The notes under the pieces are model-generated. The model saw nothing but the letters and a program-made list of their open reading frames with translations, had not been told where the DNA came from and made no database searches. A stretch of 64,000 nucleotides of DNA from an uncultured Shimia sp. (GTDB lineage: Bacteria > Pseudomonadota > Alphaproteobacteria > Rhodobacterales > Rhodobacteraceae). Position 1 is the stretch's first letter. The number at the start of each line of letters is the position of its first letter. A program made the translations under genes and the position numbers. The stretch spans positions 1-64,000 of the forward strand of contig NZ_CANMJE010000004.1 of assembly GCF_947498095.1 (NCBI RefSeq). Direction: 5' to 3'. Positions 1 through 64,000 of this stretch are shown piece after piece.

Positions 1-779
1 AAACTCTCATTCAACGAACCCCTGTGCCGGTTCATTGCCCGAAAGCTGCGTCTGAAGTGGTCCCCACAACAGATTGCGGGATGGTTGATGCGCAGGCACC
101 CCGACGAAGAGCGAGAGCGTGTGTCACACGAAACGATCTACCGCAGCCTTTATTTGCAGACCCGTGGTGTTTTGAAGAAGGAATTGCAGGAATGTCTACG
201 CAGTCCCCGTGCCAATCGGCGGTCTCGCCATGCCACCCAAAAGGGTCTCAAGCTGCGCAAGATCAAGGATGCAATTCCGATCAGCGAGCGCCCTCCTGAG
301 GTCGAGGATCGGGCTATCCCAGGCCACTGGGAAGGCGACTTGATCGTAGGGTCAAACAACAGTTACATCGCCACGCTCGTCGAGCGCCATTCCCGCTTTG
401 TGATGCTGGCAAAAGTGGAGAACAAGGACACCCAAAGCGTCATTACAGCCCTCATCAAGCAAGCGCGCAAGCTACCGAAGGATCTGTATCGGTCGCTGAC
501 CTGGGACCGTGGATCTGAGATGGCGGGCACCGCAAGTTCACAATGGCCACAAAGATCGACGTCTACTTCTGCGATCCTCAATCCCCTTGGCAAAGAGGGA
601 GTAACGAAAATACCAACCGGCTTCTTCGTCAATACTCCCCCAAAGGCCTTGATATATCGGGCTTTAGCCAAGCAGAGCTGAGCGCAGTCGCTCGCCAGCT
701 CAACGAGAGACCTCAAAAGACCATGCAATACCAAACCCCAGCAGAGAAATTCGAGACCTGTGTTGAAGCGACCAGTTGA
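1..779 (+). pseudogene. IS30-family transposase, frameshifted and 5'-truncated by the window
   Basis: Frame 1 reads from the window edge through the helix-turn-helix part (SPQQIAGWL, HETIYRSLY) and into the DDE integrase core (GHWEGDLIVG, first Asp; LTWDRGSEMA, second Asp). At about 520-530 the frame fails: after GSEMA the expected HRKFTMATK continues in another frame and runs on as YFCDPQSPWQRGSNENTNRL (third acidic residue, E of NEN) to a stop at 777-779. A single missing base near 525 explains this. All DDE parts are otherwise recognisable, so the inactivation looks recent. A sequencing error cannot be ruled out from the sequence alone. A programmed frameshift is unlikely because IS30 transposases are normally a single frame. 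Confidence 0.85.
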
Positions 780-800
780 AACCGCACCGCGTAGCAGTCC
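1..800 (+). mobile_element. IS30-family insertion sequence, right part (cut by window edge)
   Basis: The first 779 bases encode most of an IS30-type transposase reading rightward, so this is the right-hand part of an insertion sequence whose left end lies outside the window. The right terminal repeat is probably the stretch around the stop codon (TGTTGAAGCGACCAGTTGAA, 761-780), because IS30 elements commonly end close to the transposase stop, but the partner repeat is not visible and no target duplication can be checked. The end coordinate is approximate. The copy is inactive as it stands because the transposase is frameshifted. Confidence 0.75.
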
Positions 801-926
801 TTCAAGTATCGCACAGCGAACGTCGGCTAAGCAACCTGTCACACCGCCCAGAGCCCACACAGACGCAGCGGAAATCAAGCGGGGGCAGCGAACGACAGTA
901 ATGTCCGCAAACCCGACGCCCCATAC

Positions 927-1688
927 TCACACAAACTGTTCCCGGATCAGCCGTTCTTCCAGACCATGGCCGGGGTCGAACAGGATGTGGTGTTGCACGG
1001 CCATCTCGGACCGGATTTCGACGGCGCGCACGTCACGTACGGCACGGCTGTCGGCTTCGGCCATCACCGGGCGTTTTTCCGGGTTGATGATTTCGAACCT
1101 TACCGTTGCGGCCTTGGGCACCAAGGCACCACGCCAGCGACGCGGGCGAAAGGGCGCAATAGCGGTCAGTGCCAGCACGTCAGACCCGATGGGCAGGATC
1201 GGCCCGTGGGCGGAATAGTTATAGGCAGTGGACCCGGCGGGGGTGGCAATCAGCGCGCCATCGCAGACCAGCTCTTCCATGCGCAGCCGCCCGTCGATGG
1301 TGATCCGCAGCTTGGCCGCTTGCGGGCCCGCCCGTAGCACCGAGACCTCGTTAATGGCCAGCGCCTCATGCACAGAACCATCCATGCAGGTCGCCTGCAT
1401 CGAAAGCGGGTTGATCACTTCTTCCTCAGCCGCCTCGAGCCGCTCTGGCAGATCGCTTTCCGAGTATTCGTTCATCAAGAAACCAACTGTGCCGCGGTTC
1501 ATTCCATAGACCGGGGCGGCAAGGTTCTGGGTTCCGTGTAGCGTTTGCAACATGAACCCGTCCCCGCCCAAGGCGACGATCACATCGGCTGCCTCGGGAG
1601 CGGTGTCCCCGTAGCGCGCGATCAGGGCGGCACGAGCGGTCTGCGCCACCGGTGCGTCACTGGCCAGAAAGGCGATTCTCTTGGACAT
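927..1688 (-). CDS. nadK: NAD kinase
   Basis: ATP-dependent NAD kinase makes NADP from NAD in the cytoplasm. The 253-residue protein has the family GGDG motif at residues 41-44, the GMNRGTVGF segment near 62-70, the NE motif (AINEVSV) near 113 and the [14 protein letters not shown] stretch at 143-156 that forms the NAD site. The frame stays open 57 bases further upstream, but the start at 1688 gives the usual short N-terminus ([11 protein letters not shown]), so I chose it. It is divergent from glyA with about 180 bases between them. Its 3' end is close to the IS30 remnant, without visible damage to the gene. Confidence 0.95.
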
Positions 1689-1866
1689 GTTCGGCCCTGA
1701 TTCCTGTTTCCGATACCCGTCGAACTTCGTCAGATGGAAACACATCTGACCTCAAGGTGCCAGAGGGGACGTTCTTGCCGGACTTAGAGTCGCAATCAGG
1801 CCTTTTCCCGACCCCTCGTTTCCTTTACGAAAGCCGCCAACTGACCTCTGATCTGGAGCTGATCCC

Positions 1867-3159
1867 ATGACCGAAGCGCGCGACGCCGGCTTTTTCACCG
1901 AGACCCTTGCCACCCGTGACCCTGAGTTGTTTGGCTCGATCACAGCTGAGCTGGGCCGTCAGCGCGACGAGATTGAGCTGATTGCCTCTGAGAACATCGT
2001 CTCGGCCGCCGTGATGGAGGCGCAAGGCTCGGTCATGACCAACAAATACGCTGAAGGCTATCCCGGGCGGCGGTATTATGGCGGCTGCCAGTATGTCGAC
2101 GTGGCCGAGACCCTCGCCATCGACCGCGCCAAAGAGCTGTTTGGTTGTGAGTTTGCCAATGTGCAGCCCAATTCGGGTTCGCAAGCCAACCAGGGCGCGT
2201 TCCAGGCGCTGATCCAGCCGGGCGATACGATCCTTGGCATGAACCTCGCCTCGGGTGGTCACCTGACCCATGGTGCCGCCCCGAACCAGTCGGGCAAGTG
2301 GTTCAACGCCATCCAGTACGGCGTGCGCAAGGACGACAACCGCATCGATTACGACGAAGTTGCTGCGCTGGCCAAAGAACACCAGCCCAAGCTGATCATC
2401 GCCGGTGGTTCGGCCATCCCGCGTCAGATCGATTTTGCCAAGTTCCGCGAGATCGCGGACTCGGTGGGGGCCTATCTCATGGTCGACATGGCACACTTTG
2501 CCGGACTGGTAGCCGCAGGCGAGCATCCCTCGCCCTTCCCCTACGCCGATGTGGCCACCACCACGACGCACAAGACCCTGCGCGGTCCGCGTGGGGGCAT
2601 GATCCTCACAAATGATGAATCCATCGCTAAGAAAGTGAATTCGGCGATCTTCCCCGGCATTCAGGGCGGGCCCCTGATGCATGTGATCGCGGCCAAGGCC
2701 GTGGCCTTTGGCGAAGCGCTGCGGCCTGAGTTCAAGGCCTATCAGCAGCAGGTGCGTGCCAATGCCGTGGCACTGGCGGATCAGTTGATGAAGGGCGGCC
2801 TCGACATCGTCACCGGCGGCACCGATACGCACGTCATGCTGGTCGATCTGCGCCCCAAGGGCGTTAAGGGCAACGCGACTGAAAAGGCTCTGGGCCGCGC
2901 CCACATCACCTGCAACAAGAACGGCATCCCGTTTGACCCGGAAAAGCCGATGGTGACCTCGGGCATTCGCCTCGGTACCCCCGCCGGCACCACGCGCGGC
3001 TTTGGTGATGCCGAATTCCGCCAGATCGCCGACTGGATCATCGAAGTGGTCGAAGGCCTGGCCGCCAACGGCGAAGACGGCAACGGCGCCGTCGAAGCCA
3101 AGGTCAAAACCGAAGTCGCAACCCTCTGCGCCAAGTTCCCCATGTATCCCAACCTCTGA
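1867..3159 (+). CDS. glyA: serine hydroxymethyltransferase
   Basis: PLP enzyme interconverting serine and glycine while loading one carbon onto tetrahydrofolate. The 430 residues match the family length. The PLP lysine is K236 in [13 protein letters not shown], and the N-terminal [10 protein letters not shown] and [13 protein letters not shown] motifs are intact. A GGAG at 1855-1858 sits upstream of the ATG. The gene stands alone, ending 22 bases before a strong intrinsic terminator. A GcvA-like LysR regulator follows after an AT-rich gap. Whether that regulator acts on glyA is inference only. Confidence 0.97.
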
Positions 3160-3181
3160 CCCTTCTGGATTTAGGTTACAG

Positions 3182-3213
3182 ACGCCCGGCCAAATGGTCG
3201 GGCGTTTTTTTTT
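3182..3213 (+). terminator. intrinsic terminator of glyA
   Basis: Ten-base stem ACGCCCGGCC / GGTCGGGCGT with an AAAT loop (one G-T pair), followed directly by a run of T to 3213. It begins 22 bases after the glyA stop codon. Confidence 0.92.
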
Positions 3214-3511
3214 GTTTCTGTTCACCGACGTGCGAGCTTGGGGAATTCAATCTCCTCAAACCGATCTACGTGCGACCGGCGTGCAAACCTTTCGCGCGAT
3301 CGCTGGCGCCAATGGTTCGGGAGAAGCTCTTCTGAACTACGTGGGAAATCACCGGACCCCCCAGCGATTTTCCCGTGCGGCAACACGGAATGCATTTGAA
3401 AGTATTCCAATCATTTTTCATACTCCATTTCTGTTTCTGCATAACAATTTATGGACTTTTCTGAATTCTTCCATTCAATATGATTTCCAAACTGTAAGTT
3501 GAGATTACATT
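3214..3511. other. AT-rich intergenic region upstream of LysR gene
   Basis: About 300 bases with no convincing gene. The second half (from about 3380) is clearly AT-rich compared with its surroundings and probably holds the promoter of the LysR gene at 3512. No palindromic operator stands out by eye. Confidence 0.5.
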
Positions 3512-4387
3512 ATGGATTGGTCTGCACTACCGTCACTCTCGGCATTACGTGCTTTTGAAGCCGCCGCCCGGCACGGCAGCTTTAGCGCCGCAGCCCGGGA
3601 ATTGAACGTCACACACGCAGCCATCGCGCAGCATGTGCGGCAGCTTGAAAAGGTGTTGGCAGAACCGCTGCTGCACAGGTCAGGGCGCGGTGTCGCCACG
3701 ACCGATGCAGGACGCGCGCTGGCTCAGGACCTGAGTGAGGGGTTCGCCATCATTGCCGAAGGGGTCGCGACGCTGCAACGGCAGAAGGAAATCCACCCTC
3801 TGAACGTCAGTGTGACGCCTTCGTTTGCAACCAACTGGCTGATGCCCCGGATCGGCAGTTTCTGGCAAGCGCACCCGGACATCAGAATAAACATAAACCC
3901 AAGCACGGCTTTGGTTGATCTGCGACGCGATGGCTTTGACATGGCGGTCCGTTTTGGAGACGGGCGCTGGAAGGGGCTGGATAACCAATTGCTGAACCGT
4001 GGAGAGTTCTGGATCGTGGCAGCACCTGGGTTGTTGCAAGAACGAAACCTGTCGGGTCTTCCTGAAGCTGGCGCGCTGCCGTGGATCATGGAGCCTCATA
4101 CGCTGGAATTGCGACGTGTCGTTGAGGATGCCGGCCTGGACCTTGGCCAAGTCGACATGACCGTTCTGGAAACCAACGAGCTTGTGCTGTCGGCCACTTT
4201 GGCTGGGTTGGGGGTGTCCGTACATCACAAATCACTTGTGGAGCGAGAAGTTGCCAACGGCACATTGATACGAATTTGCCGTCTGCCAGTGAAAGACCTT
4301 GGCTACTATCTGATATCCCTACCCGGCGCACAGAGCGCGCGGCAAAAGGCGTTTTCAAAATGGATCCTGTCTGCCGCCCGGTCGTGA
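3512..4387 (+). CDS. LysR-type transcriptional regulator, GcvA-like
   Basis: The 291-residue protein has the N-terminal LysR winged helix (residues about 6-65: LPSLSALRAFEAAARHGSFS, then AARELNVTHAAIAQHVRQLE) and a C-terminal periplasmic-binding-like effector domain from about residue 92 (LNVSVTPSFATNWLMPRIG). The LPSL-ALRAFEAAARHGSFS opening and the TPSFATNWLMPRL-type segment are typical of the GcvA group, whose best known member regulates glycine cleavage. The nearby glyA makes a one-carbon or amino-acid role plausible, but the target is unknown. It is transcribed alone. Confidence 0.9.
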   Translation: MDWSALPSLSALRAFEAAARHGSFSAAARELNVTHAAIAQHVRQLEKVLAEPLLHRSGRGVATTDAGRALAQDLSEGFAIIAEGVATLQRQKEIHPLNVSVTPSFATNWLMPRIGSFWQAHPDIRININPSTALVDLRRDGFDMAVRFGDGRWKGLDNQLLNRGEFWIVAAPGLLQERNLSGLPEAGALPWIMEPHTLELRRVVEDAGLDLGQVDMTVLETNELVLSATLAGLGVSVHHKSLVEREVANGTLIRICRLPVKDLGYYLISLPGAQSARQKAFSKWILSAARS

Positions 4388-4575
4388 AACGCAAAACACC
4401 CGGGCCGAAACCCAGTTGCCAAAGCGGTATTTGACCGCGTTGATCAGGCTCAGGGTCAGCAAGCCAAAAGCCAGTAACGCACCTAAGCCTTTCGGCGTCT
4501 GCCCCGAAGTTTTTTGCCAAAATGAAGGGGCGGACATGGATTGCAGGCGCGATGGGTGCTCGCTAACACTTGGGC

Positions 4576-5499
4576 ATGACAAGAGCTCCCTCCCGCACAC
4601 GACAGATTGAACGAAGCCTGGGCGATTGGATGCGCGCCCGATTGCCATTTGCAGTGGCCGAGTTTGTCATGTTCCTGTTGAAACAGGGCTGGGCCAGCCT
4701 GTTTGGCGGGTTGTTGTTGATCGCCATGATCGTGACCGCACGGATCTGGCAGGAGGATTGGATCATCGCCCGCTACGACGCATTGTTGTTGTGGGCTTTG
4801 GGTCTGCAGGGCGTGTTCCTGATGTTCAGGCTTGAGTCGTTGCGCGAAGCGCGGGTCATTTTGCTGTTCCATCTGACGGGCACTACGATGGAGATCTTCA
4901 AGGTGCATGCCGGCAGTTGGTCTTACCCCGGCGACGGGATCATGAAGCTTTGGGGCGTGCCGCTCTATTCGGGGTTCATGTATGCCTCGGTTGGTTCGTA
5001 CATGGCGCGGGTGATCCGGTTGTTTGACATGCGCTTTGCACCCTACCCGCCGTTTTGGATCACCGTTTGTCAGGCAATCGGCATCTACGTGAATTTCTTT
5101 GCGCATCACTTTTTGCCGGACATCCGGTTGGGGCTATTTGCGGCCACTCTGTTGATCTTTGCCCGCACGCGAATCTGGTACCGGATCGGCCAGCACGACT
5201 ATTGGATGCCGCTGCCTTTGGCGGCCTTTCTGTCGAGCATCTTTTTGTGGCTTGCGGAAAATGTCGGAACGGCCACCAAGACATGGCTCTACACCGGGCA
5301 ATCCACATCGGATTGGGTGAGCCTGGCCAAGATGGGCAGTTGGTATCTCTTGCTGTACGTGAGCTTTGTGACCGTCACGCTTGTGTTCCGGGACATGCTC
5401 TTTGCCAAGCCGTGGTCACAAGAGACCGCGCCACAAAAGCACCGCCATCACGATGACAAAGACGACAATCAGATTGAAAGACACCATGCCCAGCGTTGA
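4576..5499 (+). CDS. DUF817 family integral membrane protein
   Basis: A 307-residue membrane protein with about seven to eight hydrophobic segments, ending in a charged His-rich tail. It matches the DUF817 family as I remember it (conserved W-Y in GSWSYPG near residue 118, HHFLPDIR, LWLAENVGT). Function is unknown; distant members are small multipass proteins of no assigned role. The ATG at 4576 is preferred over an in-frame TTG six bases earlier. Its last 84 bases overlap the end of the convergent gene on the other strand. Confidence 0.8.
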   Translation: MTRAPSRTRQIERSLGDWMRARLPFAVAEFVMFLLKQGWASLFGGLLLIAMIVTARIWQEDWIIARYDALLLWALGLQGVFLMFRLESLREARVILLFHLTGTTMEIFKVHAGSWSYPGDGIMKLWGVPLYSGFMYASVGSYMARVIRLFDMRFAPYPPFWITVCQAIGIYVNFFAHHFLPDIRLGLFAATLLIFARTRIWYRIGQHDYWMPLPLAAFLSSIFLWLAENVGTATKTWLYTGQSTSDWVSLAKMGSWYLLLYVSFVTVTLVFRDMLFAKPWSQETAPQKHRHHDDKDDNQIERHHAQR

Positions 5500-5790
5500 C
5501 AGAACCATGCCCTTGCGACGGTCCGCCGGGTCGATCTGTTTTAGCGCGGCCTCTAGCGTGCCGAAGGCGCGGTCTATGGCCTGAGCATCCAGCATACGCG
5601 ACAGTTTCGGATGACCTGCACGGTCTTCGGCCTCGATCAGGATGGCCGCCTGTTTATGCGCGCGCGGGGGCAAGCGGCGACCGATCTTTTTCATGGCTCG
5701 CGCAAGGCTTTTGGCCTTGAACCCGAACTTTTCCCCGGCCAGCTGGGTTAGATCGTCTATGCGACGGTGCAGTTCGTTCGGATCAATCAC
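5416..5790 (-). CDS. hypothetical protein with C-terminal membrane anchor
   Basis: A 124-residue protein starting with GTG at 5790, supported by an AAGGAG eight bases upstream. The first 95 residues are soluble, charged and helical in character (MIDPNELHRRIDDLTQLAG, ARAMKKIGRRLPPRAHKQA). The last 25 or so are one hydrophobic helix (FNLIVVFVIVMAVLLW), so it is probably a tail-anchored inner-membrane protein. I do not recognise a family with certainty. The 3' end overlaps the DUF817 gene by 84 bases in convergent orientation. Confidence 0.72.
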   Translation of the reverse strand: MIDPNELHRRIDDLTQLAGEKFGFKAKSLARAMKKIGRRLPPRAHKQAAILIEAEDRAGHPKLSRMLDAQAIDRAFGTLEAALKQIDPADRRKGMVLSTLGMVSFNLIVVFVIVMAVLLWRGLL

Positions 5791-5879
5791 AAGCGGTCTC
5801 CTTGGCGCCTATTTACCGCTGATGCAAAGCCATCTCAACAGGGCTGGTGCGATCTGGCAAGGCGCGGTATCAGAATGCC

Positions 5880-6644
5880 ATGCTGAATATGCTTGAATAT
5901 GGCTCATCGACCGAGCAACCGGACCTTTTGATCGTTCACGGGCTATTTGGGTCGGGCCGCAATTGGGGCGCCGTCGCAAAACGTCTGGCACCAGAGCGGC
6001 GCGTTGTGTCCGTTGACCAGCGTAACCACGGCCAAAGCCCGTGGCATGACAGCCATGACTACATAGATATGGCGCGAGATCTCGCTGAGGTGATCGAAAC
6101 CCAAGGCGCGCCGATGGACGTGCTGGGCCATTCCATGGGCGGCAAGGCGGCAATGGTTCTGGCCTTGCAGCGCCCTGACCTGGTCAACCGCCTGATCGTG
6201 GCGGACATCGCGCCAATCCCCTACAAGCACGATCAGAACCAGAACATCGACTCCATGCGCTCGGTTGACCTCAACGGCGTAGCAAAACGCGCTGACGCCG
6301 TGGATCAGCTGGCCGCCACCATCGAAGACCCGACCCTGCGCAGTTTCTTCACGCAGTCTTTGGACGTCAAAGAACGGCGCTGGCGGTTGAATCTGGATGT
6401 GCTTGAGGCAGAGATGCCTAAGATTCTGGGCTTTCCAGAGATCACAGGCCGCTATGACGGGCCAACGTTGTTCCTGTCCGGCGCCAATTCAGACTATGTC
6501 TTGCCCGAGCATCGCCCCATCATTCGCGAGCTGTTCCCCAAGGCGCGCTATGTGAAGATCGCAGGCGCCGGACACTGGCTGCATGCGGAAAAACCGCGCG
6601 AGTTCATTCAGACCGTGCAGGCTTGGCTGAGCAAAGCGGTTTAA
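5880..6644 (+). CDS. alpha/beta hydrolase (YbfF-like esterase)
   Basis: A 254-residue alpha/beta-fold hydrolase. The nucleophile is S85 in GHSMGG, the oxyanion loop is HGLFGSGRNWG (residues 20-30), and the acid and histidine lie in SGANSDYV and GAGHWLH near the C-terminus. The DQRNHGQSPW motif at 46-55 is characteristic of the YbfF group of acyl-ester hydrolases. The start at 5880 gives the usual short N-terminus; the frame is open 33 bases further upstream. It faces the small membrane protein at 6641 tail to tail, overlapping by four bases. Confidence 0.9.
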   Translation: MLNMLEYGSSTEQPDLLIVHGLFGSGRNWGAVAKRLAPERRVVSVDQRNHGQSPWHDSHDYIDMARDLAEVIETQGAPMDVLGHSMGGKAAMVLALQRPDLVNRLIVADIAPIPYKHDQNQNIDSMRSVDLNGVAKRADAVDQLAATIEDPTLRSFFTQSLDVKERRWRLNLDVLEAEMPKILGFPEITGRYDGPTLFLSGANSDYVLPEHRPIIRELFPKARYVKIAGAGHWLHAEKPREFIQTVQAWLSKAV

Positions 6645-6826
6645 CCGTTGTCGTAGAGCTTGCGGGCAATGATGTGGGACACCGGAAAGGCGATCACATA
6701 ACCAGCCAAGGCTGCGTCAAGTATCGCCCAGAGTGACGCCACACCTGCGATCAGCGCTGCAACCACGGCCACGCCGGACAAGGTGGCTCCGATAAAGAGA
6801 TGCAGGATTAGGGACAGTCTTAGCAT
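6641..6826 (-). CDS. small hydrophobic protein (61 aa), two membrane helices
   Basis: MLRLSLILHLFIGATLSGVA opens a 61-residue protein with two hydrophobic helices separated by a short turn, ending ARKLYDNG. It begins four bases after the TetR gene stop, so the two form an operon. Similar 60-residue proteins are common in Rhodobacterales and, as I recall, are sometimes labelled CTP synthetase; nothing in this sequence supports that label (no glutaminase or ATP-binding motif, and real CTP synthase exceeds 500 residues). Function unknown. Confidence 0.75.
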   Translation of the reverse strand: MLRLSLILHLFIGATLSGVAVVAALIAGVASLWAILDAALAGYVIAFPVSHIIARKLYDNG

Positions 6827-6830
6827 GTGG

Positions 6831-7451
6831 TTACATCCGTTCAGCCAAGGCAGGTACCAGCATGGCAAGGTGGCTGAGCGCCATGTCGCGTGCTTGATCC
6901 GGGCTGAGCGCACCTTGTTGCAGGTGCATTTGCAGCCATAGACCATCGGTAAACCCGTCGATTGCAGTCGCCAACATGTCCGGATCAGGGATTGCGATCT
7001 GTTGTGCCAGATCACGACAGGCTTGACGCATCGCTGCTGCGCGACGTTCTTCTTCTGCCCGGCAGATGTCGTCATACAAAGGCTGCGCGGCGCTCTCGCC
7101 CCAAAAAGCAAACCACAGCGCCAATTGTGCCGGCGCACAGATGCTGTCGTGAAAGTCCGCCCCAACCAGTCCGATCACACGTTGCGCCGGATCGGCCTCA
7201 GCCAGAATCGGCTGCCAGAGTGCGACGTAGTCTTCTGTCAGATGACGACAGGTGGCGTTTAACAACCCCGCCTTGGATTTGAAATGAAACACCAGCACGC
7301 CCTGGCTGACGCCTGCGGTGTCAGCGACCCGTGCAAGCGTCGTTGCGCTCAGTCCATGGTCTGCGACCACGTCCACGACAGCCCTTAGGATACGGGCTTT
7401 CATGCGAGCACTGGTGGGAGAATCTTCGTCTGTCACTGTCTTTGTTGGCAT
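6831..7451 (-). CDS. TetR-family regulator, BetI-like (first copy)
   Basis: A regulator of about 206 residues with an N-terminal TetR helix-turn-helix (residues about 18-65: ILRAVVDVVADHGLSATTLA, GVSQGVLVFHFKSKAGLL) and a C-terminal ligand domain with WFAFWGES, FTDGLWLQMHL, a pattern shared with BetI, the choline-responsive repressor. The ATG at 7451 is used; a GTG five codons upstream is possible. It is divergent from the MttB gene at 7575, and the 124-base gap holds a TGAGCGATCA-type palindrome. The second BetI-like regulator at 26209 shares the same VSQGV-FYYKSK-GLL and WFSFWGE features, so both probably read related sites. Confidence 0.88.
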   Translation of the reverse strand: MPTKTVTDEDSPTSARMKARILRAVVDVVADHGLSATTLARVADTAGVSQGVLVFHFKSKAGLLNATCRHLTEDYVALWQPILAEADPAQRVIGLVGADFHDSICAPAQLALWFAFWGESAAQPLYDDICRAEEERRAAAMRQACRDLAQQIAIPDPDMLATAIDGFTDGLWLQMHLQQGALSPDQARDMALSHLAMLVPALAERM

Positions 7452-7492
7452 GCTGCTTTTTAGCACCAGAGTGGCGACCTATTCAACTTTTT

Positions 7493-7528
7493 TTGAGTAG
7501 TTGCTCAGAAAAATTGACTGATCGCTCA
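7493..7528. promoter_or_regulatory. candidate BetI-like operators in tetR/mttB divergent promoter
   Basis: Two symmetric elements sit in the intergenic gap. TGATCGCTCA at 7519-7528 (minus-strand reading TTTTTGAGCGATCA) differs by one base from the TGAGCGCTCA core found at 12546, 18134 and, in variant form, 26125. TTGAGTAGTTGCTCA at 7493-7507 is a looser inverted repeat with the same TGAG/CTCA half-sites. Binding by a TetR protein is inference. Confidence 0.6.
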
Positions 7529-7574
7529 AAAAGCTGCTAAGACGCAATCTGAACCAGTGACCAGAGGATGACTC

Positions 7575-9137
7575 ATGACCGCAAACCCTGCCCGTTCGCG
7601 CCGTTCCGGAGGCCGCGCTGCCCGTGTTGCAATGCGTGAATCTGTCCGCGACGACACCCGCCAAGCCGTACGTGCCGGACTTGAAGGTGGCACCTATAAT
7701 CCGCTGAGTGATCATGACCTGCGGGCAATCCACGACGCGGCGCTGGATATTTTGGCAGACGTCGGCATTGGCGACGCCACCGACGAGGTGATCGAGATTG
7801 CCACCGCTCAGGGCTGTCACCTGAATGCGCACGGGCGCCTCAGCTTTCCACGGTCGCTGGTCGAAGACCTGCTGACCAAAGCGGCACGGGAATATGTTGT
7901 CTACAGCCGCGACCCGGCCCATGCGGACGTGCATGTGGGCGGCAACAAAGTGAATTACTGCACCAGTGGCGAGGCGGTTTCGATCCTCGACTACAAAAGC
8001 CGCAGTTATCGCCCCTCTACCTTGGTTGATCTCTATGACACCGCCCGCGTGGTGGATGCATTGCCCAATATCCACCAGTTCGGTCAGACCGTGGTGCCGA
8101 CCGAAATCGCCGACCTCTACGAGCATGATATCAACGTGGTCTACGCGGTACTCGCGGGCACGACGAAGCCAGTGGAGCACACGTTCAACACAGTCGAGTC
8201 GATTCCAGCCGCGATGGAAATGTACGCGATGGTCGCCGGGTCTGAGCAAAAGTTTCGCGAGCGGCCTTTCGTGAGTTTTGGCGGTTGCCCCATCGTCTCC
8301 CCCCTGCGGTTTGCGCAAGAGAACCTTGATGTACTGGTTGCCACCAGCCGCCTTGGGTTGGTCAACGACATCGCCATCGCGCCGCAATCCGGGGCCACGG
8401 CGCCCTCGTTTCTGGCAGGTGCTTTGGTGCAGGTTGTGGCCGAAGCCCTGTCCTGTCTCTGCGTGGTGAACATGGTGCGTCCGGGCTGTCCGATGTCTTT
8501 TGCCGCGTGGCCTTTTGCAGTGGACCTGCGCACCGGAGCCTTTGCAGGCGGCTCGGCTGAGGTCGCCGTGTCAATGGCGGCGATTGCCCAGATTGGGCGG
8601 TTTTATGACCTGCCGACCACGGTTGCGGCCTCAATGTCCGACGCCAAGATGCCCGACGCACAGATGGGTTATGAAAAGGGCATCACCTCGGTCGTGGCAG
8701 GACTGGCTGGCGCCAACCGCGTGCTGGAATCGGCGGGCATGATGGCCAGCCTGATGGGCTGCTCGTTCGAGGCTCTGGTGATCGACAATGACATGCTGGG
8801 CATGGCGCAGCGCGTGGTGCGCGGCATTGAGGTCAGCGAAGAAACCCTGAGCGTTGATGTGATCAAGGCCACCGTTCTGGGCGAAGGCCATTACCTTGGC
8901 GCAGGCGACACGCTGAAGTCGATGGAGACCGAATATGTCTATCCAGAGACTGCCGACCGCACGTCGCAACAGGTCTGGATCGCGGAAGGTGCCAAGACAA
9001 TCGACGAACGCGCCCATGAAGTGGCCGGAAAGCTCTTGGCAGATCACGCCGTAAACGCGATCCCGGCCGATATCGACAAGGCCATCCGCGAAAGGTTCCC
9101 GATTAAGCTGGAGCGCTCGCGAATGCGGGTGGGATAA
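7575..9137 (+). CDS. MttB-superfamily methyltransferase, non-pyrrolysine (first copy)
   Basis: A 520-residue protein of the trimethylamine methyltransferase (MttB/COG5598) superfamily. The frame is continuous without an internal TAG, so it lacks pyrrolysine and belongs with the group whose studied members (MtgB and relatives) demethylate quaternary amines such as glycine betaine, passing the methyl group to a corrinoid protein. Recognisable segments are PLSDHDLRAIHDAALDILAD (residues about 42-61), EPVEHT-like KPVEHTFNTVES, and RFYDLPTTVAASMSDAKMPD. The first 35 residues are basic and probably disordered. No corrinoid protein gene is nearby. It is divergent from a BetI-like regulator and followed by a SAM methyltransferase. 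Confidence 0.88.
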   Translation: MTANPARSRRSGGRAARVAMRESVRDDTRQAVRAGLEGGTYNPLSDHDLRAIHDAALDILADVGIGDATDEVIEIATAQGCHLNAHGRLSFPRSLVEDLLTKAAREYVVYSRDPAHADVHVGGNKVNYCTSGEAVSILDYKSRSYRPSTLVDLYDTARVVDALPNIHQFGQTVVPTEIADLYEHDINVVYAVLAGTTKPVEHTFNTVESIPAAMEMYAMVAGSEQKFRERPFVSFGGCPIVSPLRFAQENLDVLVATSRLGLVNDIAIAPQSGATAPSFLAGALVQVVAEALSCLCVVNMVRPGCPMSFAAWPFAVDLRTGAFAGGSAEVAVSMAAIAQIGRFYDLPTTVAASMSDAKMPDAQMGYEKGITSVVAGLAGANRVLESAGMMASLMGCSFEALVIDNDMLGMAQRVVRGIEVSEETLSVDVIKATVLGEGHYLGAGDTLKSMETEYVYPETADRTSQQVWIAEGAKTIDERAHEVAGKLLADHAVNAIPADIDKAIRERFPIKLERSRMRVG

Positions 9138-9230
9138 CACCTCTCTGCAATCTTGTGCCTACCCTTGCCTTTGACGTGAGACTGCTGTTCCTTTTGGGTC
9201 AAACCCTGAAGATCGCAAGAAGGGCGCGAC

Positions 9231-10040
9231 ATGACAAAACCATCCGAGACCTCGGCCTATACCAGCACCAACCGTACGGCCTGGGAAGAAGTTGCGCCCA
9301 TTCATGCCAAGCACAATCAGGCGCGCCTCATCGAGGCGTTCAAGGATCCCGAGTTTTCCTTTCTTGACGCAACCGCCACCAAGGCCCTGACAAGCTTGGA
9401 CGTGGCGGGCAAAGACGTCGCGCAGGTGTGTTGCAACAACGGGATCGAGTTGCTGTCGGTCCAGCGGATGGGCGCGGCGCGATGTGTCGGGTTTGATGGC
9501 GCAGAAGGGTTCGTCGAACAGGGGCGCGAATTGGCTGAGGCCGCAGGCAGCGACGCCGAGTTTGTCTGCTGTGACGCCTATGACATCCCCGCAGAGTTTC
9601 ACGGTGGCTTTGATCTGGCGGTCATCACAATCGGAGTTCTGGGATGGATGCCCGACATTGATGGGTTCTTTGCATCCATCGAAAAACTGCTGAGACCCGG
9701 AGGCGCGGTGTTCATCTATGAACACCATCCCATTCTCGTGATGGTGAAACCGGGGCAAGTGGGCGACCCGTTTGAATGGGAGTTGTCCTATTTTAAAACC
9801 GACCCCTATGTGGATGCGTCAGGATTGGACTACTATGGCGGCGAGGCCTATGACGCGACACCGAACGTGTCTTTCAGCCATAAACTCTCGGACATTTTCA
9901 TGGCCGCCATCAAAGGCGGGTTGGCCGTAGAACACTTTGAGGAATTGCCAAACCACATTTCCAACACGTGGTGGAATGTCGAACACTCGGATATTGGATT
10001 GCCGATGAGCTACACGCTTGTGCTGAGAAAGGCCGGCTGA
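9231..10040 (+). CDS. class I SAM-dependent methyltransferase (first copy)
   Basis: A 269-residue Rossmann methyltransferase: the glycine-rich motif I is an unusual VAQVCCNNGIELL (residues 63-75), the acidic end of strand 2 is D89, and later come DLAVITIGVLGW and LLRPGGAVFIYEHHP. The substrate is unknown. It follows the first mttB by 93 bases in the same direction, and a second methyltransferase lies near the second mttB, so both may belong to the methylated-amine pathway. AAGAAGGG precedes the ATG. Confidence 0.85.
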   Translation: MTKPSETSAYTSTNRTAWEEVAPIHAKHNQARLIEAFKDPEFSFLDATATKALTSLDVAGKDVAQVCCNNGIELLSVQRMGAARCVGFDGAEGFVEQGRELAEAAGSDAEFVCCDAYDIPAEFHGGFDLAVITIGVLGWMPDIDGFFASIEKLLRPGGAVFIYEHHPILVMVKPGQVGDPFEWELSYFKTDPYVDASGLDYYGGEAYDATPNVSFSHKLSDIFMAAIKGGLAVEHFEELPNHISNTWWNVEHSDIGLPMSYTLVLRKAG

Positions 10041-10087
10041 CGCCTTCCCCTTCCGCTATTAAGAAGAGCCGGCCATCCTGATTACTT

Positions 10088-10885
10088 CTAGGCCATCAGC
10101 GTTCCATGTGCTTCTGGCACAAAGGTCTGGTCGCTCATCGGTGGGCGCACATAGCCACGTTGTGGCGGGCGTTCGTCCAGCACCACAGGCTCGCGCGGGA
10201 CATCTTCGTAGGGTATCAGTGACAAGAGATGGTTGATGCAGTTCAGCCGGGCATGTTTCTTGACGTCTGAATTCACCACGTACCAAGGTGCCTGTTTGAT
10301 GTCGGTATGCGAGAACATATCATCCTTGGCCTTGGAATAATCGACCCAGCGCTTGCGGCTTTCCAGATCCATCGGGCTGAGCTTCCATTGCTTGGTCGGA
10401 TCGGTCAGGCGTTTCTGGAAGCGGCGTTCCTGTTCTTCGTCACTGACCGAGAACCAGTATTTGACCAGCTGAATGCCCGACCGCACCAGCATGCGTTCAA
10501 ACTCGGGGCAACTGCGCATGAACTCTTTGTACTCTTCGTCCGTGCAGAACCCCATGACACGTTCCACGCCTGCCCGGTTGTACCAAGACCGGTCAAAAAT
10601 GATGATCTCACCGGCAGCTGGCAAATGCTCTACATAGCGTTGAAGGTACCACTGCGTTTGCTGGCGTTCCGTTGGCGCAGGCAGCGCCACCACCTGACAC
10701 ACACGCGGGTTCATGGCTTCGGTTATGCGCTTGATCGTCCCACCCTTGCCCGCCGCGTCGCGGCCTTCAAAGACGATGGCAACCCGGTGGCCGGTGTGTT
10801 TGACCCACTCCTGCAGCTTCACCAGTTCGATCTGTAGCCGCGTGAGTTCGGCCTCATAGGCCTTATTCGAAATCTTTCGGGTCAC
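10088..10885 (-). CDS. ppk2: polyphosphate kinase 2
   Basis: PPK2 family enzyme that moves phosphate between polyphosphate and nucleotides. In 265 residues it shows Walker A GRDAAGKGG (41-49), Walker B and lid FDRSWYNRAGVERVMGFC (97-114), and KYWFSVSDEEQERRFQKR. It is a one-domain PPK2; class I against class III cannot be decided here. The start is GTG at 10885 with AGGAG upstream. It sits between the two MttB genes, convergent with the methyltransferase, and no TTGAGCGCTCAA operator lies near it, so it may be a passenger in this region. Confidence 0.95.
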   Translation of the reverse strand: MTRKISNKAYEAELTRLQIELVKLQEWVKHTGHRVAIVFEGRDAAGKGGTIKRITEAMNPRVCQVVALPAPTERQQTQWYLQRYVEHLPAAGEIIIFDRSWYNRAGVERVMGFCTDEEYKEFMRSCPEFERMLVRSGIQLVKYWFSVSDEEQERRFQKRLTDPTKQWKLSPMDLESRKRWVDYSKAKDDMFSHTDIKQAPWYVVNSDVKKHARLNCINHLLSLIPYEDVPREPVVLDERPPQRGYVRPPMSDQTFVPEAHGTLMA

Positions 10886-10973
10886 AACACACTCTCCTAA
10901 CCAGACAATGCATGCAGGCTAACAAAGCTGAGGCATTCCGAGAATGCGGCAAAACGCTAGGTTTGATCAGACC

Positions 10974-12461
10974 CTATCTGAACCGCGACAGCACGTCCTT
11001 TGCCACCTGCATCACCTCATCCGCTGGTGCGGGAGGTGGTGGGGCAGCGCGGCGTTCGGCGAGATCCAGTTCGATGCGCTCAAACAGGTCCAGATCCGGC
11101 AAACCTCCATTGCTGAGGGGGGTGTTGGGTCCAAGATACCGCGAGTTCCACACCTGTGTGCGGCAATTATCGACGGTGTGCTGTTCGGCAAGGAATTGTC
11201 CTTTGGGGCCAAGGCTATCAATCAGGTCAGTGCCGATCTGATCGTCCGAAACAGTGATCCCTTCCCACATCTTGCGCAGCATCCCGGCCTGATCGTCACT
11301 GAACAACAGCGACACCTCAGAGAATGTCAGACCCTGATCGAGCGAGCCAAGGTAATCGACGGTGGCCGGGCGGTGGTAAAAGACGTTCATGGTACTGGCC
11401 GAAATTTCCCAGACCGCATCCTGATTGAAGCGCCGCGCGACCGTGCATCCCCCCGAGGCGGTGAGCGATGGAAAGCCGAGGCTCCGGCGGGCCTGAGCGG
11501 CGGCCATATCCCCCATGGTCATCTGGGAAAAGCTGCCGATGGCGCCGGTTGCAGGCTCCATAAAGAAGACGTCTGAGCCCCCCATGCAAAAACTGCCCTC
11601 TTGGACCAATTGACCCAGAACGATGGCCGCAAAATCGGTCATCAGGCAATGCACCAGACAGCCCGCAAGCGTTATCGGGGAAGACGCGCCGCCGATTGAG
11701 AGCGTGCCAACACCCACCGGGACGCCAGCGCGGACGGCTGAAATGATCTGGTCAATGTGGATGCTCGCAAAGCTGACCGGCAGCGGCGTCACAAGGTGAA
11801 AGAAATAGGGTTTGGCACGCAGGCCCTCGGCCCCACCCCGCACCGCACTGGCGATCTCGATCACGGCCTCCAGAGACTCGGGGTATTCACACAGATACTC
11901 GAGCGGTTTGGTGGTGTTCTCCATCATGCAGACGAATTCATCGATTTCGCCATGCATCGTGGAATCGGCGATATTCTTAACCGAGACACAGATCGCATCG
12001 ATGTTGGGCAGACCGTCCGAAAGACGGGTGATCGCCGCCAGATCCTCGCGGGTCGAGGGGCGCGGTTCGCCTGTTTCTTCGTCAAAGACGCCGATATTCG
12101 TCATGCCGGGCATAAAGATGGTGTGATGCGGGCTGATCGTGACGGGATTGTCGCCATTGCGATCAAAAAGCACGGTTTCCCGCGCCACGGTTTGCAGCGC
12201 CTTGCGTGTGACAGCCTCGGGGATTTTCACGATGCCGTCTTCGCCCAGCTCACATCCGACAGCGGCCAATAGATCGTCCGCCTCTGTACCCGGCTCAAAC
12301 ACAATGCCCGAGGTTGCCATCAAAGAAACCGCCGTATCGATGACCTTGGTCACCTCGGCATTCGACATGGGCCCATAGGCAGGTGTCGGTCCAAAGTGAC
12401 TGGTATTTGGGCGTTGAATTTCTGTTGGCTCAGCGACTTTACGGGCACGTCCACGGCGCAT
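10974..12461 (-). CDS. MttB-superfamily methyltransferase, non-pyrrolysine (second copy)
   Basis: A 495-residue MttB homologue, read through without an in-frame TAG. Recognisable parts are the N-terminal VIDTAVSLMATSGIVFEP (residues about 40-57), CMMENTTKPLEYLCEYPESL, SIGGASSPITLAGCLVH and the conserved C-terminal FLAEQHTVDN and WNSRYLGPNT. The last two are the segments best shared with known MttB proteins, so this copy looks closer to catalytic family members than the first. AAAGGA precedes the ATG at 12461. It is divergent from the PotB-like permease with a perfect TTGAGCGCTCAA palindrome between them. Confidence 0.9.
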   Translation of the reverse strand: MRRGRARKVAEPTEIQRPNTSHFGPTPAYGPMSNAEVTKVIDTAVSLMATSGIVFEPGTEADDLLAAVGCELGEDGIVKIPEAVTRKALQTVARETVLFDRNGDNPVTISPHHTIFMPGMTNIGVFDEETGEPRPSTREDLAAITRLSDGLPNIDAICVSVKNIADSTMHGEIDEFVCMMENTTKPLEYLCEYPESLEAVIEIASAVRGGAEGLRAKPYFFHLVTPLPVSFASIHIDQIISAVRAGVPVGVGTLSIGGASSPITLAGCLVHCLMTDFAAIVLGQLVQEGSFCMGGSDVFFMEPATGAIGSFSQMTMGDMAAAQARRSLGFPSLTASGGCTVARRFNQDAVWEISASTMNVFYHRPATVDYLGSLDQGLTFSEVSLLFSDDQAGMLRKMWEGITVSDDQIGTDLIDSLGPKGQFLAEQHTVDNCRTQVWNSRYLGPNTPLSNGGLPDLDLFERIELDLAERRAAPPPPAPADEVMQVAKDVLSRFR

Positions 12462-12543
12462 GGCGGCATCCTTTTAGACCATTTTTTAAGAATTTGTGTT
12501 CGTGACAGACTAGCCGGAAGTCCGCATTCTGGGCAATATTTTT

Positions 12544-12555
12544 TTGAGCGCTCAA
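12544..12555. promoter_or_regulatory. candidate operator TTGAGCGCTCAA (mttB2/potB divergent promoter)
   Basis: A perfect 12-base palindrome, flanked by TTT on the left and ATAAATTTG on the right, midway between mttB copy 2 and the permease operon. The same 12 bases recur exactly at 18132 and with one change at 26123. Confidence 0.75.
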
Positions 12556-12670
12556 ATAAATTTGTTGCCGGATCGAGATTCTCCTGTATTAAAAATGAAC
12601 AAAATCTTGCCCGGATGCGTCAAACGTGGCCCGATGCAAAGATCAAAAACAGCAAGAGGATCCCCCGACG

Positions 12671-13537
12671 ATGGGCGTGACACTCGATAAAGAAGCCCGG
12701 CAGGGCCTGACCCTGCTCAGCCCGACAGCGCTCTATGCCCTGTTGATGCTGGCCGCACCGCTGGCGATGGTGGTGACGTTCAGCTTCTGGACACAGAACT
12801 ATCTGGACATCGACACCACGCTGACGTTGGACAATTACCGCGAAGCCTGGAGCAAGCCGATCTATCAGGTTCTGATGATGCGCTCGCTGCGAATCTCGTT
12901 GATGGTGACGGTTGTCACAGTGCTCTTGGCCTTTCCGATCGCCTATTACCTGTCGTTCCATGTCAAGAAACGCAAAGCGCTCTGGCTGTTCCTGATCACC
13001 GTGCCATTCTGGACGAGCTACCTGCTGCGGGTGTTCCTATGGAAGGTTATTCTGGGGTTCAACGGCGTGTTGAACACTGCCCTGATGCAAGTCGGGCTGA
13101 TTGATGAGCCGCTGACGTTTATCCTTTATAACTCTAATGCGGTGGTGCTGACGCTGGCCCATGCCTGGGCGCCCTTTGCGATCCTGCCGATCTTTGTTGC
13201 GCTGGAAAAAATCGACCGTTCGCTTCTGGAGGCTGCCGAAGATCTGGGCGATGGCCCGGTGCGCCGGTTCTTTCGGATCACCCTGCCACTGGCAATGCCG
13301 GGTGTCATCGCCTCCACGCTGATCGTGCTGATCCCGACCGTGGGTGATTTCATCACGCCCCGTCTGGTGGGTGGCACCGATGGTCTGATGATCGCCAACA
13401 TGATCCAGATCCAATTCGGCAAAGCCAACAACGCCCCCCTTGGCGCGGCTTTGGCGATCTCGTCGATGGTGATCGTCGCGGCAATCAGTCTTGTGATTTA
13501 CCTTGTAGGCAAGAAAATGGGGGGGCGCACGGAATGA
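12671..13537 (+). CDS. ABC transporter permease, PotB-like
   Basis: Inner-membrane permease of about 288 residues with six predicted helices and the EAA loop (EKIDRSLLEAAEDLGDGP, then FFRITLPLAMPGV) typical of polyamine/opine/quaternary-amine importers. First gene of potB-potC-potA-type operon; the stop overlaps the next ATG by four bases. The ATG at 12671 follows an AGAGGA; the frame is open 45 bases further upstream but the operator lies there. The substrate is probably a small cation or betaine, by context. Confidence 0.9.
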   Translation: MGVTLDKEARQGLTLLSPTALYALLMLAAPLAMVVTFSFWTQNYLDIDTTLTLDNYREAWSKPIYQVLMMRSLRISLMVTVVTVLLAFPIAYYLSFHVKKRKALWLFLITVPFWTSYLLRVFLWKVILGFNGVLNTALMQVGLIDEPLTFILYNSNAVVLTLAHAWAPFAILPIFVALEKIDRSLLEAAEDLGDGPVRRFFRITLPLAMPGVIASTLIVLIPTVGDFITPRLVGGTDGLMIANMIQIQFGKANNAPLGAALAISSMVIVAAISLVIYLVGKKMGGRTE

Positions 13538-14364
13538 CCCGGCTTGGCAAATACCTCTCTGCCCGGTGGCTCGCGGTTTATGCCGTGGTCTACATGCTGT
13601 TTCTTTACGCACCCGTGGTCCTGTTGCCACTGTTTGCGTTCAACGATGCGACCATCATCTCGTTTCCTCTTACAGGCTTCACGACGCAGTGGTTCACAGT
13701 TCTCTGGGAGACCGAGGCGCTGCATGCCGCCGTTCGCAACAGCGCGATTGTGGCGATCTCCACCGCAGTTCTGAGTACGACGCTGGGCGCCTGCGCCGCA
13801 CGCGCGGCCGCGCGCTACAAGTTTCCGGGCAAGCGCCCTGTGATGGGGTTCATCATGCTGCCGCTGGTGCTGCCCGAGATCATCGTTGCGGTCTCACTTC
13901 TGGTGTTGCTGATGCAGCTTGGGATGTCGCTGTCGCTTTGGACGGTGATTTTGGGCCACATCCTGATCTGCACGCCCTTTTCTATCGCCATCCTGTCCAG
14001 CGCGTTTCAAGGTTTGGACAACAGCCTCGAAGAGGCCTCGTTCGATCTGGGTGAAACCCGCTGGGGCACCTTCCGCCGGGTGATCTTGCCGCTGGTGATG
14101 CCCGGCGTGGTCTCAAGCCTGTTGATCTGTTTCACCATCTCGCTGGATGAATTCATCATCGCGTTTTTCCTGACCGGCACAGATGTCACCCTGCCTGTCT
14201 ATATCTGGAGCCAATTGCGCTTCCCTACGAAATTGCCCTCGGTCATGGCCTTGGGAACAATCCTGCTCGCCTTGTCCGTCATTCTGCTGATCATGGCGGA
14301 ATGGTTCCGCCGTCGATCGGCCAAGAAGCAAGGCATCGAAGCATCTGCCGGAGGATTCATGTAA
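13534..14364 (+). CDS. ABC transporter permease, PotC-like
   Basis: Second permease, 276 residues, six helices, EAA loop ALDNSL-type: FQGLDNSLEEASFDLGETRW followed by FRRVILPLVMPGV. The FTISLDEFIIAFFLTG stretch is characteristic of PotC-like partners. It overlaps the PotB-like gene by ATGA and abuts the ATPase gene (TAA then ATG), so the three are translated as one unit. Confidence 0.92.
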   Translation: MTRLGKYLSARWLAVYAVVYMLFLYAPVVLLPLFAFNDATIISFPLTGFTTQWFTVLWETEALHAAVRNSAIVAISTAVLSTTLGACAARAAARYKFPGKRPVMGFIMLPLVLPEIIVAVSLLVLLMQLGMSLSLWTVILGHILICTPFSIAILSSAFQGLDNSLEEASFDLGETRWGTFRRVILPLVMPGVVSSLLICFTISLDEFIIAFFLTGTDVTLPVYIWSQLRFPTKLPSVMALGTILLALSVILLIMAEWFRRRSAKKQGIEASAGGFM

Positions 14365-15468
14365 ATGACCGCGACCGACACCAACGACATCATCGTTCTG
14401 AGCGATGTGACCAAAACCTTCGGCACATTTCAGGCGCTGAAGGGCATCAATGCGACAATCCGCGAAGGCGAGTTCTTTTCGCTTTTGGGGCCTTCGGGCT
14501 GCGGCAAGACCACGCTGTTGCGCATGATCGCGGGCTTTGATGAGCCAACGACCGGAGCGATTGAGATCGACGACAAACCAATGGCAGGAATTTCTGCCAA
14601 CAAGCGCCCGACGAACATGGTGTTTCAGTCCTACGCGATTTTCCCGCATCTCAGCGTTGCTGAAAACGTGGGCTACGGTCTGAAAACCCGCAAGATGCCA
14701 AAGACTGAGATCGCGGCAGAGGTGGACAAAGCGCTGGAGATGGTTGACCTGCGAGGTCTTGGGAACCGCAGCGCGCATGAACTGTCAGGTGGCCAACGCC
14801 AGCGTGTGGCCCTAGCCCGTGCTTTGGTCATGAAGCCCAAGGTGATCCTGCTGGATGAACCACTGTCTGCGCTCGACAAGAAACTGCGCGACCAGATGCA
14901 GGTTGAACTGCGCTCGTTGCAGCAATCCCTTGGCATCACGTTTATCCTCGTCACCCACGACCAGGAAGAAGCGCTGATCATGTCGGACCGCATCGCGGTG
15001 ATGTTTGAGGGTGAGATTGCCCAGTTGGACTCGCCTGAAGGTCTCTACCGTCGTCCACGCACCAAGCGCGTGGCCTCGTTCATTGGGGTAATGAACTTTC
15101 TGTCGGCCAAGCTGACCCGCGAAGACGCAGAGACACTCACGATCCAAATTGATGCGCTGGGAGAGATCACAGTACCGCGCGACATCGCGCCCGAAGGGTT
15201 GACCCCTTCCGAGGTGGACGCCATTGGCATCCGACCCGAAATGCTGACGGTTCTGATGGACGACACCGACACCGCCGAGCGAACCGTTGAAGGGTCAATC
15301 ACCGGCACCTCCTATTACGGCGATATGACTTACTACGAGGTGAAACTGCCCGGTGACGGTGATCCCGTGACCATTTCCATGCGCAATACTGCAGGGCGTT
15401 CTGTCCTGCCAGCCGGCAGCAAAGTTTCTGTAGGTTGGGGTGCCGAGTCTATCGTACTGTTCGAATAA
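14365..15468 (+). CDS. ABC transporter ATP-binding protein, PotA-like
   Basis: A 367-residue ATPase with Walker A GPSGCGKTT (42-50), Q-loop VFQSYAIFPH, signature LSGGQRQRVA (near 140), Walker B VILLDEPLSALD (near 158-170), H-loop THDQEEAL and a C-terminal TOBE regulatory domain (from about 285: GSITGTSYYGDMTYYEV). It powers the PotB/PotC-like channel. The binding protein is encoded on the opposite strand at 16968. Confidence 0.94.
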   Translation: MTATDTNDIIVLSDVTKTFGTFQALKGINATIREGEFFSLLGPSGCGKTTLLRMIAGFDEPTTGAIEIDDKPMAGISANKRPTNMVFQSYAIFPHLSVAENVGYGLKTRKMPKTEIAAEVDKALEMVDLRGLGNRSAHELSGGQRQRVALARALVMKPKVILLDEPLSALDKKLRDQMQVELRSLQQSLGITFILVTHDQEEALIMSDRIAVMFEGEIAQLDSPEGLYRRPRTKRVASFIGVMNFLSAKLTREDAETLTIQIDALGEITVPRDIAPEGLTPSEVDAIGIRPEMLTVLMDDTDTAERTVEGSITGTSYYGDMTYYEVKLPGDGDPVTISMRNTAGRSVLPAGSKVSVGWGAESIVLFE

Positions 15469-15489
15469 GTGAACGCGGGAGAGCCTTAG

Positions 15490-16269
15490 ATGAGTGACGA
15501 GATCCTTTATGACGACCAGCACATCAAGTTTCTCGAAGACATGTGGGGTGAAGGCTTCCTGTCCCCCGGTGGCGCTGATGAAGCTGCTTTGGTGGTCGAA
15601 GGGCTGGACCTGACGGGCAAAACGGTACTGGACATCGGCTGTGGGTCAGGCGCGATTGCGGTTCTGCTGGCCGAGACATTGGGCGCAGATCGCGTCATTG
15701 GTATCGATGTCGAGCAACCCGTGGTCGACGCAGCGCGGACGCGTGCCGAAAAGGCAGGGCTGTCCGACCGGATCGACATTCGCCTGATCGAACCGGGCCC
15801 CCTGCCCTTTGACGCCGAGACCTTTGACGTCGTCTATTCCAAGGACTCAATCATCCACATCCCCGACAAAGAGGCTCTGTGTCAGGATGCCTTTCGCGTG
15901 CTGCGCCCCGGAGGGTGGTTCGCAGCCTCGGATTGGCTGACCTCGCATGATGGCGCCCCTTCTCCCGAAATGCAGCAGTACGTCCGCGCGGAAGATCTGG
16001 ATTTCGCTATGGCGTCACCAGCTCGGTATGACCGTGCGATGGCAGATGCGGGCTTTGTCGAGATCACCTTGCGCAACCGCAATCCGTGGTACCGGGAGGT
16101 CGCAAGTGATGAGCTTACGCGACTGACCGGAGCGGACCGTCCAGCGCTGGAAGCGGCGCATGGCCCAGACTTTATTGCATCCCAGATCGCCACATGGAGC
16201 CTGATGATGCCGGTTCTGCAATCGGGCGAGCATTGCCCGCATCACATTCGCGGCCAAAAACCTGTTTAA
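15490..16269 (+). CDS. class I SAM-dependent methyltransferase (second copy)
   Basis: A 259-residue methyltransferase with classical motif I VLDIGCGSGAIA (46-57), acidic residue after strand 2 in VIGIDVEQP, and the SKDSIIHIPDKEAL / VLRPGGWFAASDW post-motifs typical of phosphoethanolamine or glycine/sarcosine-type N-methyltransferases. Substrate unknown. It is the fourth gene of the transporter operon, 21 bases after the ATPase. Its stop overlaps the stop of the convergent LysE gene. Confidence 0.87.
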   Translation: MSDEILYDDQHIKFLEDMWGEGFLSPGGADEAALVVEGLDLTGKTVLDIGCGSGAIAVLLAETLGADRVIGIDVEQPVVDAARTRAEKAGLSDRIDIRLIEPGPLPFDAETFDVVYSKDSIIHIPDKEALCQDAFRVLRPGGWFAASDWLTSHDGAPSPEMQQYVRAEDLDFAMASPARYDRAMADAGFVEITLRNRNPWYREVASDELTRLTGADRPALEAAHGPDFIASQIATWSLMMPVLQSGEHCPHHIRGQKPV

Positions 16270-16859
16270 ACCAAAAGCGACAGGCTCACCGCGATCAAAA
16301 GCGCGATGGCAAATGCGATGTTGATGGCGCGACTGGTCTTGGGATCGCGGAACCACGGCGTCATGGCCGCTCCGATCATCAGCCAACAGATATTCACGAA
16401 CCAGATCACCGCCCAGAGCAAGCTGGCCTTGAGCAACGCATCCCCCATAGGGGGCAGGCTGGTCAGTGCGGGGGTCGCGAACATGGCCCCCATCGCGGCA
16501 TAGGCCTTGGGATTGATGAGCGAGATCACCACCCCCTCGTGCCAGCGCGGCGCGTGATCGGGTCCAGTGACATTGCCGAGGGGTGGTGCCGTCGCAATGC
16601 GCCACGCCAACCAGATGAAATAGGCAACCGCCGCGATCAGGATCACGGGCCGCACCACTGGCAAGCTCAGTATGACCGCAGAAATTCCACTACCTGTGAT
16701 CGCTATGACAAGCGCCATGCCGATGTTAAGGCCCACCATGAACCCCATGCCGCGACCCCGCCCAAAACCCGAACCAACGGCGGCAAGGGCAAGCGTGTTG
16801 GGGCCAGGGCTGCCCGCAAGGGCCAGCGCAGCGAGAGTGAATCCGAGTATCGCTTCCAT
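16266..16859 (-). CDS. LysE/RhtB family exporter
   Basis: A 197-residue membrane protein with about six helices and the family start GSPGPNTLALAAVGSGFGRG (near residues 16-35). LysE/RhtB proteins export amino acids or derivatives. It is convergent with the SAM methyltransferase and transcribed in the direction of neither neighbouring operator clearly, so its link to the methylated-amine genes is uncertain. Confidence 0.88.
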   Translation of the reverse strand: MEAILGFTLAALALAGSPGPNTLALAAVGSGFGRGRGMGFMVGLNIGMALVIAITGSGISAVILSLPVVRPVILIAAVAYFIWLAWRIATAPPLGNVTGPDHAPRWHEGVVISLINPKAYAAMGAMFATPALTSLPPMGDALLKASLLWAVIWFVNICWLMIGAAMTPWFRDPKTSRAINIAFAIALLIAVSLSLLV

Positions 16860-16910
16860 CGCCCGACCCTAGCCCCGGCACCCCACTTCGCCAAGGTCTG
16901 AGCAGGCAAC

Positions 16911-16941
16911 AAAAAAAGCCCCGGCCAAAAGACCGGGGCTT
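16911..16941 (-). terminator. intrinsic terminator of the PotD-like gene
   Basis: On the minus strand the stem AGCCCCGGTC / GGCCGGGGCT with a TTTT loop is followed by a run of seven T. It lies 27 bases after the stop of the binding-protein gene. Confidence 0.9.
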
Positions 16942-16967
16942 CATTCGAGTTTCTTCCGTGAGTGGGT

Positions 16968-18032
16968 TTAGAAACCAGCTTTGATCAGCTCAAACTCGGC
17001 AATCATCTTTTCGCGCAGATCCGAGTTGACCGGAGCCTGCCACAAGGTCTTGGCACGGATCTGATCGTTGCTGTCCAGACCAACTGCGGCCAGATCAGCG
17101 TCGGCCATCGCGGACATGGCGGTGGCGTTGCCGTGGCCGTAACCCCAGTAACCGACGAGATAGTTGGCGGTTTCAGGCTCGAGCCATGCGTTGATAAAGT
17201 CGTAGAACTTGTCTTCCGAGCCCGGTGCGTCGGTCAGCTTCGTGTAGCCGCATACCCATGCAGACACACCTTCGTCGGTGTTTTTGTTGATGGCAATGGG
17301 GTGACCTTCATAGGTCATGGTCGAGTATGTCTCGTTCCACGCCCACGACAGGTAAACTTCGCCCGACTGCATCAGCTGCGCCAACGACGCACCGTCAGCC
17401 CAGTAGGTGCGCACGTTCTTATGCACTTCCCGAAGGAAATCAGACGCCTTTTTAAAGTCTTCGTCGGTGGCTGTGGTCCAGTCGGTCACGCCAGTGGCCA
17501 GAAAGCCCAGCGCATAGGCATCATCCACGTTATCACCGATCGACACGCGGCCCGCGTGTTTCGGATCGGTAAAGGCCTGCAGTGATTGCACGTCCGCTTC
17601 GGTCAGATGCTCTGTGTGATAAGTGACCAGCGTGTTGCCCCAGTCAACTGGCACAAAGAAATACTCTCCGTCCTTCTGGAAGGCCTCGATGTCGCGGAAC
17701 GAGGTTTCCAATTCGTCCCAGCGATCAATGCGGCTGGTGTCAAGCGGTGCCAGCAGACCCGCTTCGATCCATTTCGGCACAGACTGCGAACATGGGTGCG
17801 CGATGTCGGCCTTAAAGCCCGAGCGCAGCTTTTGGAACGCTTCTTCTTCGTCGCCAAAGAAGGCGTAGGTCGGGCTGTCACCATGTTTAGCAGTATAGGC
17901 CTTGAAGAACTCCGGGTCCTCGTAGCCGGCCCAGTCAAAAATCGTGAGGTCTGGATCCGCGGCCAACACTGTCCCCGTCGTCAGTGCCAACGCTGCGACA
18001 ACGCTGGTCGCCGTCTTGGTAAAGTGAATCAT
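16968..18032 (-). CDS. ABC transporter substrate-binding protein, PotD/PotF-like
   Basis: Periplasmic binding protein, 354 residues. A signal peptide covers residues 1-24 (MIHFTKTATSVVAALALTTG, then TVLA cut site). The mature part has the PotD-type DWAGYEDPEFFKAYTAKHGD start and a hinge WAWNETY. It should deliver substrate to the PotBCA-like transporter encoded at 12671-15468. GGGAG lies upstream of the ATG at 18032; an upstream in-frame extension would spoil the signal peptide. Divergent from the flavoprotein gene with a TTGAGCGCTCAA palindrome between. Ligand not predictable from sequence; by context a methylated amine or betaine. Confidence 0.9.
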   Translation of the reverse strand: MIHFTKTATSVVAALALTTGTVLAADPDLTIFDWAGYEDPEFFKAYTAKHGDSPTYAFFGDEEEAFQKLRSGFKADIAHPCSQSVPKWIEAGLLAPLDTSRIDRWDELETSFRDIEAFQKDGEYFFVPVDWGNTLVTYHTEHLTEADVQSLQAFTDPKHAGRVSIGDNVDDAYALGFLATGVTDWTTATDEDFKKASDFLREVHKNVRTYWADGASLAQLMQSGEVYLSWAWNETYSTMTYEGHPIAINKNTDEGVSAWVCGYTKLTDAPGSEDKFYDFINAWLEPETANYLVGYWGYGHGNATAMSAMADADLAAVGLDSNDQIRAKTLWQAPVNSDLREKMIAEFELIKAGF

Positions 18033-18131
18033 TTTCTTCTCCCTGTTGTACGGCAAGGACCCGTCACACAAGGTAAACTGGTCGCCATCCCCGAAAAACT
18101 AAAAGGGATATGGGATTGACTCAAGGTTTAA

Positions 18132-18143
18132 TTGAGCGCTCAA
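18132..18143. promoter_or_regulatory. candidate operator TTGAGCGCTCAA (potD/flavoprotein divergent promoter)
   Basis: Perfect 12-base palindrome followed by ATAAAAATTG, 38 bases before the flavoprotein start codon and about 100 bases before the binding-protein start. Identical to the copy at 12544 including the trailing ATAAA. Confidence 0.75.
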
Positions 18144-18180
18144 ATAAAAATTGATGCGAATAGGAGCATATTGAGAGAAA

Positions 18181-20208
18181 ATGCGCGATCCAAGGCACGA
18201 TATTCTGTTTGAGCCTCTGAAAATTGGGCCCGTCACAACAAAAAACCGATTCTATCAGGTGCCGCATTGCACAGGCATGGGATGGAGACGCCCTCAGACT
18301 CTGGCTGCCATGCGTGGGGTCAAGGCCGAAGGCGGCTGGGGCGTGGTCAACACCGAGTTCTGTTCGGTGCACCCCACTTCGGACAACGACGCCTTTCCTT
18401 ACGCAGCCCTGTGGGACGACGACGACATCCGCGCCAATGCGCTGATGACCGAGGCCGTGCATGAACATGGCGCCTTGGCAGGTGTCGAACTGTGGCTTGG
18501 TGGCGGTATGGTGGCCAATCTGGGCACCCGCATTCCGGCTTATGGGTTGCGGAACCGCCCCCAGACCGACAGTGGCGTGGTCAATCCCGGTCAGACCCGC
18601 AAGATGGACAAATCCGACATCCGCGAGGTGCGCCGTTGGCACCGTGATGCGGCCAAACGGGCTGTCGCAGCCGGGTTCGACATTGTCTATGTCTATGCGA
18701 CCCACGGCTATCTTTTGTCCGAGTTCATGGACCCGGCCGTGAACACCCGCAGCGATGAATACGGCGGCTCCTTGGAAAACCGTACCCGACTGGTACGTGA
18801 ATTGATCGAGGAAACCCGCGAAGCGGTGGGCGACAAGGTGGCGGTGGCCACGCGGTTCAGCGTCGATTTGAATGATACCGAGACCTATGACGCTTTTGCC
18901 TTGATGGCCGACATGCCGGACCTTTGGGACCTGACCGTGCCGGATTACGGCGTTGAGATGGGCGCCAGCCGCTTCGTGAAAGAGGCGTCGTTTGTCGACA
19001 GCATCTCTCACGCCAAATCACTGACCTCGAAACCCGTTGTGGCCGTGGGTCGGTTCACGTCACCGGACACGATGGCACAGGTGATCCGCGCCGGGCATCA
19101 GGACTTGATCGGCGCCGCCCGCCCTTCAATCGCGGACCCGTTTCTGCCGGTGAAGATTTCCGAAGGACGCTCTGAAGACATTCGCGAATGTATCGGCTGC
19201 AACATCTGTTACGCACATGACTCGATGGGCGTCCCGCTGCGCTGCACACAAAATGCAACGATGGGCGAAGAATGGCGTTTGGGCTGGCATCCAGAACGCA
19301 CAGGGCGCGCAGATGCGTCGGAAAAAGTGCTTGTGGTCGGGGCTGGTCCCGCCGGGCTTGAGGCGGCACGGGTGCTCGGGGAACGCGGGCATCAGGTGAT
19401 GCTGGCTGAAGCGGAACGCACCCTTGGGGGTCGCGTGACCCGCGAGGCAAAGCTCCCCGGGCTGATCGAATGGGGCCGCGTGCGCGATTGGCGCGTGGGA
19501 CAGATTGAAAAGCTCGACACCGTTGAGGTGTTCCCCGAAAGCCGCCTCACCGCCGAAGACATCCCGGATCTGGGCGTCGATCATGTGCTGATTGCAACGG
19601 GATCGAAATGGGCCGCTGACACGATTGGCCGGCATTCGGCCACTGGCCTGACCGAGGCCGCTCCGGGCATGATCGCAAGCGCCGAAGCCGTGCTGAACGG
19701 TGAGGATATCAACGCCGATCACGTGGTAATCTATGACGACGACCACTACTACCTCGGCTCGGTTATGGCCCTGCAATTGCGCAAGGCGGGCAAGCGCGTG
19801 ACATTGGTGACACCCGCCGGCAAGCCCTGCGAGTTTGGGGTGTTCACGACCGAGATCTACAGCTCAAACGCGGCACTGGTCGAGGCGGGTGTTGAGATTG
19901 TCACCAACCAGATGATCACCTCGGTTACAGCGGGATCGGCACAGATGGAATGCACCTTTGCCGGACGCCCGAGCGCCCTTGCTTGCGACCTGGTGATCCC
20001 GGTCTGTCGACGGCTGCCTGTTCTGGACCTGTTTGACGGGCTGCAAGCCGAGAATCCTTCTGGCCTCAAGTCCCTCGCCCGCATAGGCGATGCCGAGGCG
20101 CCGAACACGATTGCCGCAGCGGTCCATGCCGGGTACCGCGCTGGAATGGATTTGGGTCGCGAGGTCGATCTTGCCAAGGTCTATGGTCGCAGAGAACATA
20201 CGGTCTGA
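18181..20208 (+). CDS. iron-sulfur flavoprotein, trimethylamine dehydrogenase / DgcA-like demethylase
   Basis: A 675-residue old-yellow-enzyme fusion: FMN TIM barrel (1-330), a 4Fe-4S motif with C337, C340, C343 and C355, and an FAD/ADP-binding part from about 384 (VVGAGPAGLEAARVLGERG). The Y172-x-x-H175 pair (VYATHGY) matches the Tyr169/His172 pair of trimethylamine dehydrogenase. Family members oxidatively demethylate tri- or dimethylamine, dimethylglycine or N-methylproline, or reduce dienoyl-CoA. The catalytic pair and the setting favour N-demethylation. Monocistronic, ending before a bidirectional terminator. Confidence 0.88.
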   Translation: MRDPRHDILFEPLKIGPVTTKNRFYQVPHCTGMGWRRPQTLAAMRGVKAEGGWGVVNTEFCSVHPTSDNDAFPYAALWDDDDIRANALMTEAVHEHGALAGVELWLGGGMVANLGTRIPAYGLRNRPQTDSGVVNPGQTRKMDKSDIREVRRWHRDAAKRAVAAGFDIVYVYATHGYLLSEFMDPAVNTRSDEYGGSLENRTRLVRELIEETREAVGDKVAVATRFSVDLNDTETYDAFALMADMPDLWDLTVPDYGVEMGASRFVKEASFVDSISHAKSLTSKPVVAVGRFTSPDTMAQVIRAGHQDLIGAARPSIADPFLPVKISEGRSEDIRECIGCNICYAHDSMGVPLRCTQNATMGEEWRLGWHPERTGRADASEKVLVVGAGPAGLEAARVLGERGHQVMLAEAERTLGGRVTREAKLPGLIEWGRVRDWRVGQIEKLDTVEVFPESRLTAEDIPDLGVDHVLIATGSKWAADTIGRHSATGLTEAAPGMIASAEAVLNGEDINADHVVIYDDDHYYLGSVMALQLRKAGKRVTLVTPAGKPCEFGVFTTEIYSSNAALVEAGVEIVTNQMITSVTAGSAQMECTFAGRPSALACDLVIPVCRRLPVLDLFDGLQAENPSGLKSLARIGDAEAPNTIAAAVHAGYRAGMDLGREVDLAKVYGRREHTV

Positions 20209-20240
20209 GACGACCTAGGCAACATTAGGCCAAGCGCCAA

Positions 20241-20279
20241 GAAGAAAGCCCCCGACGCACCGCGCTGGGGGCTTTCTTC
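20241..20279. terminator. bidirectional terminator between convergent genes
   Basis: Inverted repeat GAAGAAAGCCCCC / GGGGGCTTTCTTC around a 13-base loop. The CTTTCTTCTTG after the stem serves the plus strand, and the mirrored run serves the aminotransferase on the minus strand, whose stop is 23 bases away. Confidence 0.85.
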
Positions 20280-20301
20280 TTGCTTTGTCGGGCATAATGC
20301 G

Positions 20302-21675
20302 TCAGCCGTTGACGTCTTTTTGAACCTCTGCCAGTGCGTCTTCGATAATGTCGAACATCTCGTCTATCTGCTCAAGCGTGATGATCAGAGGCGGTGAGAA
20401 CACCGCCATGTTGATCAGCGGTCGTACGATCAGGCCGCGCGCTTCGCACGCCTCATCAATCTTGGCGCCCAGTGTGCGCTCCGCCTCAAGGTCTTCGGCC
20501 TTGCCCTCGATGCAGCCCAAAAGCCCCATACCACGTGCATCGCCAACAATATCGAATTTTTCCAACGCCTTAAGGCGTTTTTGAAAATGCGGACTGACCT
20601 CGCGCACATGTTCCAGAATGCCTTCGCTTTCAAAGATTTCGATGTTCTTCAAAGCTGCAACGCAACACACGGGATGACCTGAATAAGTGTAACCGTTGGT
20701 GTAGCTTGACGGCTCTCCAAGGTTGCTGATTGCCTCCAGCACGTGATCGGCAATGATGCAGGCCCCTAGCGGCAGATAACCAGAGGTCAGGCCCTTGGCG
20801 CAGGTGATCATGTCGGGCACGATGTCGAACAGGTCTTCGGAAGCGAACCAATGGCCAAGGCGGCCAAAGCCCGTCACAACCTCATCTGAAATATACAGTA
20901 TATCGTTGGCCTTGCAGACTTCCCACGTGCGCTTGTGATAGCCAGGCGCAGGCACGATCACACCACCGGAGGACAAGACCGGTTCGGCGATAAAAGCCCC
21001 GATCTTATCGGCGCCAATCGTGGCAATGGCATTCTCAAGGTCAGCGACTTTCTCGTCACAAAACGCTTCGACGCTCTGTCCTTCGGCACGGCGATAGGGG
21101 TTCACGTCGGGCAGGAAATGCACCATGTGCGAGGCGTGGTCAAAGTGGGATTTATCCCGCTCCTTACCGGTGACCGAATGCGCCAGATAGGTCGATCCGT
21201 GATAGCCCTTTTCGCGGGCAAGGATCATCTTTTTCTCAGGCATGCCGCGACGATTGAAGTAGTACATCATCGTGCGCAATGCGGTATCCACAGCCGTGGA
21301 GCCTCCGGTGGTAAAGAACACGTTGTTCAAATCACCGGGCGCCATGTCGGCGATCTTTTTGGCAAGCACTGCGGAGGGTTCGGTCGCATTGCTGAAGGGT
21401 GAGGTGTAGGGCAGTTTCATCACCTGCGCGGCGATGGCATCTGCCATGTCCTTGCGGCCATAACCGATCTGGGTGCACCACATCCCTGCCGGGCCATCAA
21501 TGAACTTCTTGCCCGAGGCATCCCACATGTAAATGCCCTCGGCGGTGTCGACCATCATGTTGTCATAGCCGCGCCAGTCGTCCATCGCCGCCCAGGGGTG
21601 GAGCTGATGCACCCGGTCCCACTCGTGAAGCGTTTCGAGGCTGGGTTCATTCGATAGGTTTGTCATCTCAGTCAT
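20302..21675 (-). CDS. class III aminotransferase (omega-amino acid type)
   Basis: PLP-dependent transaminase of 457 residues. The PLP lysine is about K294 in TCAKGLTSGYLPLGA, the acidic partner is in YISDEVVTGFGRLG, and the N-terminal W of GMWCTQIGYG is typical of omega-amino acid:pyruvate enzymes. The ATG at 21675 has AAGGA upstream; a second ATG three codons later is possible. Last gene of a minus-strand operon starting at the second FAD oxidoreductase. It would transfer the amino group of a demethylated amine or beta/gamma-amino acid; substrate not known. Confidence 0.9.
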   Translation of the reverse strand: MTEMTNLSNEPSLETLHEWDRVHQLHPWAAMDDWRGYDNMMVDTAEGIYMWDASGKKFIDGPAGMWCTQIGYGRKDMADAIAAQVMKLPYTSPFSNATEPSAVLAKKIADMAPGDLNNVFFTTGGSTAVDTALRTMMYYFNRRGMPEKKMILAREKGYHGSTYLAHSVTGKERDKSHFDHASHMVHFLPDVNPYRRAEGQSVEAFCDEKVADLENAIATIGADKIGAFIAEPVLSSGGVIVPAPGYHKRTWEVCKANDILYISDEVVTGFGRLGHWFASEDLFDIVPDMITCAKGLTSGYLPLGACIIADHVLEAISNLGEPSSYTNGYTYSGHPVCCVAALKNIEIFESEGILEHVREVSPHFQKRLKALEKFDIVGDARGMGLLGCIEGKAEDLEAERTLGAKIDEACEARGLIVRPLINMAVFSPPLIITLEQIDEMFDIIEDALAEVQKDVNG

Positions 21676-21695
21676 GTCGCATTTCCTTAGTTGGA

Positions 21696-22883
21696 TCAGA
21701 ACGACTTGGGCGGCGTGGCCCGCGATCTGGCGTTTTGGAAAAATGGTTTGTCGACCACGGTCAGCGGCACGATGCGCTTGTCCCATTGGCCTTCTTCGTT
21801 GACGTAAATCTCGACCCACAGGTCGTCCTGAATGGCCTTGCCATAGGGTGCCTTAAACTCGGCCAGCGCGATGTTCTGCTTCATCGTCGGCGACCAGACC
21901 CCCGAAGTGACATGGCCAACCTCTTTCTTTTTGCGGTGATAGATCAGCGAGCCATCAGCTGGTTTGAACCCGCCAATGTCGATCTTGACGAGGTGGTGCT
22001 TCATCCCATCTTCACGCTGCTGCAACAGCGCGCGCCGGCCGTTGAAATGGCCCTTTTCAAAATGCACGAGCTTTTCAAAGCCTAATTCCAGCGGGCTGCG
22101 GCCACGATGCAAGCGCATCGCTGTGTGCACTGGCTGGAAATCTACACCGGCGGCGATAAATCCCGCCTCGATCCGCACCATGTTCAGCGCCTCGGCACCG
22201 ATGGCGCGCAAGCCCCAGTTGCCGCCCGCCGCCCAAAGACGATCCCAAAGCGCGGCGATGTCATCCCATGCGGTCCAAAGCTCATAGCCCAGATCGCCGG
22301 TAAAGCCAGTGCGAGACACCCAAAGACCGGGTTCAACCTCACGCAGGTCAAAAGGTTTCATGTCTTCGACCGCACCAAGGCCCGCCTCTTTCAGGAGCGA
22401 GAAGGTGGTAGGCCCCTGCAAGGAAACCCCTGCAATCGTGTGACTTTCATCAATGATGTCAGCCTCAAAGCCCCAGGCCGAGTCCAAAAGCCAGCTGTAC
22501 ATCGTCTCCTGACAGCACAGCAGAAAGTCAGTCTCGGTGTATCGGAAAATAGTGCCGTCATCGATCACCATGCCCTCTTCATCACACCAGAGCGCATAGC
22601 CCACACGACCATCGCGCAGTTTGGCCACGTCGCGGGTCACAAGACGGTTCAACACCTTCAGCGCATCAGGTCCGGAGATGCGGTATTTGTGCATGGGCGA
22701 GATATCGAACAGCGTCGATTGGTTGCGGATCGCAAAGTATTCAAACTCGACCGTGTCCAGCACCAGAGGCGAGATGTAACCGGCCCAGTTGGCCCAGCTT
22801 TTGGTGGTGCTGATGGCCTCCATACGCTCATAAAGCGGTGTTGGAATGGCCCCGACCGGAACAGCGGTTGGCGTCTTGCTCAT
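21696..22883 (-). CDS. GcvT-like aminomethyltransferase
   Basis: A 395-residue folate-binding protein of the GcvT/DmdA/sarcosine-oxidase-tail family. Typical signs are ISPMHKYRISGPDALKVLNR (about 61-80), GVSLQGPTTFSLL, SRTGFTGDLGYELW, ALNMVRIEAGFI, and HVTSGVWSPTMKQNIALA at the C-terminus. Such proteins move a methyl or methylene group from an amine to tetrahydrofolate. In this setting it could receive methyl groups released by the oxidoreductases or MttB proteins. It overlaps the gene upstream by four bases. True GcvT is normally beside gcvH/gcvP, which are absent, so this is a catabolic paralogue. Confidence 0.85.
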   Translation of the reverse strand: MSKTPTAVPVGAIPTPLYERMEAISTTKSWANWAGYISPLVLDTVEFEYFAIRNQSTLFDISPMHKYRISGPDALKVLNRLVTRDVAKLRDGRVGYALWCDEEGMVIDDGTIFRYTETDFLLCCQETMYSWLLDSAWGFEADIIDESHTIAGVSLQGPTTFSLLKEAGLGAVEDMKPFDLREVEPGLWVSRTGFTGDLGYELWTAWDDIAALWDRLWAAGGNWGLRAIGAEALNMVRIEAGFIAAGVDFQPVHTAMRLHRGRSPLELGFEKLVHFEKGHFNGRRALLQQREDGMKHHLVKIDIGGFKPADGSLIYHRKKKEVGHVTSGVWSPTMKQNIALAEFKAPYGKAIQDDLWVEIYVNEEGQWDKRIVPLTVVDKPFFQNARSRATPPKSF

Positions 22884-24415
22884 GACAACACCCCGTCTTT
22901 CAGAAGTTGCAGGGCGCTGTTGCGTCCCGGAAGGCCGGTCACGTCACCGCCCGGATGGGCCGCCGCGCCACAGAGGTAAAGTCCGCCAATGGCAAAGCGG
23001 TAATGCGCCATCCCGTTGACCGGACGCACGGTGAGGATCTGATCGACCCCCATTTCCGCGTGGTGCCAATGGCCGCCCGGCGCACCAGTTCGCGCCTCGA
23101 TATCCGCAGGCGTTAGCAAATCGGGGCTTTCGACCAAGGCCGCAAGCCCCGGCATATGTGTCTCAAGCTGGGCTACGACAGTGTTGATCACGTGCCGGCG
23201 CTTTGCATCATCCCAGCCGCCTTCAGGTGTGTGAGGGACGTGCTGGATGTTGGCCGACAAGATGTGACGCCCATCCGAAGCCACCTCTACGTCCGACAGC
23301 GTCGGGATCACGGCTTCGATAACCGGCGCCGTGGGCAGCTCATTATATTTCACCGGGTTGAACGAGCGTTCGACCGCCGCCGCCGAAGGTGCAATCAGAA
23401 AGCGGGATTTCATTTGATCCCAGCTGAGGCCTTTGATCGAAGGCGCATCCTTCAACGTCAACGTCAGCTTGGCCACTGACCCCTTGCACCGCATATGGCG
23501 CATGCGCCGCGCGGCTTCGACGTCAAAATGTTCAATTCCGGCCATCTCCATCGTGGCCTTGGGAGCCGCTGACGATAAAACGGCGCGGGTGTTGATGACT
23601 GTCCCGTCTTCAAGTTCGACCCCGTTGACGGTATCGTTCTCTATCAAAACCCGGGTCACACCCTGCCCAGCGCGCAGATCGACGCCTGCCTTACGTGCTG
23701 CGTCCTCAAACGCGCGGGCGACGGCAATCATGCCACCTTTGGGCAGGCGTACGTCACCGCCCTGCCCCAGCCGGTACATCAGGTTGAACACCGTGCCGGG
23801 CGAGCGCGGGCCAACGAAATTGCCACGCACGGCATCGGCACAAAGTGCGCCAGCCAATGGACCATCGGGCATTTCGTCCAGCACAAGATCATAGGCGTTG
23901 GTCAGGATGACGCGCAGAAACTCGTTCATGTCCTTTTTGCCAAGGCGTTTGAGATCGAGGCCCATTTTCGCCAGACCTGCCAATTCGCCCAGTGTGGCAA
24001 GGCTGGTCAGCCCTCCGTCCAACTTGGGAGGGGTCTTGGTCGACAACTGCCCCAGAACGCCCGCGAACTTTTTCAAACGCCGGATCATCTCGGCATAAGC
24101 GGCGGCGTCAGGATGGGCCGCGCCATCGGCAAATCGCACAGTGTCGCCGCTGATCTCAACATGATTGCCATCTTCGGCCAGCGAAATGGTCGAGAGCGGT
24201 TTGCCCTCGTTCAACGCGCCAAGGCCAAGCTCGCGCGCGACCTTGGGGTGCAGATTGTACAAAAGATGCGCGACCTCACGTGCCATCCCACCAAAGGCCT
24301 CCGCCTTTTCGATCACGCAGACGGATTTGCCTTTTTTGGCAAGCGTTGCGGCGGCGGTCAGGCCGTTGTGCCCTCCGCCGATCACCACGACGTCATAGGT
24401 TGCTGAAACGCTCAT
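22880..24415 (-). CDS. FAD-dependent oxidoreductase, phytoene desaturase-like (first)
   Basis: A 511-residue protein with N-terminal FAD motif VVVIGGGHNGLTAAATLAKK (about 9-28) and C-terminal LYLCGAAAHPGGDVTGLPG. This GHNG-type, non-carotenoid group includes amine oxidases and retinol-like saturases; no carotenoid genes are near. It overlaps gcvT-like by ATGA and follows a sister gene by ten bases, so the two oxidoreductases are co-expressed, possibly as a heterodimer. Substrate unknown. Confidence 0.82.
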   Translation of the reverse strand: MSVSATYDVVVIGGGHNGLTAAATLAKKGKSVCVIEKAEAFGGMAREVAHLLYNLHPKVARELGLGALNEGKPLSTISLAEDGNHVEISGDTVRFADGAAHPDAAAYAEMIRRLKKFAGVLGQLSTKTPPKLDGGLTSLATLGELAGLAKMGLDLKRLGKKDMNEFLRVILTNAYDLVLDEMPDGPLAGALCADAVRGNFVGPRSPGTVFNLMYRLGQGGDVRLPKGGMIAVARAFEDAARKAGVDLRAGQGVTRVLIENDTVNGVELEDGTVINTRAVLSSAAPKATMEMAGIEHFDVEAARRMRHMRCKGSVAKLTLTLKDAPSIKGLSWDQMKSRFLIAPSAAAVERSFNPVKYNELPTAPVIEAVIPTLSDVEVASDGRHILSANIQHVPHTPEGGWDDAKRRHVINTVVAQLETHMPGLAALVESPDLLTPADIEARTGAPGGHWHHAEMGVDQILTVRPVNGMAHYRFAIGGLYLCGAAAHPGGDVTGLPGRNSALQLLKDGVLS

Positions 24416-24425
24416 GATAGCCCCC

Positions 24426-26063
24426 TTACGCCGCGTGCTTGGGCATCAAGTCGCCCTTGCCGATATTGCGCAGAATTTCCCGCGCCGCGTTGGCACCTGG
24501 GGCGGCCATCACACCGCCACCGGGATGGGCCGATGAGCCGACCAGATACATGCCATCAATAGGCGTGCGATACTGGGCATAGCCCGGCACCGGACGGTTA
24601 AACAGCAGCTGATCAAAGGTCAGTTCACCTTGGAAGATGTTGCCCTCGGTCAGGCCCACTTCCTTCTCGATATCCCAAGGCGTGCGAATTTCGGCATGCA
24701 ACACGTGTTTGCGAATGTCCGGCATCGCAACCTCGATCTTGTCAAAGACACAATCGGCAAAGGCTTTGCGGGTCTCATCGTTCCAGTTCTCGCCAGAGCG
24801 CACGCCGTTCACCTCAAGATCATAAGGCGCGTATTGCACAAAGACGGTCATCATGTGTTTGCCCGGAGGCGCCAGAGTCGGATCGATCTGACTGGGGATC
24901 AGCATGTCAAAATAGGGATCCTTGGACCAGTGGCCCTCTTTCCAGTCGTCATAGGCGCGCTCAAGCTCATTCAGCGATTGCGAACAGTGCATGTCGCCGC
25001 GCAAGAAAGGCGACCCCTTTGGCGCAGCCGGGAATTCCGGCAATGAATCCAATGCGATATTCAGCTTACCCGACGAGCCACGGATCTTGAAGCGTTTCAC
25101 CGCGCGGGTGAAATCTTCGGGCAGATGCTTGGTCTCGGTATGATTGAGGAAGGTGCGTTTGACATCCATGTTCGAGGCAACGATAGGCGCCTGATAGGTG
25201 TCGCCATTCTCCAAAGCCACGCCAACCGTCTTGCCGTCTTTTACGAGAAACTGATCGACGCCAGAGCCCGTGACAATGGTGCCGCCTGCCTCTTCAAAAC
25301 AAGCGCCCAGCGCGTTGGCAATCGCGCCCATCCCGCCACGCGCAAAACCCCAGGCCCCAATCGCGCCATCCACGTCACCCATATAGTGGTGCAACAGGAC
25401 ATAAGCCGTGCCGGGCGAATACACTCCAAGCCCTGTCCCGATGATCCCGGCGCCGGCGATGTGCGCCTTGATCAGGTCGTTCTCAAAATGCTCATCCAAA
25501 AAGTCGCCGATGGACATGGTCCAGAAACGCAGGGTTTCCCCCAGTTCCTTGGCACCCAACCCGTGGGCTTTTTTCAGAAGGAACAGCAATTCGTTCAGGT
25601 CTCGTGGGCGCAATGACGACGGATCCGGCGCGTTGCGCAACAGGAAAGGACGGATGAAACGACACTGACGGATCACCGTCTGGCTGAACCGCTCATAAGC
25701 ATCCACATCGGCCGGGCTGTGGCGGAACATCTCGCGGCGCAGGGCGTCATGGTCCGAGTAATAGGCAAAATAGTCGCCATCCGGGGTAAAGCTGGCGCCG
25801 CCCTCATAGGGGATCACTTGCAGGCCAAAGCGCGGCAACTCCAGATCACGCACGATTTCACGGCGCAAAAGCGAGCAGACATAAGAGCAATTTGAGTAGG
25901 TCCAGCCATCATGAAGCGAACGGCTGACCGACGCCCCTCCAATCCAATCGTTCTTTTCAACAATCAGGACTTTCAGGCCTGCTTTGGCGAGGTAGCAGGC
26001 CGTCGTCAGACCGTTATGCCCTGCCCCGGCAATGATCGCATCATATGTGTCGTGTTGGCCCAT
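24426..26063 (-). CDS. FAD-dependent oxidoreductase, phytoene desaturase-like (second)
   Basis: A 545-residue paralogue of the downstream gene: FAD motif AIIAGAGHNGLTTACYLAKA (about 9-28) and C-terminal MYLVGSSAHPGGGVMAAPG. First gene of the operon 26063 to 20302, whose promoter lies in the gap to the second BetI-like regulator and holds a TTGAGCGCTTAA palindrome. Two such genes in tandem, with aminotransferase and GcvT-like partners, suggest a multi-step oxidation of an N-methylated compound. The exact reaction is not recognisable. Confidence 0.82.
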   Translation of the reverse strand: MGQHDTYDAIIAGAGHNGLTTACYLAKAGLKVLIVEKNDWIGGASVSRSLHDGWTYSNCSYVCSLLRREIVRDLELPRFGLQVIPYEGGASFTPDGDYFAYYSDHDALRREMFRHSPADVDAYERFSQTVIRQCRFIRPFLLRNAPDPSSLRPRDLNELLFLLKKAHGLGAKELGETLRFWTMSIGDFLDEHFENDLIKAHIAGAGIIGTGLGVYSPGTAYVLLHHYMGDVDGAIGAWGFARGGMGAIANALGACFEEAGGTIVTGSGVDQFLVKDGKTVGVALENGDTYQAPIVASNMDVKRTFLNHTETKHLPEDFTRAVKRFKIRGSSGKLNIALDSLPEFPAAPKGSPFLRGDMHCSQSLNELERAYDDWKEGHWSKDPYFDMLIPSQIDPTLAPPGKHMMTVFVQYAPYDLEVNGVRSGENWNDETRKAFADCVFDKIEVAMPDIRKHVLHAEIRTPWDIEKEVGLTEGNIFQGELTFDQLLFNRPVPGYAQYRTPIDGMYLVGSSAHPGGGVMAAPGANAAREILRNIGKGDLMPKHAA

Positions 26064-26122
26064 GAGACTCCCCTTGTGTCACCTGACTGTAGAGGAGTGC
26101 GTAAATCGGGTCCATAATTTTT

Positions 26123-26134
26123 TTGAGCGCTTAA
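26123..26134. promoter_or_regulatory. candidate operator TTGAGCGCTTAA (oxidoreductase operon/tetR2 promoter)
   Basis: One base different from the perfect palindrome at 12544 and 18132, with the same flanks (TTTTT before, ACAAATTTTT after). Lies 60 bases upstream of the oxidoreductase start and 75 bases upstream of the TetR start. Confidence 0.68.
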
Positions 26135-26208
26135 ACAAATTTTTCAAAGGGGCTGACAGACACCCGAATTTGTGAAAGAACACCTTTGAATAGTAAGAGA
26201 GAATTTGG

Positions 26209-26841
26209 ATGACCGCCACGGACCGTCCGGCCAAAAAGCCCCGCAAGGAACGCAAGGAAAACGCCGATAAACGCCGCAAGCAGCTGCTTGAGGCCGCGCT
26301 GGCGTCGATTGAGCACAACGGATTGGCCAAAACAACACTGGCAACCGTCGCGAACGAGGCGGGTCTGTCTCAGGGTGTGGCCGTCTTCTATTACAAGTCA
26401 AAGAACGGTCTTTTGACGGCAGCACTTGAGCACCTCTATCAGCATTACGAAGATCATTGGCAGGCCGCGCTGGCCGGCGCCGCGCCTGATCCAAAATCGC
26501 GCCTGTTGGCTTTGGTTGAGGCGGATTTTGCCGAAGAGGTCTGCAACCGTGCCATCTTGTCAGTTTGGTTTTCGTTCTGGGGCGAGCAAAACTTCACGCC
26601 GCAATATGCCAGCCTGACCCAACACTTCGACAACAACCGCGTCGAAGCAATTGAACGGATTTGCCAAGAGTTTTTCCCGGAGAATGGTGACTTGAAAGCC
26701 CGCGAACTGTCCGAGTGGATAGACACGCTGACCGATGGCTACTGGCAGAGGATGTACCTTTTCCCCGAGAGTTGCTCTCGCCAAACCGCGATCGATGGGA
26801 CGCGAGCCTTCCTGTCACGCATGCTGCCAGATCACTTCTGA
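26209..26841 (+). CDS. TetR-family regulator, BetI-like (second copy)
   Basis: A 210-residue regulator. The first 25 residues are very basic (KKPRKERKENADKRRK), then the TetR helix-turn-helix (about 24-70: LLEAALASIEHNGLAKTTLA, GLSQGVAVFYYKSKNGLL) and a ligand domain with AILSVWFSFWGEQNF and DTLTDGYWQRMYL. The pattern resembles BetI. It is divergent from the oxidoreductase operon with a shared palindrome between, and may be the master repressor of the region. Confidence 0.88.
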   Translation: MTATDRPAKKPRKERKENADKRRKQLLEAALASIEHNGLAKTTLATVANEAGLSQGVAVFYYKSKNGLLTAALEHLYQHYEDHWQAALAGAAPDPKSRLLALVEADFAEEVCNRAILSVWFSFWGEQNFTPQYASLTQHFDNNRVEAIERICQEFFPENGDLKARELSEWIDTLTDGYWQRMYLFPESCSRQTAIDGTRAFLSRMLPDHF

Positions 26842-26850
26842 TCCCCTGCC

Positions 26851-26888
26851 CCGAAAAAGAAACAGGCGACCGGAGAACCGGACGCCTG
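26851..26888 (-). terminator. intrinsic terminator of gabTD
   Basis: Hairpin 26863-26888: CAGGCG-A-CCGG, AGAA loop, CCGG-A-CGCCTG, with one A-A mismatch. On the minus strand it is followed by TTTCTTTTTC. It lies 33 bases after the gabD stop. Confidence 0.78.
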
Positions 26889-26920
26889 CTGATCGGCAGT
26901 ATTGGGGAGTGAAATTGAGG

Positions 26921-28399
26921 TTAGCCGATCTCGCCCATGCAGAGGTATTTCACCTCAAGGAAGTCTTCAGTGCCGTATTTCGAGCCCTCGCGGCCAAGAC
27001 CGGATTGCTTGATACCGCCAAAGGGTGCGACCTCGGTTGAGATCAGGCCGGTGTTGATGCCCACCATGCCCGACTCCAAGGCCTCGGCGACGCGCCAGAC
27101 ACGCGCCAGATCACGGCTGTAGAAGTATGAGGCCAGACCAAATTCGCTGTCATTCGCCATCGCGACGACATCCGCCTCGGCGTCAAACTTGAACAATGGT
27201 GCAACTGGGCCAAAGGTTTCTTCGCGCGCGACTTTCATCTCGGGCGTAACACCGGTCAGAACGGTGGGTTCATAAAAAGTGCCCCCAAGGTCCGAGCGTT
27301 TGCCACCTTCGATCACTTCGGCGCCCTTCGAGACAGCATCCGCGATATGGTCTTCGACCTTGGCAACGGCGGCGTCATTGATCAGCGGGCCGGTGGTGAT
27401 GCCCTCTGCAAAGCCATCACCGATGTTCAGCGACTTGACGGCTGCAGCCAGTTTCTCGGCAAAGCTGTCATACACCACTGCCTGCACATAGATGCGGTTG
27501 GCGCAAACGCAGGTCTGGCCATTGTTGCGGTATTTGGCGATCATCGCGCCTTCGACAGCGGCATCAATATCGGCGTCGTCAAACACGATGAACGGCGCGT
27601 TGCCGCCCAGTTCAAGCGACATCTTCTTGATGGTGTCCGCACATTGGCGCATCAGGATCTGGCCAACACGGGTCGAGCCGGTGAACGTGATCTTGGCCAC
27701 TTTGTCATTGGCACAGAGCTCTTTGCCAACACCCGAAGAATCCGAAGACGGGATCACGTTCAAAACACCCGCCGGGATGCCCGCACGTTCGCCTAGCACG
27801 GCCATCGCCAGTGCCGACAAGGGTGTCAGCTCAGCCGGACGCGCAACAAAGGTACAGCCGGTCGCCAGCGCCGGGGCCACCTTGCGGGCGATCATGGCGT
27901 TGGGAAAGTTCCACGGTGTGATCGAGCCGACGACGCCCACGGGCTGTTTCAGCACAACGATGCGCTTGTCGCGCTGGTGACCGGGGATCACGTCGCCGTA
28001 GATACGCTTGGCCTCTTCCGAGAACCACTCAATGAAGGATGCGCCATACATGATCTCACCGCGGGCTTCGGCCCAGGGCTTGCCCATCTCGGCGGTCAGG
28101 ATGGTCGCCAGATCGTCGGCGTTTTCAACCATCAGATCGAACCACTTGCGCAGCACCGCCCCGCGCTCTTTGCCCGTCCAGGACGCCCAGTCGGCCTTGG
28201 CCGCATAGGCGGCATCAATCGCAGCCGTGGTGTCGGCCACATCCATGTCTGTCACCTGCGCGACAAGATCGCCGGTCGCCGGATTGTAGACCGGGAAAGT
28301 CTTGTCCTTGGCGATCCATTCCCCGTTCACATAGGCGCGCGTTTCCAGCAACGACGCGTCCTTGAGGTCCAGCGCCGTGATGTCCTTATTGTCCAGCAT
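26921..28399 (-). CDS. gabD: succinate-semialdehyde dehydrogenase (NAD(P)+)
   Basis: Aldehyde dehydrogenase of 492 residues oxidising succinic semialdehyde to succinate. Catalytic C297 lies in GQTCVCANR; the second cysteine (C299) at this spot is the redox switch typical of GabD. The glutamate is in ELGGNAPFIVFDDAD. The N-terminal and SITPWNFPNAMIARKVAPAL segments agree with GabD. It directly abuts gabT (start codon next to the gabT stop on the minus strand), so gabT-gabD form an operon with the terminator at 26863. Confidence 0.95.
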   Translation of the reverse strand: MLDNKDITALDLKDASLLETRAYVNGEWIAKDKTFPVYNPATGDLVAQVTDMDVADTTAAIDAAYAAKADWASWTGKERGAVLRKWFDLMVENADDLATILTAEMGKPWAEARGEIMYGASFIEWFSEEAKRIYGDVIPGHQRDKRIVVLKQPVGVVGSITPWNFPNAMIARKVAPALATGCTFVARPAELTPLSALAMAVLGERAGIPAGVLNVIPSSDSSGVGKELCANDKVAKITFTGSTRVGQILMRQCADTIKKMSLELGGNAPFIVFDDADIDAAVEGAMIAKYRNNGQTCVCANRIYVQAVVYDSFAEKLAAAVKSLNIGDGFAEGITTGPLINDAAVAKVEDHIADAVSKGAEVIEGGKRSDLGGTFYEPTVLTGVTPEMKVAREETFGPVAPLFKFDAEADVVAMANDSEFGLASYFYSRDLARVWRVAEALESGMVGINTGLISTEVAPFGGIKQSGLGREGSKYGTEDFLEVKYLCMGEIG

Positions 28400-29674
28400 T
28401 TAGTGTCCTTTCGCAGCGTCAATGGACGCTTCCAGAATATCGAGAGCTTCGTTCATGACGTCGTCTTGCACCGTGATCGGCGCAAGAAAGCGCACCACGT
28501 TGCCATAGACGCCACAGGTCAACAGGATCAGGCCACGCTTCATCGCTTCGGCCTGAATGGCTGCGGTCAGGGCTGCATTTGGCTGGCCATCGGTGGTGTT
28601 AAATTCTGCTGCAACCATGAAACCGGGGCCACGGATGTCGACCATTTCCGGTGTGCGGGACCGGATCGATTCAAGACGCTGTTTCAGGCGCGACCCCAAC
28701 TCGTTGGCGCGGTTGCAAAGGTCTTCCTCTTCGATCACGTCCAACACGGCGTTGGCTGCCGCGATGCCCAGCGGGTTGCCGCCATAGGTGCCACCCAGAC
28801 CACCGGGATTGGCCGCATCCATAATGTCGGCACGACCTGTGACAGCTGCCAGCGGCAGGCCACCGGCCAGCCCCTTGGCCATGGTGGTGATGTCCGCGGC
28901 CACGTCATAGCCGTCCATTGCGAACATGTTACCGGTGCGGGCAAAGCCGGTCTGGACTTCGTCGGCGATCATCACGATGCCATGCTCGTCGCACAAGGCG
29001 CGCAGACCACGCATCAGGTCTGCAGGAGCCGGGTAGAACCCGCCCTCGCCCTGTACGGGCTCGATGATGATGGCCGCGACGCGGTCAGGATCAAGGTCGG
29101 CCTTGAACAGCTTGGTCAGTGCGCCCAGCGCATCCTCGGTTGAGGTGCCGTGCAGATCAATTGGGAACGGCACGTGGTAGACGTCCGGCATCATCGCACC
29201 AAAGCCTTTTTTGTAGGGCGCAACCTTACCGGTCAGCGACATGCCCATGAAGGTCCGGCCATGAAAGCCACCACCAAAGGCGATGACAGCCGGGCGCCCG
29301 GTCGCGGCGCGGGCGACCTTGATGGCGTTCTCGACCGCTTCGGCGCCGGTGGTGACAAAGACGGTTTTCTTGTCAAAGTCACCAGGAACCACGTCATTCA
29401 AGCGCTCAGCCAGACGCACGTAGTTTTCGTAAGGAACCACCTGATGGCAGGTGTGGGTGAAGCTGGCGGCCTGCGATTGCACGGCCTCCATCACCTTGGG
29501 GTGGCAATGGCCTGTGTTGACCACAGCGATACCGGCTGCAAAGTCGATATAACGATTGCCTTCGACGTCCCAGATTTCCGAGTTCACGGCACGTTCGGCA
29601 AAGATCTGCGTTTGTACGCCCACACCCTGTGCAACGGCGGCGGAGCGGCGAGCAGAGATTTCTGCGTTTGACAT
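28400..29674 (-). CDS. gabT: 4-aminobutyrate aminotransferase
   Basis: A 424-residue class III aminotransferase converting GABA (or 5-aminovalerate) to the semialdehyde. The PLP lysine is K267 in TMAKGLAGGLPLAAV; IIIEPVQGEGGFYPAP and IADEVQTGFARTGNMFAMDG are characteristic GabT segments. The ATG at 29674 has AAAGGA upstream; the frame continues upstream without better signals. It is divergent from an XRE-cupin regulator that probably controls it. No TTGAGCGCTCAA site is seen in its promoter, so it looks separate from the adjacent regulon. Confidence 0.94.
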   Translation of the reverse strand: MSNAEISARRSAAVAQGVGVQTQIFAERAVNSEIWDVEGNRYIDFAAGIAVVNTGHCHPKVMEAVQSQAASFTHTCHQVVPYENYVRLAERLNDVVPGDFDKKTVFVTTGAEAVENAIKVARAATGRPAVIAFGGGFHGRTFMGMSLTGKVAPYKKGFGAMMPDVYHVPFPIDLHGTSTEDALGALTKLFKADLDPDRVAAIIIEPVQGEGGFYPAPADLMRGLRALCDEHGIVMIADEVQTGFARTGNMFAMDGYDVAADITTMAKGLAGGLPLAAVTGRADIMDAANPGGLGGTYGGNPLGIAAANAVLDVIEEEDLCNRANELGSRLKQRLESIRSRTPEMVDIRGPGFMVAAEFNTTDGQPNAALTAAIQAEAMKRGLILLTCGVYGNVVRFLAPITVQDDVMNEALDILEASIDAAKGH

Positions 29675-29821
29675 GGTCTGTCCTTTCGCTGAGGGGCAAT
29701 GGCCCAAATATCCTGATACGGCAATCTACAGCGTCCCAAGACCGCCAAACAGTCTGTTTCTTGATGCTGGCAAGCTATTGAAATATATATGGTGAAATCA
29801 AAACCGTTGAGTATTGGAAAC

Positions 29822-30388
29822 ATGAACAACAGTGATCCAGACGCATTGGAAGTTGGGCTGAGACTGCGGGCCTTTCGCGAACATGCAGGGCTGTCGCAGC
29901 GCGCGCTCGCCAAAAAGGCCAGCGTCACCAATTCAACCATCTCGCTGATCGAGTCGGGCAAAATGAACCCTTCGGTGGGCGCGCTGAGAAGGATTCTGGA
30001 AGGGATTCCAGTGGGTATGTCGGAATTCTTCGCCTATGAACCCGATGGCGAAAAGACCGTGTTCTATGCCGCCGAAGAGCTGACCGAGATCAGCAAAGGC
30101 AAGGTATCGCTAAAGCAAGTCGGCACCAACCTTTATGGGCGCGCGATGATGATCTTGTCGGAAACCTACGAGATTGGTGGAGATACGGGGCGCGTGATGT
30201 ATGGCCACGAGGCCGAAGAAGGGGGAATCGTTGTGTCTGGCCGCATTGAGGTCACTGTCGGAGACCAACGCAAAATCCTCGGCCCCGGTGACGCCTATTA
30301 CTTTGACAGTCGCAACCCACATCGGTTCCGACAAGTTGGCCCCGAGAAATGCACCATTATCAGCGCCTGCACGCCACCGACGTTTTGA
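29822..30388 (+). CDS. XRE-family regulator with cupin domain (PuuR-like)
   Basis: A protein of about 188 residues: N-terminal lambda-repressor-type helix-turn-helix (LRLRAFREHAGLSQRALAKK then SVTNSTISLIESGKMNPSV), then a C-terminal cupin (GHEAEEGGIVVSGRIEVTVG, GDAYYFDSRNPHRF). PuuR-type proteins regulate putrescine and GABA catabolism, which fits its place divergent from gabTD. The start is uncertain: an in-frame ATG at 29789 adds eleven residues, neither has a good ribosome-binding site, and 29822 gives the common N-terminus. Confidence 0.87.
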   Translation: MNNSDPDALEVGLRLRAFREHAGLSQRALAKKASVTNSTISLIESGKMNPSVGALRRILEGIPVGMSEFFAYEPDGEKTVFYAAEELTEISKGKVSLKQVGTNLYGRAMMILSETYEIGGDTGRVMYGHEAEEGGIVVSGRIEVTVGDQRKILGPGDAYYFDSRNPHRFRQVGPEKCTIISACTPPTF

Positions 30389-30453
30389 ACCTTGACCGCG
30401 GACTGTTTGATCGGGACAGATAGCACTTCGGCCATGCCCTTTTGGAGAGAGCG

Positions 30454-31557
30454 ATGCAGTTCAACAAAGACCCCGAGCGTTTCATGGTTTCTTCAGGCCA
30501 ACCGACGATGAAAGCGGTTGTGACGCTGGGCAATGGCGACGTGGATATGTTGAGCTATCAGGATGTGCCAATCCCCAGCCCCACCGAAGGGCAAGTGCTG
30601 ATCAAAGTGGCCGCCGCCGGTGTGAACAACACCGAGATCAACACCCGGCTAGGGTGGTATTCCTCGTCCGTGTCCTCATCGACCGAAGACACCACGGATG
30701 TGCAAGCCAGCGACGGAGGCTGGAACGAGGAAACCCCGTTTCCCTTCATTCAGGGCACCGATTGCTGCGGATATATCGCCGAGGTCGGCGCAGGGGTTGC
30801 GCCCTCGCGGATTGGCGAGCGTGTTCTGGTGCGCGCCTGCATGCGGCCTGATGGCTACAGCTCTATGAATAACATCTGGATGGCCTCTGATTTCGACGGC
30901 GCCTTTGCGCAATATGTGATCGTCCCCGCCAGCGAAGCCTTTGCGGTCACCTGCGACTGGAGTGATGCCGAACTGGCCACCATCCCTTGCGCCTATGGCA
31001 CGGCCGAAAACATGGTGCATCGCGCAGGCGTCACATCTGGCGATACGGTTCTGATTGCGGGCGCGTCGGGCGGGGTCGGCTCGGCCACGATCCAATTGGT
31101 CAAGCGACGTGGTGCGACCGTGATCGCGGTTGCCGGACACCGCAAGATCGATCAGGTGCGCGAGATCGGGGCGGATGTCATCATTGAGCGCGGCCAAGAC
31201 CTTGTGGACGTGCTGGGCAAGGAAAACGTTGATGTGGTGATCGACAACGTCGCGGGCGACGGGTTCCCGGCCATGCTGGAGGTCCTGAAACGTGGTGGGA
31301 CATATGCCTCAAGCGGCGCGATTGGCGGCCCGATTGTACAGCTCGATATGCGGACCTTCTATCTCAAAGACATCACTTTGATTGGTTGCACCGCTTGGGA
31401 CGAGCCTGTGTTTGCAAACCTGATTTCCTACATCGAGCACCAAGAGATCAAACCGATCCTGGCCAAGACCTATCCGCTGAGCGAGATCGCGACCGCCCAG
31501 ACCGACTTCATGAAGAAGTCCCATGTCGGTAATTTTGTTTTGATTCCCGAGGCATAG
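30454..31557 (+). CDS. zinc-independent MDR alcohol dehydrogenase / quinone oxidoreductase-like
   Basis: A 367-residue medium-chain dehydrogenase/reductase with N-terminal GroES fold and a Rossmann domain (IAGASGGVGSATIQLVKRRG near residue 196). The structural-zinc cysteine cluster of true alcohol dehydrogenases is not evident. The GGAGAG ribosome-binding site belongs to the ATG at 30454; an upstream TTG overlaps that site and is rejected. Substrate unknown. It lies between the XRE-cupin regulator and an Ldh-type dehydrogenase, possibly a GABA/polyamine-related side gene. Confidence 0.86.
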   Translation: MQFNKDPERFMVSSGQPTMKAVVTLGNGDVDMLSYQDVPIPSPTEGQVLIKVAAAGVNNTEINTRLGWYSSSVSSSTEDTTDVQASDGGWNEETPFPFIQGTDCCGYIAEVGAGVAPSRIGERVLVRACMRPDGYSSMNNIWMASDFDGAFAQYVIVPASEAFAVTCDWSDAELATIPCAYGTAENMVHRAGVTSGDTVLIAGASGGVGSATIQLVKRRGATVIAVAGHRKIDQVREIGADVIIERGQDLVDVLGKENVDVVIDNVAGDGFPAMLEVLKRGGTYASSGAIGGPIVQLDMRTFYLKDITLIGCTAWDEPVFANLISYIEHQEIKPILAKTYPLSEIATAQTDFMKKSHVGNFVLIPEA

Positions 31558-31763
31558 CTTTCTTTGGTTGCACGGGAAACCGAACGCGCAGAGGGCTACT
31601 TTTTCAGAAAAACCACAAAGTGATCCCAAGAGTCTCAGAAAAGGATGGCATGCATGGGTTTTCCCTCTATCTTCACCCCCTGACAAATCACCTGTGCCCG
31701 CATGGCTCAGAGACAACAGACACTGCGCCCTGACGCGGCGTCGACACAGGAGACCCGAACACG

Positions 31764-32768
31764 ATGCAAACTGAAACGCTCACACTGCAAGACATCGAAA
31801 CCCTGGCCTTTGACGCGCTGGTCGCGGCGGGCACAAGCCCTGAAAACGCCAGACCGCTGGCCGTGGCCACTGCCGAAACCGAAGCCGAAGGTGTCGCCAG
31901 CCATGGCCTTGCCTATATCCCGATCTATTGCGAGCACGTTCAGTGCGGCAAGGTTGATGGAAAAGCCAAGCCCGTGTTGACACATCCGGCCGGTAGCGTC
32001 GTGACCGTCGACGCGGGCACAGGTTTTGCTCATGCGGCAATCGACAAAGGGTTTGACGCGCTTATTCCGCTGGCCAAAGAACAGGGTGTGGCCGCCTTGG
32101 CGATCCGCAATTCCTATAACTGCGGCGTTCTTGGCTATCATACCGGACGGCTCGCGAAATCCGGTCTGCTTGGTATCGGCTTTACAAACGCGCCTGCGTC
32201 CATCGCGCCCTCGGGTGGATCAAAACCTGTGGTCGGCACCAATCCTTTTTCTATCGCGGCGCCCAATGCGGACGGCACGCCAGCCCTTTTGATCGACCAA
32301 AGCGCCAGCGCCATTGCCAAAAGCGAAGTGATGAAACACGCCCGCGAAGGCAAAGATATTCCCCTGGGCTGGGCCTTGGATGCAGATGGCAACCCCACAA
32401 CGGATCCTGAGCTGGGCCTCAAAGGATCCATGGCGCCGTCTGGTGGTTACAAGGGCGTGGGTATTGCGCTGATGGTCGAGACCATGGCCGCGGCCATGAC
32501 CGGGGCCACACTAGGCGCCCATGCCAGCCCGTTTTCCGGCACTGTTGGCGGCCCGCCTAAAACCGGTCAGTTCTTTCTTGCAATTAACCCCGACACAACC
32601 TCGGGCGGTGATTTCCGTGAGCGGCTTGAGCAACTGTTGGGCGTGTTCCATGCGCAAGATGGCGCACGTATTCCGGGCGAGAACAGAACCGGCAAAGCCG
32701 CCAAGGCCCGTGACGCGGGCGTGGCCGTCAACACGGCGACCCTCGATAAGGTCAGATCCTGGCTGTAA
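31764..32768 (+). CDS. malate/L-lactate dehydrogenase family (Ldh2/MdhB-type) oxidoreductase
   Basis: A 334-residue NAD(P)-dependent dehydrogenase of the Ldh2/YlbC family, not the classical LDH. Signs are GVASHGLAYIPIYCEHVQCG (about 38-57), AIRNSYNCGVLGYHTGRLA (with the catalytic His region), FTNAPASIAPSGGSKPVVGTNPFSIAAP and the C-terminal PPKTGQFFLAINP. Members reduce ureidoglycolate, 2,3-diketogulonate, delta-1-piperideine-2-carboxylate or malate, so the substrate remains open. The preceding 206-base gap shows no gene. Confidence 0.88.
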   Translation: MQTETLTLQDIETLAFDALVAAGTSPENARPLAVATAETEAEGVASHGLAYIPIYCEHVQCGKVDGKAKPVLTHPAGSVVTVDAGTGFAHAAIDKGFDALIPLAKEQGVAALAIRNSYNCGVLGYHTGRLAKSGLLGIGFTNAPASIAPSGGSKPVVGTNPFSIAAPNADGTPALLIDQSASAIAKSEVMKHAREGKDIPLGWALDADGNPTTDPELGLKGSMAPSGGYKGVGIALMVETMAAAMTGATLGAHASPFSGTVGGPPKTGQFFLAINPDTTSGGDFRERLEQLLGVFHAQDGARIPGENRTGKAAKARDAGVAVNTATLDKVRSWL

Positions 32769-32806
32769 GAGATTGCCCCGTGAATTGGGGCACCTCTAAC
32801 CCGGCT

Positions 32807-33310
32807 CTAGTCGTAGGGTTCGATCCGATCAGCTGAAAGCGCATACCCAACTTCAGCCAACTGTGTCCAGGTGGAGGCCGTTCCAAACATTCCGGTGACA
32901 TTCACTGGCTCGTAGAGGCCTTTGCTTTGATAGGGCTGTTCGGTCGTCACAAAAACCAGTTGGTTGGCTGGTGGCGGTGGCACGTGAACACATGCCCCGA
33001 CAAAGGGAACCAGAATAAAGGCCGAAACACCCGCGCCGTCATGCTCAATCGGAACGATAAAACCCGGAAGACGGACGATCTTGCCGTTCCAGTCCGGTCT
33101 TACCCCGGTCGATTGAGGTTGCTGGCTGGCCAGCGCCGTTTCGTCATGCTGAAAAAGCCCCTGCACGGAATTGGGTACAAAGACTTGTCCCTCTGGAAGC
33201 AGATCGTCCCAACCAAGGTCAACAACCGCATCGGCATTCACAAGCTTTGGAACAAGAACGGCGGCGGTCAAAGCCAGCATAGCGCGACGGGACAGCGCTG
33301 GCCCTACCAC
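32807..33310 (-). CDS. DUF3299 family exported protein (distal copy)
   Basis: A 167-residue protein with a GTG start at 33310, overlapping the upstream DUF3299 gene by seven bases. The N-terminus SRRAMLALTAAVLVPKLVNA is a signal, perhaps Tat-like. The DUF3299 core is present: GWDDLLPEG, LPGFIVPIEHDGAGVSAF, VPFVGACVHVPPPPANQLVF. The two tandem paralogues share the VGAC-H-PPPP-NQLV motif; its Cys and His could bind metal. Function unknown; the Zur-led operon implies zinc homeostasis. Confidence 0.85.
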   Translation of the reverse strand: MVGPALSRRAMLALTAAVLVPKLVNADAVVDLGWDDLLPEGQVFVPNSVQGLFQHDETALASQQPQSTGVRPDWNGKIVRLPGFIVPIEHDGAGVSAFILVPFVGACVHVPPPPANQLVFVTTEQPYQSKGLYEPVNVTGMFGTASTWTQLAEVGYALSADRIEPYD

Positions 33311-33810
33311 ACGTAGATCTCAATATGATCCGCGGTCATTGCATACCCAGTTTCTGCCACTTCTGTTGACATCAACTGCGCGCGCATCCGTCCTTCAACC
33401 CAAACCGCGTCCCAAAGATTGCTACTGGGCCAGGGATCAGCGGTGCGGACCAAGACCAATTGATTTGGCGGAGGCGGCGGTGTGTGGATACAGGCCCCGA
33501 CATAAGGCACCAGCACGAACTCGGTCACCCCACCAGAGCCCAATTCGATCGGAATGATATAGCCTGGCATGCGAATGTAGGCGCCATCCAGCTCGGCGTT
33601 CAGCTTGGTGGCGTTCGTATCAAAGATCGGGTTCCATGTGTCGTTTGCCTCATCCAAGTCACCCTCGCCGACGATTTCGGAATACGGCACACCCGGTGGG
33701 ATAAGGTCATCCCAAGTGATTTCCCGCGGCGTGGCCGCAAAGCCAGTCCGGGGAATTGAGAGCCCTGCAAGGCCCATCGCCAAAAGGTTTCTTCTGTTCA
33801 CGTGTGTCAT
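33304..33810 (-). CDS. DUF3299 family exported protein (proximal copy)
   Basis: A 168-residue protein with a twin-arginine-like start (VNRRNLLAMGLAGLSI) and the DUF3299 core: TWDDLIPPG, MPGYIIPIELGSGGVTEF, VPYVGACIHTPPPPPNQLVL, and a C-terminal GYAMTADHIEIY like that of its neighbour. It overlaps the permease gene by ATGA and is translationally coupled to the next copy. In Vibrio the comparable zinc-regulated zrg operon also contains a DUF3299 protein beside an ABC transporter and a DUF2796 protein. Its role is not settled. Confidence 0.87.
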   Translation of the reverse strand: MTHVNRRNLLAMGLAGLSIPRTGFAATPREITWDDLIPPGVPYSEIVGEGDLDEANDTWNPIFDTNATKLNAELDGAYIRMPGYIIPIELGSGGVTEFVLVPYVGACIHTPPPPPNQLVLVRTADPWPSSNLWDAVWVEGRMRAQLMSTEVAETGYAMTADHIEIYVW

Positions 33811-35057
33811 GTTCTGACCATCATACCATCAGCAAGGGACAAGCGGTAGGCTCGGAGTGCTGGAATCATGCTCACAATTGCGCCAGCAGCGACCACCGCC
33901 AATACTACAAGCCCTTCACGTAGTGCGGGTGGATCAATCGGCAAGTAGAGACCAAAAGCGCTGTCGATCATGGGTTGCGCGATGAACAAGCCCCCATATA
34001 GCAACCCCAAACCCAGTATTGCCCCCACGGCGGCCGTCAAAATGGCTTCCAGAACGAGAAGCCCCAGAATTGCAATTGGACTGGCCCCCATCGCCCTGAA
34101 GATCGCCATCTCACGGCGGCGTTCATTGAGGCTGGAGAAGATCGTCGCCATCATGCCAATCAGCGCCGTGACAACAACCATCGCTGAAACCGCCAACAAA
34201 GCAGTCTCGGCGATACCGACAATGCCCCATAGTTCCTGCAACGCAACGCCGGGCAGGATCGCCAACAGCGGCTCTTCCGGATACTCGTTGATCGCCCGTT
34301 GGAGCGCGAAAGTTTTGAGTGGGCTTTTGACACCAACCAACACAGCCGTCACCGCCTTGGGCGTCAGATCCATCTGGCGGATCACTTCGGCTGGTGTCGA
34401 TTGGCCGGCAACCTTCGCGCCACGCTGCCAATCAACATGGATCGCTTCAATGGCCTGCATAGACACGATCACGGTTCTGTCGACCGGCGTACCGGTCTTT
34501 GCCAGAATGCCCGACACCCGAAACGGTTGATCCTTGTGTTCTGTGAACGATGCCAGTCCGTGGGCGACAACAATTGGGTCCCCGACGCTGTACCCAAGGG
34601 TTTGCGCCACATCGGAACCGATCACCGTGTCAAAGAGGTCATCCATGACGACGCCTGCTTGCGTTTCGAGGCGGCGGTCTTGGCGGTATTTGTAGTGTTC
34701 GAAGAACTCTGTGCTGGTCCCCATGACGCGGAACTGCCTGTGGCTGTCGCCAAGCGATATGGGCACGATCCACTCAACCTCGGACCGCCCCGCCAGATCC
34801 TGATAGCTTTCCCAGGTCACGTTGTTCGTCGCGTTCCCAATGCGGAACACCGAATACAGCAACAGCTGAACAGACCCCGAGCGCGCACCGACAATCAGGT
34901 CTGTCCCCGAAATCGTATCGGCGAAACTGGCCTTGGCCCCGGTCCGCACTTTTTCAACGCCGAGGAACAGCGCGACCGACAGCGCAATGGCCAAAACGGT
35001 CATGCCTACGGTCATGGCGCGTGCCATCAATGATCCAGCAGCCAGTCGAAAAATCAT
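33807..35057 (-). CDS. FtsX/MacB-like ABC transporter permease
   Basis: A 416-residue permease with one N-terminal helix, a large periplasmic domain (about 40-270) and three C-terminal helices (VSAMVVVTALIGMMATIFSS onward), the LolCE/MacB layout. It pairs with the ATPase, whose gene overlaps it by ATGA. Such transporters usually extract or move substrates across the periplasm rather than import metals, so its part in zinc uptake may be mechanical, for example displacing protein or lipoprotein partners. Confidence 0.9.
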   Translation of the reverse strand: MIFRLAAGSLMARAMTVGMTVLAIALSVALFLGVEKVRTGAKASFADTISGTDLIVGARSGSVQLLLYSVFRIGNATNNVTWESYQDLAGRSEVEWIVPISLGDSHRQFRVMGTSTEFFEHYKYRQDRRLETQAGVVMDDLFDTVIGSDVAQTLGYSVGDPIVVAHGLASFTEHKDQPFRVSGILAKTGTPVDRTVIVSMQAIEAIHVDWQRGAKVAGQSTPAEVIRQMDLTPKAVTAVLVGVKSPLKTFALQRAINEYPEEPLLAILPGVALQELWGIVGIAETALLAVSAMVVVTALIGMMATIFSSLNERRREMAIFRAMGASPIAILGLLVLEAILTAAVGAILGLGLLYGGLFIAQPMIDSAFGLYLPIDPPALREGLVVLAVVAAGAIVSMIPALRAYRLSLADGMMVRT

Positions 35058-35752
35058 GCGGCCTGCCTCTCGATAGTCACGATATCCGTCATCCGAACCA
35101 CCCGGTCAAACCGCTCTCCCAATTGCGGGTCATGGCTGACCATCAGGAGAGACGAGCCCTGAGCGGCAACCTGGTCAAACATCAGATCCAGAAAGTTCGA
35201 TTGCGCCAATTCATCCAAAGACGACGTGGGTTCATCGGCAATCAGGATCGGCGGTTCACCAATCAGCGCCCGGGCAACGGCCACACGTTGTTGCTGGCCG
35301 ACACTGAGGTTGGCAGCCTTTGAGGCCGTGATCCCATCCGGCAAGCCAAGCAACTGACACAATTCAGCGGCCCGTTGCTTTGGCGCGGCACATCTTTTCC
35401 TGCGCCCCGGAGCAAACCGCAACGGCAACAAGATGTTGTCGGCCACAGATCCAAACGGCAGAAGATTGAATTGCTGAAACACTACCCCAATCTGCTCGGC
35501 CCGGAACCGATCCCGGGACCAGCCTGACAGCGTCTTGAGGTCGACGCCGTCAACGGCCACGGTCCCCACGTCCGCCAGAATCGTTCCGCAGATCATCGAG
35601 AGAAGCGTTGATTTTCCGGAACCGCTCTCGCCCAGCAGCAGGACGGTTTCGCCGCGTTCGACGAAAAACTCCGGGACGGTCAGGGCAAAAGCGCCCCGCC
35701 CCGGCCAGCGGAAACCGGCATCCTTCAACTCAATCATACTACCGTCAGTCAC
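35054..35752 (-). CDS. LolD/MacB-like ABC transporter ATPase
   Basis: A 232-residue ATPase: Walker A GESGSGKST (41-49), Q-loop VFQQFNLLPFGSV, signature LSVGQQQRVAVARAL, Walker B PILIADEPTSSLD, H-loop VSHDP. The signature is LSVGQ rather than LSGGQ, one residue unusual. The GTG start at 35752 lies three bases from the stop of the DUF2796 gene; an ATG five codons in is an alternative with no visible ribosome-binding site. Confidence 0.9.
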   Translation of the reverse strand: MTDGSMIELKDAGFRWPGRGAFALTVPEFFVERGETVLLLGESGSGKSTLLSMICGTILADVGTVAVDGVDLKTLSGWSRDRFRAEQIGVVFQQFNLLPFGSVADNILLPLRFAPGRRKRCAAPKQRAAELCQLLGLPDGITASKAANLSVGQQQRVAVARALIGEPPILIADEPTSSLDELAQSNFLDLMFDQVAAQGSSLLMVSHDPQLGERFDRVVRMTDIVTIERQAA

Positions 35753-35754
35753 GT

Positions 35755-36369
35755 TTAGAACATCCCGCGAAGATCAAGTTTCGGGTTGTCCCGCTCGACC
35801 TCGAAAGCCTGTGCTCCAGAGGCAGATACGATCTGGACCTCCAATTCACGGGCATTTTCGAAGGTGCCAAAGTAGGCAAACGTGATATCCGACAGTGCAT
35901 TCGGATTGCCACAGGTCAGTTCGTACTCGGCATGAAACTCGGTATGACCATCTGCATCGGCATGATCGTCGTCATGATCATCCTCGTGGTCGTGCGCGTG
36001 GTCATCGGCATGTTCTTCGTGCTCGTCTTCGTGGGCATCGTGCTCTTCATGCGCGTCTTCGCTCTCCAACCCGGCGCTGGCTTGGACAACCGAGCATTCG
36101 GCAGCCGCAGGCATGACAAACAACTCAAGCGGCTTGGCAAGTGCAGCAACTGCCGCATCGATCGATGCGCGATCCTCGGCACTCTGGGCCTCGTATTCGA
36201 ACCCAACGATATCCGCGCCGGGCGCATGGAACTCCATCGCGATGGTATCGCCGTCAAACGCAATATTAAGCTCGCCGACGCCATGTTCATGGCTATCCAG
36301 TTCACGGGTTCCTTCTGCCAGAACCGGGGTCGCAAGCAGTGCCATCATAATAGGAAGAGATTTTTTCAT
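35755..36369 (-). CDS. DUF2796 His-rich periplasmic zinc-binding protein (ZrgA-like)
   Basis: A 204-residue protein with a signal peptide (residues 1-18) and a striking His/Asp/Glu-rich stretch at about 104-146 (many DH, EH and DHAHDHEDD units), surely a metal-binding segment. The DSHEHGVGELNIAFDG opening is typical of DUF2796. It is the second gene of the zur-led operon, 32 bases after zur. In Vibrio cholerae a DUF2796 protein, ZrgA, belongs to a zinc uptake system. The start is the ATG at 36369, giving a clean signal peptide. Confidence 0.87.
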   Translation of the reverse strand: MKKSLPIMMALLATPVLAEGTRELDSHEHGVGELNIAFDGDTIAMEFHAPGADIVGFEYEAQSAEDRASIDAAVAALAKPLELFVMPAAAECSVVQASAGLESEDAHEEHDAHEDEHEEHADDHAHDHEDDHDDDHADADGHTEFHAEYELTCGNPNALSDITFAYFGTFENARELEVQIVSASGAQAFEVERDNPKLDLRGMF

Positions 36370-36401
36370 GGGAATTACTCCGGGATAAAAGAATACTAAG
36401 A

Positions 36402-36788
36402 TTAGTTGGCGCAGTTTCCACATTGACCGTGGATTTCGACAACATGACGGATCGGATTGAACTGACTTGGGGCCACCATTGCGGTCAATTTGGGCAAAAG
36501 GGCTTCGCCGTCATGTTCATCAACCAAACCGCAGTCGCCGCAGATGGCCAGAACCGGCAGGCTGTTGCCGTGATCACAGCGGCAAGGCACAAATGCTTTG
36601 AGGGATTCAAGCTTGTGTGCGCGACCTTGGTCCGTCAGGGCCGCCAAAGCGCGGTAGACCGTCGGTGGTGCTATGTCCGGCTCGTCGCTCTGAAGGTGTT
36701 CCAGGATTTGATAGGCCGACATCGGCGCTTGGGAAGACCTCAGAACGTTCAAAATATCGGCCTGTCGAACAGCGGCTTGTTTGCGCAT
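36402..36788 (-). CDS. zur: Fur-family zinc uptake regulator
   Basis: A 128-residue Fur-family repressor: winged helix (about 5-60, with IAPPTVYRALAALTDQGRAHKLES) and metal-binding part with C83-G-D-C86 and C123-G-N-C126, plus CRCDHG at 69-74. The FVPCRCDHG and LAICGDCGLVDEH segments are Zur-like rather than Fur or Irr. The operon it leads encodes a His-rich zinc protein and a transporter, and a 22-base palindrome lies 26 bases before its start codon, so autoregulation is likely. Confidence 0.88.
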   Translation of the reverse strand: MRKQAAVRQADILNVLRSSQAPMSAYQILEHLQSDEPDIAPPTVYRALAALTDQGRAHKLESLKAFVPCRCDHGNSLPVLAICGDCGLVDEHDGEALLPKLTAMVAPSQFNPIRHVVEIHGQCGNCAN

Positions 36789-36813
36789 GGGCTTCCTCCA
36801 AGATTCGGAAGAA

Positions 36814-36835
36814 TTGTTATTTTATAAAATAACAA
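36814..36835. promoter_or_regulatory. candidate Zur box
   Basis: A perfect 22-base palindrome with half-site TTGTTATTTTA, between positions 36814 and 36835, just upstream of zur. The GTTAT-n-TATA-n-ATAAC layout resembles alphaproteobacterial Zur boxes (GTTATnnTATAAnnTAAC-like). Binding is inference. Confidence 0.75.
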
Positions 36836-36933
36836 ATTTCAACATGCATTCCCGCTGCTGTGCAGCGCGCGCGGAAACCCGCACGCGTGCTGGCAATCAC
36901 AGACCTCAAACAAGATCGGATTATTTGGTGCTC

Positions 36934-38433
36934 TCACGTCTCGTAGTCTTGTCTCAGGACGTTTTTTTGCACCTTACCCATCGTGTTTCTGGGCAACTCA
37001 CTGACAATCTCATATTGGCGCGGGTGCTTGAACCGGGCCAACTGCGTTTCAACCGTTGTCTTCAGGTCCTCTGCCGTCAAAGCTGCGCCAGGCAGCAAGA
37101 CAACCGCAGCAATGACGCTCTCGCCAAAGTCGGGATGCGGAACCCCAAAGACAGCACTTTCGTTGACGCCCTCGATGTCATTCAACACGTCCTCGATTTC
37201 CTTGGGATAGATATTGAACCCGCCCGAAATGATCAGATCTTTGGAGCGTCCCACGATCGATACGCGCCCATCTGCACTTTGGACACCCAGATCACCGGTC
37301 AGGAAGAACCCATTGTCGCGCAGCTCTTCGGCGGTTTTATCCGGCATTTTCCAATAGCCCTGAAACACATTGTCACCGCGCACCTCGATCATACCGATGT
37401 CACCAGAGGGCAAGGCCTCTCCGCTTTCAGGATTGGTAATTTTCACCTCGGTCCCCGGCAGTGCATACCCAACCGTACCCGCCAGCCGGTCACCGTGATA
37501 CGGGTTTGAGGTGATCATATTGGTTTCGGTCATGCCATATCGTTCAAGAATCCGGTGACCGGTGCGGTCCTCAAATTCACGGTGGGTTTCCGCCAACAAG
37601 GGGGCCGATCCAGACACAAACAGCCGCATCGACGCCACAAGGTCTTGCGAGAACCGCGCATCCCCCAAAAGCCGCGTGTAAAACGTGGGAACGCCCATCA
37701 AAAGGGTCGAGTGGGGCAGCTCAGACAGGATGACCTCAAGATCAAAGGCCGCCATCAGGCGCACCTCGGCTCCGGCGAGAAGCGATGTGTTCAAAGCAAC
37801 GAATAGCCCGTGCGTGTGGAAGACGGGCAATGCGTGGATGAGGCGGTCGCCGTCCGTGATCTCCCAGAGGTCCGTGAGTGAAATGGCATTGGACAACAGG
37901 TTTTTGTGGCTCAACATGGCGCCTTTGGAACGCCCGGTGGTGCCGGATGTGTACAGCAATGCCGCCAGATCGTCGGGGCCGCGATCAACCGTCTCATAGT
38001 TCTCGGGTTTGTCGTTGGCCGCAAGGCTCAGGCTGCCTGTCGTGCCACCCAGCGTCAAAACTCTTGCATCATGCGCTTTGGCCAGCTCGCTGATAGCGGC
38101 TTCGTCTTGGACATCACAAACGATCAGGCGCGGGCTTGCGTCGCCGATAAAGTAAACCAACTCGGCCTGTGTATAGGCAGTGTTGAGCGGCAGATAGACC
38201 GCGCCCGCCTGAACCGACGCTGCATAAAGCGCAATAGTATCGCTGAGTTTTGGTGCCTGAACGACAATCCGGTCACCGGGTTGAACCCCGGCGTCGCTCA
38301 GAACATGCGCCACCTGTGCGGCGCGTTTGAGAAACGCGTCATATGAGAGTGTTCGGCCATCATCACATTGTAGAAATGCGGCGGAGTTTCCAACATGGGG
38401 CGCGAACAGCGCTTCATAGAGGGTGTTGGTCAT
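36934..38433 (-). CDS. matB: malonyl-CoA synthetase
   Basis: An AMP-forming acyl-CoA synthetase of 499 residues that activates malonate to malonyl-CoA. Motifs are YTSGTTGRSKGAMLSHKNL (near 160), ERYGMTETNMITSNPY, GRSKDLIISGGFNIYPKEIE and the lysine in NTMGKVQKN at the C-terminus. The assignment to MatB rests on the adjacent malonyl-CoA decarboxylase, with which it overlaps by four bases, and on the SNPYHGDRLAGTVGYALPG segment. Last gene of matR-matA-matB. Confidence 0.93.
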   Translation of the reverse strand: MTNTLYEALFAPHVGNSAAFLQCDDGRTLSYDAFLKRAAQVAHVLSDAGVQPGDRIVVQAPKLSDTIALYAASVQAGAVYLPLNTAYTQAELVYFIGDASPRLIVCDVQDEAAISELAKAHDARVLTLGGTTGSLSLAANDKPENYETVDRGPDDLAALLYTSGTTGRSKGAMLSHKNLLSNAISLTDLWEITDGDRLIHALPVFHTHGLFVALNTSLLAGAEVRLMAAFDLEVILSELPHSTLLMGVPTFYTRLLGDARFSQDLVASMRLFVSGSAPLLAETHREFEDRTGHRILERYGMTETNMITSNPYHGDRLAGTVGYALPGTEVKITNPESGEALPSGDIGMIEVRGDNVFQGYWKMPDKTAEELRDNGFFLTGDLGVQSADGRVSIVGRSKDLIISGGFNIYPKEIEDVLNDIEGVNESAVFGVPHPDFGESVIAAVVLLPGAALTAEDLKTTVETQLARFKHPRQYEIVSELPRNTMGKVQKNVLRQDYET

Positions 38434-39728
38434 GCGGTTTTTTCCTTGGGCTTTCTTGTCAGGGCGGCATTGGCCAGGGACTGGACCGAACGAGCCGCCG
38501 CCACGCTGGCATGCATGGCAAATTCTTCGTGGTGGCGTTCTGTGTGTCTCAGATCATAGAGATAGTTGACCATCGCACCGCCGGACTGCGCCATGCCATT
38601 GGCAGATGTGTCGGCCTCTGCATGGAGGTCATGCACCTCGGCGCCATTTCCAAGGTGAAAGCGAGCCACCGGATCAAGGGGCAGCCCATCCTCACGTTTG
38701 GCGTTCAGAAGGTATCGCGCCGCCATCATGCGCAAGTCTTGGGGCGTGGCAGTTCCCGCCAGAATGTCCTCGACCAACGGGGCGTGATCTTCGATCTCGC
38801 GCTGGGTGGCCAGCCAGCGACTAAAGCCTGGTATCGGAGACAAGGTCACAAAGGTCTCTAGCCCCGGTAGCTCGTGCTTCAGTTCGGCGGCGACCTGCTT
38901 GATCAAAAGATTTCCGAAACTGATCCCGGCAAGGCCCTTTTGGCAATTCGAAATCGAATAAAAGGCGGCCACTCTTGCCTGATCCGCCTCAAGCGGTGCA
39001 CGCTCTTCGGAGAGCAGATCATCGATAGAGCCCGGCACGTTGGCGGTCAGGGCAACCTCAACAAAAATGAGCGGTTCATCCGGCATTGAGGGGTGGAAAA
39101 ACGCAAAGCACCGGCGATCCGGTGGGTAGAGTCTGCGGCGCAGATCATCAAGGTCGCTGATTTGATGAACCGCCTCATAGGCGACGACCTTGTCCAAAAG
39201 GCGGGCCGGTGTGTCCCAGCTGATCTGTTTCAAAACCAGAAAACCGCGGTTGAACCAACTGCGCAGCAAATGCACAAAATCAATATCCGTCCGCCGCAAC
39301 TCAGGGTGCGTCTTCACAAAGCGCAAGAGGTCAACCCGCATTGCCACTAGGGCTTGGGTGGCGCCGGTGGGTTGGTTCAGGCGCCGGAGCAGTTCCTGAC
39401 GGCGTGGCTCGGCGGCTTTGCTCAGGCGTTGAAATGCTTCGATGCTGCGATCTTCTGCATACTGGCCCGCCAATTCAGAGATACGCCCGGCATCAAACTC
39501 TAAAGCCTCATTCAGATACTGAAAAAAACCAAGTTTCTCCGCGTCATCAAAGGCGCGATAGCGATCCAAAACGGTCGAAGCCAGTTGATACCCCGAAACC
39601 TCGCCCTCGGCGGACAGCAATGCTTCGCAAAGGTCCGTGATCGAGCGTTTGTCATCCTTGCCCCAGATTTGTCCGGGACGGTCAAACAGTTGGGACAGCA
39701 AGTCCCCCAGAAACCAATTGCGCTGCAT
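38430..39728 (-). CDS. matA: malonyl-CoA decarboxylase
   Basis: A 432-residue MCD-family enzyme turning malonyl-CoA into acetyl-CoA and CO2. Conserved parts are CFAFFHPSMPDEPLIFVEVA, AAFYSISNCQKGLAGISFGN, VTLSPIPGFSRWL and VARFHLGNGAEVHDLHAEAD near the C-terminus, the catalytic Ser/His regions. N-terminal residues 1-150 form the helical domain. Together with MatB it makes acetyl-CoA from malonate. The start codon follows the GntR gene stop by one base. Confidence 0.95.
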   Translation of the reverse strand: MQRNWFLGDLLSQLFDRPGQIWGKDDKRSITDLCEALLSAEGEVSGYQLASTVLDRYRAFDDAEKLGFFQYLNEALEFDAGRISELAGQYAEDRSIEAFQRLSKAAEPRRQELLRRLNQPTGATQALVAMRVDLLRFVKTHPELRRTDIDFVHLLRSWFNRGFLVLKQISWDTPARLLDKVVAYEAVHQISDLDDLRRRLYPPDRRCFAFFHPSMPDEPLIFVEVALTANVPGSIDDLLSEERAPLEADQARVAAFYSISNCQKGLAGISFGNLLIKQVAAELKHELPGLETFVTLSPIPGFSRWLATQREIEDHAPLVEDILAGTATPQDLRMMAARYLLNAKREDGLPLDPVARFHLGNGAEVHDLHAEADTSANGMAQSGGAMVNYLYDLRHTERHHEEFAMHASVAAARSVQSLANAALTRKPKEKTA

Positions 39729-39729
39729 G

Positions 39730-40395
39730 TCAGCCGTCCATCTGGCTGCTCAGGTACTCGCCGGTCCGCCGGTAGTGCTCGATCAGATGGCTTGTGGCAC
39801 TGTCTGCATCGCGATCCAAGGTGGCATCCAGAATGCTCTGATGCTCGGCTTCGATGTTACGTTTCTGATAGCTTGCACCGCCGGCGGCGAGATACCGATA
39901 GCGGATATTGAGATCGTAAAGCTGTGCGCAGTAGCGTTCGAGCATGGGCAGCTTCGCATTATCCAGCAACGCCATATGAAACGCCTTATGCGCATCCTCA
40001 AAGTCTGCGGCTTTTTGCTGGCTGGCCCGGTTCATATGATGGTGACGCAGAACCAGGCGGTCTTCCCACTCGGAATCTGCATTGTCGATCGAAGCTCGAA
40101 GCGCAATCTCTTCAAGATTGCAGCGCAGCAGCAGGATCTCTTCAAAATTGGCCTTGCCCACCGGCGCTGCGCGAAAGCCCCGTTGATCAAGGCGCTCCAC
40201 CAGCATGTCCGAGGTCAGCAGGCTGAGGGCCTCGCGCACCGGGCTTGCACCAGTTTGCAACAGCTTGCGCAACTGCTCGATCTTGAGCTTTTGCCCCGCC
40301 GGCAATTCTCCGGTCAGTATCAACTCACGCAGCTTCAAATACGCTGTATGAGTGGCCGACGTTTCCTTGCCGTCGGTATCCAGCATGACGTTCAT
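39730..40395 (-). CDS. matR: GntR-family regulator (FCD type), probably MatR
   Basis: A 221-residue regulator: winged helix at about 15-75 (AYLKLRELILTGELPAGQKL, ASPVREALSLL) and an all-helical FCD ligand domain (RCNLEEIALRASI, AHKAFHMALL, EHQSILDATLDRDADSATSH). In Rhizobium the GntR protein MatR controls malonate genes; here the gene is the first of the matA-matB operon, so that role is likely. It could also act on the catabolic genes to its right. GGGGGA lies upstream of the ATG. Confidence 0.82.
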   Translation of the reverse strand: MNVMLDTDGKETSATHTAYLKLRELILTGELPAGQKLKIEQLRKLLQTGASPVREALSLLTSDMLVERLDQRGFRAAPVGKANFEEILLLRCNLEEIALRASIDNADSEWEDRLVLRHHHMNRASQQKAADFEDAHKAFHMALLDNAKLPMLERYCAQLYDLNIRYRYLAAGGASYQKRNIEAEHQSILDATLDRDADSATSHLIEHYRRTGEYLSSQMDG

Positions 40396-40438
40396 TTTGG
40401 CGTGTCCCCCAAACTGTTGTTCTTTGCCAAGACAGGTT

Positions 40439-40825
40439 TCAACTCAGATCGCAGCCACCCGTCGACAAACCCACGGAAAGCGTAAACGAGCCTTCGTTAA
40501 TCAGCCAGCGCCGAAGTACATAACTGCGCGCACCACTTTTGTGCATCGGATCATCGTCGGCCAGTTTGCGGGCGGCCTCAAGACTGTCTGCACGATAAAT
40601 GATCAGGCCGACACCCTGCATGTGCGCCCCGGTTTCGTCTGACATCGGCCCGGCAAAAGCCAGTTGTCCGGAACGCTCCAGCTCTGCCTGATAGGCCAGG
40701 TGATCCGGCAGGTTCCCCTTAACGTCCTCGGGCGCCTTTGCTGGTGTGCTGTGTGCCACGAATAGCTCTAATGCCAAAGCCCCGCGGCTCTTTGCTTCTG
40801 ATTTGTAATCCGCCCAAGCGACCAT
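40439..40825 (-). CDS. YciI-like protein
   Basis: A 128-residue YCII-related protein with the small ferredoxin-like fold. Signs are the HL of PDHLAYQAELERSGQLAFAG, GVGLIIYRADSLEAARKLAD and DDPMHKSGARSYVLRRW. Some relatives are muconolactone-isomerase-like or chlorohydroquinone enzymes; here it stands divergent from an aromatic-type catabolic operon, so it may belong to that pathway. GGGAGG precedes the ATG. Confidence 0.82.
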   Translation of the reverse strand: MVAWADYKSEAKSRGALALELFVAHSTPAKAPEDVKGNLPDHLAYQAELERSGQLAFAGPMSDETGAHMQGVGLIIYRADSLEAARKLADDDPMHKSGARSYVLRRWLINEGSFTLSVGLSTGGCDLS

Positions 40826-40843
40826 GGGTGCCTCCCGTTAAAA

Positions 40844-40872
40844 AATATCGATATTATTTGACATATGACAAA
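40844..40872. promoter_or_regulatory. palindromes in yciI/FAH divergent promoter
   Basis: AATATCGATATT (40844-40855) is a perfect 12-base palindrome. TTTGACATATGACAAA (40857-40872) is a 16-base palindrome with two mismatched positions. Both lie in the 88-base gap between the divergent starts and are candidates for a regulator of the catabolic operon, perhaps the GntR protein at 39730. Confidence 0.5.
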
Positions 40873-40913
40873 ATAATCGGCAGAAAGCAAGAGAACAGAC
40901 AAGGATGACTGCA

Positions 40914-41798
40914 ATGAAATACCTGGTGGGTGAGACGTCGGAGAGCACTTCGGTCTTTGTTGTAAACGGTGACAATGCCGTAAATATTACTGCTTTGAAC
41001 CCCGACATTGGCCCGGACCTGATGGGGCTGATTGCCCACCCCGAGCTGGCCGATTCGGTTGCATCCCAGATCGCGGACGCAACAAGCGTGCCTGTGAGTT
41101 CCATCACACCGGCTCTGCCCGTCGCGGCGCCGGGCACGATTATTTGCATGGGTCTGAACTATACCGACCACATCAAAGAAGGCGGCTATGATATTCCTGA
41201 GTACCCTGCTCTCTTCATGCGCGGAAAAAACTCGATCATGGCCGCAGGTCAGCCAATGGTACGCCCAGAGTGTTCAGAGCAGTTGGATTACGAAGCGGAA
41301 CTGATGCTGATCGTTGGCAAAGGTGGTCGCCACATCTCGGAAGAGGACGCCTTGGACCACGTGTTCGGCTATACCGTGTTCAACGACGGGTCTGTGCGCA
41401 ATTACCAGCGAAAGACACACCAGTGGACGCCCGGAAAGAATTTTGACGACACCGGCGCGATTGGTCCTTTTACGGTGACACCGGACGAGGTGCCCGAAGG
41501 TGCAGCAGGGCTCAAGATCGAGAGCCGTGTAGGGTCAGAAATCCTGCAAAGCTCGAACACCGCCAATATGATCTGGGACGTGCGCAAAGTCATCGCAACC
41601 ATCTCAGAATACACCACGCTTGAGCCCGGCGATCTTATTGCCATGGGCACGCCTCCAGGTGTGGGCCATGCCAAAAAGCCAAATCCGCGCTGGCTGAAGC
41701 CCGGTGAAACGGTTGAGATTGAAATCGAAGGCATTGGCATCTGTGCCAGCCCTGTGATCGACGAAAAAGACGCCAGCAAAAAGGTGGCCGCAGAATGA
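40914..41798 (+). CDS. fumarylacetoacetate hydrolase family protein
   Basis: A 294-residue FAH-family C-C hydrolase or decarboxylase. Metal ligands lie in QLDYEAELMLIVG and the typical segments IICMGLNYTDHIKEGG, FMRGKNSIM, DHVFGYTVFNDGSVRNYQ, GDLIAMGTPPGVGHA are present. Family members cleave acylpyruvates or hydrate dienoates after aromatic ring opening. The ATG at 40914 is chosen because AAGG lies nine bases upstream; an ATG three codons earlier is too near that site. First gene of a seven-gene operon ending with the dioxygenase. Confidence 0.9.
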   Translation: MKYLVGETSESTSVFVVNGDNAVNITALNPDIGPDLMGLIAHPELADSVASQIADATSVPVSSITPALPVAAPGTIICMGLNYTDHIKEGGYDIPEYPALFMRGKNSIMAAGQPMVRPECSEQLDYEAELMLIVGKGGRHISEEDALDHVFGYTVFNDGSVRNYQRKTHQWTPGKNFDDTGAIGPFTVTPDEVPEGAAGLKIESRVGSEILQSSNTANMIWDVRKVIATISEYTTLEPGDLIAMGTPPGVGHAKKPNPRWLKPGETVEIEIEGIGICASPVIDEKDASKKVAAE

Positions 41799-42460
41799 AC
41801 GCCCCAACCGGAGCAGAACTGGACGCCCTGCGCGCCAAGGCACAGCAAGATCACCGCGATTTGCGCGGCCGCATCAGCCGTTTGTCGGACGATGCGATTG
41901 ACCTGATCCTGCGTGACGCCCGCTCGCATTATGCCTGGACGGACAAACCGATCCCCGACGGTCTGCTTGAGGAGATTTACGACATCACCATCAACGGCGC
42001 GACCAGCATGAACACGCTGCCTGCGCGGTTTGTCTTCGTTAAAAGCCCCGAGGGTAAAGAGCGTCTGGCCAAGTCCCTGAAGCCGCAGAACGTGGCCAAG
42101 ATGATGGGAGCGCCGGTCACGGCGATCATCGCGCAGGACATGGAATTCTGGAAAGAACTGCCTTTCACCTTTCCACATGAAGACCGCCGCCATCTGTTTG
42201 ATGGCAAACCGGACTATGTCGAAGAGACCGCCGACCGAAATGCCACCTTGCAGGGGGCCTATTTCATGATCGCCGCCCGCGCAGTCGGGCTGGATATTGG
42301 CGCAATGTCAGGCTTTTCCAACAAAATCGTCGACGAAGAATTTTTCGCTGGCACGACCCTCAAATCCAATTTTCTGTGCAACATTGGTTACGCGGATGAA
42401 ACGGCGCTGTTCCAAAAGCTGCCGAGATTCCCGTTCGACAAAGTGTGCTCATACGCCTGA
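41795..42460 (+). CDS. nitroreductase-family reductase, RutE-like
   Basis: A 221-residue flavin reductase of the RutE/HadB group. NGATSMNTLPARFVFVKS, APVTAIIAQDMEFWKELP, and LQGAYFMIAARAVGLDIGAM match the malonic semialdehyde reductase RutE of the uracil pathway, but no other rut gene is near. It overlaps the FAH gene by four bases. If the pathway yields malonic semialdehyde, it would reduce it to 3-hydroxypropionate; that is inference. Confidence 0.85.
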   Translation: MNAPTGAELDALRAKAQQDHRDLRGRISRLSDDAIDLILRDARSHYAWTDKPIPDGLLEEIYDITINGATSMNTLPARFVFVKSPEGKERLAKSLKPQNVAKMMGAPVTAIIAQDMEFWKELPFTFPHEDRRHLFDGKPDYVEETADRNATLQGAYFMIAARAVGLDIGAMSGFSNKIVDEEFFAGTTLKSNFLCNIGYADETALFQKLPRFPFDKVCSYA

Positions 42461-42472
42461 GGAGGCATCGCC

Positions 42473-42931
42473 GTGGCCATACGGATGAAATCAGTTGTGA
42501 CCTACCGGACCACTGCTCAGTGTCCGACGCATTCGCGCACGGAAGTCCCGTTGCGGGATCTGAATGTCACCATTGATGAACCTATCGAGCGCGGCGGCAC
42601 TAATCTTGGCCCCTCGCCGACCGAAGCGGCGCTGACCGCGCTAATCGCCTGCACCAATGTGATCGGCCACAAGAATGCTGAACGTCTGGGTGTTGATCTG
42701 GGCGTCGTCACGATTGATGCCGATTGCCAATTCGATCGGCGCGGTGTGCTGATGCAAGAAGAAATTGATGTACCGTTCCCTGAAGTAACACTCACGGTGA
42801 ACTGTGACACGCGCGCCATTGGGGATGAGCTGGCGCGCGTGGGCACAGAAACGGCAAAATACTGTGCCATTGCCAAACTTTTTGAAGCGGCCGGGACAAA
42901 ACTGACAGTGAATTGGGTCAAGGCCAACTAA
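42473..42931 (+). CDS. OsmC-family protein
   Basis: A 152-residue OsmC/Ohr-family protein with cysteines C60 (ALIACTNVIG) and C131 (AKYCAIAKLF), the second in the usual place for the family. Members reduce organic peroxides, which may protect the neighbouring iron dioxygenase or flavoproteins. The start is GTG at 42473 with GGAGG eight bases upstream; a possible ATG four codons later is not supported by such a site. Confidence 0.85.
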   Translation: MAIRMKSVVTYRTTAQCPTHSRTEVPLRDLNVTIDEPIERGGTNLGPSPTEAALTALIACTNVIGHKNAERLGVDLGVVTIDADCQFDRRGVLMQEEIDVPFPEVTLTVNCDTRAIGDELARVGTETAKYCAIAKLFEAAGTKLTVNWVKAN

Positions 42932-42979
42932 GACCTATCAAAAGGGCCTTTATGGCCTGTCTTTCTGGGAGGAAAAACA

Positions 42980-44053
42980 ATGAAGAAACGCGCTAAATTC
43001 AGCCTTATTGGTGCCGCACTGGGGGCCATGATGGCCCTGCCTGCGGCTGCACAGGAAACAGTTTCGGCTGTTGTCATTGACGGCTATCCAGACCGCGCGC
43101 TTTGGGTCAAAGAGTTTTCGAACTTCTTTATCCCCGAAGTAGACCGTCGTCTGGCCGAGTCCGGCGCCTACAAGATGAACTGGCAGGAAAACTATGGCGG
43201 TTCCATCGTAAAGCCCAAGGGCGTGCTGGAAGGCGTGCAACTGGGTCTTGGCGACATCGGCATCGTCACCACGATTTTCCACTCGTCGAAACTACCCAGC
43301 CAGGGCATCTCCGGCTCAACTCCGTTTGTGGCTTCTGACGCACGTGCCGTCGCCAAGGCCGTAGACGAGATCGCCCGCGAATATCCAGCGATGCAGAACG
43401 AGTTTGCCGCGCAAAACCAAGTGTATCTGGCCACCGGCGTTGTTCTCGACACCTATCAGGTGTTCTGTTCAGCCGAAGTGTCATCAGTTGCGGATCTTGA
43501 AGGGCGCAAGATCGCCGGTGCAGGTCTGAACCTGCGGTATCTTGAAGGCATCAAAGACGCGGCAGGCGTGCGTGGCGGCCTGACAGACTTCTACAACATG
43601 GTTCAAACCGGTCTGGTGGACTGTGCGATGCTCTGGCCCGAAGCGGCCAAGACCTTCAAAATCGCAGAAGTTGCACCTTACATGTTGCGTGCAGACCTTG
43701 GCGCGGTGAACTCGAAAACCGTGACCGTGAACGCTGACTACTGGGCGAAACTGCCCGACGACGTCAAAGACGTTCTGAAGGCCGTTGCCATCGACTATCG
43801 TGATCACGTGGCAGGTATCGCCATGGACCGCGCAGCTGCGTCGCGCGACGCTTATGTTGCAGCCGGAGGCACGATCGTTGAGCTGTCAGATGAGGACCGC
43901 GCAGCCTGGGCCAACGCGATGCCCAATGTGGCACAAGAATGGGCCACAACGCTGAACGACAACGGCGAAGCAGGCACTGACATGCTGGCGGCCTATCTCG
44001 GCAAGCTTGAGGCCGCAGGCTATACTGGCGTGCGTGACTGGACGGCTGAATAA
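42980..44053 (+). CDS. dctP: TRAP transporter substrate-binding protein
   Basis: A 357-residue periplasmic DctP-type protein with signal peptide (residues 1-24, ending PAAAQ). Residues 56-95 include YKMNWQENYGGSIV and GVLEGVQLGLGDIG typical of the family. A DctQ and DctM pair follows directly, making a complete tripartite symporter, probably for an organic acid or aromatic acid of this operon. GGAGG precedes the ATG. Confidence 0.92.
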   Translation: MKKRAKFSLIGAALGAMMALPAAAQETVSAVVIDGYPDRALWVKEFSNFFIPEVDRRLAESGAYKMNWQENYGGSIVKPKGVLEGVQLGLGDIGIVTTIFHSSKLPSQGISGSTPFVASDARAVAKAVDEIAREYPAMQNEFAAQNQVYLATGVVLDTYQVFCSAEVSSVADLEGRKIAGAGLNLRYLEGIKDAAGVRGGLTDFYNMVQTGLVDCAMLWPEAAKTFKIAEVAPYMLRADLGAVNSKTVTVNADYWAKLPDDVKDVLKAVAIDYRDHVAGIAMDRAAASRDAYVAAGGTIVELSDEDRAAWANAMPNVAQEWATTLNDNGEAGTDMLAAYLGKLEAAGYTGVRDWTAE

Positions 44054-44086
44054 AACTCTGGCGACCCTGAAAAGGACCATACAACA

Positions 44087-44638
44087 ATGCTGAAATCCGC
44101 TGTTGCTGGCCTGTCCTGGGTCGCCAATACCCTCGCCATCACCACGAACGCCCTGGGAACTCTGGTCGTTCTGGCGCTGGTGATTATCCTGAATGTCGAC
44201 GTGATTGCCCGAGGGCTGTTTTCGTCACCGCTGAGAGGCACCTATGAGATGGTGCAGTTCTCGGTCGTGCTGATCGTCTTTTTGCAACTGGCTGATGTGG
44301 TTCGCGTTGACCGGCTGACACGCTCTGACGGCTTTCTCAGCATCATGCAGCACCGCCGCCCCACGCTGGCGGCCACCATGCGCCGCATCATCAATGCTGT
44401 ATCTGCCATCTTTATGGGGCTGATCGCCTATGTGACCTTTCCCGAATTTCTACACATGTGGCACACGCAGGACTATTTCGGCGTCCCTGGCCTATTCACT
44501 CTGCCCTGGTGGCCGGTGAAGCTGGTCATTACCACCGGAACCGGGTTGGCCTGTGTGATCTTTGTTTTGAAAGTGATCACCGCTCGGGACCGACCCGAGA
44601 TGATCCGCATGCCCGAACATGATGAGGCCCCGAAATGA
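44087..44638 (+). CDS. dctQ: TRAP transporter small permease
   Basis: A 183-residue four-helix membrane protein of the DctQ family. LNVDVIARGLFSSPLRGTYE (about 43-62) is the family motif, and SVVLIVFLQLADVVRVDRLT follows. It sits between DctP and DctM, overlapping DctM by four bases. Confidence 0.9.
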   Translation: MLKSAVAGLSWVANTLAITTNALGTLVVLALVIILNVDVIARGLFSSPLRGTYEMVQFSVVLIVFLQLADVVRVDRLTRSDGFLSIMQHRRPTLAATMRRIINAVSAIFMGLIAYVTFPEFLHMWHTQDYFGVPGLFTLPWWPVKLVITTGTGLACVIFVLKVITARDRPEMIRMPEHDEAPK

Positions 44639-45939
44639 CCCCGATCGAGATAGGCCTGATCTCGGTCCTTGCTATCGTCTTCCTGATCTACGCCGGCGTG
44701 TATATTCCCGTTGCGCTGGGTGTGGTGTCTTTTGTTTCGATCTGGTTGATGCGGGACAACTTCACGCTGGCCCTGAACCTGTTGAAGGTGGCCGTTGGCG
44801 ACAGCGCGATGGAATACAGCTTTGCCACGATCCCCCTGTTTACCTTTATGGGGCTCATAGTCTCCAAGGCGGGGTTAGGTAAGGACATCTACGAAGTCAT
44901 GACCATGCGGTTCCGCAAGGTCAAAGGCGGGATTGGCATGGCCACAGTCGGCGCAAACGCCGTGTTTGCGGCGGTGACTGGCTCGTCGATCGCCTCCGCT
45001 TCGGTATTTACCAAAGTATCTGTGCCTCAGATGATGGCCCAGGACTACAATCCGCGCTTTGCCGTGGGTGTTGTGGCAGGATCATCGGTCTTGGGCATGA
45101 TTATCCCGCCCTCGGCCATGCTCATCATCTATTCTTTTGTGGCCGAGCAATCCGTCGGGGACATGTTCCTTGCCGGTATCATTCCCGGCATCCTGTTGGC
45201 CATCGCCTATGTCGGTGCCATCTGGTTCATGGGCCGGTTCACCCCCGGTTTTGTCGGCGGGCGTGTGGTGGCTGACACCGAATGGATGTCAGCGCGCGAG
45301 GTCGCATCAAAGACCCTGCCAACCCTTGGATTGATCACCATCGTGTTGGGTGGAATTTACACGGGCTGGATGACCGCAGTTGAAGCCGGAGCAACCGGAG
45401 CATTGGTGGCCTTGATCATCGCTGTCGCTCGCAAATCAATGTCGCGACGCGCCTTTTGGGATGCCCTGCTGGAAACCGGGCACATCACGGCTGCCATCCT
45501 GTTCCTGATTACGGCTGCATCAATCTACAGCCGGATGCTGGGGCTTGCCGGGCTGCCCAACCAACTGCAAGACCTGCTGGCCGGCAACACGTCATCGTTC
45601 TGGACCATCATGCTGCTCTATGTGCTTTTGATGCTGTTCCTTGGCACCTTGCTGGACACCGCCTCGATCATCCTGATCGTTGTGCCACTGTTCCTGCCCT
45701 TGGCCGAAGCACTGGACATGTCGTTGATCTGGTTTGGCATCATCACGGTGGTTGGCGCGGAAATCGGCCTTCTTACGCCGCCCCTCGGCATCTCGTGTTT
45801 TGTCATCAAATCCACGATCAACGATGACCGGATATCGCTGAAAGACGTCTTCATGGGCGCCCTGCCCTTCGCCTTTGTCATGCTGATCATCCTGTTCATC
45901 CTGATCGAGTTCCCAATTCTAAGCCTTGCTCTCATCTAA
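44635..45939 (+). CDS. dctM: TRAP transporter large permease
   Basis: A 434-residue multi-helix permease, the main channel of the TRAP system. PLFTFMGLIVSKAGLG, NAVFAAVTGSSIASASVFTK, SVLGMIIPPSAMLIIYSFVA and GLLTPPLGISCFVIKSTI are characteristic DctM segments. It acts with the genes just before it and is followed eleven bases later by the dioxygenase gene. Confidence 0.93.
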   Translation: MTPIEIGLISVLAIVFLIYAGVYIPVALGVVSFVSIWLMRDNFTLALNLLKVAVGDSAMEYSFATIPLFTFMGLIVSKAGLGKDIYEVMTMRFRKVKGGIGMATVGANAVFAAVTGSSIASASVFTKVSVPQMMAQDYNPRFAVGVVAGSSVLGMIIPPSAMLIIYSFVAEQSVGDMFLAGIIPGILLAIAYVGAIWFMGRFTPGFVGGRVVADTEWMSAREVASKTLPTLGLITIVLGGIYTGWMTAVEAGATGALVALIIAVARKSMSRRAFWDALLETGHITAAILFLITAASIYSRMLGLAGLPNQLQDLLAGNTSSFWTIMLLYVLLMLFLGTLLDTASIILIVVPLFLPLAEALDMSLIWFGIITVVGAEIGLLTPPLGISCFVIKSTINDDRISLKDVFMGALPFAFVMLIILFILIEFPILSLALI

Positions 45940-45950
45940 GGAGCCACTCC

Positions 45951-46817
45951 ATGCGTTCTGTAACCAAAGACAACATCACCGACGTTTTCATGGGCTACCT
46001 GTCCCAAGACACTGATCCGCGCATGCGCGAAGTCATGGGATCGCTTGTGCGCCACCTGCACGATTTTGCGCGCGAGACAAACCTGACGCATGACGAATGG
46101 CGCACAGGGATTGCCTTTCTCGAAGGCTGCGCGGCGGTGGAATCTGAAGACCATCATGAATTTGTGCTGGCCTCGGATGTTCTGGGCCTGTCATCGCTGG
46201 TGGACATGTTGCATTCCACCCCCTCGGCCACCAGCTCGTCAGTGCTTGGGCCCTTCCATGTCTCTGGCGCCCCACCGCTGGAAATTGGCGGTGATATGAA
46301 ACGTCACTACGGTGGCCCTGTGCTGTTGGTTGAAGGGACAATCAGGGACGAGGCTGGCAATCCGATTGCCGGGGCCGAACTGGACATCTGGCAAACCGCG
46401 CCCAACGGCATGTACGCCAGTCAGGACGAAGAACAGGACACCTATTCTTTCCACGGTCTGATGACCGTTGGGGATGATGGTCGCTACTGCTTCACGACCG
46501 TTAAGCCGGTCGAGTACACCGTGCCGTCAGACGGACCTGTTGGGGACATCCTGAGTGCCTGCGGACGCCACCCCTGGCGGCCTTCGCACCTGCACTACAT
46601 CATCAAAGCGCCGGGACATCGTACACTGGTCACCGAGATTTTCCCCGAAGACGACCCCTACTTGGACCAAGATACCGTGTTTGGTGTCAGGGATGACCTG
46701 GTGATGACCTATCACCAAAAACCGGCGTCCGAGTTTCCAGATGGGTTGGCCCTGTCTGGCAAAGTGACCGAACCGTTCCTTTATGTCGAATTCGACGTCA
46801 CCCTCGCAAGTGCCTAG
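45951..46817 (+). CDS. intradiol ring-cleavage dioxygenase
   Basis: A 288-residue non-heme Fe(III) dioxygenase of the catechol/hydroxyquinol 1,2-dioxygenase family. The N-terminal helical dimer domain is present (residues 1-95), and the four ligands are Y155 (PNGMYASQD), Y189 (EYTVPSDGP), H213 and H215 (RPSHLHYII). The substrate may be hydroxyquinol or a catechol; length and the N-terminal domain suit both. It ends a complete operon with a TRAP importer, FAH hydrolase, OsmC and reductase, so it likely opens the ring of an imported aromatic acid. Confidence 0.9.
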   Translation: MRSVTKDNITDVFMGYLSQDTDPRMREVMGSLVRHLHDFARETNLTHDEWRTGIAFLEGCAAVESEDHHEFVLASDVLGLSSLVDMLHSTPSATSSSVLGPFHVSGAPPLEIGGDMKRHYGGPVLLVEGTIRDEAGNPIAGAELDIWQTAPNGMYASQDEEQDTYSFHGLMTVGDDGRYCFTTVKPVEYTVPSDGPVGDILSACGRHPWRPSHLHYIIKAPGHRTLVTEIFPEDDPYLDQDTVFGVRDDLVMTYHQKPASEFPDGLALSGKVTEPFLYVEFDVTLASA

Positions 46818-47060
46818 TTGCGCGGGTGATGCCCAAGTATGGGCGCTCGCAAGACTTTGAAATGTGACGGTTTTGGTAAGTTCACAATAACACCGCCCCT
46901 CAGGGGCGAAGCCTCGCCACACGCCATTGCAAAAGAATGGTGGGTGGCGGTGCGGTCAAAACCTATAGCTAGAAGACCACCCTGCCCACGTCACTCAGAG
47001 TTCCTATGACAACGCCCTTGGGCGGCTACGGATCGAGAGTACATCTTGCCCACAGACAGT
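46818..47060. other. intergenic region with GC-rich hairpin
   Basis: No gene seen in these 243 bases. A perfect CGCCCC-TCA-GGGGCG hairpin lies near 46893-46907 and could be a weak terminator of the dioxygenase operon, but no T-run follows it. Confidence 0.4.
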
Positions 47061-48053
47061 TCAGCGCGTCTTACGGTGATCTCGAGGTGACATGCCTGTC
47101 CACCCACGAAATGCCCGCGTAAAGTTGGAGCTGTTTGTGTATCCTAGGCTTGCAGCGATTGAGGACACAGAATCCTTCGTGGTTGCAACGCGCTCCAATG
47201 CGAGCCTATTTCGAACTTCTCCCCTAATTTCCGAAATCATCATTCCCTCGACTTTGAGGAGAGACTGCAATTTCCAACGCGACAGCCCCAAGTCCTGAGC
47301 AATGGTGTCCACGCCCAGGTCGGGTTCCGAGATACGGAGTTCGATCAATTGGCGGACCCGCTCTGCAAATGTTGTTTCCAACTTGCTGGGTATGTCTACG
47401 TCTACAAAATCAGAGGGAGGGGAGATAGCAGGCATATTCAAGGCAAGATATGCGGATGGAAATCTGAGGATCAGACCTGCCTGGCCAGATAACTTGGAAG
47501 TTGATGGCAGCAGATCCGTCGAAACAAGTGAGCTGTCAGGGAGGACGGCAATAACTTTCGAAGGCTCCCAGTTGCGTCCCGCCGCCGACTTGAGGATCCC
47601 AACAAAAAAGCCTGTTGCTACGGCATCAGCGTAACATGCCTCGGAGCTGGCCCCTTTTGCCCGGAGCAATCGCCACAAAGCTATTGGCCCTTCGGATTCC
47701 AATTTGTAAGTCGCAGCTCGGCTTCGTTCGGACGACATCATGCTGAACTTCAGCAGGAAGTCGCCAACGGTTTTTGCAGAGGTCATAAGAGGAAGCAGAG
47801 GCGTCCAATCGCCGTTTGCCATTTTTTGCCCGATACGGTCGCAAATCAGCAGGTCATTTGTACTGGTCACGACCCAACCTAAGAATGCGTAGACAGTGTT
47901 GGCGGGCAAGGTAACAGAGGGATCAAACAGAGCATCTTCTTGCAGACTGACGCGTGCCGCCATTTCTGATCTTTTTGTGCCGCGCCGTAACAGTTCATCG
48001 AAGAACGGTTGAAGAAACGCAACGCTCATCGTTGGAATCAAAGAATTTTTCAT
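47061..48053 (-). CDS. AraC-family transcriptional regulator
   Basis: A 330-residue regulator: an N-terminal AraC-binding-like domain (residues 1-220) of the OruR/arabinose-binding type, with VTLPANTVYAFLGWV, and a C-terminal double helix-turn-helix (about 235-325: SISPDLGV-type region, LGLSRWKLQSLLKVEG, SIAASLGYTNSSNFTRAFRG). Divergent from the M19 peptidase homologue, which it may control. It is AT-richer than the genes before it. Confidence 0.87.
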   Translation of the reverse strand: MKNSLIPTMSVAFLQPFFDELLRRGTKRSEMAARVSLQEDALFDPSVTLPANTVYAFLGWVVTSTNDLLICDRIGQKMANGDWTPLLPLMTSAKTVGDFLLKFSMMSSERSRAATYKLESEGPIALWRLLRAKGASSEACYADAVATGFFVGILKSAAGRNWEPSKVIAVLPDSSLVSTDLLPSTSKLSGQAGLILRFPSAYLALNMPAISPPSDFVDVDIPSKLETTFAERVRQLIELRISEPDLGVDTIAQDLGLSRWKLQSLLKVEGMMISEIRGEVRNRLALERVATTKDSVSSIAASLGYTNSSNFTRAFRGWTGMSPRDHRKTR

Positions 48054-48296
48054 TATGCGTTAAGTAACATCATAATCAGGTGTTTCTGTCATTTTAAATG
48101 AACAACATGGACTCATCTTACGAAATGAATGCTATTTCAGAGATAGCACGGCGTTTTCTCCCTTAACATCACTCTCGGATCGTTGGGTAAGGCACGCGAA
48201 CCTCATTGTGTTTATCAGTTTACTTTTCGACGGGAGCGGCACCTGAACATTGACGACAGGGCCGCAGTGCGGTGCAAGAAAAACTGGGAGTTTCTT

Positions 48297-49538
48297 ATGA
48301 AAAAAACATTATTGGCGTTTGCTCTGACGGCAGCTCTTGCGGGCATAGCTTTCGCAAGTGACAACTCTAAAACATGGCCTGCCTCAGATGAGGCCAAACA
48401 GTTTGTGAAAGACACAATCGTCATCGGGATGCTGGCCAGCCCCTATGGAACAGGTTGGACCGAAAACAAACAACTGTTGGATTACTTTGCTCTTGCTCGC
48501 GAAAATGGAATCACCGGTCACGAGATGACTCTGACGGCTGCCAGCATGACGTTCAACGATCTAATCACACAGCACTACCACTTCCGCTCTGCAATGGCCG
48601 AACAGCCCGAGAACTATCAGTTCGTCAACAGCATCAGCGACATCGAGTCCGCGCATTTGCACGGCAAGACAGCGGTGATCTGGAACAGCCAGACGGCAAC
48701 GATTTTGGATGGTGACCTACGCAAGATGGCAATGATCGCCGACATGGGCATCAAGAGCATGATCCTTGCCTATAACGATGTGTTTCGCACCGGTTCCGGA
48801 GGATTGGCCGAATTTAATGGCACCGTGCTTGGCCTGACACCTTGGGGTGAGGATGTGATTGATGAAATGGTGCGCTATGGCATCATGCTGGATCTCAGCC
48901 ATACCGGGTACAAGACGGCGACAGACGCAATGGACTACATGGAGGGGAACTATCCGGGCGTTCCGTTCAGTTATACCCATTCAATTCCGGCGGGTCTCTA
49001 TAAGGACGAACCAAACGCCACTCCAAACGGATGTTATCGCAACATCACGGACGAAGAGGCAATCCGTGCCGCCAAGTCTGGCGGCTATGTGTCGCCGACG
49101 TTCACCGAATGGATGATGGATGGTATTTGGCCCGATGATATCAGCCCGAAACAGGCCGCTGATATGATCGACTATTATGCCAATCTGGTGGGCGTTGACC
49201 ATGTTGCCATCGCCACGGACGATATGTTCAGCGAAGAATTGATTGTCGCTTTTGCAACGGCCAATGCAGATATTTATGCCGATGACGGCTACATGACAAA
49301 CGCCTTTGACAAGGGCGCAACGGGCGCCGGTGAGCTCTCCAAGATTCTTGCCGCGATTACGGATGATCTCTGGGCACGCGGCTACACCAATGAAGATCTT
49401 GCCAAGATCTATGGTGGCAATAAGATGCGGGTCTGGTCTCAACTCTGGGAAGGTGTATCGGCTGAGCAGTTTGCCGCAGATCTGCCAAAGCGAAAAGCAA
49501 TGCGCAAAAAACTGCGGGAGCACTTCTACTCTCGTTGA
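48297..49538 (+). CDS. M19 (renal) dipeptidase-like exported protein, atypical metal site
   Basis: A 413-residue protein with signal peptide (residues 1-20, [20 protein letters not shown]). The fold is M19-like: [18 protein letters not shown] (typical His of DLSH), [10 protein letters not shown] (His), and [10 protein letters not shown] with the Asp. The N-terminal H-x-D motif (DGHNDL) is replaced by [11 protein letters not shown], and the metal-bridging Glu position shows VIWNSQT. Family members hydrolyse dipeptides, so this one may not, or may have another role. GGGAG precedes the ATG. AraC gene lies divergent, 243 bases away. Confidence 0.82.
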
Positions 49539-49819
49539 TCCTGCTTTCGCGATGCTTTGTACCAGCCCGCAGTCGGAACACCCTTATCGGAATGGCCGCG
49601 TTTGCCCAGACAGGCAGACTTCTCCTCTCCGGCAGGGAAGCCGTCCAAGAGCTTTTCTGACAAATCCCACCGGCACAACAAGACCGGTGAGTCTTCTTGC
49701 AACCAGACAGGGAATTCCAACTGAAGGTGAGTCTCAGTTCAAAGCACGATCATGCACCCGACCGGAAAAGCGGATCATTATCAAAGCAATTCTGCAGGGG
49801 AAACTGACACAAAGGTAGG
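49539..49819. other. intergenic region before the element; no gene recognised
   Basis: About 280 bases with only short ORFs and no recognised feature, ending next to the left attachment site at 49820. Confidence 0.4.
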
Positions 49820-49833
49820 TGGCGGAGACGAAG
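49820..49833. other. left attachment site attL of the integrative element
   Basis: TGGCGGAGACGAAG repeats exactly the 3' end of tRNA-Ser(GCU), present at 58649-58662. The 14-base core lies inside an imperfect stem-loop (GTAGGTGGCGGA ... TCCGCCTACCTAC, 49816-49846), possibly a site used by the integrase. Confidence 0.75.
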
Positions 49834-49940
49834 TCCGCCTACCTACATTCTAACCCGTTCCTATACATTTCCATAAGTAACTGTCTGTCAGAAACATTAA
49901 CCGAATAATCTTGCCAAGAGGTCTTGAACATTCCTACCGT

Positions 49941-49973
49941 TTCCCCCAAGTTATGGGGGAAGAATTGGGGGAA
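49941..49973. repeat. putative integrase arm-type sites, left end
   Basis: Three copies of a T-G5-A core: TTCCCCCAA (49941-49949, inverted), ATGGGGGA (49953-49960) and ATTGGGGGAA (49964-49973). The direct pair has the same 12-base spacing and near-identical sequence as the pair at the right end (58572-58592). The cluster overlaps the integrase ribosome-binding region. Confidence 0.55.
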
Positions 49974-49980
49974 GCACATC

Positions 49981-51198
49981 GTGCAAGGCACTCGCAGACC
50001 GGAAAGAGCACTGAATGCGCAGTTTGTCCGCAACGTCAAAGAACCGGGCAAATACTTCGACGGACAAGGCCTCTTCCTAAGGGTTGAGAAAAACGGCTCT
50101 CGTTTCTGGGTCCAGCGCATAACCATTCGCGGTAAGCGCTGCGAGTTGGGCCTTGGCTCTCCCACCCTTGTCACCCTTGCTGAAGCTCGGGAGGTTGCTT
50201 TGGCAAATCGTAAGCTCGCTCGGGCCGGTGGCGACCCTCTTGCCGCCAAGAAGCAGGCGCAGGCCGTTCTCACCTTTGAACAAGCCGCCCGCAAAGTTCA
50301 CGAACTGCACAAGCCAACTTGGCGCAACGCCAAACACGCGGCGCAGTTTATCAGCACAATGGAAACTTATGCCTTTCCCTACATGGGCAACCTCAAGGTC
50401 GCCGACGTGACCACCGCCGACGTTCTGAAGGTGCTTACTCCGATTTGGACTCGGAAACCTGAAACCGCACGCCGTGTTCGCCAGCGGATTGGCACCATCA
50501 TGAAGTGGGCTGTTGCTCAAGGGTGGCGGCAAGACAACCCTGCCGAGGCGATTGCACAGGCTCTTCCAAAGCAGGACAAAACACAGAAACATCGCAAGGC
50601 CCTGCCCTACTCGGAGGTAGCCAATTGCTTGGAAGTAGTGAAATCCTCGCAAGCAAGTGCAACCACGAAGCTGGCACTGGAGTTCTTGGTGCTTACAGCA
50701 ACCCGATCCGGCGAAACACGTCTGGCGCGCTGGGCTGAGTTTGATTTTCACGGAGCAACTTCTGTTTCCGACGCAGCCATCGCAACTTGGGTTGTTCCGC
50801 CAGAACGAATGAAGGCGAAGAAAGAGCACCGCATTCCAATCTCGGACCGCGCACTGGAACTGCTTAAGGAGGCAGAAGCCATGTCGGACGATTCAGATTG
50901 TGTTTTTCCCGGCAATCAGCGCGGCAAGCCGCTATCCGACATGACGCTTTCCAAATTAATCAAAGAATTGGGCTTTGACGCTGACGTACATGGGTTCCGC
51001 ACTTCATTCCGAACATGGGCACAAGAGCGTACCAACTTCCCCAGAGAAGTGGCTGAAGCCGCGCTGGCTCACACCATCAAGGATAAGTCAGAAGCCGCAT
51101 ATGCACGCTCTGACCTATTCGAGAAGCGGCGACAGATGATGGATAGCTGGGCTACTTACCTAGCCTCTGAGAAACCAAAAATTGCGAGGATTGGGTGA
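49981..51198 (+). CDS. int: tyrosine recombinase integrase, P4-like
   Basis: A 405-residue integrase with the DUF4102-type N-terminal arm domain (FVRNVKEPGKYFDGQGLFLR), a core-binding domain and the catalytic part: R242 (TATRSGETRL), H337-x-x-R340 (HGFRTSFRTWA) and tyrosine Y374 (EAAYARS). It should insert the element at the tRNA-Ser. Start: GTG at 49981 with GGGGG eight bases upstream gives the usual N-terminus; the frame runs further upstream to a TTG at 49924. It lies at the end of the element away from the tRNA, whereas most such integrase genes sit beside it. Confidence 0.9.
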   Translation: MQGTRRPERALNAQFVRNVKEPGKYFDGQGLFLRVEKNGSRFWVQRITIRGKRCELGLGSPTLVTLAEAREVALANRKLARAGGDPLAAKKQAQAVLTFEQAARKVHELHKPTWRNAKHAAQFISTMETYAFPYMGNLKVADVTTADVLKVLTPIWTRKPETARRVRQRIGTIMKWAVAQGWRQDNPAEAIAQALPKQDKTQKHRKALPYSEVANCLEVVKSSQASATTKLALEFLVLTATRSGETRLARWAEFDFHGATSVSDAAIATWVVPPERMKAKKEHRIPISDRALELLKEAEAMSDDSDCVFPGNQRGKPLSDMTLSKLIKELGFDADVHGFRTSFRTWAQERTNFPREVAEAALAHTIKDKSEAAYARSDLFEKRRQMMDSWATYLASEKPKIARIG

Positions 51199-52073
51199 TG
51201 TTTGCGCCAGTCGGTTTCGTACCATTTTCTCACATATTTAGTGAAATTCCTGAATCTGCCTACAAAACGGCAACCGAATTGTGTGACAAGGTTATAAAAG
51301 ATGTTGAGGAATTTAGCTATCCAACCCCGAAAAAAGTATTCTCCACAATTTCTCCAGCTGATTATGTTGAGGCCCGACTTTTTGAACACTTTGATCAAAA
51401 AACCTGGATTTGTTCTCCAAGTGGGCAAATGATGCATTTGGATTTAAGATCGATCAGTAGTCAGTCCAAATTTTCTGGGCTACAGCTTAGCGGACTGATG
51501 AGAACACTTGAGCCCACACAGATTCCGAAGACCTTTGTTTCGAAATATCGTCTGTTAGACTGGCCAACCGACGAATTTTGGTCCGAATTCGAAAACGAGA
51601 AGGCAAACCCCAATTTTCTACAGCCATGGAAGTTTGCCGAGACTCTGGGGATGGCCCATAGGTACCACGAAATGCCCCTCTTCTATGAACGACAAGGATA
51701 CACAATCTGTTTTGAAAGCTACGATTTTGTCATGTCGTATGATTACGTGGACATAGAAGACCTCAATGGGATAGTTGAGGTGCTTCGACCGTTCGAAGGA
51801 TGGTCGTTGTGCGTTAAAGCAGGAGATGCTGAAGACCAGTTTCTTGCAATTTGGAGAGATTTCGCAATCGACGACAAGTTCGCCACCACTGGTGGACGCC
51901 CAGCCAACAAACGGTTGGCAACAATTGAGGCGTACCGTTTGCTATATCCGGATGGACATGGATCTGATCCATGGCTCGTAGTACTTCGGCAAGTGAACAA
52001 ATCTACAGGCCTTTCGGTTTCAGTAGACACTCTCAGGCGTGCGGTAACTGAAATTCAGCGAGGCCAAAGTTAG
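51198..52073 (+). CDS. hypothetical protein with C-terminal HTH-like segment (element cargo)
   Basis: A 291-residue protein I do not recognise. The start codon overlaps the integrase stop (TGATG), so it is co-translated. It is noticeably AT-richer than the chromosome. Residues 1-230 are aromatic-rich (PSGQMMHLDLRSIS, DWPTDEFWSEFENE). The last 60 (GGRPANKRLATIEAYRLLYP, then VSVDTLRRAVTEIQ) look like the small helix-turn-helix tail I have seen at the end of other element-encoded proteins. Possibly a regulator or a defence/fitness cargo. Confidence 0.72.
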   Translation: MFAPVGFVPFSHIFSEIPESAYKTATELCDKVIKDVEEFSYPTPKKVFSTISPADYVEARLFEHFDQKTWICSPSGQMMHLDLRSISSQSKFSGLQLSGLMRTLEPTQIPKTFVSKYRLLDWPTDEFWSEFENEKANPNFLQPWKFAETLGMAHRYHEMPLFYERQGYTICFESYDFVMSYDYVDIEDLNGIVEVLRPFEGWSLCVKAGDAEDQFLAIWRDFAIDDKFATTGGRPANKRLATIEAYRLLYPDGHGSDPWLVVLRQVNKSTGLSVSVDTLRRAVTEIQRGQS

Positions 52074-52130
52074 CAAAACCTCTTCGCAAAAGTTGCCAAG
52101 ATTGATGCAAAACCCGTTGCAAAAGTTGAC
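52073..52130 (+). repeat. GCAAAA repeats upstream of the AlpA-like gene
   Basis: Four GCAAAA units at 52073, 52086, 52107 and 52119; two of them are part of GCAAAAGTTGMC (52086-52097 and 52119-52130). They lie in the 150-base gap ahead of the AlpA-like gene and could be binding sites for it or for an upstream repressor. Confidence 0.45.
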
Positions 52131-52223
52131 AGTCCATTTTGCCTATTCTGAAGGCCTATTTCTACAGTCCTTTTTAGGTTTCATTCCCAGCACACCGCAA
52201 CCAATCCAAAGAGGTTCCGCGCC

Positions 52224-52403
52224 ATGCTGGAGAAACACTACCGCCGCCCAGAAGTCGAAAGTCTGACCGGACTTAGCACTTCCTCAATTTATCGCTTGAT
52301 GGACGAAGGCTGCTTCCCGCGCCCCATAAAGATAGGTCGAAGCGCCGTAGCGTGGCCTGAAAGCGTTCTCGCCAAGTGGCTCCAAGAACGCCAAGCGGCA
52401 TAA
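52224..52403 (+). CDS. AlpA-family excisionase/transcription regulator
   Basis: A 59-residue helix-turn-helix protein, not long enough for an ordinary ORF list. MLEKHYRRPEVESLTGLSTS, then SSIYRLMDEGCFPRPIKIGR and AVAWPESVLAKWLQE are typical AlpA features. In P4-like elements AlpA activates the integrase and acts as excision partner. Located between the integrase-linked gene and the replication genes. Confidence 0.88.
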   Translation: MLEKHYRRPEVESLTGLSTSSIYRLMDEGCFPRPIKIGRSAVAWPESVLAKWLQERQAA

Positions 52404-52501
52404 AGAAACCCGCACCCAATTTAACGGGCGCAGGTTTCAGGGGACAAAATGATTCAGCTCACCCTAACCTAGATGCGCCTCTGACACAAAGGGCAATCCC
52501 A

Positions 52502-52786
52502 ATGAGCAGTCACTGGTACAGCAATCAAACACGGGTCTACTGGACCTGCAAAGCGCTTCTGGATGGGCGCAACATCTCCCACAAAACAGAAATCCGTGAG
52601 GTGAAGGGCTGGCGTTTAGGTGCCATCATTCACAACCTCCGAAAAAAGTACGATTGGCCAATTCTGGCTGAGTATCGCGGGCCGGAAAACATCGCACACT
52701 ACAAGCTGTGTAGTTCCGCCCACCACCACGTGCTTCGCTTTCCTCGCTCTGCCAAAGAACTGGCCAATGAGGTGGCCTCGAAATGA
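52502..52786 (+). CDS. small helix-turn-helix-type protein (94 aa)
   Basis: A 94-residue basic protein: SSHWYSNQTRVYWTCKALLD, HKTEIREVKGWRLGAIIHNL, IAHYKLC. The central part resembles a winged-helix or HTH unit found just before DUF3987 primases in such elements, possibly a replication accessory factor. It overlaps the primase by four bases (ATGA), arguing for a real gene. The frame is open upstream, but ATG 52502 has AAAGGG ahead. Confidence 0.7.
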   Translation: MSSHWYSNQTRVYWTCKALLDGRNISHKTEIREVKGWRLGAIIHNLRKKYDWPILAEYRGPENIAHYKLCSSAHHHVLRFPRSAKELANEVASK

Positions 52787-55317
52787 GCAATGCAGCACAA
52801 GAGTTGGTCGCGTCATTCACAGCCAACCACGACCTTGCAAGAAGGCTGGCAAGCGCTGGGCTGCCCGTGTTTCCCTGTAGGGCGGCGGACGCGGGCAAAG
52901 CCAAAGCCAAGTCGCCCCTAACTTCGAATGGCTTCAAGGCAGCATCCACTGACGCAGAGCAGATTGACCGATGGTGGCAAGCAAAACCTGAAGCGGTTGT
53001 AGGAATGCCTACTGGAGCAGTGTCCGGAATATCGGTTCTGGATGGCGACATTGACCGCCTGACGGGTGAAGCAGTGGGGGAGAGCCAACTGGAGAGTCTC
53101 GGATTGCTAACGCCCAGCGAAGTGAAAGTCAGAACCCAAAGCATGGGCATTCAACTGCTCTTTGCCCATGTCGACGGGGCCAAGACAAGCAGCCACCAAG
53201 TGGCGTCTCACGTCGACACCCGAGGAGATGGCGGCTACATCATCGCACCCGGCTCGGTAATGGCCAGCGGAGCCCGCTATACCTATGAAGGGCGCAGTCT
53301 TGCCGAAGCGCTTAGCGCGGGTGATTTACCGTCCTACCCGGTTGAAGCGGTGAACGCTGCGATTGCCGCAGCGAAAGCGCGCAAAGCAGGAACTCAATCC
53401 AGTTCTTTGCAGGTGGCCTCGTCGCAAGGTTGGTCGCTTGATGCAGGGCACACTGCCCCGACAGACGAGGAAACCCTGGAAGCCACTCGCCTGCTACTTT
53501 CCGAGGCACCGAACACTCTTGGTCGCGAGGATTGGGTGAAGCTGGCAATGTCTTTGCGGGTTGCCTTCGGGGGCGCCCTTCAAGGCGACTTCCTCTCATT
53601 CTCCTTGCGGTATTCAGGGGGCTCCCCTTGCAGCCTTCAGGACGCTCAGGTCCTTTGGAACAGTGCTGGCAGCCCGAGTGAAGTAAGCTCAATCGCTCCT
53701 GCGCTGGGCTTGCTGAAGGAAGCTTTGGGGCCTTCTAGAACTAAAAAGATTTGGGGTGAGATAATGGCGCAACGCGACGCAACCATGCCCTTGCGCAATA
53801 GCCATGCGAAAGTGGCGACTTCTCCGCCGCTGGCCGCAGAAGGCCCGCAACCCCTTTTGCGAGAACTTCCCGAAAGCGAAACCTATCCCGTGTCGGCGCT
53901 GGGCCCACTTCAGAGCGCCGTAGAGGCAGCTCACGACATCACGCAGGCACCAATCGCCATAGCAGCCCAAAGCGCCCTGAGCGTCGCCTCTCTGGCCGTG
54001 CAGGCCTTTGCCGACGTCGAGACCATGCACGGGCTTGCACCTATCTCGCTGTATTGTCTTACAGTGGCACAATCGGGCGAGCGCAAGAGCGCAACTGACA
54101 AGGTTCTGATGGCAGGTCTAAAGGACTTTGAAAGGGAACAGGCAGCGGAGTATCGCGACGACTTGAATGCCTGGAAAGGTGCTCAAGCGCTGTGGAAGGC
54201 AGACCATGATAAAATCATGGGAGAGTTCAAAAAGAAGTCGGGCAATCGCGTTGCCGCGCAGGCTGACCTGGATGCGCTGGGCGAGGAACCTCCCGCGCCA
54301 CTGTCACCAAACCTGACGTCTACTGAGCCCACACTAGAGGGGCTGCATAAGCTTTATGCCTCCGGCCAACCTGCGTTGGGCGTGTTCTCGGATGAAGGCG
54401 GGCAGTTTCTAGGTGGTCATGCCATGAGTAGCGATAACCGCCTGAAGACCGTGGCAGGGCTATCTGCACTGTGGGGAGGCGACCCAATCAACAGAACCCG
54501 TGCCGGTGACGGTGCCAGCACGCTCTATTCACGCAGGCTGGCCGCGCACTTGATGGTGCAACCCATTGTGGCCCGCCCCCTGCTTTCAGACCCGGTTGCC
54601 AGTGGTCAGGGCTTTCTTGCGCGCTTTCTTATCACGGAGCCGCCCAGCGCAATCGGCCACAGATTGAAACGTGGGCACTCCGAGTTTAGCAGTTTAGCAG
54701 AATTAGCATTCGCCCAGCGCCTGAAATCCATTCTGTGCACACCGAAGCCAACAGCAGATGACAACCCTCAAGAGCTTATGCCACGTCAGTTGCCACTGTC
54801 CTCCGCGGCCAAGGAACTCCTGTGGCGATACTATCAGCAAGTAGAAAAGGCACAGGCCAGTGGAGGGGAGTTTGCGGGCATCACCGCCTTTGCTTCTAAA
54901 AGCCCCGAACAAGCCGCAAGAATAGCCGGAGCGTTGACCCTGTGGGATGACCTCAGTGCCAATGAAGTGACGCCGGAGACGATGGCTCATGCACTCACTT
55001 TGGCAGGTTACTATCTGAGTGAGGCTAAGCGCTTGGCAGAAGCGGCAGAGGTTTCCACAGAAATAGACCAGGCAGAACAGCTGCGGCTTTGGTTGCTGCA
55101 TGATTGGCCTGCCATCGCTAGGTCCATGAAACGGTCTCCTGATACCATCCTGCTTGGCGACGTATCCCAAAGGGGACCGAACTCGCTGCGAGTGACCAAG
55201 ACAGCCAAATCCTATCTGGCAATACTTGAAACCCATGGTTGGGTGCGGCGCCTCCCTGAGGGTGCTGAGGTTGACGGTATTGGTCGACGTTTAGCTTACC
55301 AAATCGTGAGGGCCTGA
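52783..55317 (+). CDS. PrimPol-DUF3987 replication protein
   Basis: An 844-residue protein: N-terminal bifunctional primase/polymerase domain (DGDID acid motif at 87-91; GDGGYIIAPGSV at about 150-160), a PriCT-2-like linker (EDWVKLAMSLRVAFG), and a DUF3987 ATPase/helicase-like part from about 360, with a Walker-like SGERKS near 431. In the primase motif where S-x-G-x-H is expected I read SMGIQ, so the catalytic His appears to be Gln. The element can probably replicate after excision. It ends with the codons of GDGGYIIAP-like motifs well before. Confidence 0.85.
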   Translation: MSNAAQELVASFTANHDLARRLASAGLPVFPCRAADAGKAKAKSPLTSNGFKAASTDAEQIDRWWQAKPEAVVGMPTGAVSGISVLDGDIDRLTGEAVGESQLESLGLLTPSEVKVRTQSMGIQLLFAHVDGAKTSSHQVASHVDTRGDGGYIIAPGSVMASGARYTYEGRSLAEALSAGDLPSYPVEAVNAAIAAAKARKAGTQSSSLQVASSQGWSLDAGHTAPTDEETLEATRLLLSEAPNTLGREDWVKLAMSLRVAFGGALQGDFLSFSLRYSGGSPCSLQDAQVLWNSAGSPSEVSSIAPALGLLKEALGPSRTKKIWGEIMAQRDATMPLRNSHAKVATSPPLAAEGPQPLLRELPESETYPVSALGPLQSAVEAAHDITQAPIAIAAQSALSVASLAVQAFADVETMHGLAPISLYCLTVAQSGERKSATDKVLMAGLKDFEREQAAEYRDDLNAWKGAQALWKADHDKIMGEFKKKSGNRVAAQADLDALGEEPPAPLSPNLTSTEPTLEGLHKLYASGQPALGVFSDEGGQFLGGHAMSSDNRLKTVAGLSALWGGDPINRTRAGDGASTLYSRRLAAHLMVQPIVARPLLSDPVASGQGFLARFLITEPPSAIGHRLKRGHSEFSSLAELAFAQRLKSILCTPKPTADDNPQELMPRQLPLSSAAKELLWRYYQQVEKAQASGGEFAGITAFASKSPEQAARIAGALTLWDDLSANEVTPETMAHALTLAGYYLSEAKRLAEAAEVSTEIDQAEQLRLWLLHDWPAIARSMKRSPDTILLGDVSQRGPNSLRVTKTAKSYLAILETHGWVRRLPEGAEVDGIGRRLAYQIVRA

Positions 55318-55320
55318 CTG

Positions 55321-55812
55321 ATGTTCTTTGATGCCTACGCCGCCTTGCAGGAAATAAATCCTGAACCGGAACCACCTGCTAAACTTGCTAAACAAGCACC
55401 CCGTTTAGCAAGTTTAGCAAGTTTAGCAGCCCATGACGGTGTGAAAACCGAGGTTATGGGCGATGGCCGTTTAGCAAGTTTAGCGACTTTAGCAACTGAG
55501 TCTGAACCGGGTGTTTTCCGTAAAGCAGGAAAAGAAACGCAGGCCGCATCACTGAAAGCAGCGAAAGATAGCGGCGATGGCGAGGAGTTTTCGAACGCGG
55601 TAAAGGAAGGCGGCCAATCAGAGTTTTCCCGCGCCGTAAAAGCAACAGACGAAAAGTACCCTTATGGCCGCGCAGTTGCAGGCAGCCCTCGCACGTGGAC
55701 AGGCAAGGTTGTCAGCCTCGCAGAATGGCGGGAACTCAGCGAGTGGGACAAACACGGCAACACAGGAAAGCATTGGAGCGGCCTGACGCGACAGTGGGAG
55801 GACGCGACATGA
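55321..55812 (+). CDS. hypothetical protein carrying the iteron-like repeats
   Basis: A 163-residue protein of unknown function starting three bases after the primase stop. The middle of its N-terminal half is the LAKLAKQAPRLASLASLA repeat, a direct consequence of the DNA repeat GTTTAGCAA. The C-terminus GRAVAGSPRTWTGKVVSLAE and WDKHGNTGKHWSGLTRQW is more ordinary and may be the functional part. Overlaps the next gene by four bases. Confidence 0.68.
   Translation: MFFDAYAALQEINPEPEPPAKLAKQAPRLASLASLAAHDGVKTEVMGDGRLASLATLATESEPGVFRKAGKETQAASLKAAKDSGDGEEFSNAVKEGGQSEFSRAVKATDEKYPYGRAVAGSPRTWTGKVVSLAEWRELSEWDKHGNTGKHWSGLTRQWEDAT
55377..55496. repeat. iteron-like GTTTAGCAA repeats with long inverted repeat
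   Basis: TGCTAAACTTGCTAAAC (55377-55393) and its exact complement GTTTAGCAAGTTTAGCA (55403-55419) form a 17-base perfect inverted repeat around a 9-base loop, followed by another GTTTAGCA unit at 55421. A second cluster of three units is at 55469-55496 (GTTTAGCAAGTTTAGC, then ACTTTAGCAA). A single pair also occurs inside the primase gene near 54684. This resembles replication-origin iterons. Confidence 0.6.
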
Positions 55813-56237
55813 ACCGCGCCCAGCGCCGCAAGATGCGGTCACAGGCGCAGCACACGGCCACTGTGCTGGCTGGTTGCTGCTTCGACTACGATGCCACAGG
55901 AAACCTTGTGCCCGTCGAGCACCCGCGAGCCGTTGCTCTGCTTAAGAGGACCTTCACAGTCATGCTGCAAAACAACTGCGAGCCGCATGTCATTCAAATC
56001 AGCCAAGCCGACGCTCGCACCTTCCCACGTGGCAACAGTGACAAAGTTCCAGATGACTGCCCGTCATGGCGGGGTGTGGCGATAGATGTTGTGGGACGTG
56101 GTGCATACACTCTGCGACACTCAAAAGTGCTTGGGGCACCCGTATCAATTCAAAAGCAAATCGCCAACAAGGAAACCAAAGCGCATCTCACTGTGCACAC
56201 TTCCAAGCCGGGCTTTCCAACAAGCCACGGTGCCTGA
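55809..56237 (+). CDS. hypothetical protein
   Basis: A 142-residue protein, start at 55809 overlapping the previous stop (ATGA). It begins with basic residues (MNRAQRRKMRSQAQHTATV) and contains a central soluble part with GRGAYTLRHSKVLGAPVSI. Not recognised. By its place in the operon it belongs to the replication or maintenance module of the element. Confidence 0.65.
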   Translation: MNRAQRRKMRSQAQHTATVLAGCCFDYDATGNLVPVEHPRAVALLKRTFTVMLQNNCEPHVIQISQADARTFPRGNSDKVPDDCPSWRGVAIDVVGRGAYTLRHSKVLGAPVSIQKQIANKETKAHLTVHTSKPGFPTSHGA

Positions 56238-56321
56238 AAGAAGGCAGGAGTTATATGCGCCAACCTTAACAAAACTAAACATTTAGCCCGCCTTTGGGTG
56301 CTGAGATAGAAAGAGCGCAGA

Positions 56322-56603
56322 ATGCCAGGACCTGACCCGCACGCTGTTTGGATTAATCGAGAGGAAGGCCAGCGGCCGACCGTAACTCACGAAAACTACT
56401 TTTGGACGGGGAATGCTGGCAATCGACGGAAGCGCGCCGTTGCGATGCTGTTCAGAGTTCTACGTAATGATTGGTATTGCCGTTGGTGCCTCAATGGCTT
56501 GCCAGAGTGGCGTAGGGCGGATGCCAAGTATTGCTGTGAAGGGTGCCGGAAGAGGGCAGCGAGGCTTAGACGCACCAGTTGGGAGAGCCCAACTGGACAA
56601 TGA
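56322..56603 (+). CDS. hypothetical Cys-rich protein, zinc-ribbon-like
   Basis: A 93-residue protein. C-terminal half has CRWC near residue 53-56 and CCEGC near 70-74, spaced like a zinc ribbon, ending in a basic stretch (CRKRAARLRRTS). The N-terminal half has no recognised motif. Probably the last gene of the rightward operon of the element. Confidence is limited because start signals are not clear. Confidence 0.6.
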   Translation: MPGPDPHAVWINREEGQRPTVTHENYFWTGNAGNRRKRAVAMLFRVLRNDWYCRWCLNGLPEWRRADAKYCCEGCRKRAARLRRTSWESPTGQ

Positions 56604-56625
56604 ACGCGACCAATACGCGCGCGGG
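56602..56625. repeat. 24-bp direct repeat, left copy
   Basis: Contains ACCAATACGCGCGCGGG. Matches the copy at 57641-57664 with one mismatch in 24. Together they flank the VPLPA-CTERM gene. Confidence 0.7.
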
Positions 56626-56810
56626 GTTGTGGGCCGAAAGCAACCGCATTGGGGGCCGATGTTGTGCCTATGCTGCACCAAGCTCAACTCGACACTAGGG
56701 GCGGGGAGCGGGCTTTCGCGGCACATGGCGTGAATGACTGCATAAATAGAAGTGAGCTGGCGTTAAGTTCGCTCTTGGAAGCGATGGAGAAGATACATCT
56801 TCTGTCTCTC

Positions 56811-56846
56811 CGAAAAGAAAAGGGCCTCCCCGAAGAAAAGCCCTTT
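56811..56846 (-). terminator. terminator of the VPLPA-CTERM gene
   Basis: Stem AAAGGGC / GCCCTTT (56819-56825 and 56840-56846), with CTTTTCTTTTC on the minus strand downstream. It lies 25 bases after the CTERM gene stop. Confidence 0.65.
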
Positions 56847-56870
56847 AAACTAACTACACCGAAGTAGCTA

Positions 56871-57485
56871 TTATGATTTTTTCTTACGACGAAGTGCGCC
56901 AAGACCACCTAGGCCAGCAAGTAGCAGGAAGCCTGCCGCTGGAAGTGGGACTGGGGAGATGGAATCTGTAGTTAAGCTTCCCTGAAACGCCGCGTAGAAA
57001 GTTTCTCCTGAGAAAACGCCTGACCCTAAACTACTGAAATTAGTTCCTGGTCCCGTTTGAAATATGATTTTCAAAAATCCGTCTGAAGCCAAAGAACTGA
57101 TATCCAGGTTTAGAGATGCAGAACCAGACAAAGGCGGGTTTCCAAAATCGTTTCCTGTGTCATTGAGAAAATTGAATGGATCATTTGAGGTGTTTCCGTC
57201 GAAAATAGTACCGATAGAAACCCCGTCGATAGTTATGCCAAGATACTCGGTCGTAGGATAACTGAAGTCTCCTTGGAGTATAAGATCAAACCCTGTCAAA
57301 ATGGTCGATGACGAGTCTACGGCAACGTCAACAGATACGGATGCACCCGTACTGTAAGTATAAACTGGTCCAAAGTTTGTCGTCGCGGCATTGGCTGTTC
57401 CAACCACCGAAAAAGCTAAGACAAACACCGCCAAAAAATTTCGAATAAGTCCGCTTGAATTGGGCTTCGCTACAAATTTAGTCAT
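56871..57485 (-). CDS. VPLPA-CTERM sorting domain protein
   Basis: A 204-residue exported protein: signal peptide 1-33 (NFLAVFVLAFSVVGTANA), a beta-rich Ser/Asn/Thr-rich body, and the C-terminal tripartite tail VPLPAAGFLLLAGLGGLGAL plus RRKKKS. The tail is the PEP-CTERM variant common in Rhodobacterales, cut and attached by an exosortase. The gene is alone, opposite to the element genes, more AT-rich and flanked by 24-bp repeats, which suggests a separate acquisition. The function of the mature protein is unknown; biofilm or surface roles are typical. Confidence 0.85.
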   Translation of the reverse strand: MTKFVAKPNSSGLIRNFLAVFVLAFSVVGTANAATTNFGPVYTYSTGASVSVDVAVDSSSTILTGFDLILQGDFSYPTTEYLGITIDGVSIGTIFDGNTSNDPFNFLNDTGNDFGNPPLSGSASLNLDISSLASDGFLKIIFQTGPGTNFSSLGSGVFSGETFYAAFQGSLTTDSISPVPLPAAGFLLLAGLGGLGALRRKKKS

Positions 57486-57814
57486 TATGGATCCAATCAG
57501 AATTCAAAGAATTTCATTTTATTGTGCCTAAGTATTGCCACATTTCATAATCTGAGTCAAAGAAATGGCGGAATTGGCCAGGCATCAGAAACAGTTACCT
57601 AATTTCGATCAGAGTGTAGCCAAATTTGGAAGAATAGGGCGAACGAGACCAATACGCGCGCGGGAGACAGGAGAAGTGGGTTCGCCTTTTGTCGACAGAA
57701 AACCAACTGCCAAGCGTTTCGGACAACCGTGTAGAGGACGTTCAAGGCTTTTAGGTTTCTTGTAGGCTGTTTGGTTCAATCACACATAATATGGACCACA
57801 AAGCTTGAGGCCGT
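57486..57814. other. intergenic region with 24-bp repeat
   Basis: No gene supported. Holds the right copy of the 24-bp repeat (57641-57664) and the promoter side of the CTERM gene. A short frame at 57565 has no convincing features. Confidence 0.45.
57641..57664. repeat. 24-bp direct repeat, right copy
   Basis: Second copy of the repeat at 56602-56625, one mismatch, same orientation, 1039 bases away. Confidence 0.7.
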
Positions 57815-58102
57815 TTACACTATATCAGTGGGAGAAATTGCTTCCGCAAGATTGGATTCCATTGGTGTGACACCTGCTTGGAACAAGAATAACTTTGCAA
57901 TCTCGCCGCGCACGGCAAAGTTCACATTTTGTGGAATTTCCCCTATGAGGTCAGCCATGAGTTTGGCATCAAGTTTCGAAACGACCACACCAATGACTAC
58001 TCCAGATTTATCAAGAACCGGTCAAACCGAATTGCCCGATTGAACCGGTGCAGAAATCTGCATTCGTAACGCGTCATCTCCAATACCTTTGACGGCAGAC
58101 AT
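57815..58102 (-). pseudogene. remnant of a trypsin-like serine peptidase
   Basis: The minus strand reads MSAVKGIGDDALRMQISAPV (from 58102) then QSGNSV-stop-PVLDKSGVVIGVVVS and KLMADLIGEIPQNVNFAVRG to a stop at 57815. Serine proteases of the trypsin-like (DegP-type) family here show GNSGGP; in this copy the two Gly codons read Val and TGA, so the active-site Ser loop is broken by a stop at 58022-58024. The upstream part with the other catalytic residues is missing. Only the family, not the substrate, can be named. Confidence 0.7.
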
Positions 58103-58151
58103 TGGCCGCCTAGTCGGCAAAACCCGACGCATTCTCAAAAGTGGCGGCTTC

Positions 58152-58186
58152 CAAAAAAGAAAATAGGACGGGGCCGAAACCCCGCC
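58152..58186 (-). terminator. hairpin with T-run, minus strand
   Basis: Stem GGCGGGG / CCCCGTC (58167-58186), followed on the minus strand by CTATTTTCTTTTTTGG. It may end transcription of a minus-strand gene now lost. Confidence 0.5.
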
Positions 58187-58571
58187 CTTAGGGACAGTAT
58201 ATTTGCAGGGCCCTAAATGGGGCGACCCAGCGACAAAGATGATAGCAAGAGATGTATTGGCGGCGTCAGGGGATACGTAAACAAAGTTTCCCCTTACAAC
58301 CTGACCAGCTGAGGGTAGAACGGCTTGCAGTTCCCGTGCATCGCATAGGCGCTAGGCCTATCCCCGGGACAATCTTTGGCGATGTTGGCCAGAGCTTACG
58401 GTAGTTCTGTTTCATCTCCAACCAATTCACAGAAGCGTAATTTTCAGTATTTCCCGAACCATCCGCAGAAGGCCCATTCGATTTCAACGGAATTGTATGG
58501 GAAGTCTTTAGCCTTCATTTCCCTGTTAGGCTGCAATTCACAGGCGAAAAACAGTCAGGAGGCACGACTAC
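58187..58571. other. degenerate region, possible ORF remnant
   Basis: About 385 bases without an intact gene. On the minus strand a frame ending at 58294 reads ANIAKDCPGDRPSAYAMHGN then CKPFYPQLVRL before the stop, which looks protein-like, but it is cut by a stop codon upstream (near 58395). The 73-residue frame on the same strand is not convincing. Confidence 0.35.
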
Positions 58572-58592
58572 TTGGGGGATTAATTGGGGGAA
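58572..58592. repeat. putative integrase arm-type sites, right end
   Basis: TTGGGGGAT (58572-58580) and ATTGGGGGAA (58583-58592), direct copies about 12 bases apart, the same layout as at the left end (49953-49973). About 57 bases from attR. Confidence 0.55.
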
Positions 58593-58648
58593 TTAAAAAA
58601 AACCAAAGCAATTTTCTTGCTTAAACTCAAGAATTTAAGGAAAATTGC

Positions 58649-58662
58649 TGGCGGAGACGAAG
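58649..58662. other. right attachment site attR (tRNA-Ser 3' end)
   Basis: TGGCGGAGACGAAG, identical to 49820-49833. On the minus strand it is the CCA-carrying 3' end of the tRNA acceptor and T-arm side. Regenerated tRNA stays intact. Confidence 0.78.
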
Positions 58663-58738
58663 GGATTCGAACCCTCGAAACGCGTTAACGTTTACTCCCT
58701 TAGCAGGGGAGCGCCTTCGACCACTCGGCCACGTCTCC
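58649..58738 (-). tRNA. tRNA-Ser (GCU anticodon)
   Basis: The minus strand gives a 90-base type II tRNA: acceptor GGAGACG, D arm GGCCGAGTGGTCGAAGGC, anticodon loop CTGCTAA with anticodon GCT, long variable arm, T arm GGGTTCGAATCCC, and acceptor 3' side CGTCTCC with discriminator G and genomic CCA. It is the insertion target of the element on its 3' side. Confidence 0.95.
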
Positions 58739-58800
58739 GCCGACGCGTATAGCCGGGCCGGACAGGGAATGACAAGCGGAAAATCGGGGCAAAACAGAGG

Positions 58801-59796
58801 TCAGATATAGCGTGCCCAGTTTTGCTCGATAGCTTCGGCGCCGCGCTTCATTTCACGCTCAAACGTCATCTCGAGCGCCAGCGCCTGACCGGCTTCGGCA
58901 ATCGCTCGGGCTTCGACATCATTGTCGCGCACCCAGGCGAGTTTTTCCTGCAGATCGGCGCAATCAGCCCGGATCGGCACATAGTGCTCAAAAGCGCGCA
59001 TATCGTCGTAATACCACTGCCGAAAGCCAAAGGTACTTTCGACTTTCAGCACGCAACAGCCCATCAGCAGGCGATGAAACAGGTTGTCCCAGGTGCAGGA
59101 ATATCCATCGATATCGAAAGCGTATTTCTTGGTGAACCAGGTGGTGTTGACCACCCTGTCGGCAATGAACCCGCGCTGTTTCAGCGCCGCATATTGGTGG
59201 CTACCGGGCGTGTCCGTAAAGGCAAAATCCAGCTCGGTGCCTTGCGCATGTGCGGCCATCTGCATGCGCTGCTTAGTGGTGGGATGCGTCATCAGATGCG
59301 GGAACACGGTGAAATAGCCGTTGCCCGTGGTGCTGCCGCGCCAGACAAAATCGTCGCTGCGGGCCTCCCACGGCTTTGCATAATCCACCACCTTTGCCCG
59401 CATCTCGGCGAACCCATTCGAGCGGAAGAAATACCAATCAGGCAGCGGGGTTATCCGATCCCAGTTGGTGCAATACATGAAACCGGCCTGGCCGTAATAA
59501 TCCCCGTCAGACAGGTTCACAACGATGCGCCCTACGTCGTCACTGGACAGCATCCGGGCATAAAGCGCGGGCGTCACCTTGGCGATGGTGTTTGAGAACT
59601 GATTGTGGTGGCTGTTCAGTAGCGCTGTGCCATAAACCACATCAAAGCCAGAACCATTGGGCTCGATCACCACATCCCAGGGAATGGTAAACTCGTCCGA
59701 GTGGCGCACGCGGATTTGCGGCATTGGGGACCCGGTCTGGCGCATCCACCAGGCGATCTCGCCCCATTTTCGCAGTCCGACCAGCGCCCGCCGCAT
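58801..59796 (-). CDS. GT90-family (CAP10-type) glycosyltransferase
   Basis: A 331-residue protein of the glycosyl transferase family 90 (KDEL/CAP10 domain), often annotated as a lipopolysaccharide-modifying enzyme. FVWRGSTTGNG, YKYAFDIDGYSCTWDNLFHR-type region (here KKYAFDIDGYSCTWDNLFHR), LLMGCCVLKVES and the YYDDMRAFEHYVPIRADC motif are typical. Its start codon shares one base with the ychF stop, so they may be co-transcribed. Probably modifies surface glycans. Confidence 0.87.
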   Translation of the reverse strand: MRRALVGLRKWGEIAWWMRQTGSPMPQIRVRHSDEFTIPWDVVIEPNGSGFDVVYGTALLNSHHNQFSNTIAKVTPALYARMLSSDDVGRIVVNLSDGDYYGQAGFMYCTNWDRITPLPDWYFFRSNGFAEMRAKVVDYAKPWEARSDDFVWRGSTTGNGYFTVFPHLMTHPTTKQRMQMAAHAQGTELDFAFTDTPGSHQYAALKQRGFIADRVVNTTWFTKKYAFDIDGYSCTWDNLFHRLLMGCCVLKVESTFGFRQWYYDDMRAFEHYVPIRADCADLQEKLAWVRDNDVEARAIAEAGQALALEMTFEREMKRGAEAIEQNWARYI

Positions 59797-60893
59797 CAGT
59801 TATTGAACAAAAAGTGCATAACGTCCCCGTCTTTCACTTCGTAGCCTTTGCCCTCAGCACGCATCTTGCCGGCTTCTTTGGCGCCTTGCTCGCCATTGCA
59901 GGCGATAAAGTCATCATAGGCAATGGTTTCGGCGCGGATAAAGCCTTTTTCAAAGTCGCCGTGGATCACGCCCGCGGCCTGAGGTGCCATGGTGCCTTGT
60001 TTGATGGTCCACGCGCGGGCCTCTTTCGGGCCGACTGTGAAATAGGTTTCCAGATGCAGCAGTTCGTAACCAGCGCGGATCAGACGGTCGAGCCCCGCCT
60101 CTTCCAACCCCATCTCTTCAAGGAACATGGTCGCTTCGTCGTCTTCCAACTGGCTGATCTCTTCTTCGATCTGCGCCGAGATAATCACGTGACCATTGCC
60201 CTGAGCGGCCGCCATCTCAGCCACTTTGGCCGAGTGTTCGTTGCCGTCTGCCGCCTCGGATTCACCAACGTTGCAAACGTAAAGCACTGGCTTGGTGGTC
60301 AAAAGCTGCAGCATCTTCCAGGCTTTGACGTCATCTTCAGCAACCTCAACCACGCGCGCGGGCTGGCCTTCTTCCAAAACCGCCAGCGCGTCTTTCAACA
60401 GACGTTCCTGCTGAACTGCTTCCTTGTCGCCACCGCGCACCTTGCGCACCAGACCCTGCATGCGCTTTTCGATGCTTTCGATGTCGGCCAGCATCAGCTC
60501 GGTCTCAATGGTTTCGGCATCCGCCACCGGGTCAACGCGCCCCTCAACGTGGGTCACGTCGCCATCTTCAAAGCAGCGCAGGACATGGGCAATCGCGTCA
60601 ACTTCGCGGATATTGGCGAGGAACTGGTTGCCAAGGCCCTCCCCCTTGCTGGCGCCTTTCACAAGGCCTGCAATGTCCACAAAGGTCATTCGCGTGGGGA
60701 TAATCTGTTTCGATTGGGCAATGGCAGCCAGCTTGTCCAGCCGCGCGTCAGGAACGCCCACTTCGCCGACGTTCGGCTCAATGGTACAGAACGGAAAGTT
60801 TGCAGCCTGTGCCGCAGCGGTTCTGGTCAGTGCGTTGAACAGCGTGGATTTGCCGACGTTCGGCAGCCCCACGATCCCCATTTTAAAGCCCAT
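59796..60893 (-). CDS. ychF: ribosome-binding ATPase YchF
   Basis: A 365-residue Obg-family ATPase. G1 motif GLPNVGKST at 9-17, G3 DIAGLVKGAS near 68, G4-like VCNVGE-type segment and C-terminal TGS domain (LLHLETYFTVGPKEARAWTI, GVIHGDFEKGF). YchF binds the ribosome and responds to oxidative stress. GGAGG precedes the ATG at 60893; the frame is open 63 bases upstream. Confidence 0.96.
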   Translation of the reverse strand: MGFKMGIVGLPNVGKSTLFNALTRTAAAQAANFPFCTIEPNVGEVGVPDARLDKLAAIAQSKQIIPTRMTFVDIAGLVKGASKGEGLGNQFLANIREVDAIAHVLRCFEDGDVTHVEGRVDPVADAETIETELMLADIESIEKRMQGLVRKVRGGDKEAVQQERLLKDALAVLEEGQPARVVEVAEDDVKAWKMLQLLTTKPVLYVCNVGESEAADGNEHSAKVAEMAAAQGNGHVIISAQIEEEISQLEDDEATMFLEEMGLEEAGLDRLIRAGYELLHLETYFTVGPKEARAWTIKQGTMAPQAAGVIHGDFEKGFIRAETIAYDDFIACNGEQGAKEAGKMRAEGKGYEVKDGDVMHFLFNN

Positions 60894-60986
60894 ATCGGCC
60901 TCCAGTGTCATATTCGCTTGTGCTTCTAGGGTTAGACTACGGGCGACGCAAGCCATGTGTTAAACTGGCACCAGGAGGACAAACCC

Positions 60987-61391
60987 ATGGCATTCATTCC
61001 CTATCTCAATTTCGACGGCAATTGCGCCGAGGCGATGCAGTTCTATGCCGACTTGTTTGGCGCCACCGATCTGCAGATCATGCGCTATACAGATGCGCCA
61101 GAGGGCGAAGACCTGCCGCCTTCGGACCGTGTGATGTATTCTCATATCATGCTGGGCGACGCTTCCCTGATGGCCTCCGATCATCCTCCCGGCATGCCGG
61201 CCGAGGACATGGCCGGAGTCTCTGTCAATCACCCGGTGGCTGACAAGGCAGAAGGCCAGAAACTGTTCGATGCTCTGGCCGAGGGCGGCACCGTGATGAT
61301 GCCTTATGAAACAACGTTCTTTTCCCCGGCTTTTGGCATGGTCACCGACCGCTTTGGCACAAGTTGGATGATCGGCGTTCTGACCGAATAA
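60987..61391 (+). CDS. VOC-family (PhnB-like) protein
   Basis: A 134-residue glyoxalase/bleomycin-resistance-type protein: MAFIPYLNFDGNCAEAMQFY, then LFGATDLQIMRYTDAP, SHIMLGDASLMASDHP, MVTDRFGTSWMIGV. It resembles the PhnB/3-demethylubiquinone group whose function is unclear. AGGAGG precedes the ATG at 60987. Confidence 0.87.
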   Translation: MAFIPYLNFDGNCAEAMQFYADLFGATDLQIMRYTDAPEGEDLPPSDRVMYSHIMLGDASLMASDHPPGMPAEDMAGVSVNHPVADKAEGQKLFDALAEGGTVMMPYETTFFSPAFGMVTDRFGTSWMIGVLTE

Positions 61392-61403
61392 GGAGTGACC
61401 AAA

Positions 61404-61616
61404 ATGCGAGAGCATGATTTTCAAAAGTTCTATTACCGCAAAGTGGCCCTTGGTGAGGGCTGTGGCTGCGCGGAACGGGTGATCGACGTACACGAGTTCG
61501 ACCGCCTGAGCAGCAAGCCCAGACTGCGCGGACTGAGCAACCGCCCATCGCTATTCCGGCGCATCTGCATCGCATTCCGCGCACGGAAAGCCAATTCAGA
61601 CGCGACGGAGGATTGA
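61404..61616 (+). CDS. small hypothetical protein
   Basis: A 70-residue basic protein starting at ATG 61404 with AGGAG eight bases upstream, 12 bases after the VOC gene. It has GEGCGCAERVID near residue 19 and an Arg-rich C-terminus. Not recognised. Positioned right before trpA. Confidence 0.6.
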   Translation: MREHDFQKFYYRKVALGEGCGCAERVIDVHEFDRLSSKPRLRGLSNRPSLFRRICIAFRARKANSDATED

Positions 61617-61668
61617 TTTCCCCCAAAGTTTTAGGCACATCGGTCTGCGACAGACATAAGGGGTGCCC

Positions 61669-62460
61669 ATGACTCGCATCGATCAGAAATTCGCCGACCT
61701 GAACGCCGCAGGCAAAAAGGCTTTTGTGGCTTACGTGATGGCGGGCGACCCCGACTATGACACCTCGCTTGAGGTGGTCAAAGGATTGCCCGCTGCGGGT
61801 GTGGATGTGATCGAACTGGGCCTGCCCTTTACCGATCCGATGGCGGATGGTCCCACCATCCAGCTTGCCGGTCAGCGCGCGCTGGATCAGGGCATGACCC
61901 TGCAAAAGACGCTAGATCTTGCAACTGAGTTTCGCAAGACCGACAACACCACGCCGATCGTGTTGATGGGCTACTACAACCCAATCTACAGCCACGGCGT
62001 CGACAAGTTTTTGACCGATGCCAAGGCAGCGGGCATCGACGGCCTGATCGTCGTCGACCTGCCCCCGGAAGAAGATGATGAACTGTGCATTCCAGCGCAA
62101 AAAGCAGGTCTGAACTTTATTCGGTTGGCCACCCCGACCACGGATGAAAAGCGCCTGCCCAAGGTGCTGCAGAACACTTCGGGCTTTGTGTATTACGTGT
62201 CGGTCACCGGCATCACGGGTGCTGCCGAAGCGCAAGCCGGCGATGTTGGCCCGGAAGTGGCGCGTATCAAAGCCTCAACCGATCTGCCGGTGATCGTCGG
62301 CTTTGGCATCAACACGCCAGAGAAATCCGAGGCCATCGCACGCGTTGCGGATGGGGCTGTCGTTGGCTCGGCCATTGTCAGCCAAATTGGTGCGGGCAAG
62401 CCGGTGGACGACGTGCTGGCCTTTGTGAAGTCATTGTCCGACGGCGCGCATCGCGCCTGA
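61669..62460 (+). CDS. trpA: tryptophan synthase alpha subunit
   Basis: A 263-residue TIM barrel cleaving indole-3-glycerol phosphate. The catalytic pair E49 and D60 falls in [18 protein letters not shown], and [32 protein letters not shown] are the phosphate and indole-site loops. AAGGGG precedes the ATG at 61669; the GTG two codons before is rejected. trpB is not next to it, unlike the usual trpBA. Confidence 0.96.
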
Positions 62461-62464
62461 TCCT

Positions 62465-63169
62465 GTGTATGCGCTCGCCCTTGCCACGCTGAAACGCAAC
62501 ATCGCCTTTTACACGGTGGTGGTGGTTGTGGTGGTGATGCTGGAAATGCTGATGTCGGCGGCGGGCGTTGTGACGCTAGTTTTTGCTGGCATGACCATGC
62601 TCTACACACATCGCATGATCCAGCTGGACGAGGTGTTCCCTTGGTCTGACCCACTGCCAACCCGCGGCAAAGACGAGTCTCGCATTCCTCTCTTTGGCTA
62701 CGTCCTGCGGTTCGTGGCGTTCTTTCTTGCGCTGATCCTCGTTATGACCGGCGGATTTATGGTGTTGAATACGGCAGGCATTGTCGATCCCGACGCCTTT
62801 CTGGCAGAAATCGAAATGGCGATGTGGGGCATATTTCTGACCGTCCCGGCCTTTGTCCTGATCTTTGGGCTTATTGGCACCACGCTACCCGCCTGCGCAG
62901 AGCGCGGTGATACCTCGCTGAAATCAGCCTTGGCTCGTGGCCGTGCGACGTTTGGCAAAACGGCCCTGAACTTGGTTATTGGACCGATTGCCTTGAGCCT
63001 GATCGGGTTCATGATCTTGGGGCAATTGGGCTGGCTTATTGGCAGCCTTGGCGATGGCTTGCTGCCCCGCACGCTGTTCCGTACGCTGGCCACGATCCTG
63101 ACAATTCTGCCCGCAATGCTCACGGCAACGGCGCTCAGCATGGCCTATCTGGGCGACAAGTCCCGCTGA
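62465..63169 (+). CDS. hypothetical multipass membrane protein
   Basis: A 234-residue protein with about five to six hydrophobic helices (FYTVVVVVVVMLEMLMSAAG at the N-terminus and ATILTILPAMLTATALSMAY at the C-terminus). The start is taken as GTG 62465, four bases after trpA, with no clear ribosome-binding site. No family recognised. Confidence 0.65.
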   Translation: MYALALATLKRNIAFYTVVVVVVVMLEMLMSAAGVVTLVFAGMTMLYTHRMIQLDEVFPWSDPLPTRGKDESRIPLFGYVLRFVAFFLALILVMTGGFMVLNTAGIVDPDAFLAEIEMAMWGIFLTVPAFVLIFGLIGTTLPACAERGDTSLKSALARGRATFGKTALNLVIGPIALSLIGFMILGQLGWLIGSLGDGLLPRTLFRTLATILTILPAMLTATALSMAYLGDKSR

Positions 63170-63260
63170 CCACCAAATCATAGCAGTTTTAAACCAATTT
63201 TTGTGATGACCCGCGCGAATTGGTCAGATGCGCGCAATGACGCACTTGCCAGAAACAGGT

Positions 63261-63289
63261 CATATTGGTAAAGAACATTTACCAATATG
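63261..63289. promoter_or_regulatory. perfect inverted repeat upstream of lldD
   Basis: CATATTGGTAAA (63261-63272), a five-base GAACA loop and its exact complement TTTACCAATATG (63278-63289), 18 bases before the lldD start codon. A regulator site is likely; the TTGGT/ACCAA halves recall GntR-family lactate and pyruvate repressors (LldR/PdhR type) but the spacing differs. Confidence 0.6.
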
Positions 63290-63306
63290 AGGGAAAGTGA
63301 GCCAAA

Positions 63307-64000
63307 ATGCCCGTCATTACCTGCATCGACGACCTGAAACGCATCTACCACCGCCGTGTGCCGCGCATGTTCTACGACTATGCCGAGTCAGGCAGTTGGA
63401 CGGAGCAATCCTTTCGCGAGAACACCTCGGACTTTGACCAGATCTATCTGAAACAGCGTGTTGCCGTCGATATGACAGGCCGCTCGACCGCGACCCATAT
63501 GATCGGTCAGGATGTGTCGATGCCGGTGGCGCTGGCGCCCGTGGGACTGACAGGGATGCAATGCGCCGATGGCGAGATCAAAGCGGCGCGCGCGGCTGAG
63601 AAATTCGGTGTGCCCTTTACGCTCTCGACCATGTCGATCAACTCAATCGAAGAGGTGGCCGAGGCGACGAGCAAACCCTTTTGGTTCCAGCTTTACACCA
63701 TGCGCGACACGGATTACGTCAGCCGCCTGATCCAGCGCGCCAAAGACGCCAAATGTTCGGCGCTCGTGATTACGCTGGACCTGCAAATCTTGGGCCAACG
63801 CCACAAGGACCTGAAAAACGGCCTTTCAGCCCCGCCCAAACTGACCCTCTCGACCATTGCCAACCTGATGACCAAATGGAGCTGGGGCATTGAGATGCTT
63901 GGCGCCAAACGCCGCAACTTTGGCAATATCGTCGGCCACGTTGATGGGATTTCCGATGCCGCCGATCTCGGTGCCTGGACTAAGGAAAGCTTTGACCCGT
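63307..64000 (+). CDS. lldD: L-lactate dehydrogenase (FMN), partial
   Basis: The N-terminal 231 residues of an FMN-dependent alpha-hydroxyacid dehydrogenase; the gene runs off the window. Typical segments are MFYDYAESGSWTEQSFREN, MPVALAPVGLTGMQCADGE (flavin pocket), FTLSTMSINSIEEVAE and FWFQLYTMRD, then VITLDLQILGQR. The VITLD-x-x (rather than TVD) and the W of SGSWTE fit the lactate branch; relatives using other hydroxyacids cannot be excluded. GGGAAAG lies upstream. Confidence 0.85.
   Translation, partial: MPVITCIDDLKRIYHRRVPRMFYDYAESGSWTEQSFRENTSDFDQIYLKQRVAVDMTGRSTATHMIGQDVSMPVALAPVGLTGMQCADGEIKAARAAEKFGVPFTLSTMSINSIEEVAEATSKPFWFQLYTMRDTDYVSRLIQRAKDAKCSALVITLDLQILGQRHKDLKNGLSAPPKLTLSTIANLMTKWSWGIEMLGAKRRNFGNIVGHVDGISDAADLGAWTKESFDP

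Follow-up and report, generated by a model that had tools for sequence, protein, structure and literature searches.

A conserved 22-bp palindrome as the putative operator of a BetI-like TetR regulator in a methylated-amine gene cluster of an uncultured Shimia sp.

Among the closest described counterparts of the regulators analysed here is BetI1 of Ruegeria pomeroyi DSS-3, a BetI-like TetR repressor that serves choline and choline-O-sulfate genes. According to the available part of the report (PMC12442346), its box, TTGACGCGTCAA (halves ATTGACG and CGTCAAT), was footprinted over a -35 box, and this genome encodes a second BetI paralogue, the targets of the two being distinct. In the same family, repressors of the QacR type are known that bind overlapping palindromes as two dimers (PMC6018408, available part). 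Regarding the enzymes, glycine betaine is demethylated in aerobic marine roseobacters by MtgB, a member of the MttB family (PF06253; available part of PMC12478193).

The window analysed in this study, a stretch of 64,000 nucleotides from an uncultured Shimia sp., likewise encodes two BetI-like paralogues, here called TetR1 and TetR2, together with the following genes:

6831–7466, minus strand: TetR1, sister BetI-like regulator, 211 aa from a GTG, with an ATG a few codons downstream
7575–9137, plus strand: mttB1, MttB-family methyltransferase (PF06253, E 1e-105), likely TetR1 target
9231–10040, plus strand: MT1, SAM-methyltransferase-like, downstream of mttB1
10974–12461, minus strand: mttB2, MttB-family protein (PF06253, E 7e-51), likely TetR2 target
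12626–15468, plus strand: potB, potC, potA-like ABC transporter, likely TetR2 target
15490–16269, plus strand: MT2, SAM-methyltransferase-like, behind potA
16968–18071, minus strand: SBP, polyamine-type substrate-binding protein, likely TetR2 target
18181–20208, plus strand: OYE, trimethylamine/histamine-dehydrogenase-like flavoprotein, likely TetR2 target
20302–21819, minus strand: class III aminotransferase (PF00202 from residue 85; the mechanical ORF probably begins upstream of the true start)
21696–22883, minus strand: gcvT-like folate-dependent methyl acceptor
22880–24415, minus strand: crtO2, FAD oxidoreductase
24426–26063, minus strand: crtO1, FAD oxidoreductase, leading the operon divergent from tetR2
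26209–26841, plus strand: TetR2, BetI-like TetR-family regulator, 210 aa

TetR1 and TetR2 form sister clades, and a TetR2 profile made from 17 orthologues matches solved TetR-family chains (best 3e7q, E 7e-20, positions 20–212); from the family, we infer that TetR2 acts as a repressor and not as an activator. Its site shares the 12-bp TTGA-N4-TCAA layout of the BetI1 box, as published in the available part of PMC12442346, whereas the inner bases are GCGC instead of CGCG and the putative targets form a crtO/gcvT/TMADH-like/MttB cluster. TetR2 also differs from BetI1 in scoring under the cut-off of the BetI equivalog TIGR03384 (201.3 bits; TetR2 118.2, TetR1 103.1); with NF001978 (cut-off 118 bits), TetR2 is level with the printed cut-off at 118.0 and TetR1 is below it at 94.4.

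Both MttB proteins exceed the gathering score of PF06253 (25 bits; mttB1 353.8, mttB2 173.3), fall short of the cut-off of the pyrrolysine trimethylamine methyltransferase TIGR02369 (525 bits; 393.9 and 206.3), and are encoded by open frames with no in-frame stop. In contrast to the MtgB system, as far as the available part of PMC12478193 describes it, the cluster has a pair of MttB paralogues accompanied by an amine dehydrogenase and a transporter, and no cognate corrinoid protein was found among the scanned proteins of the window; the genome has just one PF02607 match, on another contig. OYE, known here by similarity, resembles solved members at full length (3k30, residues 6–657, E 2e-186; 1djn, E 3e-151), trimethylamine and histamine dehydrogenases being its best solved relatives over most of its length.

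The palindrome and its sites

A sequence-only reading had proposed that one palindrome marks every divergent promoter of this region, and its account of the sites agrees with the sequence: TTGAGCGCTCAA is exact at 12544–12555 and 18132–18143 and carries one change at 26123–26134, with A/T-rich flanks as described, and a copy with two changes is found at 7518–7529. By the gene calls, the interval from 5.8 to 26.9 kb has four divergent gaps (TetR1//mttB1, mttB2//potB, SBP//OYE and crtO1//TetR2), each with one of these copies, and none was found in the next divergent gap, gabT//29789, in line with the absence claimed for the gabTD promoter. A literal text search for TTGAGCGCTCAA matched no paper, and no report of the operator appeared among the matches listed in further searches of mainly open literature. 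The conserved unit around the 12-mer is a 22-bp palindrome, TTTRWTTGAGCGCTCAAWYAAA, present as three putative operators:

12539–12560, unstranded: putative TetR2 operator, 22 bp, core TTGAGCGCTCAA at 12544–12555, mttB2//potB gap, matrix score 40.1
18127–18148, unstranded: putative TetR2 operator, core at 18132–18143, SBP//OYE gap, matrix score 39.8
26118–26139, unstranded: putative TetR2 operator, core TTGAGCGCTTAA at 26123–26134, crtO1//tetR2 gap, matrix score 35.9

A TTGACT hexamer at 18116–18121, near the second of these, is a possible -35 box of OYE.

Simple counts at up to two mismatches show no enrichment of the 12-mer in the window (4 copies versus 3.79 expected, with 4 or more in 57 of 100 shuffles), as would be seen if the likeness of these AT-flanked GC palindromes were due to chance. 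Such an explanation has a negligible probability in view of the conservation at the same promoters and of the joint occurrence with TetR2 in two sets of genomes, presented below. Moreover, the matrix scores listed above, obtained with a 22-bp matrix built on 44 different sites, all outside the window, compare with a maximum of 14.7 over 100 Markov-simulated windows. The support for the palindrome comes from match quality, position and conservation, not from counts in the window.

Throughout the genome (4.08 Mb), the 12-mer is exact at 3 places and has one mismatch at 14, versus 4 for the reversed pattern. Requiring the A/T arms as well, at up to one mismatch, left one place on contig C9 besides the three sites of the cluster, which is not the background frequency that would have spoken against the proposal. 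The third exact copy (contig C9, 205117) was rejected as a regulon member: it falls within an ORF of 303 aa that contains a phage-integrase domain, and its right arm is missing. The idea of a local regulon thus holds within this genome, with the palindrome confined to the cluster and a BetI-like TetR protein as its likely reader.

Co-occurrence with TetR2 across genomes

Comparison with orthologous clusters, in which a lack of conservation would have weighed against the proposal, showed the sites to be conserved. The record of Shimia gijangensis DSM 100564 (L145) also contains this cluster. The 12-mer occurs at 0–2 mismatches within 250 bp upstream in 76 of 79 assessable TetR2 loci and is exact in 56; among the three loci without a site, L213 keeps the left half, and L219 and L224 have none. 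The extended motif, the arms of which were chosen after inspection of 80 loci, was found in all 16 TetR2 genomes of the family sample versus 1 of the 133 others (G128, a single imperfect copy with no TetR2), and, in the order sample of 292 genomes, in 15/15 with TetR2 versus 0/277 without it; the two samples overlap by four positive genomes. In the genus sample, the extended pattern at up to one mismatch is restricted to the two TetR2 genomes, while at up to two mismatches it appears in 15 of 25 genomes, TetR2 being present in only 2, and therefore the loose motif is not specific. The palindrome itself is real, conserved and specific.

Since co-occurrence by itself does not distinguish a regulator from a gene that is merely in tight linkage, another regulator might read the motif, TetR2 being a mere genomic neighbour. 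We consider this very improbable: all but one of the 30 order-sample sites lie no more than 21 kb from tetR2, and the site at the tetR2 promoter is kept where the neighbouring operon differs, amt being directly divergent in L153, L162, L173 and others.

TetR1 and the tandem element

The element starting at 7493 had been taken for a related, looser copy of the palindrome. The two-change copy is there; however, the TetR2 matrix gives 12.8 at 7513, within the simulated range (maximum 14.7), and the element was rejected as a degenerate 12-mer in favour of a tandem pair of TetR1-type sites:

7493–7508, unstranded: first 16-bp TetR1-type site, TTGAGTAGTTGCTCAG
7514–7529, unstranded: second 16-bp TetR1-type site, TTGACTGATCGCTCAA, 21 bp from the first

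The layout of these sites is TTGA-N8-TCAA, and the score of the pair is 36.1, compared with at most 20.7 in the simulations. It was found with TetR1 in three genomes, which make up the whole evidence on this site: that of the window, G152 and G129, the last having TetR1 and the 16-bp pair, no TetR2, and no extended 12-mer genome-wide. The TetR2 genomes of the family sample outside Shimia have no TetR1 at ≥50% identity, and a search for TetR1 in the order sample at E 1e-40 matched its own genome alone. Judging from the sites, TetR1 and TetR2 seem to share a half-site, probably TTGAGC, and to differ in spacing. The earlier suggestion that both proteins read the same or similar sites would therefore be true of the half-site and not of the operator, and the proposed single regulon of about 20 kb with one type of site would be a TetR1 unit, with the 16-bp pair at TetR1//mttB1, beside a TetR2 unit, to which the 12-mer belongs.

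Alternatively, both proteins might act on all four promoters as one shared regulon, as their sister relation, the common TTGAGC and the weak TetR1-matrix scores at 18128 (13.1) and 26123 (12.4) would allow. These scores are nevertheless below the mean simulated maximum of 13.8, the TetR2 matrix score at 7513 stays under its own simulated maximum, G129 has TetR1 and no TetR2, and the non-Shimia TetR2 genomes of the family sample have no TetR1 at ≥50% identity, which makes a shared regulon unlikely compared with two adjoining units.

The long TetR2 palindrome could, as in QacR-type regulators, hold two overlapping 16-bp sites occupied by two dimers, rather than one dimer on the 12-bp core. The arms are conserved and bring TYAA-like tetramers to the 16-bp distance that TetR1 uses, and R. 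pomeroyi BetI2 has two palindromes with a common flank (available part of PMC12442346). On the other hand, the outer tetramers are mostly ATAA or AAAA, not TCAA. The idea that a broken inner half-site is offset by an outer TCAA gave a raw p = 0.013 (230 arms, 115 sites); with each 22-mer sequence counted once (53 in all), p was 0.73, hence no compensation is claimed. This count left out the L205/L207 class 'other' sites, which have no A/T arms, the single crtO2-internal site, sites near tetR that exceed two mismatches, and those with truncated flanks. We rate the two-dimer mode as a serious option, somewhat short of even odds.

Proposed regulation and the enzymes behind the operator

From these results, we propose, with a probability of about 0.82, that TTGAGCGCTCAA within the 22-bp TTTRWTTGAGCGCTCAAWYAAA is the TetR2 operator, keeping the TetR2 unit repressed until an amine ligand is present, that TetR1 governs mttB1-MT1 and itself through the tandem 16-bp sites, and that the cluster imports and demethylates an amine. 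The sites, their conservation, the co-occurrence with TetR2, the TetR1 arrangement in three genomes and the sister relation of the proteins were computed; binding, repression, effector and substrate are predicted. TetR2 would sit on the promoters bearing the palindrome, namely those of its own gene, the divergent crtO1-crtO2-gcvT-aminotransferase operon, SBP, OYE, mttB2 and the potBCA-like transporter, and would be released by a small amine, probably either the quaternary amine that serves as substrate or a product formed early. In the two TetR1 sites, the half-site of TetR2 would recur with 4 bp more between its copies. The cluster products would import a quaternary or tertiary amine and demethylate it stepwise; catabolism of homarine is one pathway that came into consideration.

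A type-B Rieske oxygenase is present in 15 of 28 TetR2 genomes, and in 12 of these 15 the same operator precedes its gene; no relative was found in the genome of the window at E 1e-30. Other genomes hold both type-B and type-A Rieske proteins under this operator; their nearest relatives of solved structure, carnitine monooxygenase for type B and the 3vca/4qup demethylase group for type A, are distant (E 1e-39 and 8e-49). No locus in our survey (84 rows, most loci ending 10 kb from tetR2 and 38 rows having none of the three enzymes) contained both mttB2 and the type-B Rieske gene, but G417 has the two divergent around one operator copy; mutual exclusion was therefore rejected and the claim reduced to alternatives under one operator. 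The sharing of this operator by the Rieske and mttB2 genes points to quaternary-amine demethylation as the pathway of the cluster, and suggests that both enzymes carry out one and the same initial step on a common substrate. A more tentative proposal, which we hold with the odds leaning against it, is that the sister repressors separate their regulons by the spacing of one half-site, TTGAGC (for TetR2, inverted and abutting in the 12-bp core; for TetR1, separated by 4 bp and in tandem), and that the TetR2 operator is a fixed regulatory socket in which two unrelated demethylases, the cobalamin-type MttB of this genome and the O2-dependent Rieske enzyme of others, may be exchanged.

The palindrome provides a candidate operator, and a regulon with defined limits, for a pathway of amine demethylation that is uncharacterised and occurs in many marine alphaproteobacteria, and the armed motif is usable as a marker for this pathway in genomes. 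A common first step for MttB and Rieske enzymes, if true, would narrow the search for the substrate, and TetR1 and TetR2 together offer a natural experiment on the separation of targets between sister repressors.

Palindromic sites in the cluster

Two BetI-like TetR-family regulators of the methylated-amine cluster are considered here:
6831-7466, minus strand, TetR1
26209-26841, plus strand, TetR2, its sister regulator

The sequence-only reading had placed a palindrome at the divergent promoters of the cluster, and this was confirmed: the 12-mer TTGAGCGCTCAA is exact at 12544 and 18132, carries one change at 26123 and two changes at 7518, and has the A/T flanks described for its copies. According to the gene calls of this analysis, the cluster has four divergent gaps, each occupied by a copy, and the gap between gabT and 29789 is, as claimed, without any copy. 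With up to two mismatches allowed, four 12-mers are present in the window against 3.79 expected, and at least four were obtained in 57 of 100 shuffles; there is no excess in this simple count, and the case therefore stands on match quality, position and conservation. In the whole genome (4.08 Mb) the 12-mer was found exactly at 3 places and with one mismatch at 14, the reversed pattern giving 4. The extended pattern TTNNTTGAGCGCTCAANNAA, in which the A/T arms are required and one mismatch is allowed, occurs at four places; three are cluster sites, and the fourth, on contig C9, falls within a 303-aa ORF bearing a phage-integrase domain.

Conservation with TetR2 and structure of the probable operator

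TetR2 homologues (at least 46% identity) are present in 16 of 149 family genomes, its own counted, and in 2 of the 25 genomes of the genus, its own and G152 (74%). The comparison across orthologous clusters proposed earlier was made on the best 80 of 410 TetR2 loci from a scan of named GTDB genomes, leaving out L211, which has no DNA upstream of tetR2. The best 12-mer match within 250 bp upstream of tetR2 had 0 mismatches at 56 loci, 1 at 16, 2 at 4 and 5 at 3, the site being kept at 76 of the 79 assessable loci; among the three siteless ones, L213 retains the left half only. In the control, 122 of 4000 random 250-bp stretches from the same loci, real sites counted in, had a match with at most two mismatches.

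With arms picked after the 80 loci had been inspected, the extended pattern was found in 17 of 149 family genomes, namely all 16 TetR2 genomes and G128, which has a single imperfect place and no TetR2 (Fisher p 1e-20). In the order sample, which shares four positives with the family sample (G000, the window's own genome, G031, G062 and G092), the pattern is present in 15 of 292 genomes, TetR2 (E up to 1e-40) in the identical 15, and neither in the remaining 277 (p 2e-25); 29 of 30 sites lie no more than 21 kb from tetR2. For the reversed pattern the counts are 2 of 149 family genomes and 2 of 292 in the order sample. Within the genus, the pattern is confined to the two TetR2 genomes at up to one mismatch; at up to two, 15 of the 25 genomes contain it although TetR2 is limited to the same two, hence the loose motif is not specific. 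On these comparisons, the 12-mer is very likely the TetR2 operator.

The conserved unit is the 22-bp TTTRWTTGAGCGCTCAAWYAAA, derived from 73 tetR-proximal and 31 other sites including those of the window and of L125, the G152 locus; positions three and four outside the core are nearly invariant on both sides. Using a matrix of 44 distinct external 22-mers, the three window operators scored 40.1, 39.8 and 35.9, the next-best window match 12.8, and the maximum in 100 simulated windows was 14.7. A TTGACW hexamer is often found immediately left of SBP//OYE-class operators (in the window, TTGACT at 18116-18121); repressor bound there would thus cover sequence downstream of a possible -35 box. Most of the 80 tetR2 loci (best 80 of 410) have, 5-10 bases beyond the operator core towards crtO1, the hexamer GTAAAG, which may be an element of the tetR2/crtO1 promoter; it is absent beside the window operator at 26118, and none was seen at other operator classes.

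The layout of the 12-bp core matches that of the R. pomeroyi BetI1 box, ATTGACG*CGTCAAT, as given in PMC12442346, and is thus already known; palindromic operators of BetI-like TetR repressors are likewise a known kind. No report of the TetR2 operator sequence and regulon was found in the literature searched.

TetR1 and its probable tandem sites

TetR1 and TetR2 share 36% identity. Each forms one clade in a tree of 45 rows, the two being jointly separated from 25 other BetI-like rows (97/90). The TetR1 promoter in the window carries TTGAGTAGTTGCTCAG and TTGACTGATCGCTCAA, spaced 21 bp. Elsewhere TetR1 was found only in G152 (L125, 61%) and G129 (L120, 54-55%), each with a pair of 16-bp sites spaced 22 bp, and these four external sites yielded a matrix whose two best matches are the window pair. 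One window site by itself scores 16.6, inside the simulated range (maximum 17.0); the pair sum of 36.1 exceeds the maximum of 20.7 in 30 simulated windows. G129 has TetR1 and lacks both TetR2 and the extended 12-mer. A 16-bp YTGA-N8-TCAR element (at least 5 of 8 pairs) lies upstream in 12 of the 25 other BetI-like rows, e.g. TTGAATGATCATTCAA, and is absent in 13, these being counts without a control; the 16-bp layout of TetR1 thus appears to be a common one.

The element at 7493 most likely belongs to TetR1. The earlier interpretation, a single regulon in which both TetR proteins read the same or similar sites, holds only in part: the half-site is common to both, but the TetR1 and TetR2 units are better described, from sequence, as two adjacent regulons, the 12-mer going with TetR2 and the 7493 element with TetR1.

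The same-enzyme cluster at L120 (7673-8329 and 9884-10516) has its crtO1 promoter beside a TetR1-type regulator; a second TetR, with its own near-perfect palindrome, ATGAATGAACGTTCATTCAG, is at the aminotransferase promoter.

Genes adjoining the TetR2-type sites

In the window and many relatives, TetR2-type sites adjoin crtO1-crtO2-gcvT-aminotransferase, SBP, OYE and potBCA. Of the 116 sites classed, 11 came under 'other', and a further one was within crtO2. A Rieske oxygenase adjoins all seven 'other' sites examined by neighbours and, by similarity, an eighth (L161); L191 precedes an SBP-like gene, and L205 and L207 are without A/T arms. Two kinds of these oxygenases, type A and type B, were distinguished. 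Four sites filed under potB stand before a type-B gene leading into potBCA. In a search of the 28 TetR2 genomes, with G129 as a 29th, the type-B gene (at least 58% identity) was found in 15 of the 28, and in 12 of these 15 the upstream edge of the match is 40-82 bp away from an operator; in the case of G141, G277 and G365 no upstream operator was among the matches listed at up to one mismatch. mttB2 (at least 65%) is present in 4 of the 28 (G000, G152, G085 and G417). In G417 (C1:3588144-3590908) mttB2 and the type-B gene diverge around a single operator copy at 3589665, which looks like a possible source of mttB2-only and Rieske-only clusters.

Two further window genes are a polyphosphate kinase 2 gene (10088-10885), between the mttB1 and mttB2 units and without its own operator, and a 235-aa ORF (16194-16901) between MT2 and SBP, with no Pfam or NCBIfam match.

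The solved structure nearest to the type-B enzyme is carnitine monooxygenase, and those nearest to type A are the 3vca/4qup demethylase group; the nearest solved relatives of OYE are histamine and trimethylamine dehydrogenases. Glycine betaine demethylation by the MttB family is described for roseobacters in PMC12478193. Combined, the Rieske, OYE and MttB relationships point to a quaternary amine that would be imported and demethylated stepwise to a primary amine, the substrate of the aminotransferase. The sole PF02607 (corrinoid-binding) match of the genome (L225, G000:C2:573492-573713) is in a 235-aa open frame far from the cluster and could be a partner for the MttB proteins.

Two features deserve attention: spacing as a candidate discriminator between sister repressors, and a single operator type that may serve alternative demethylases.
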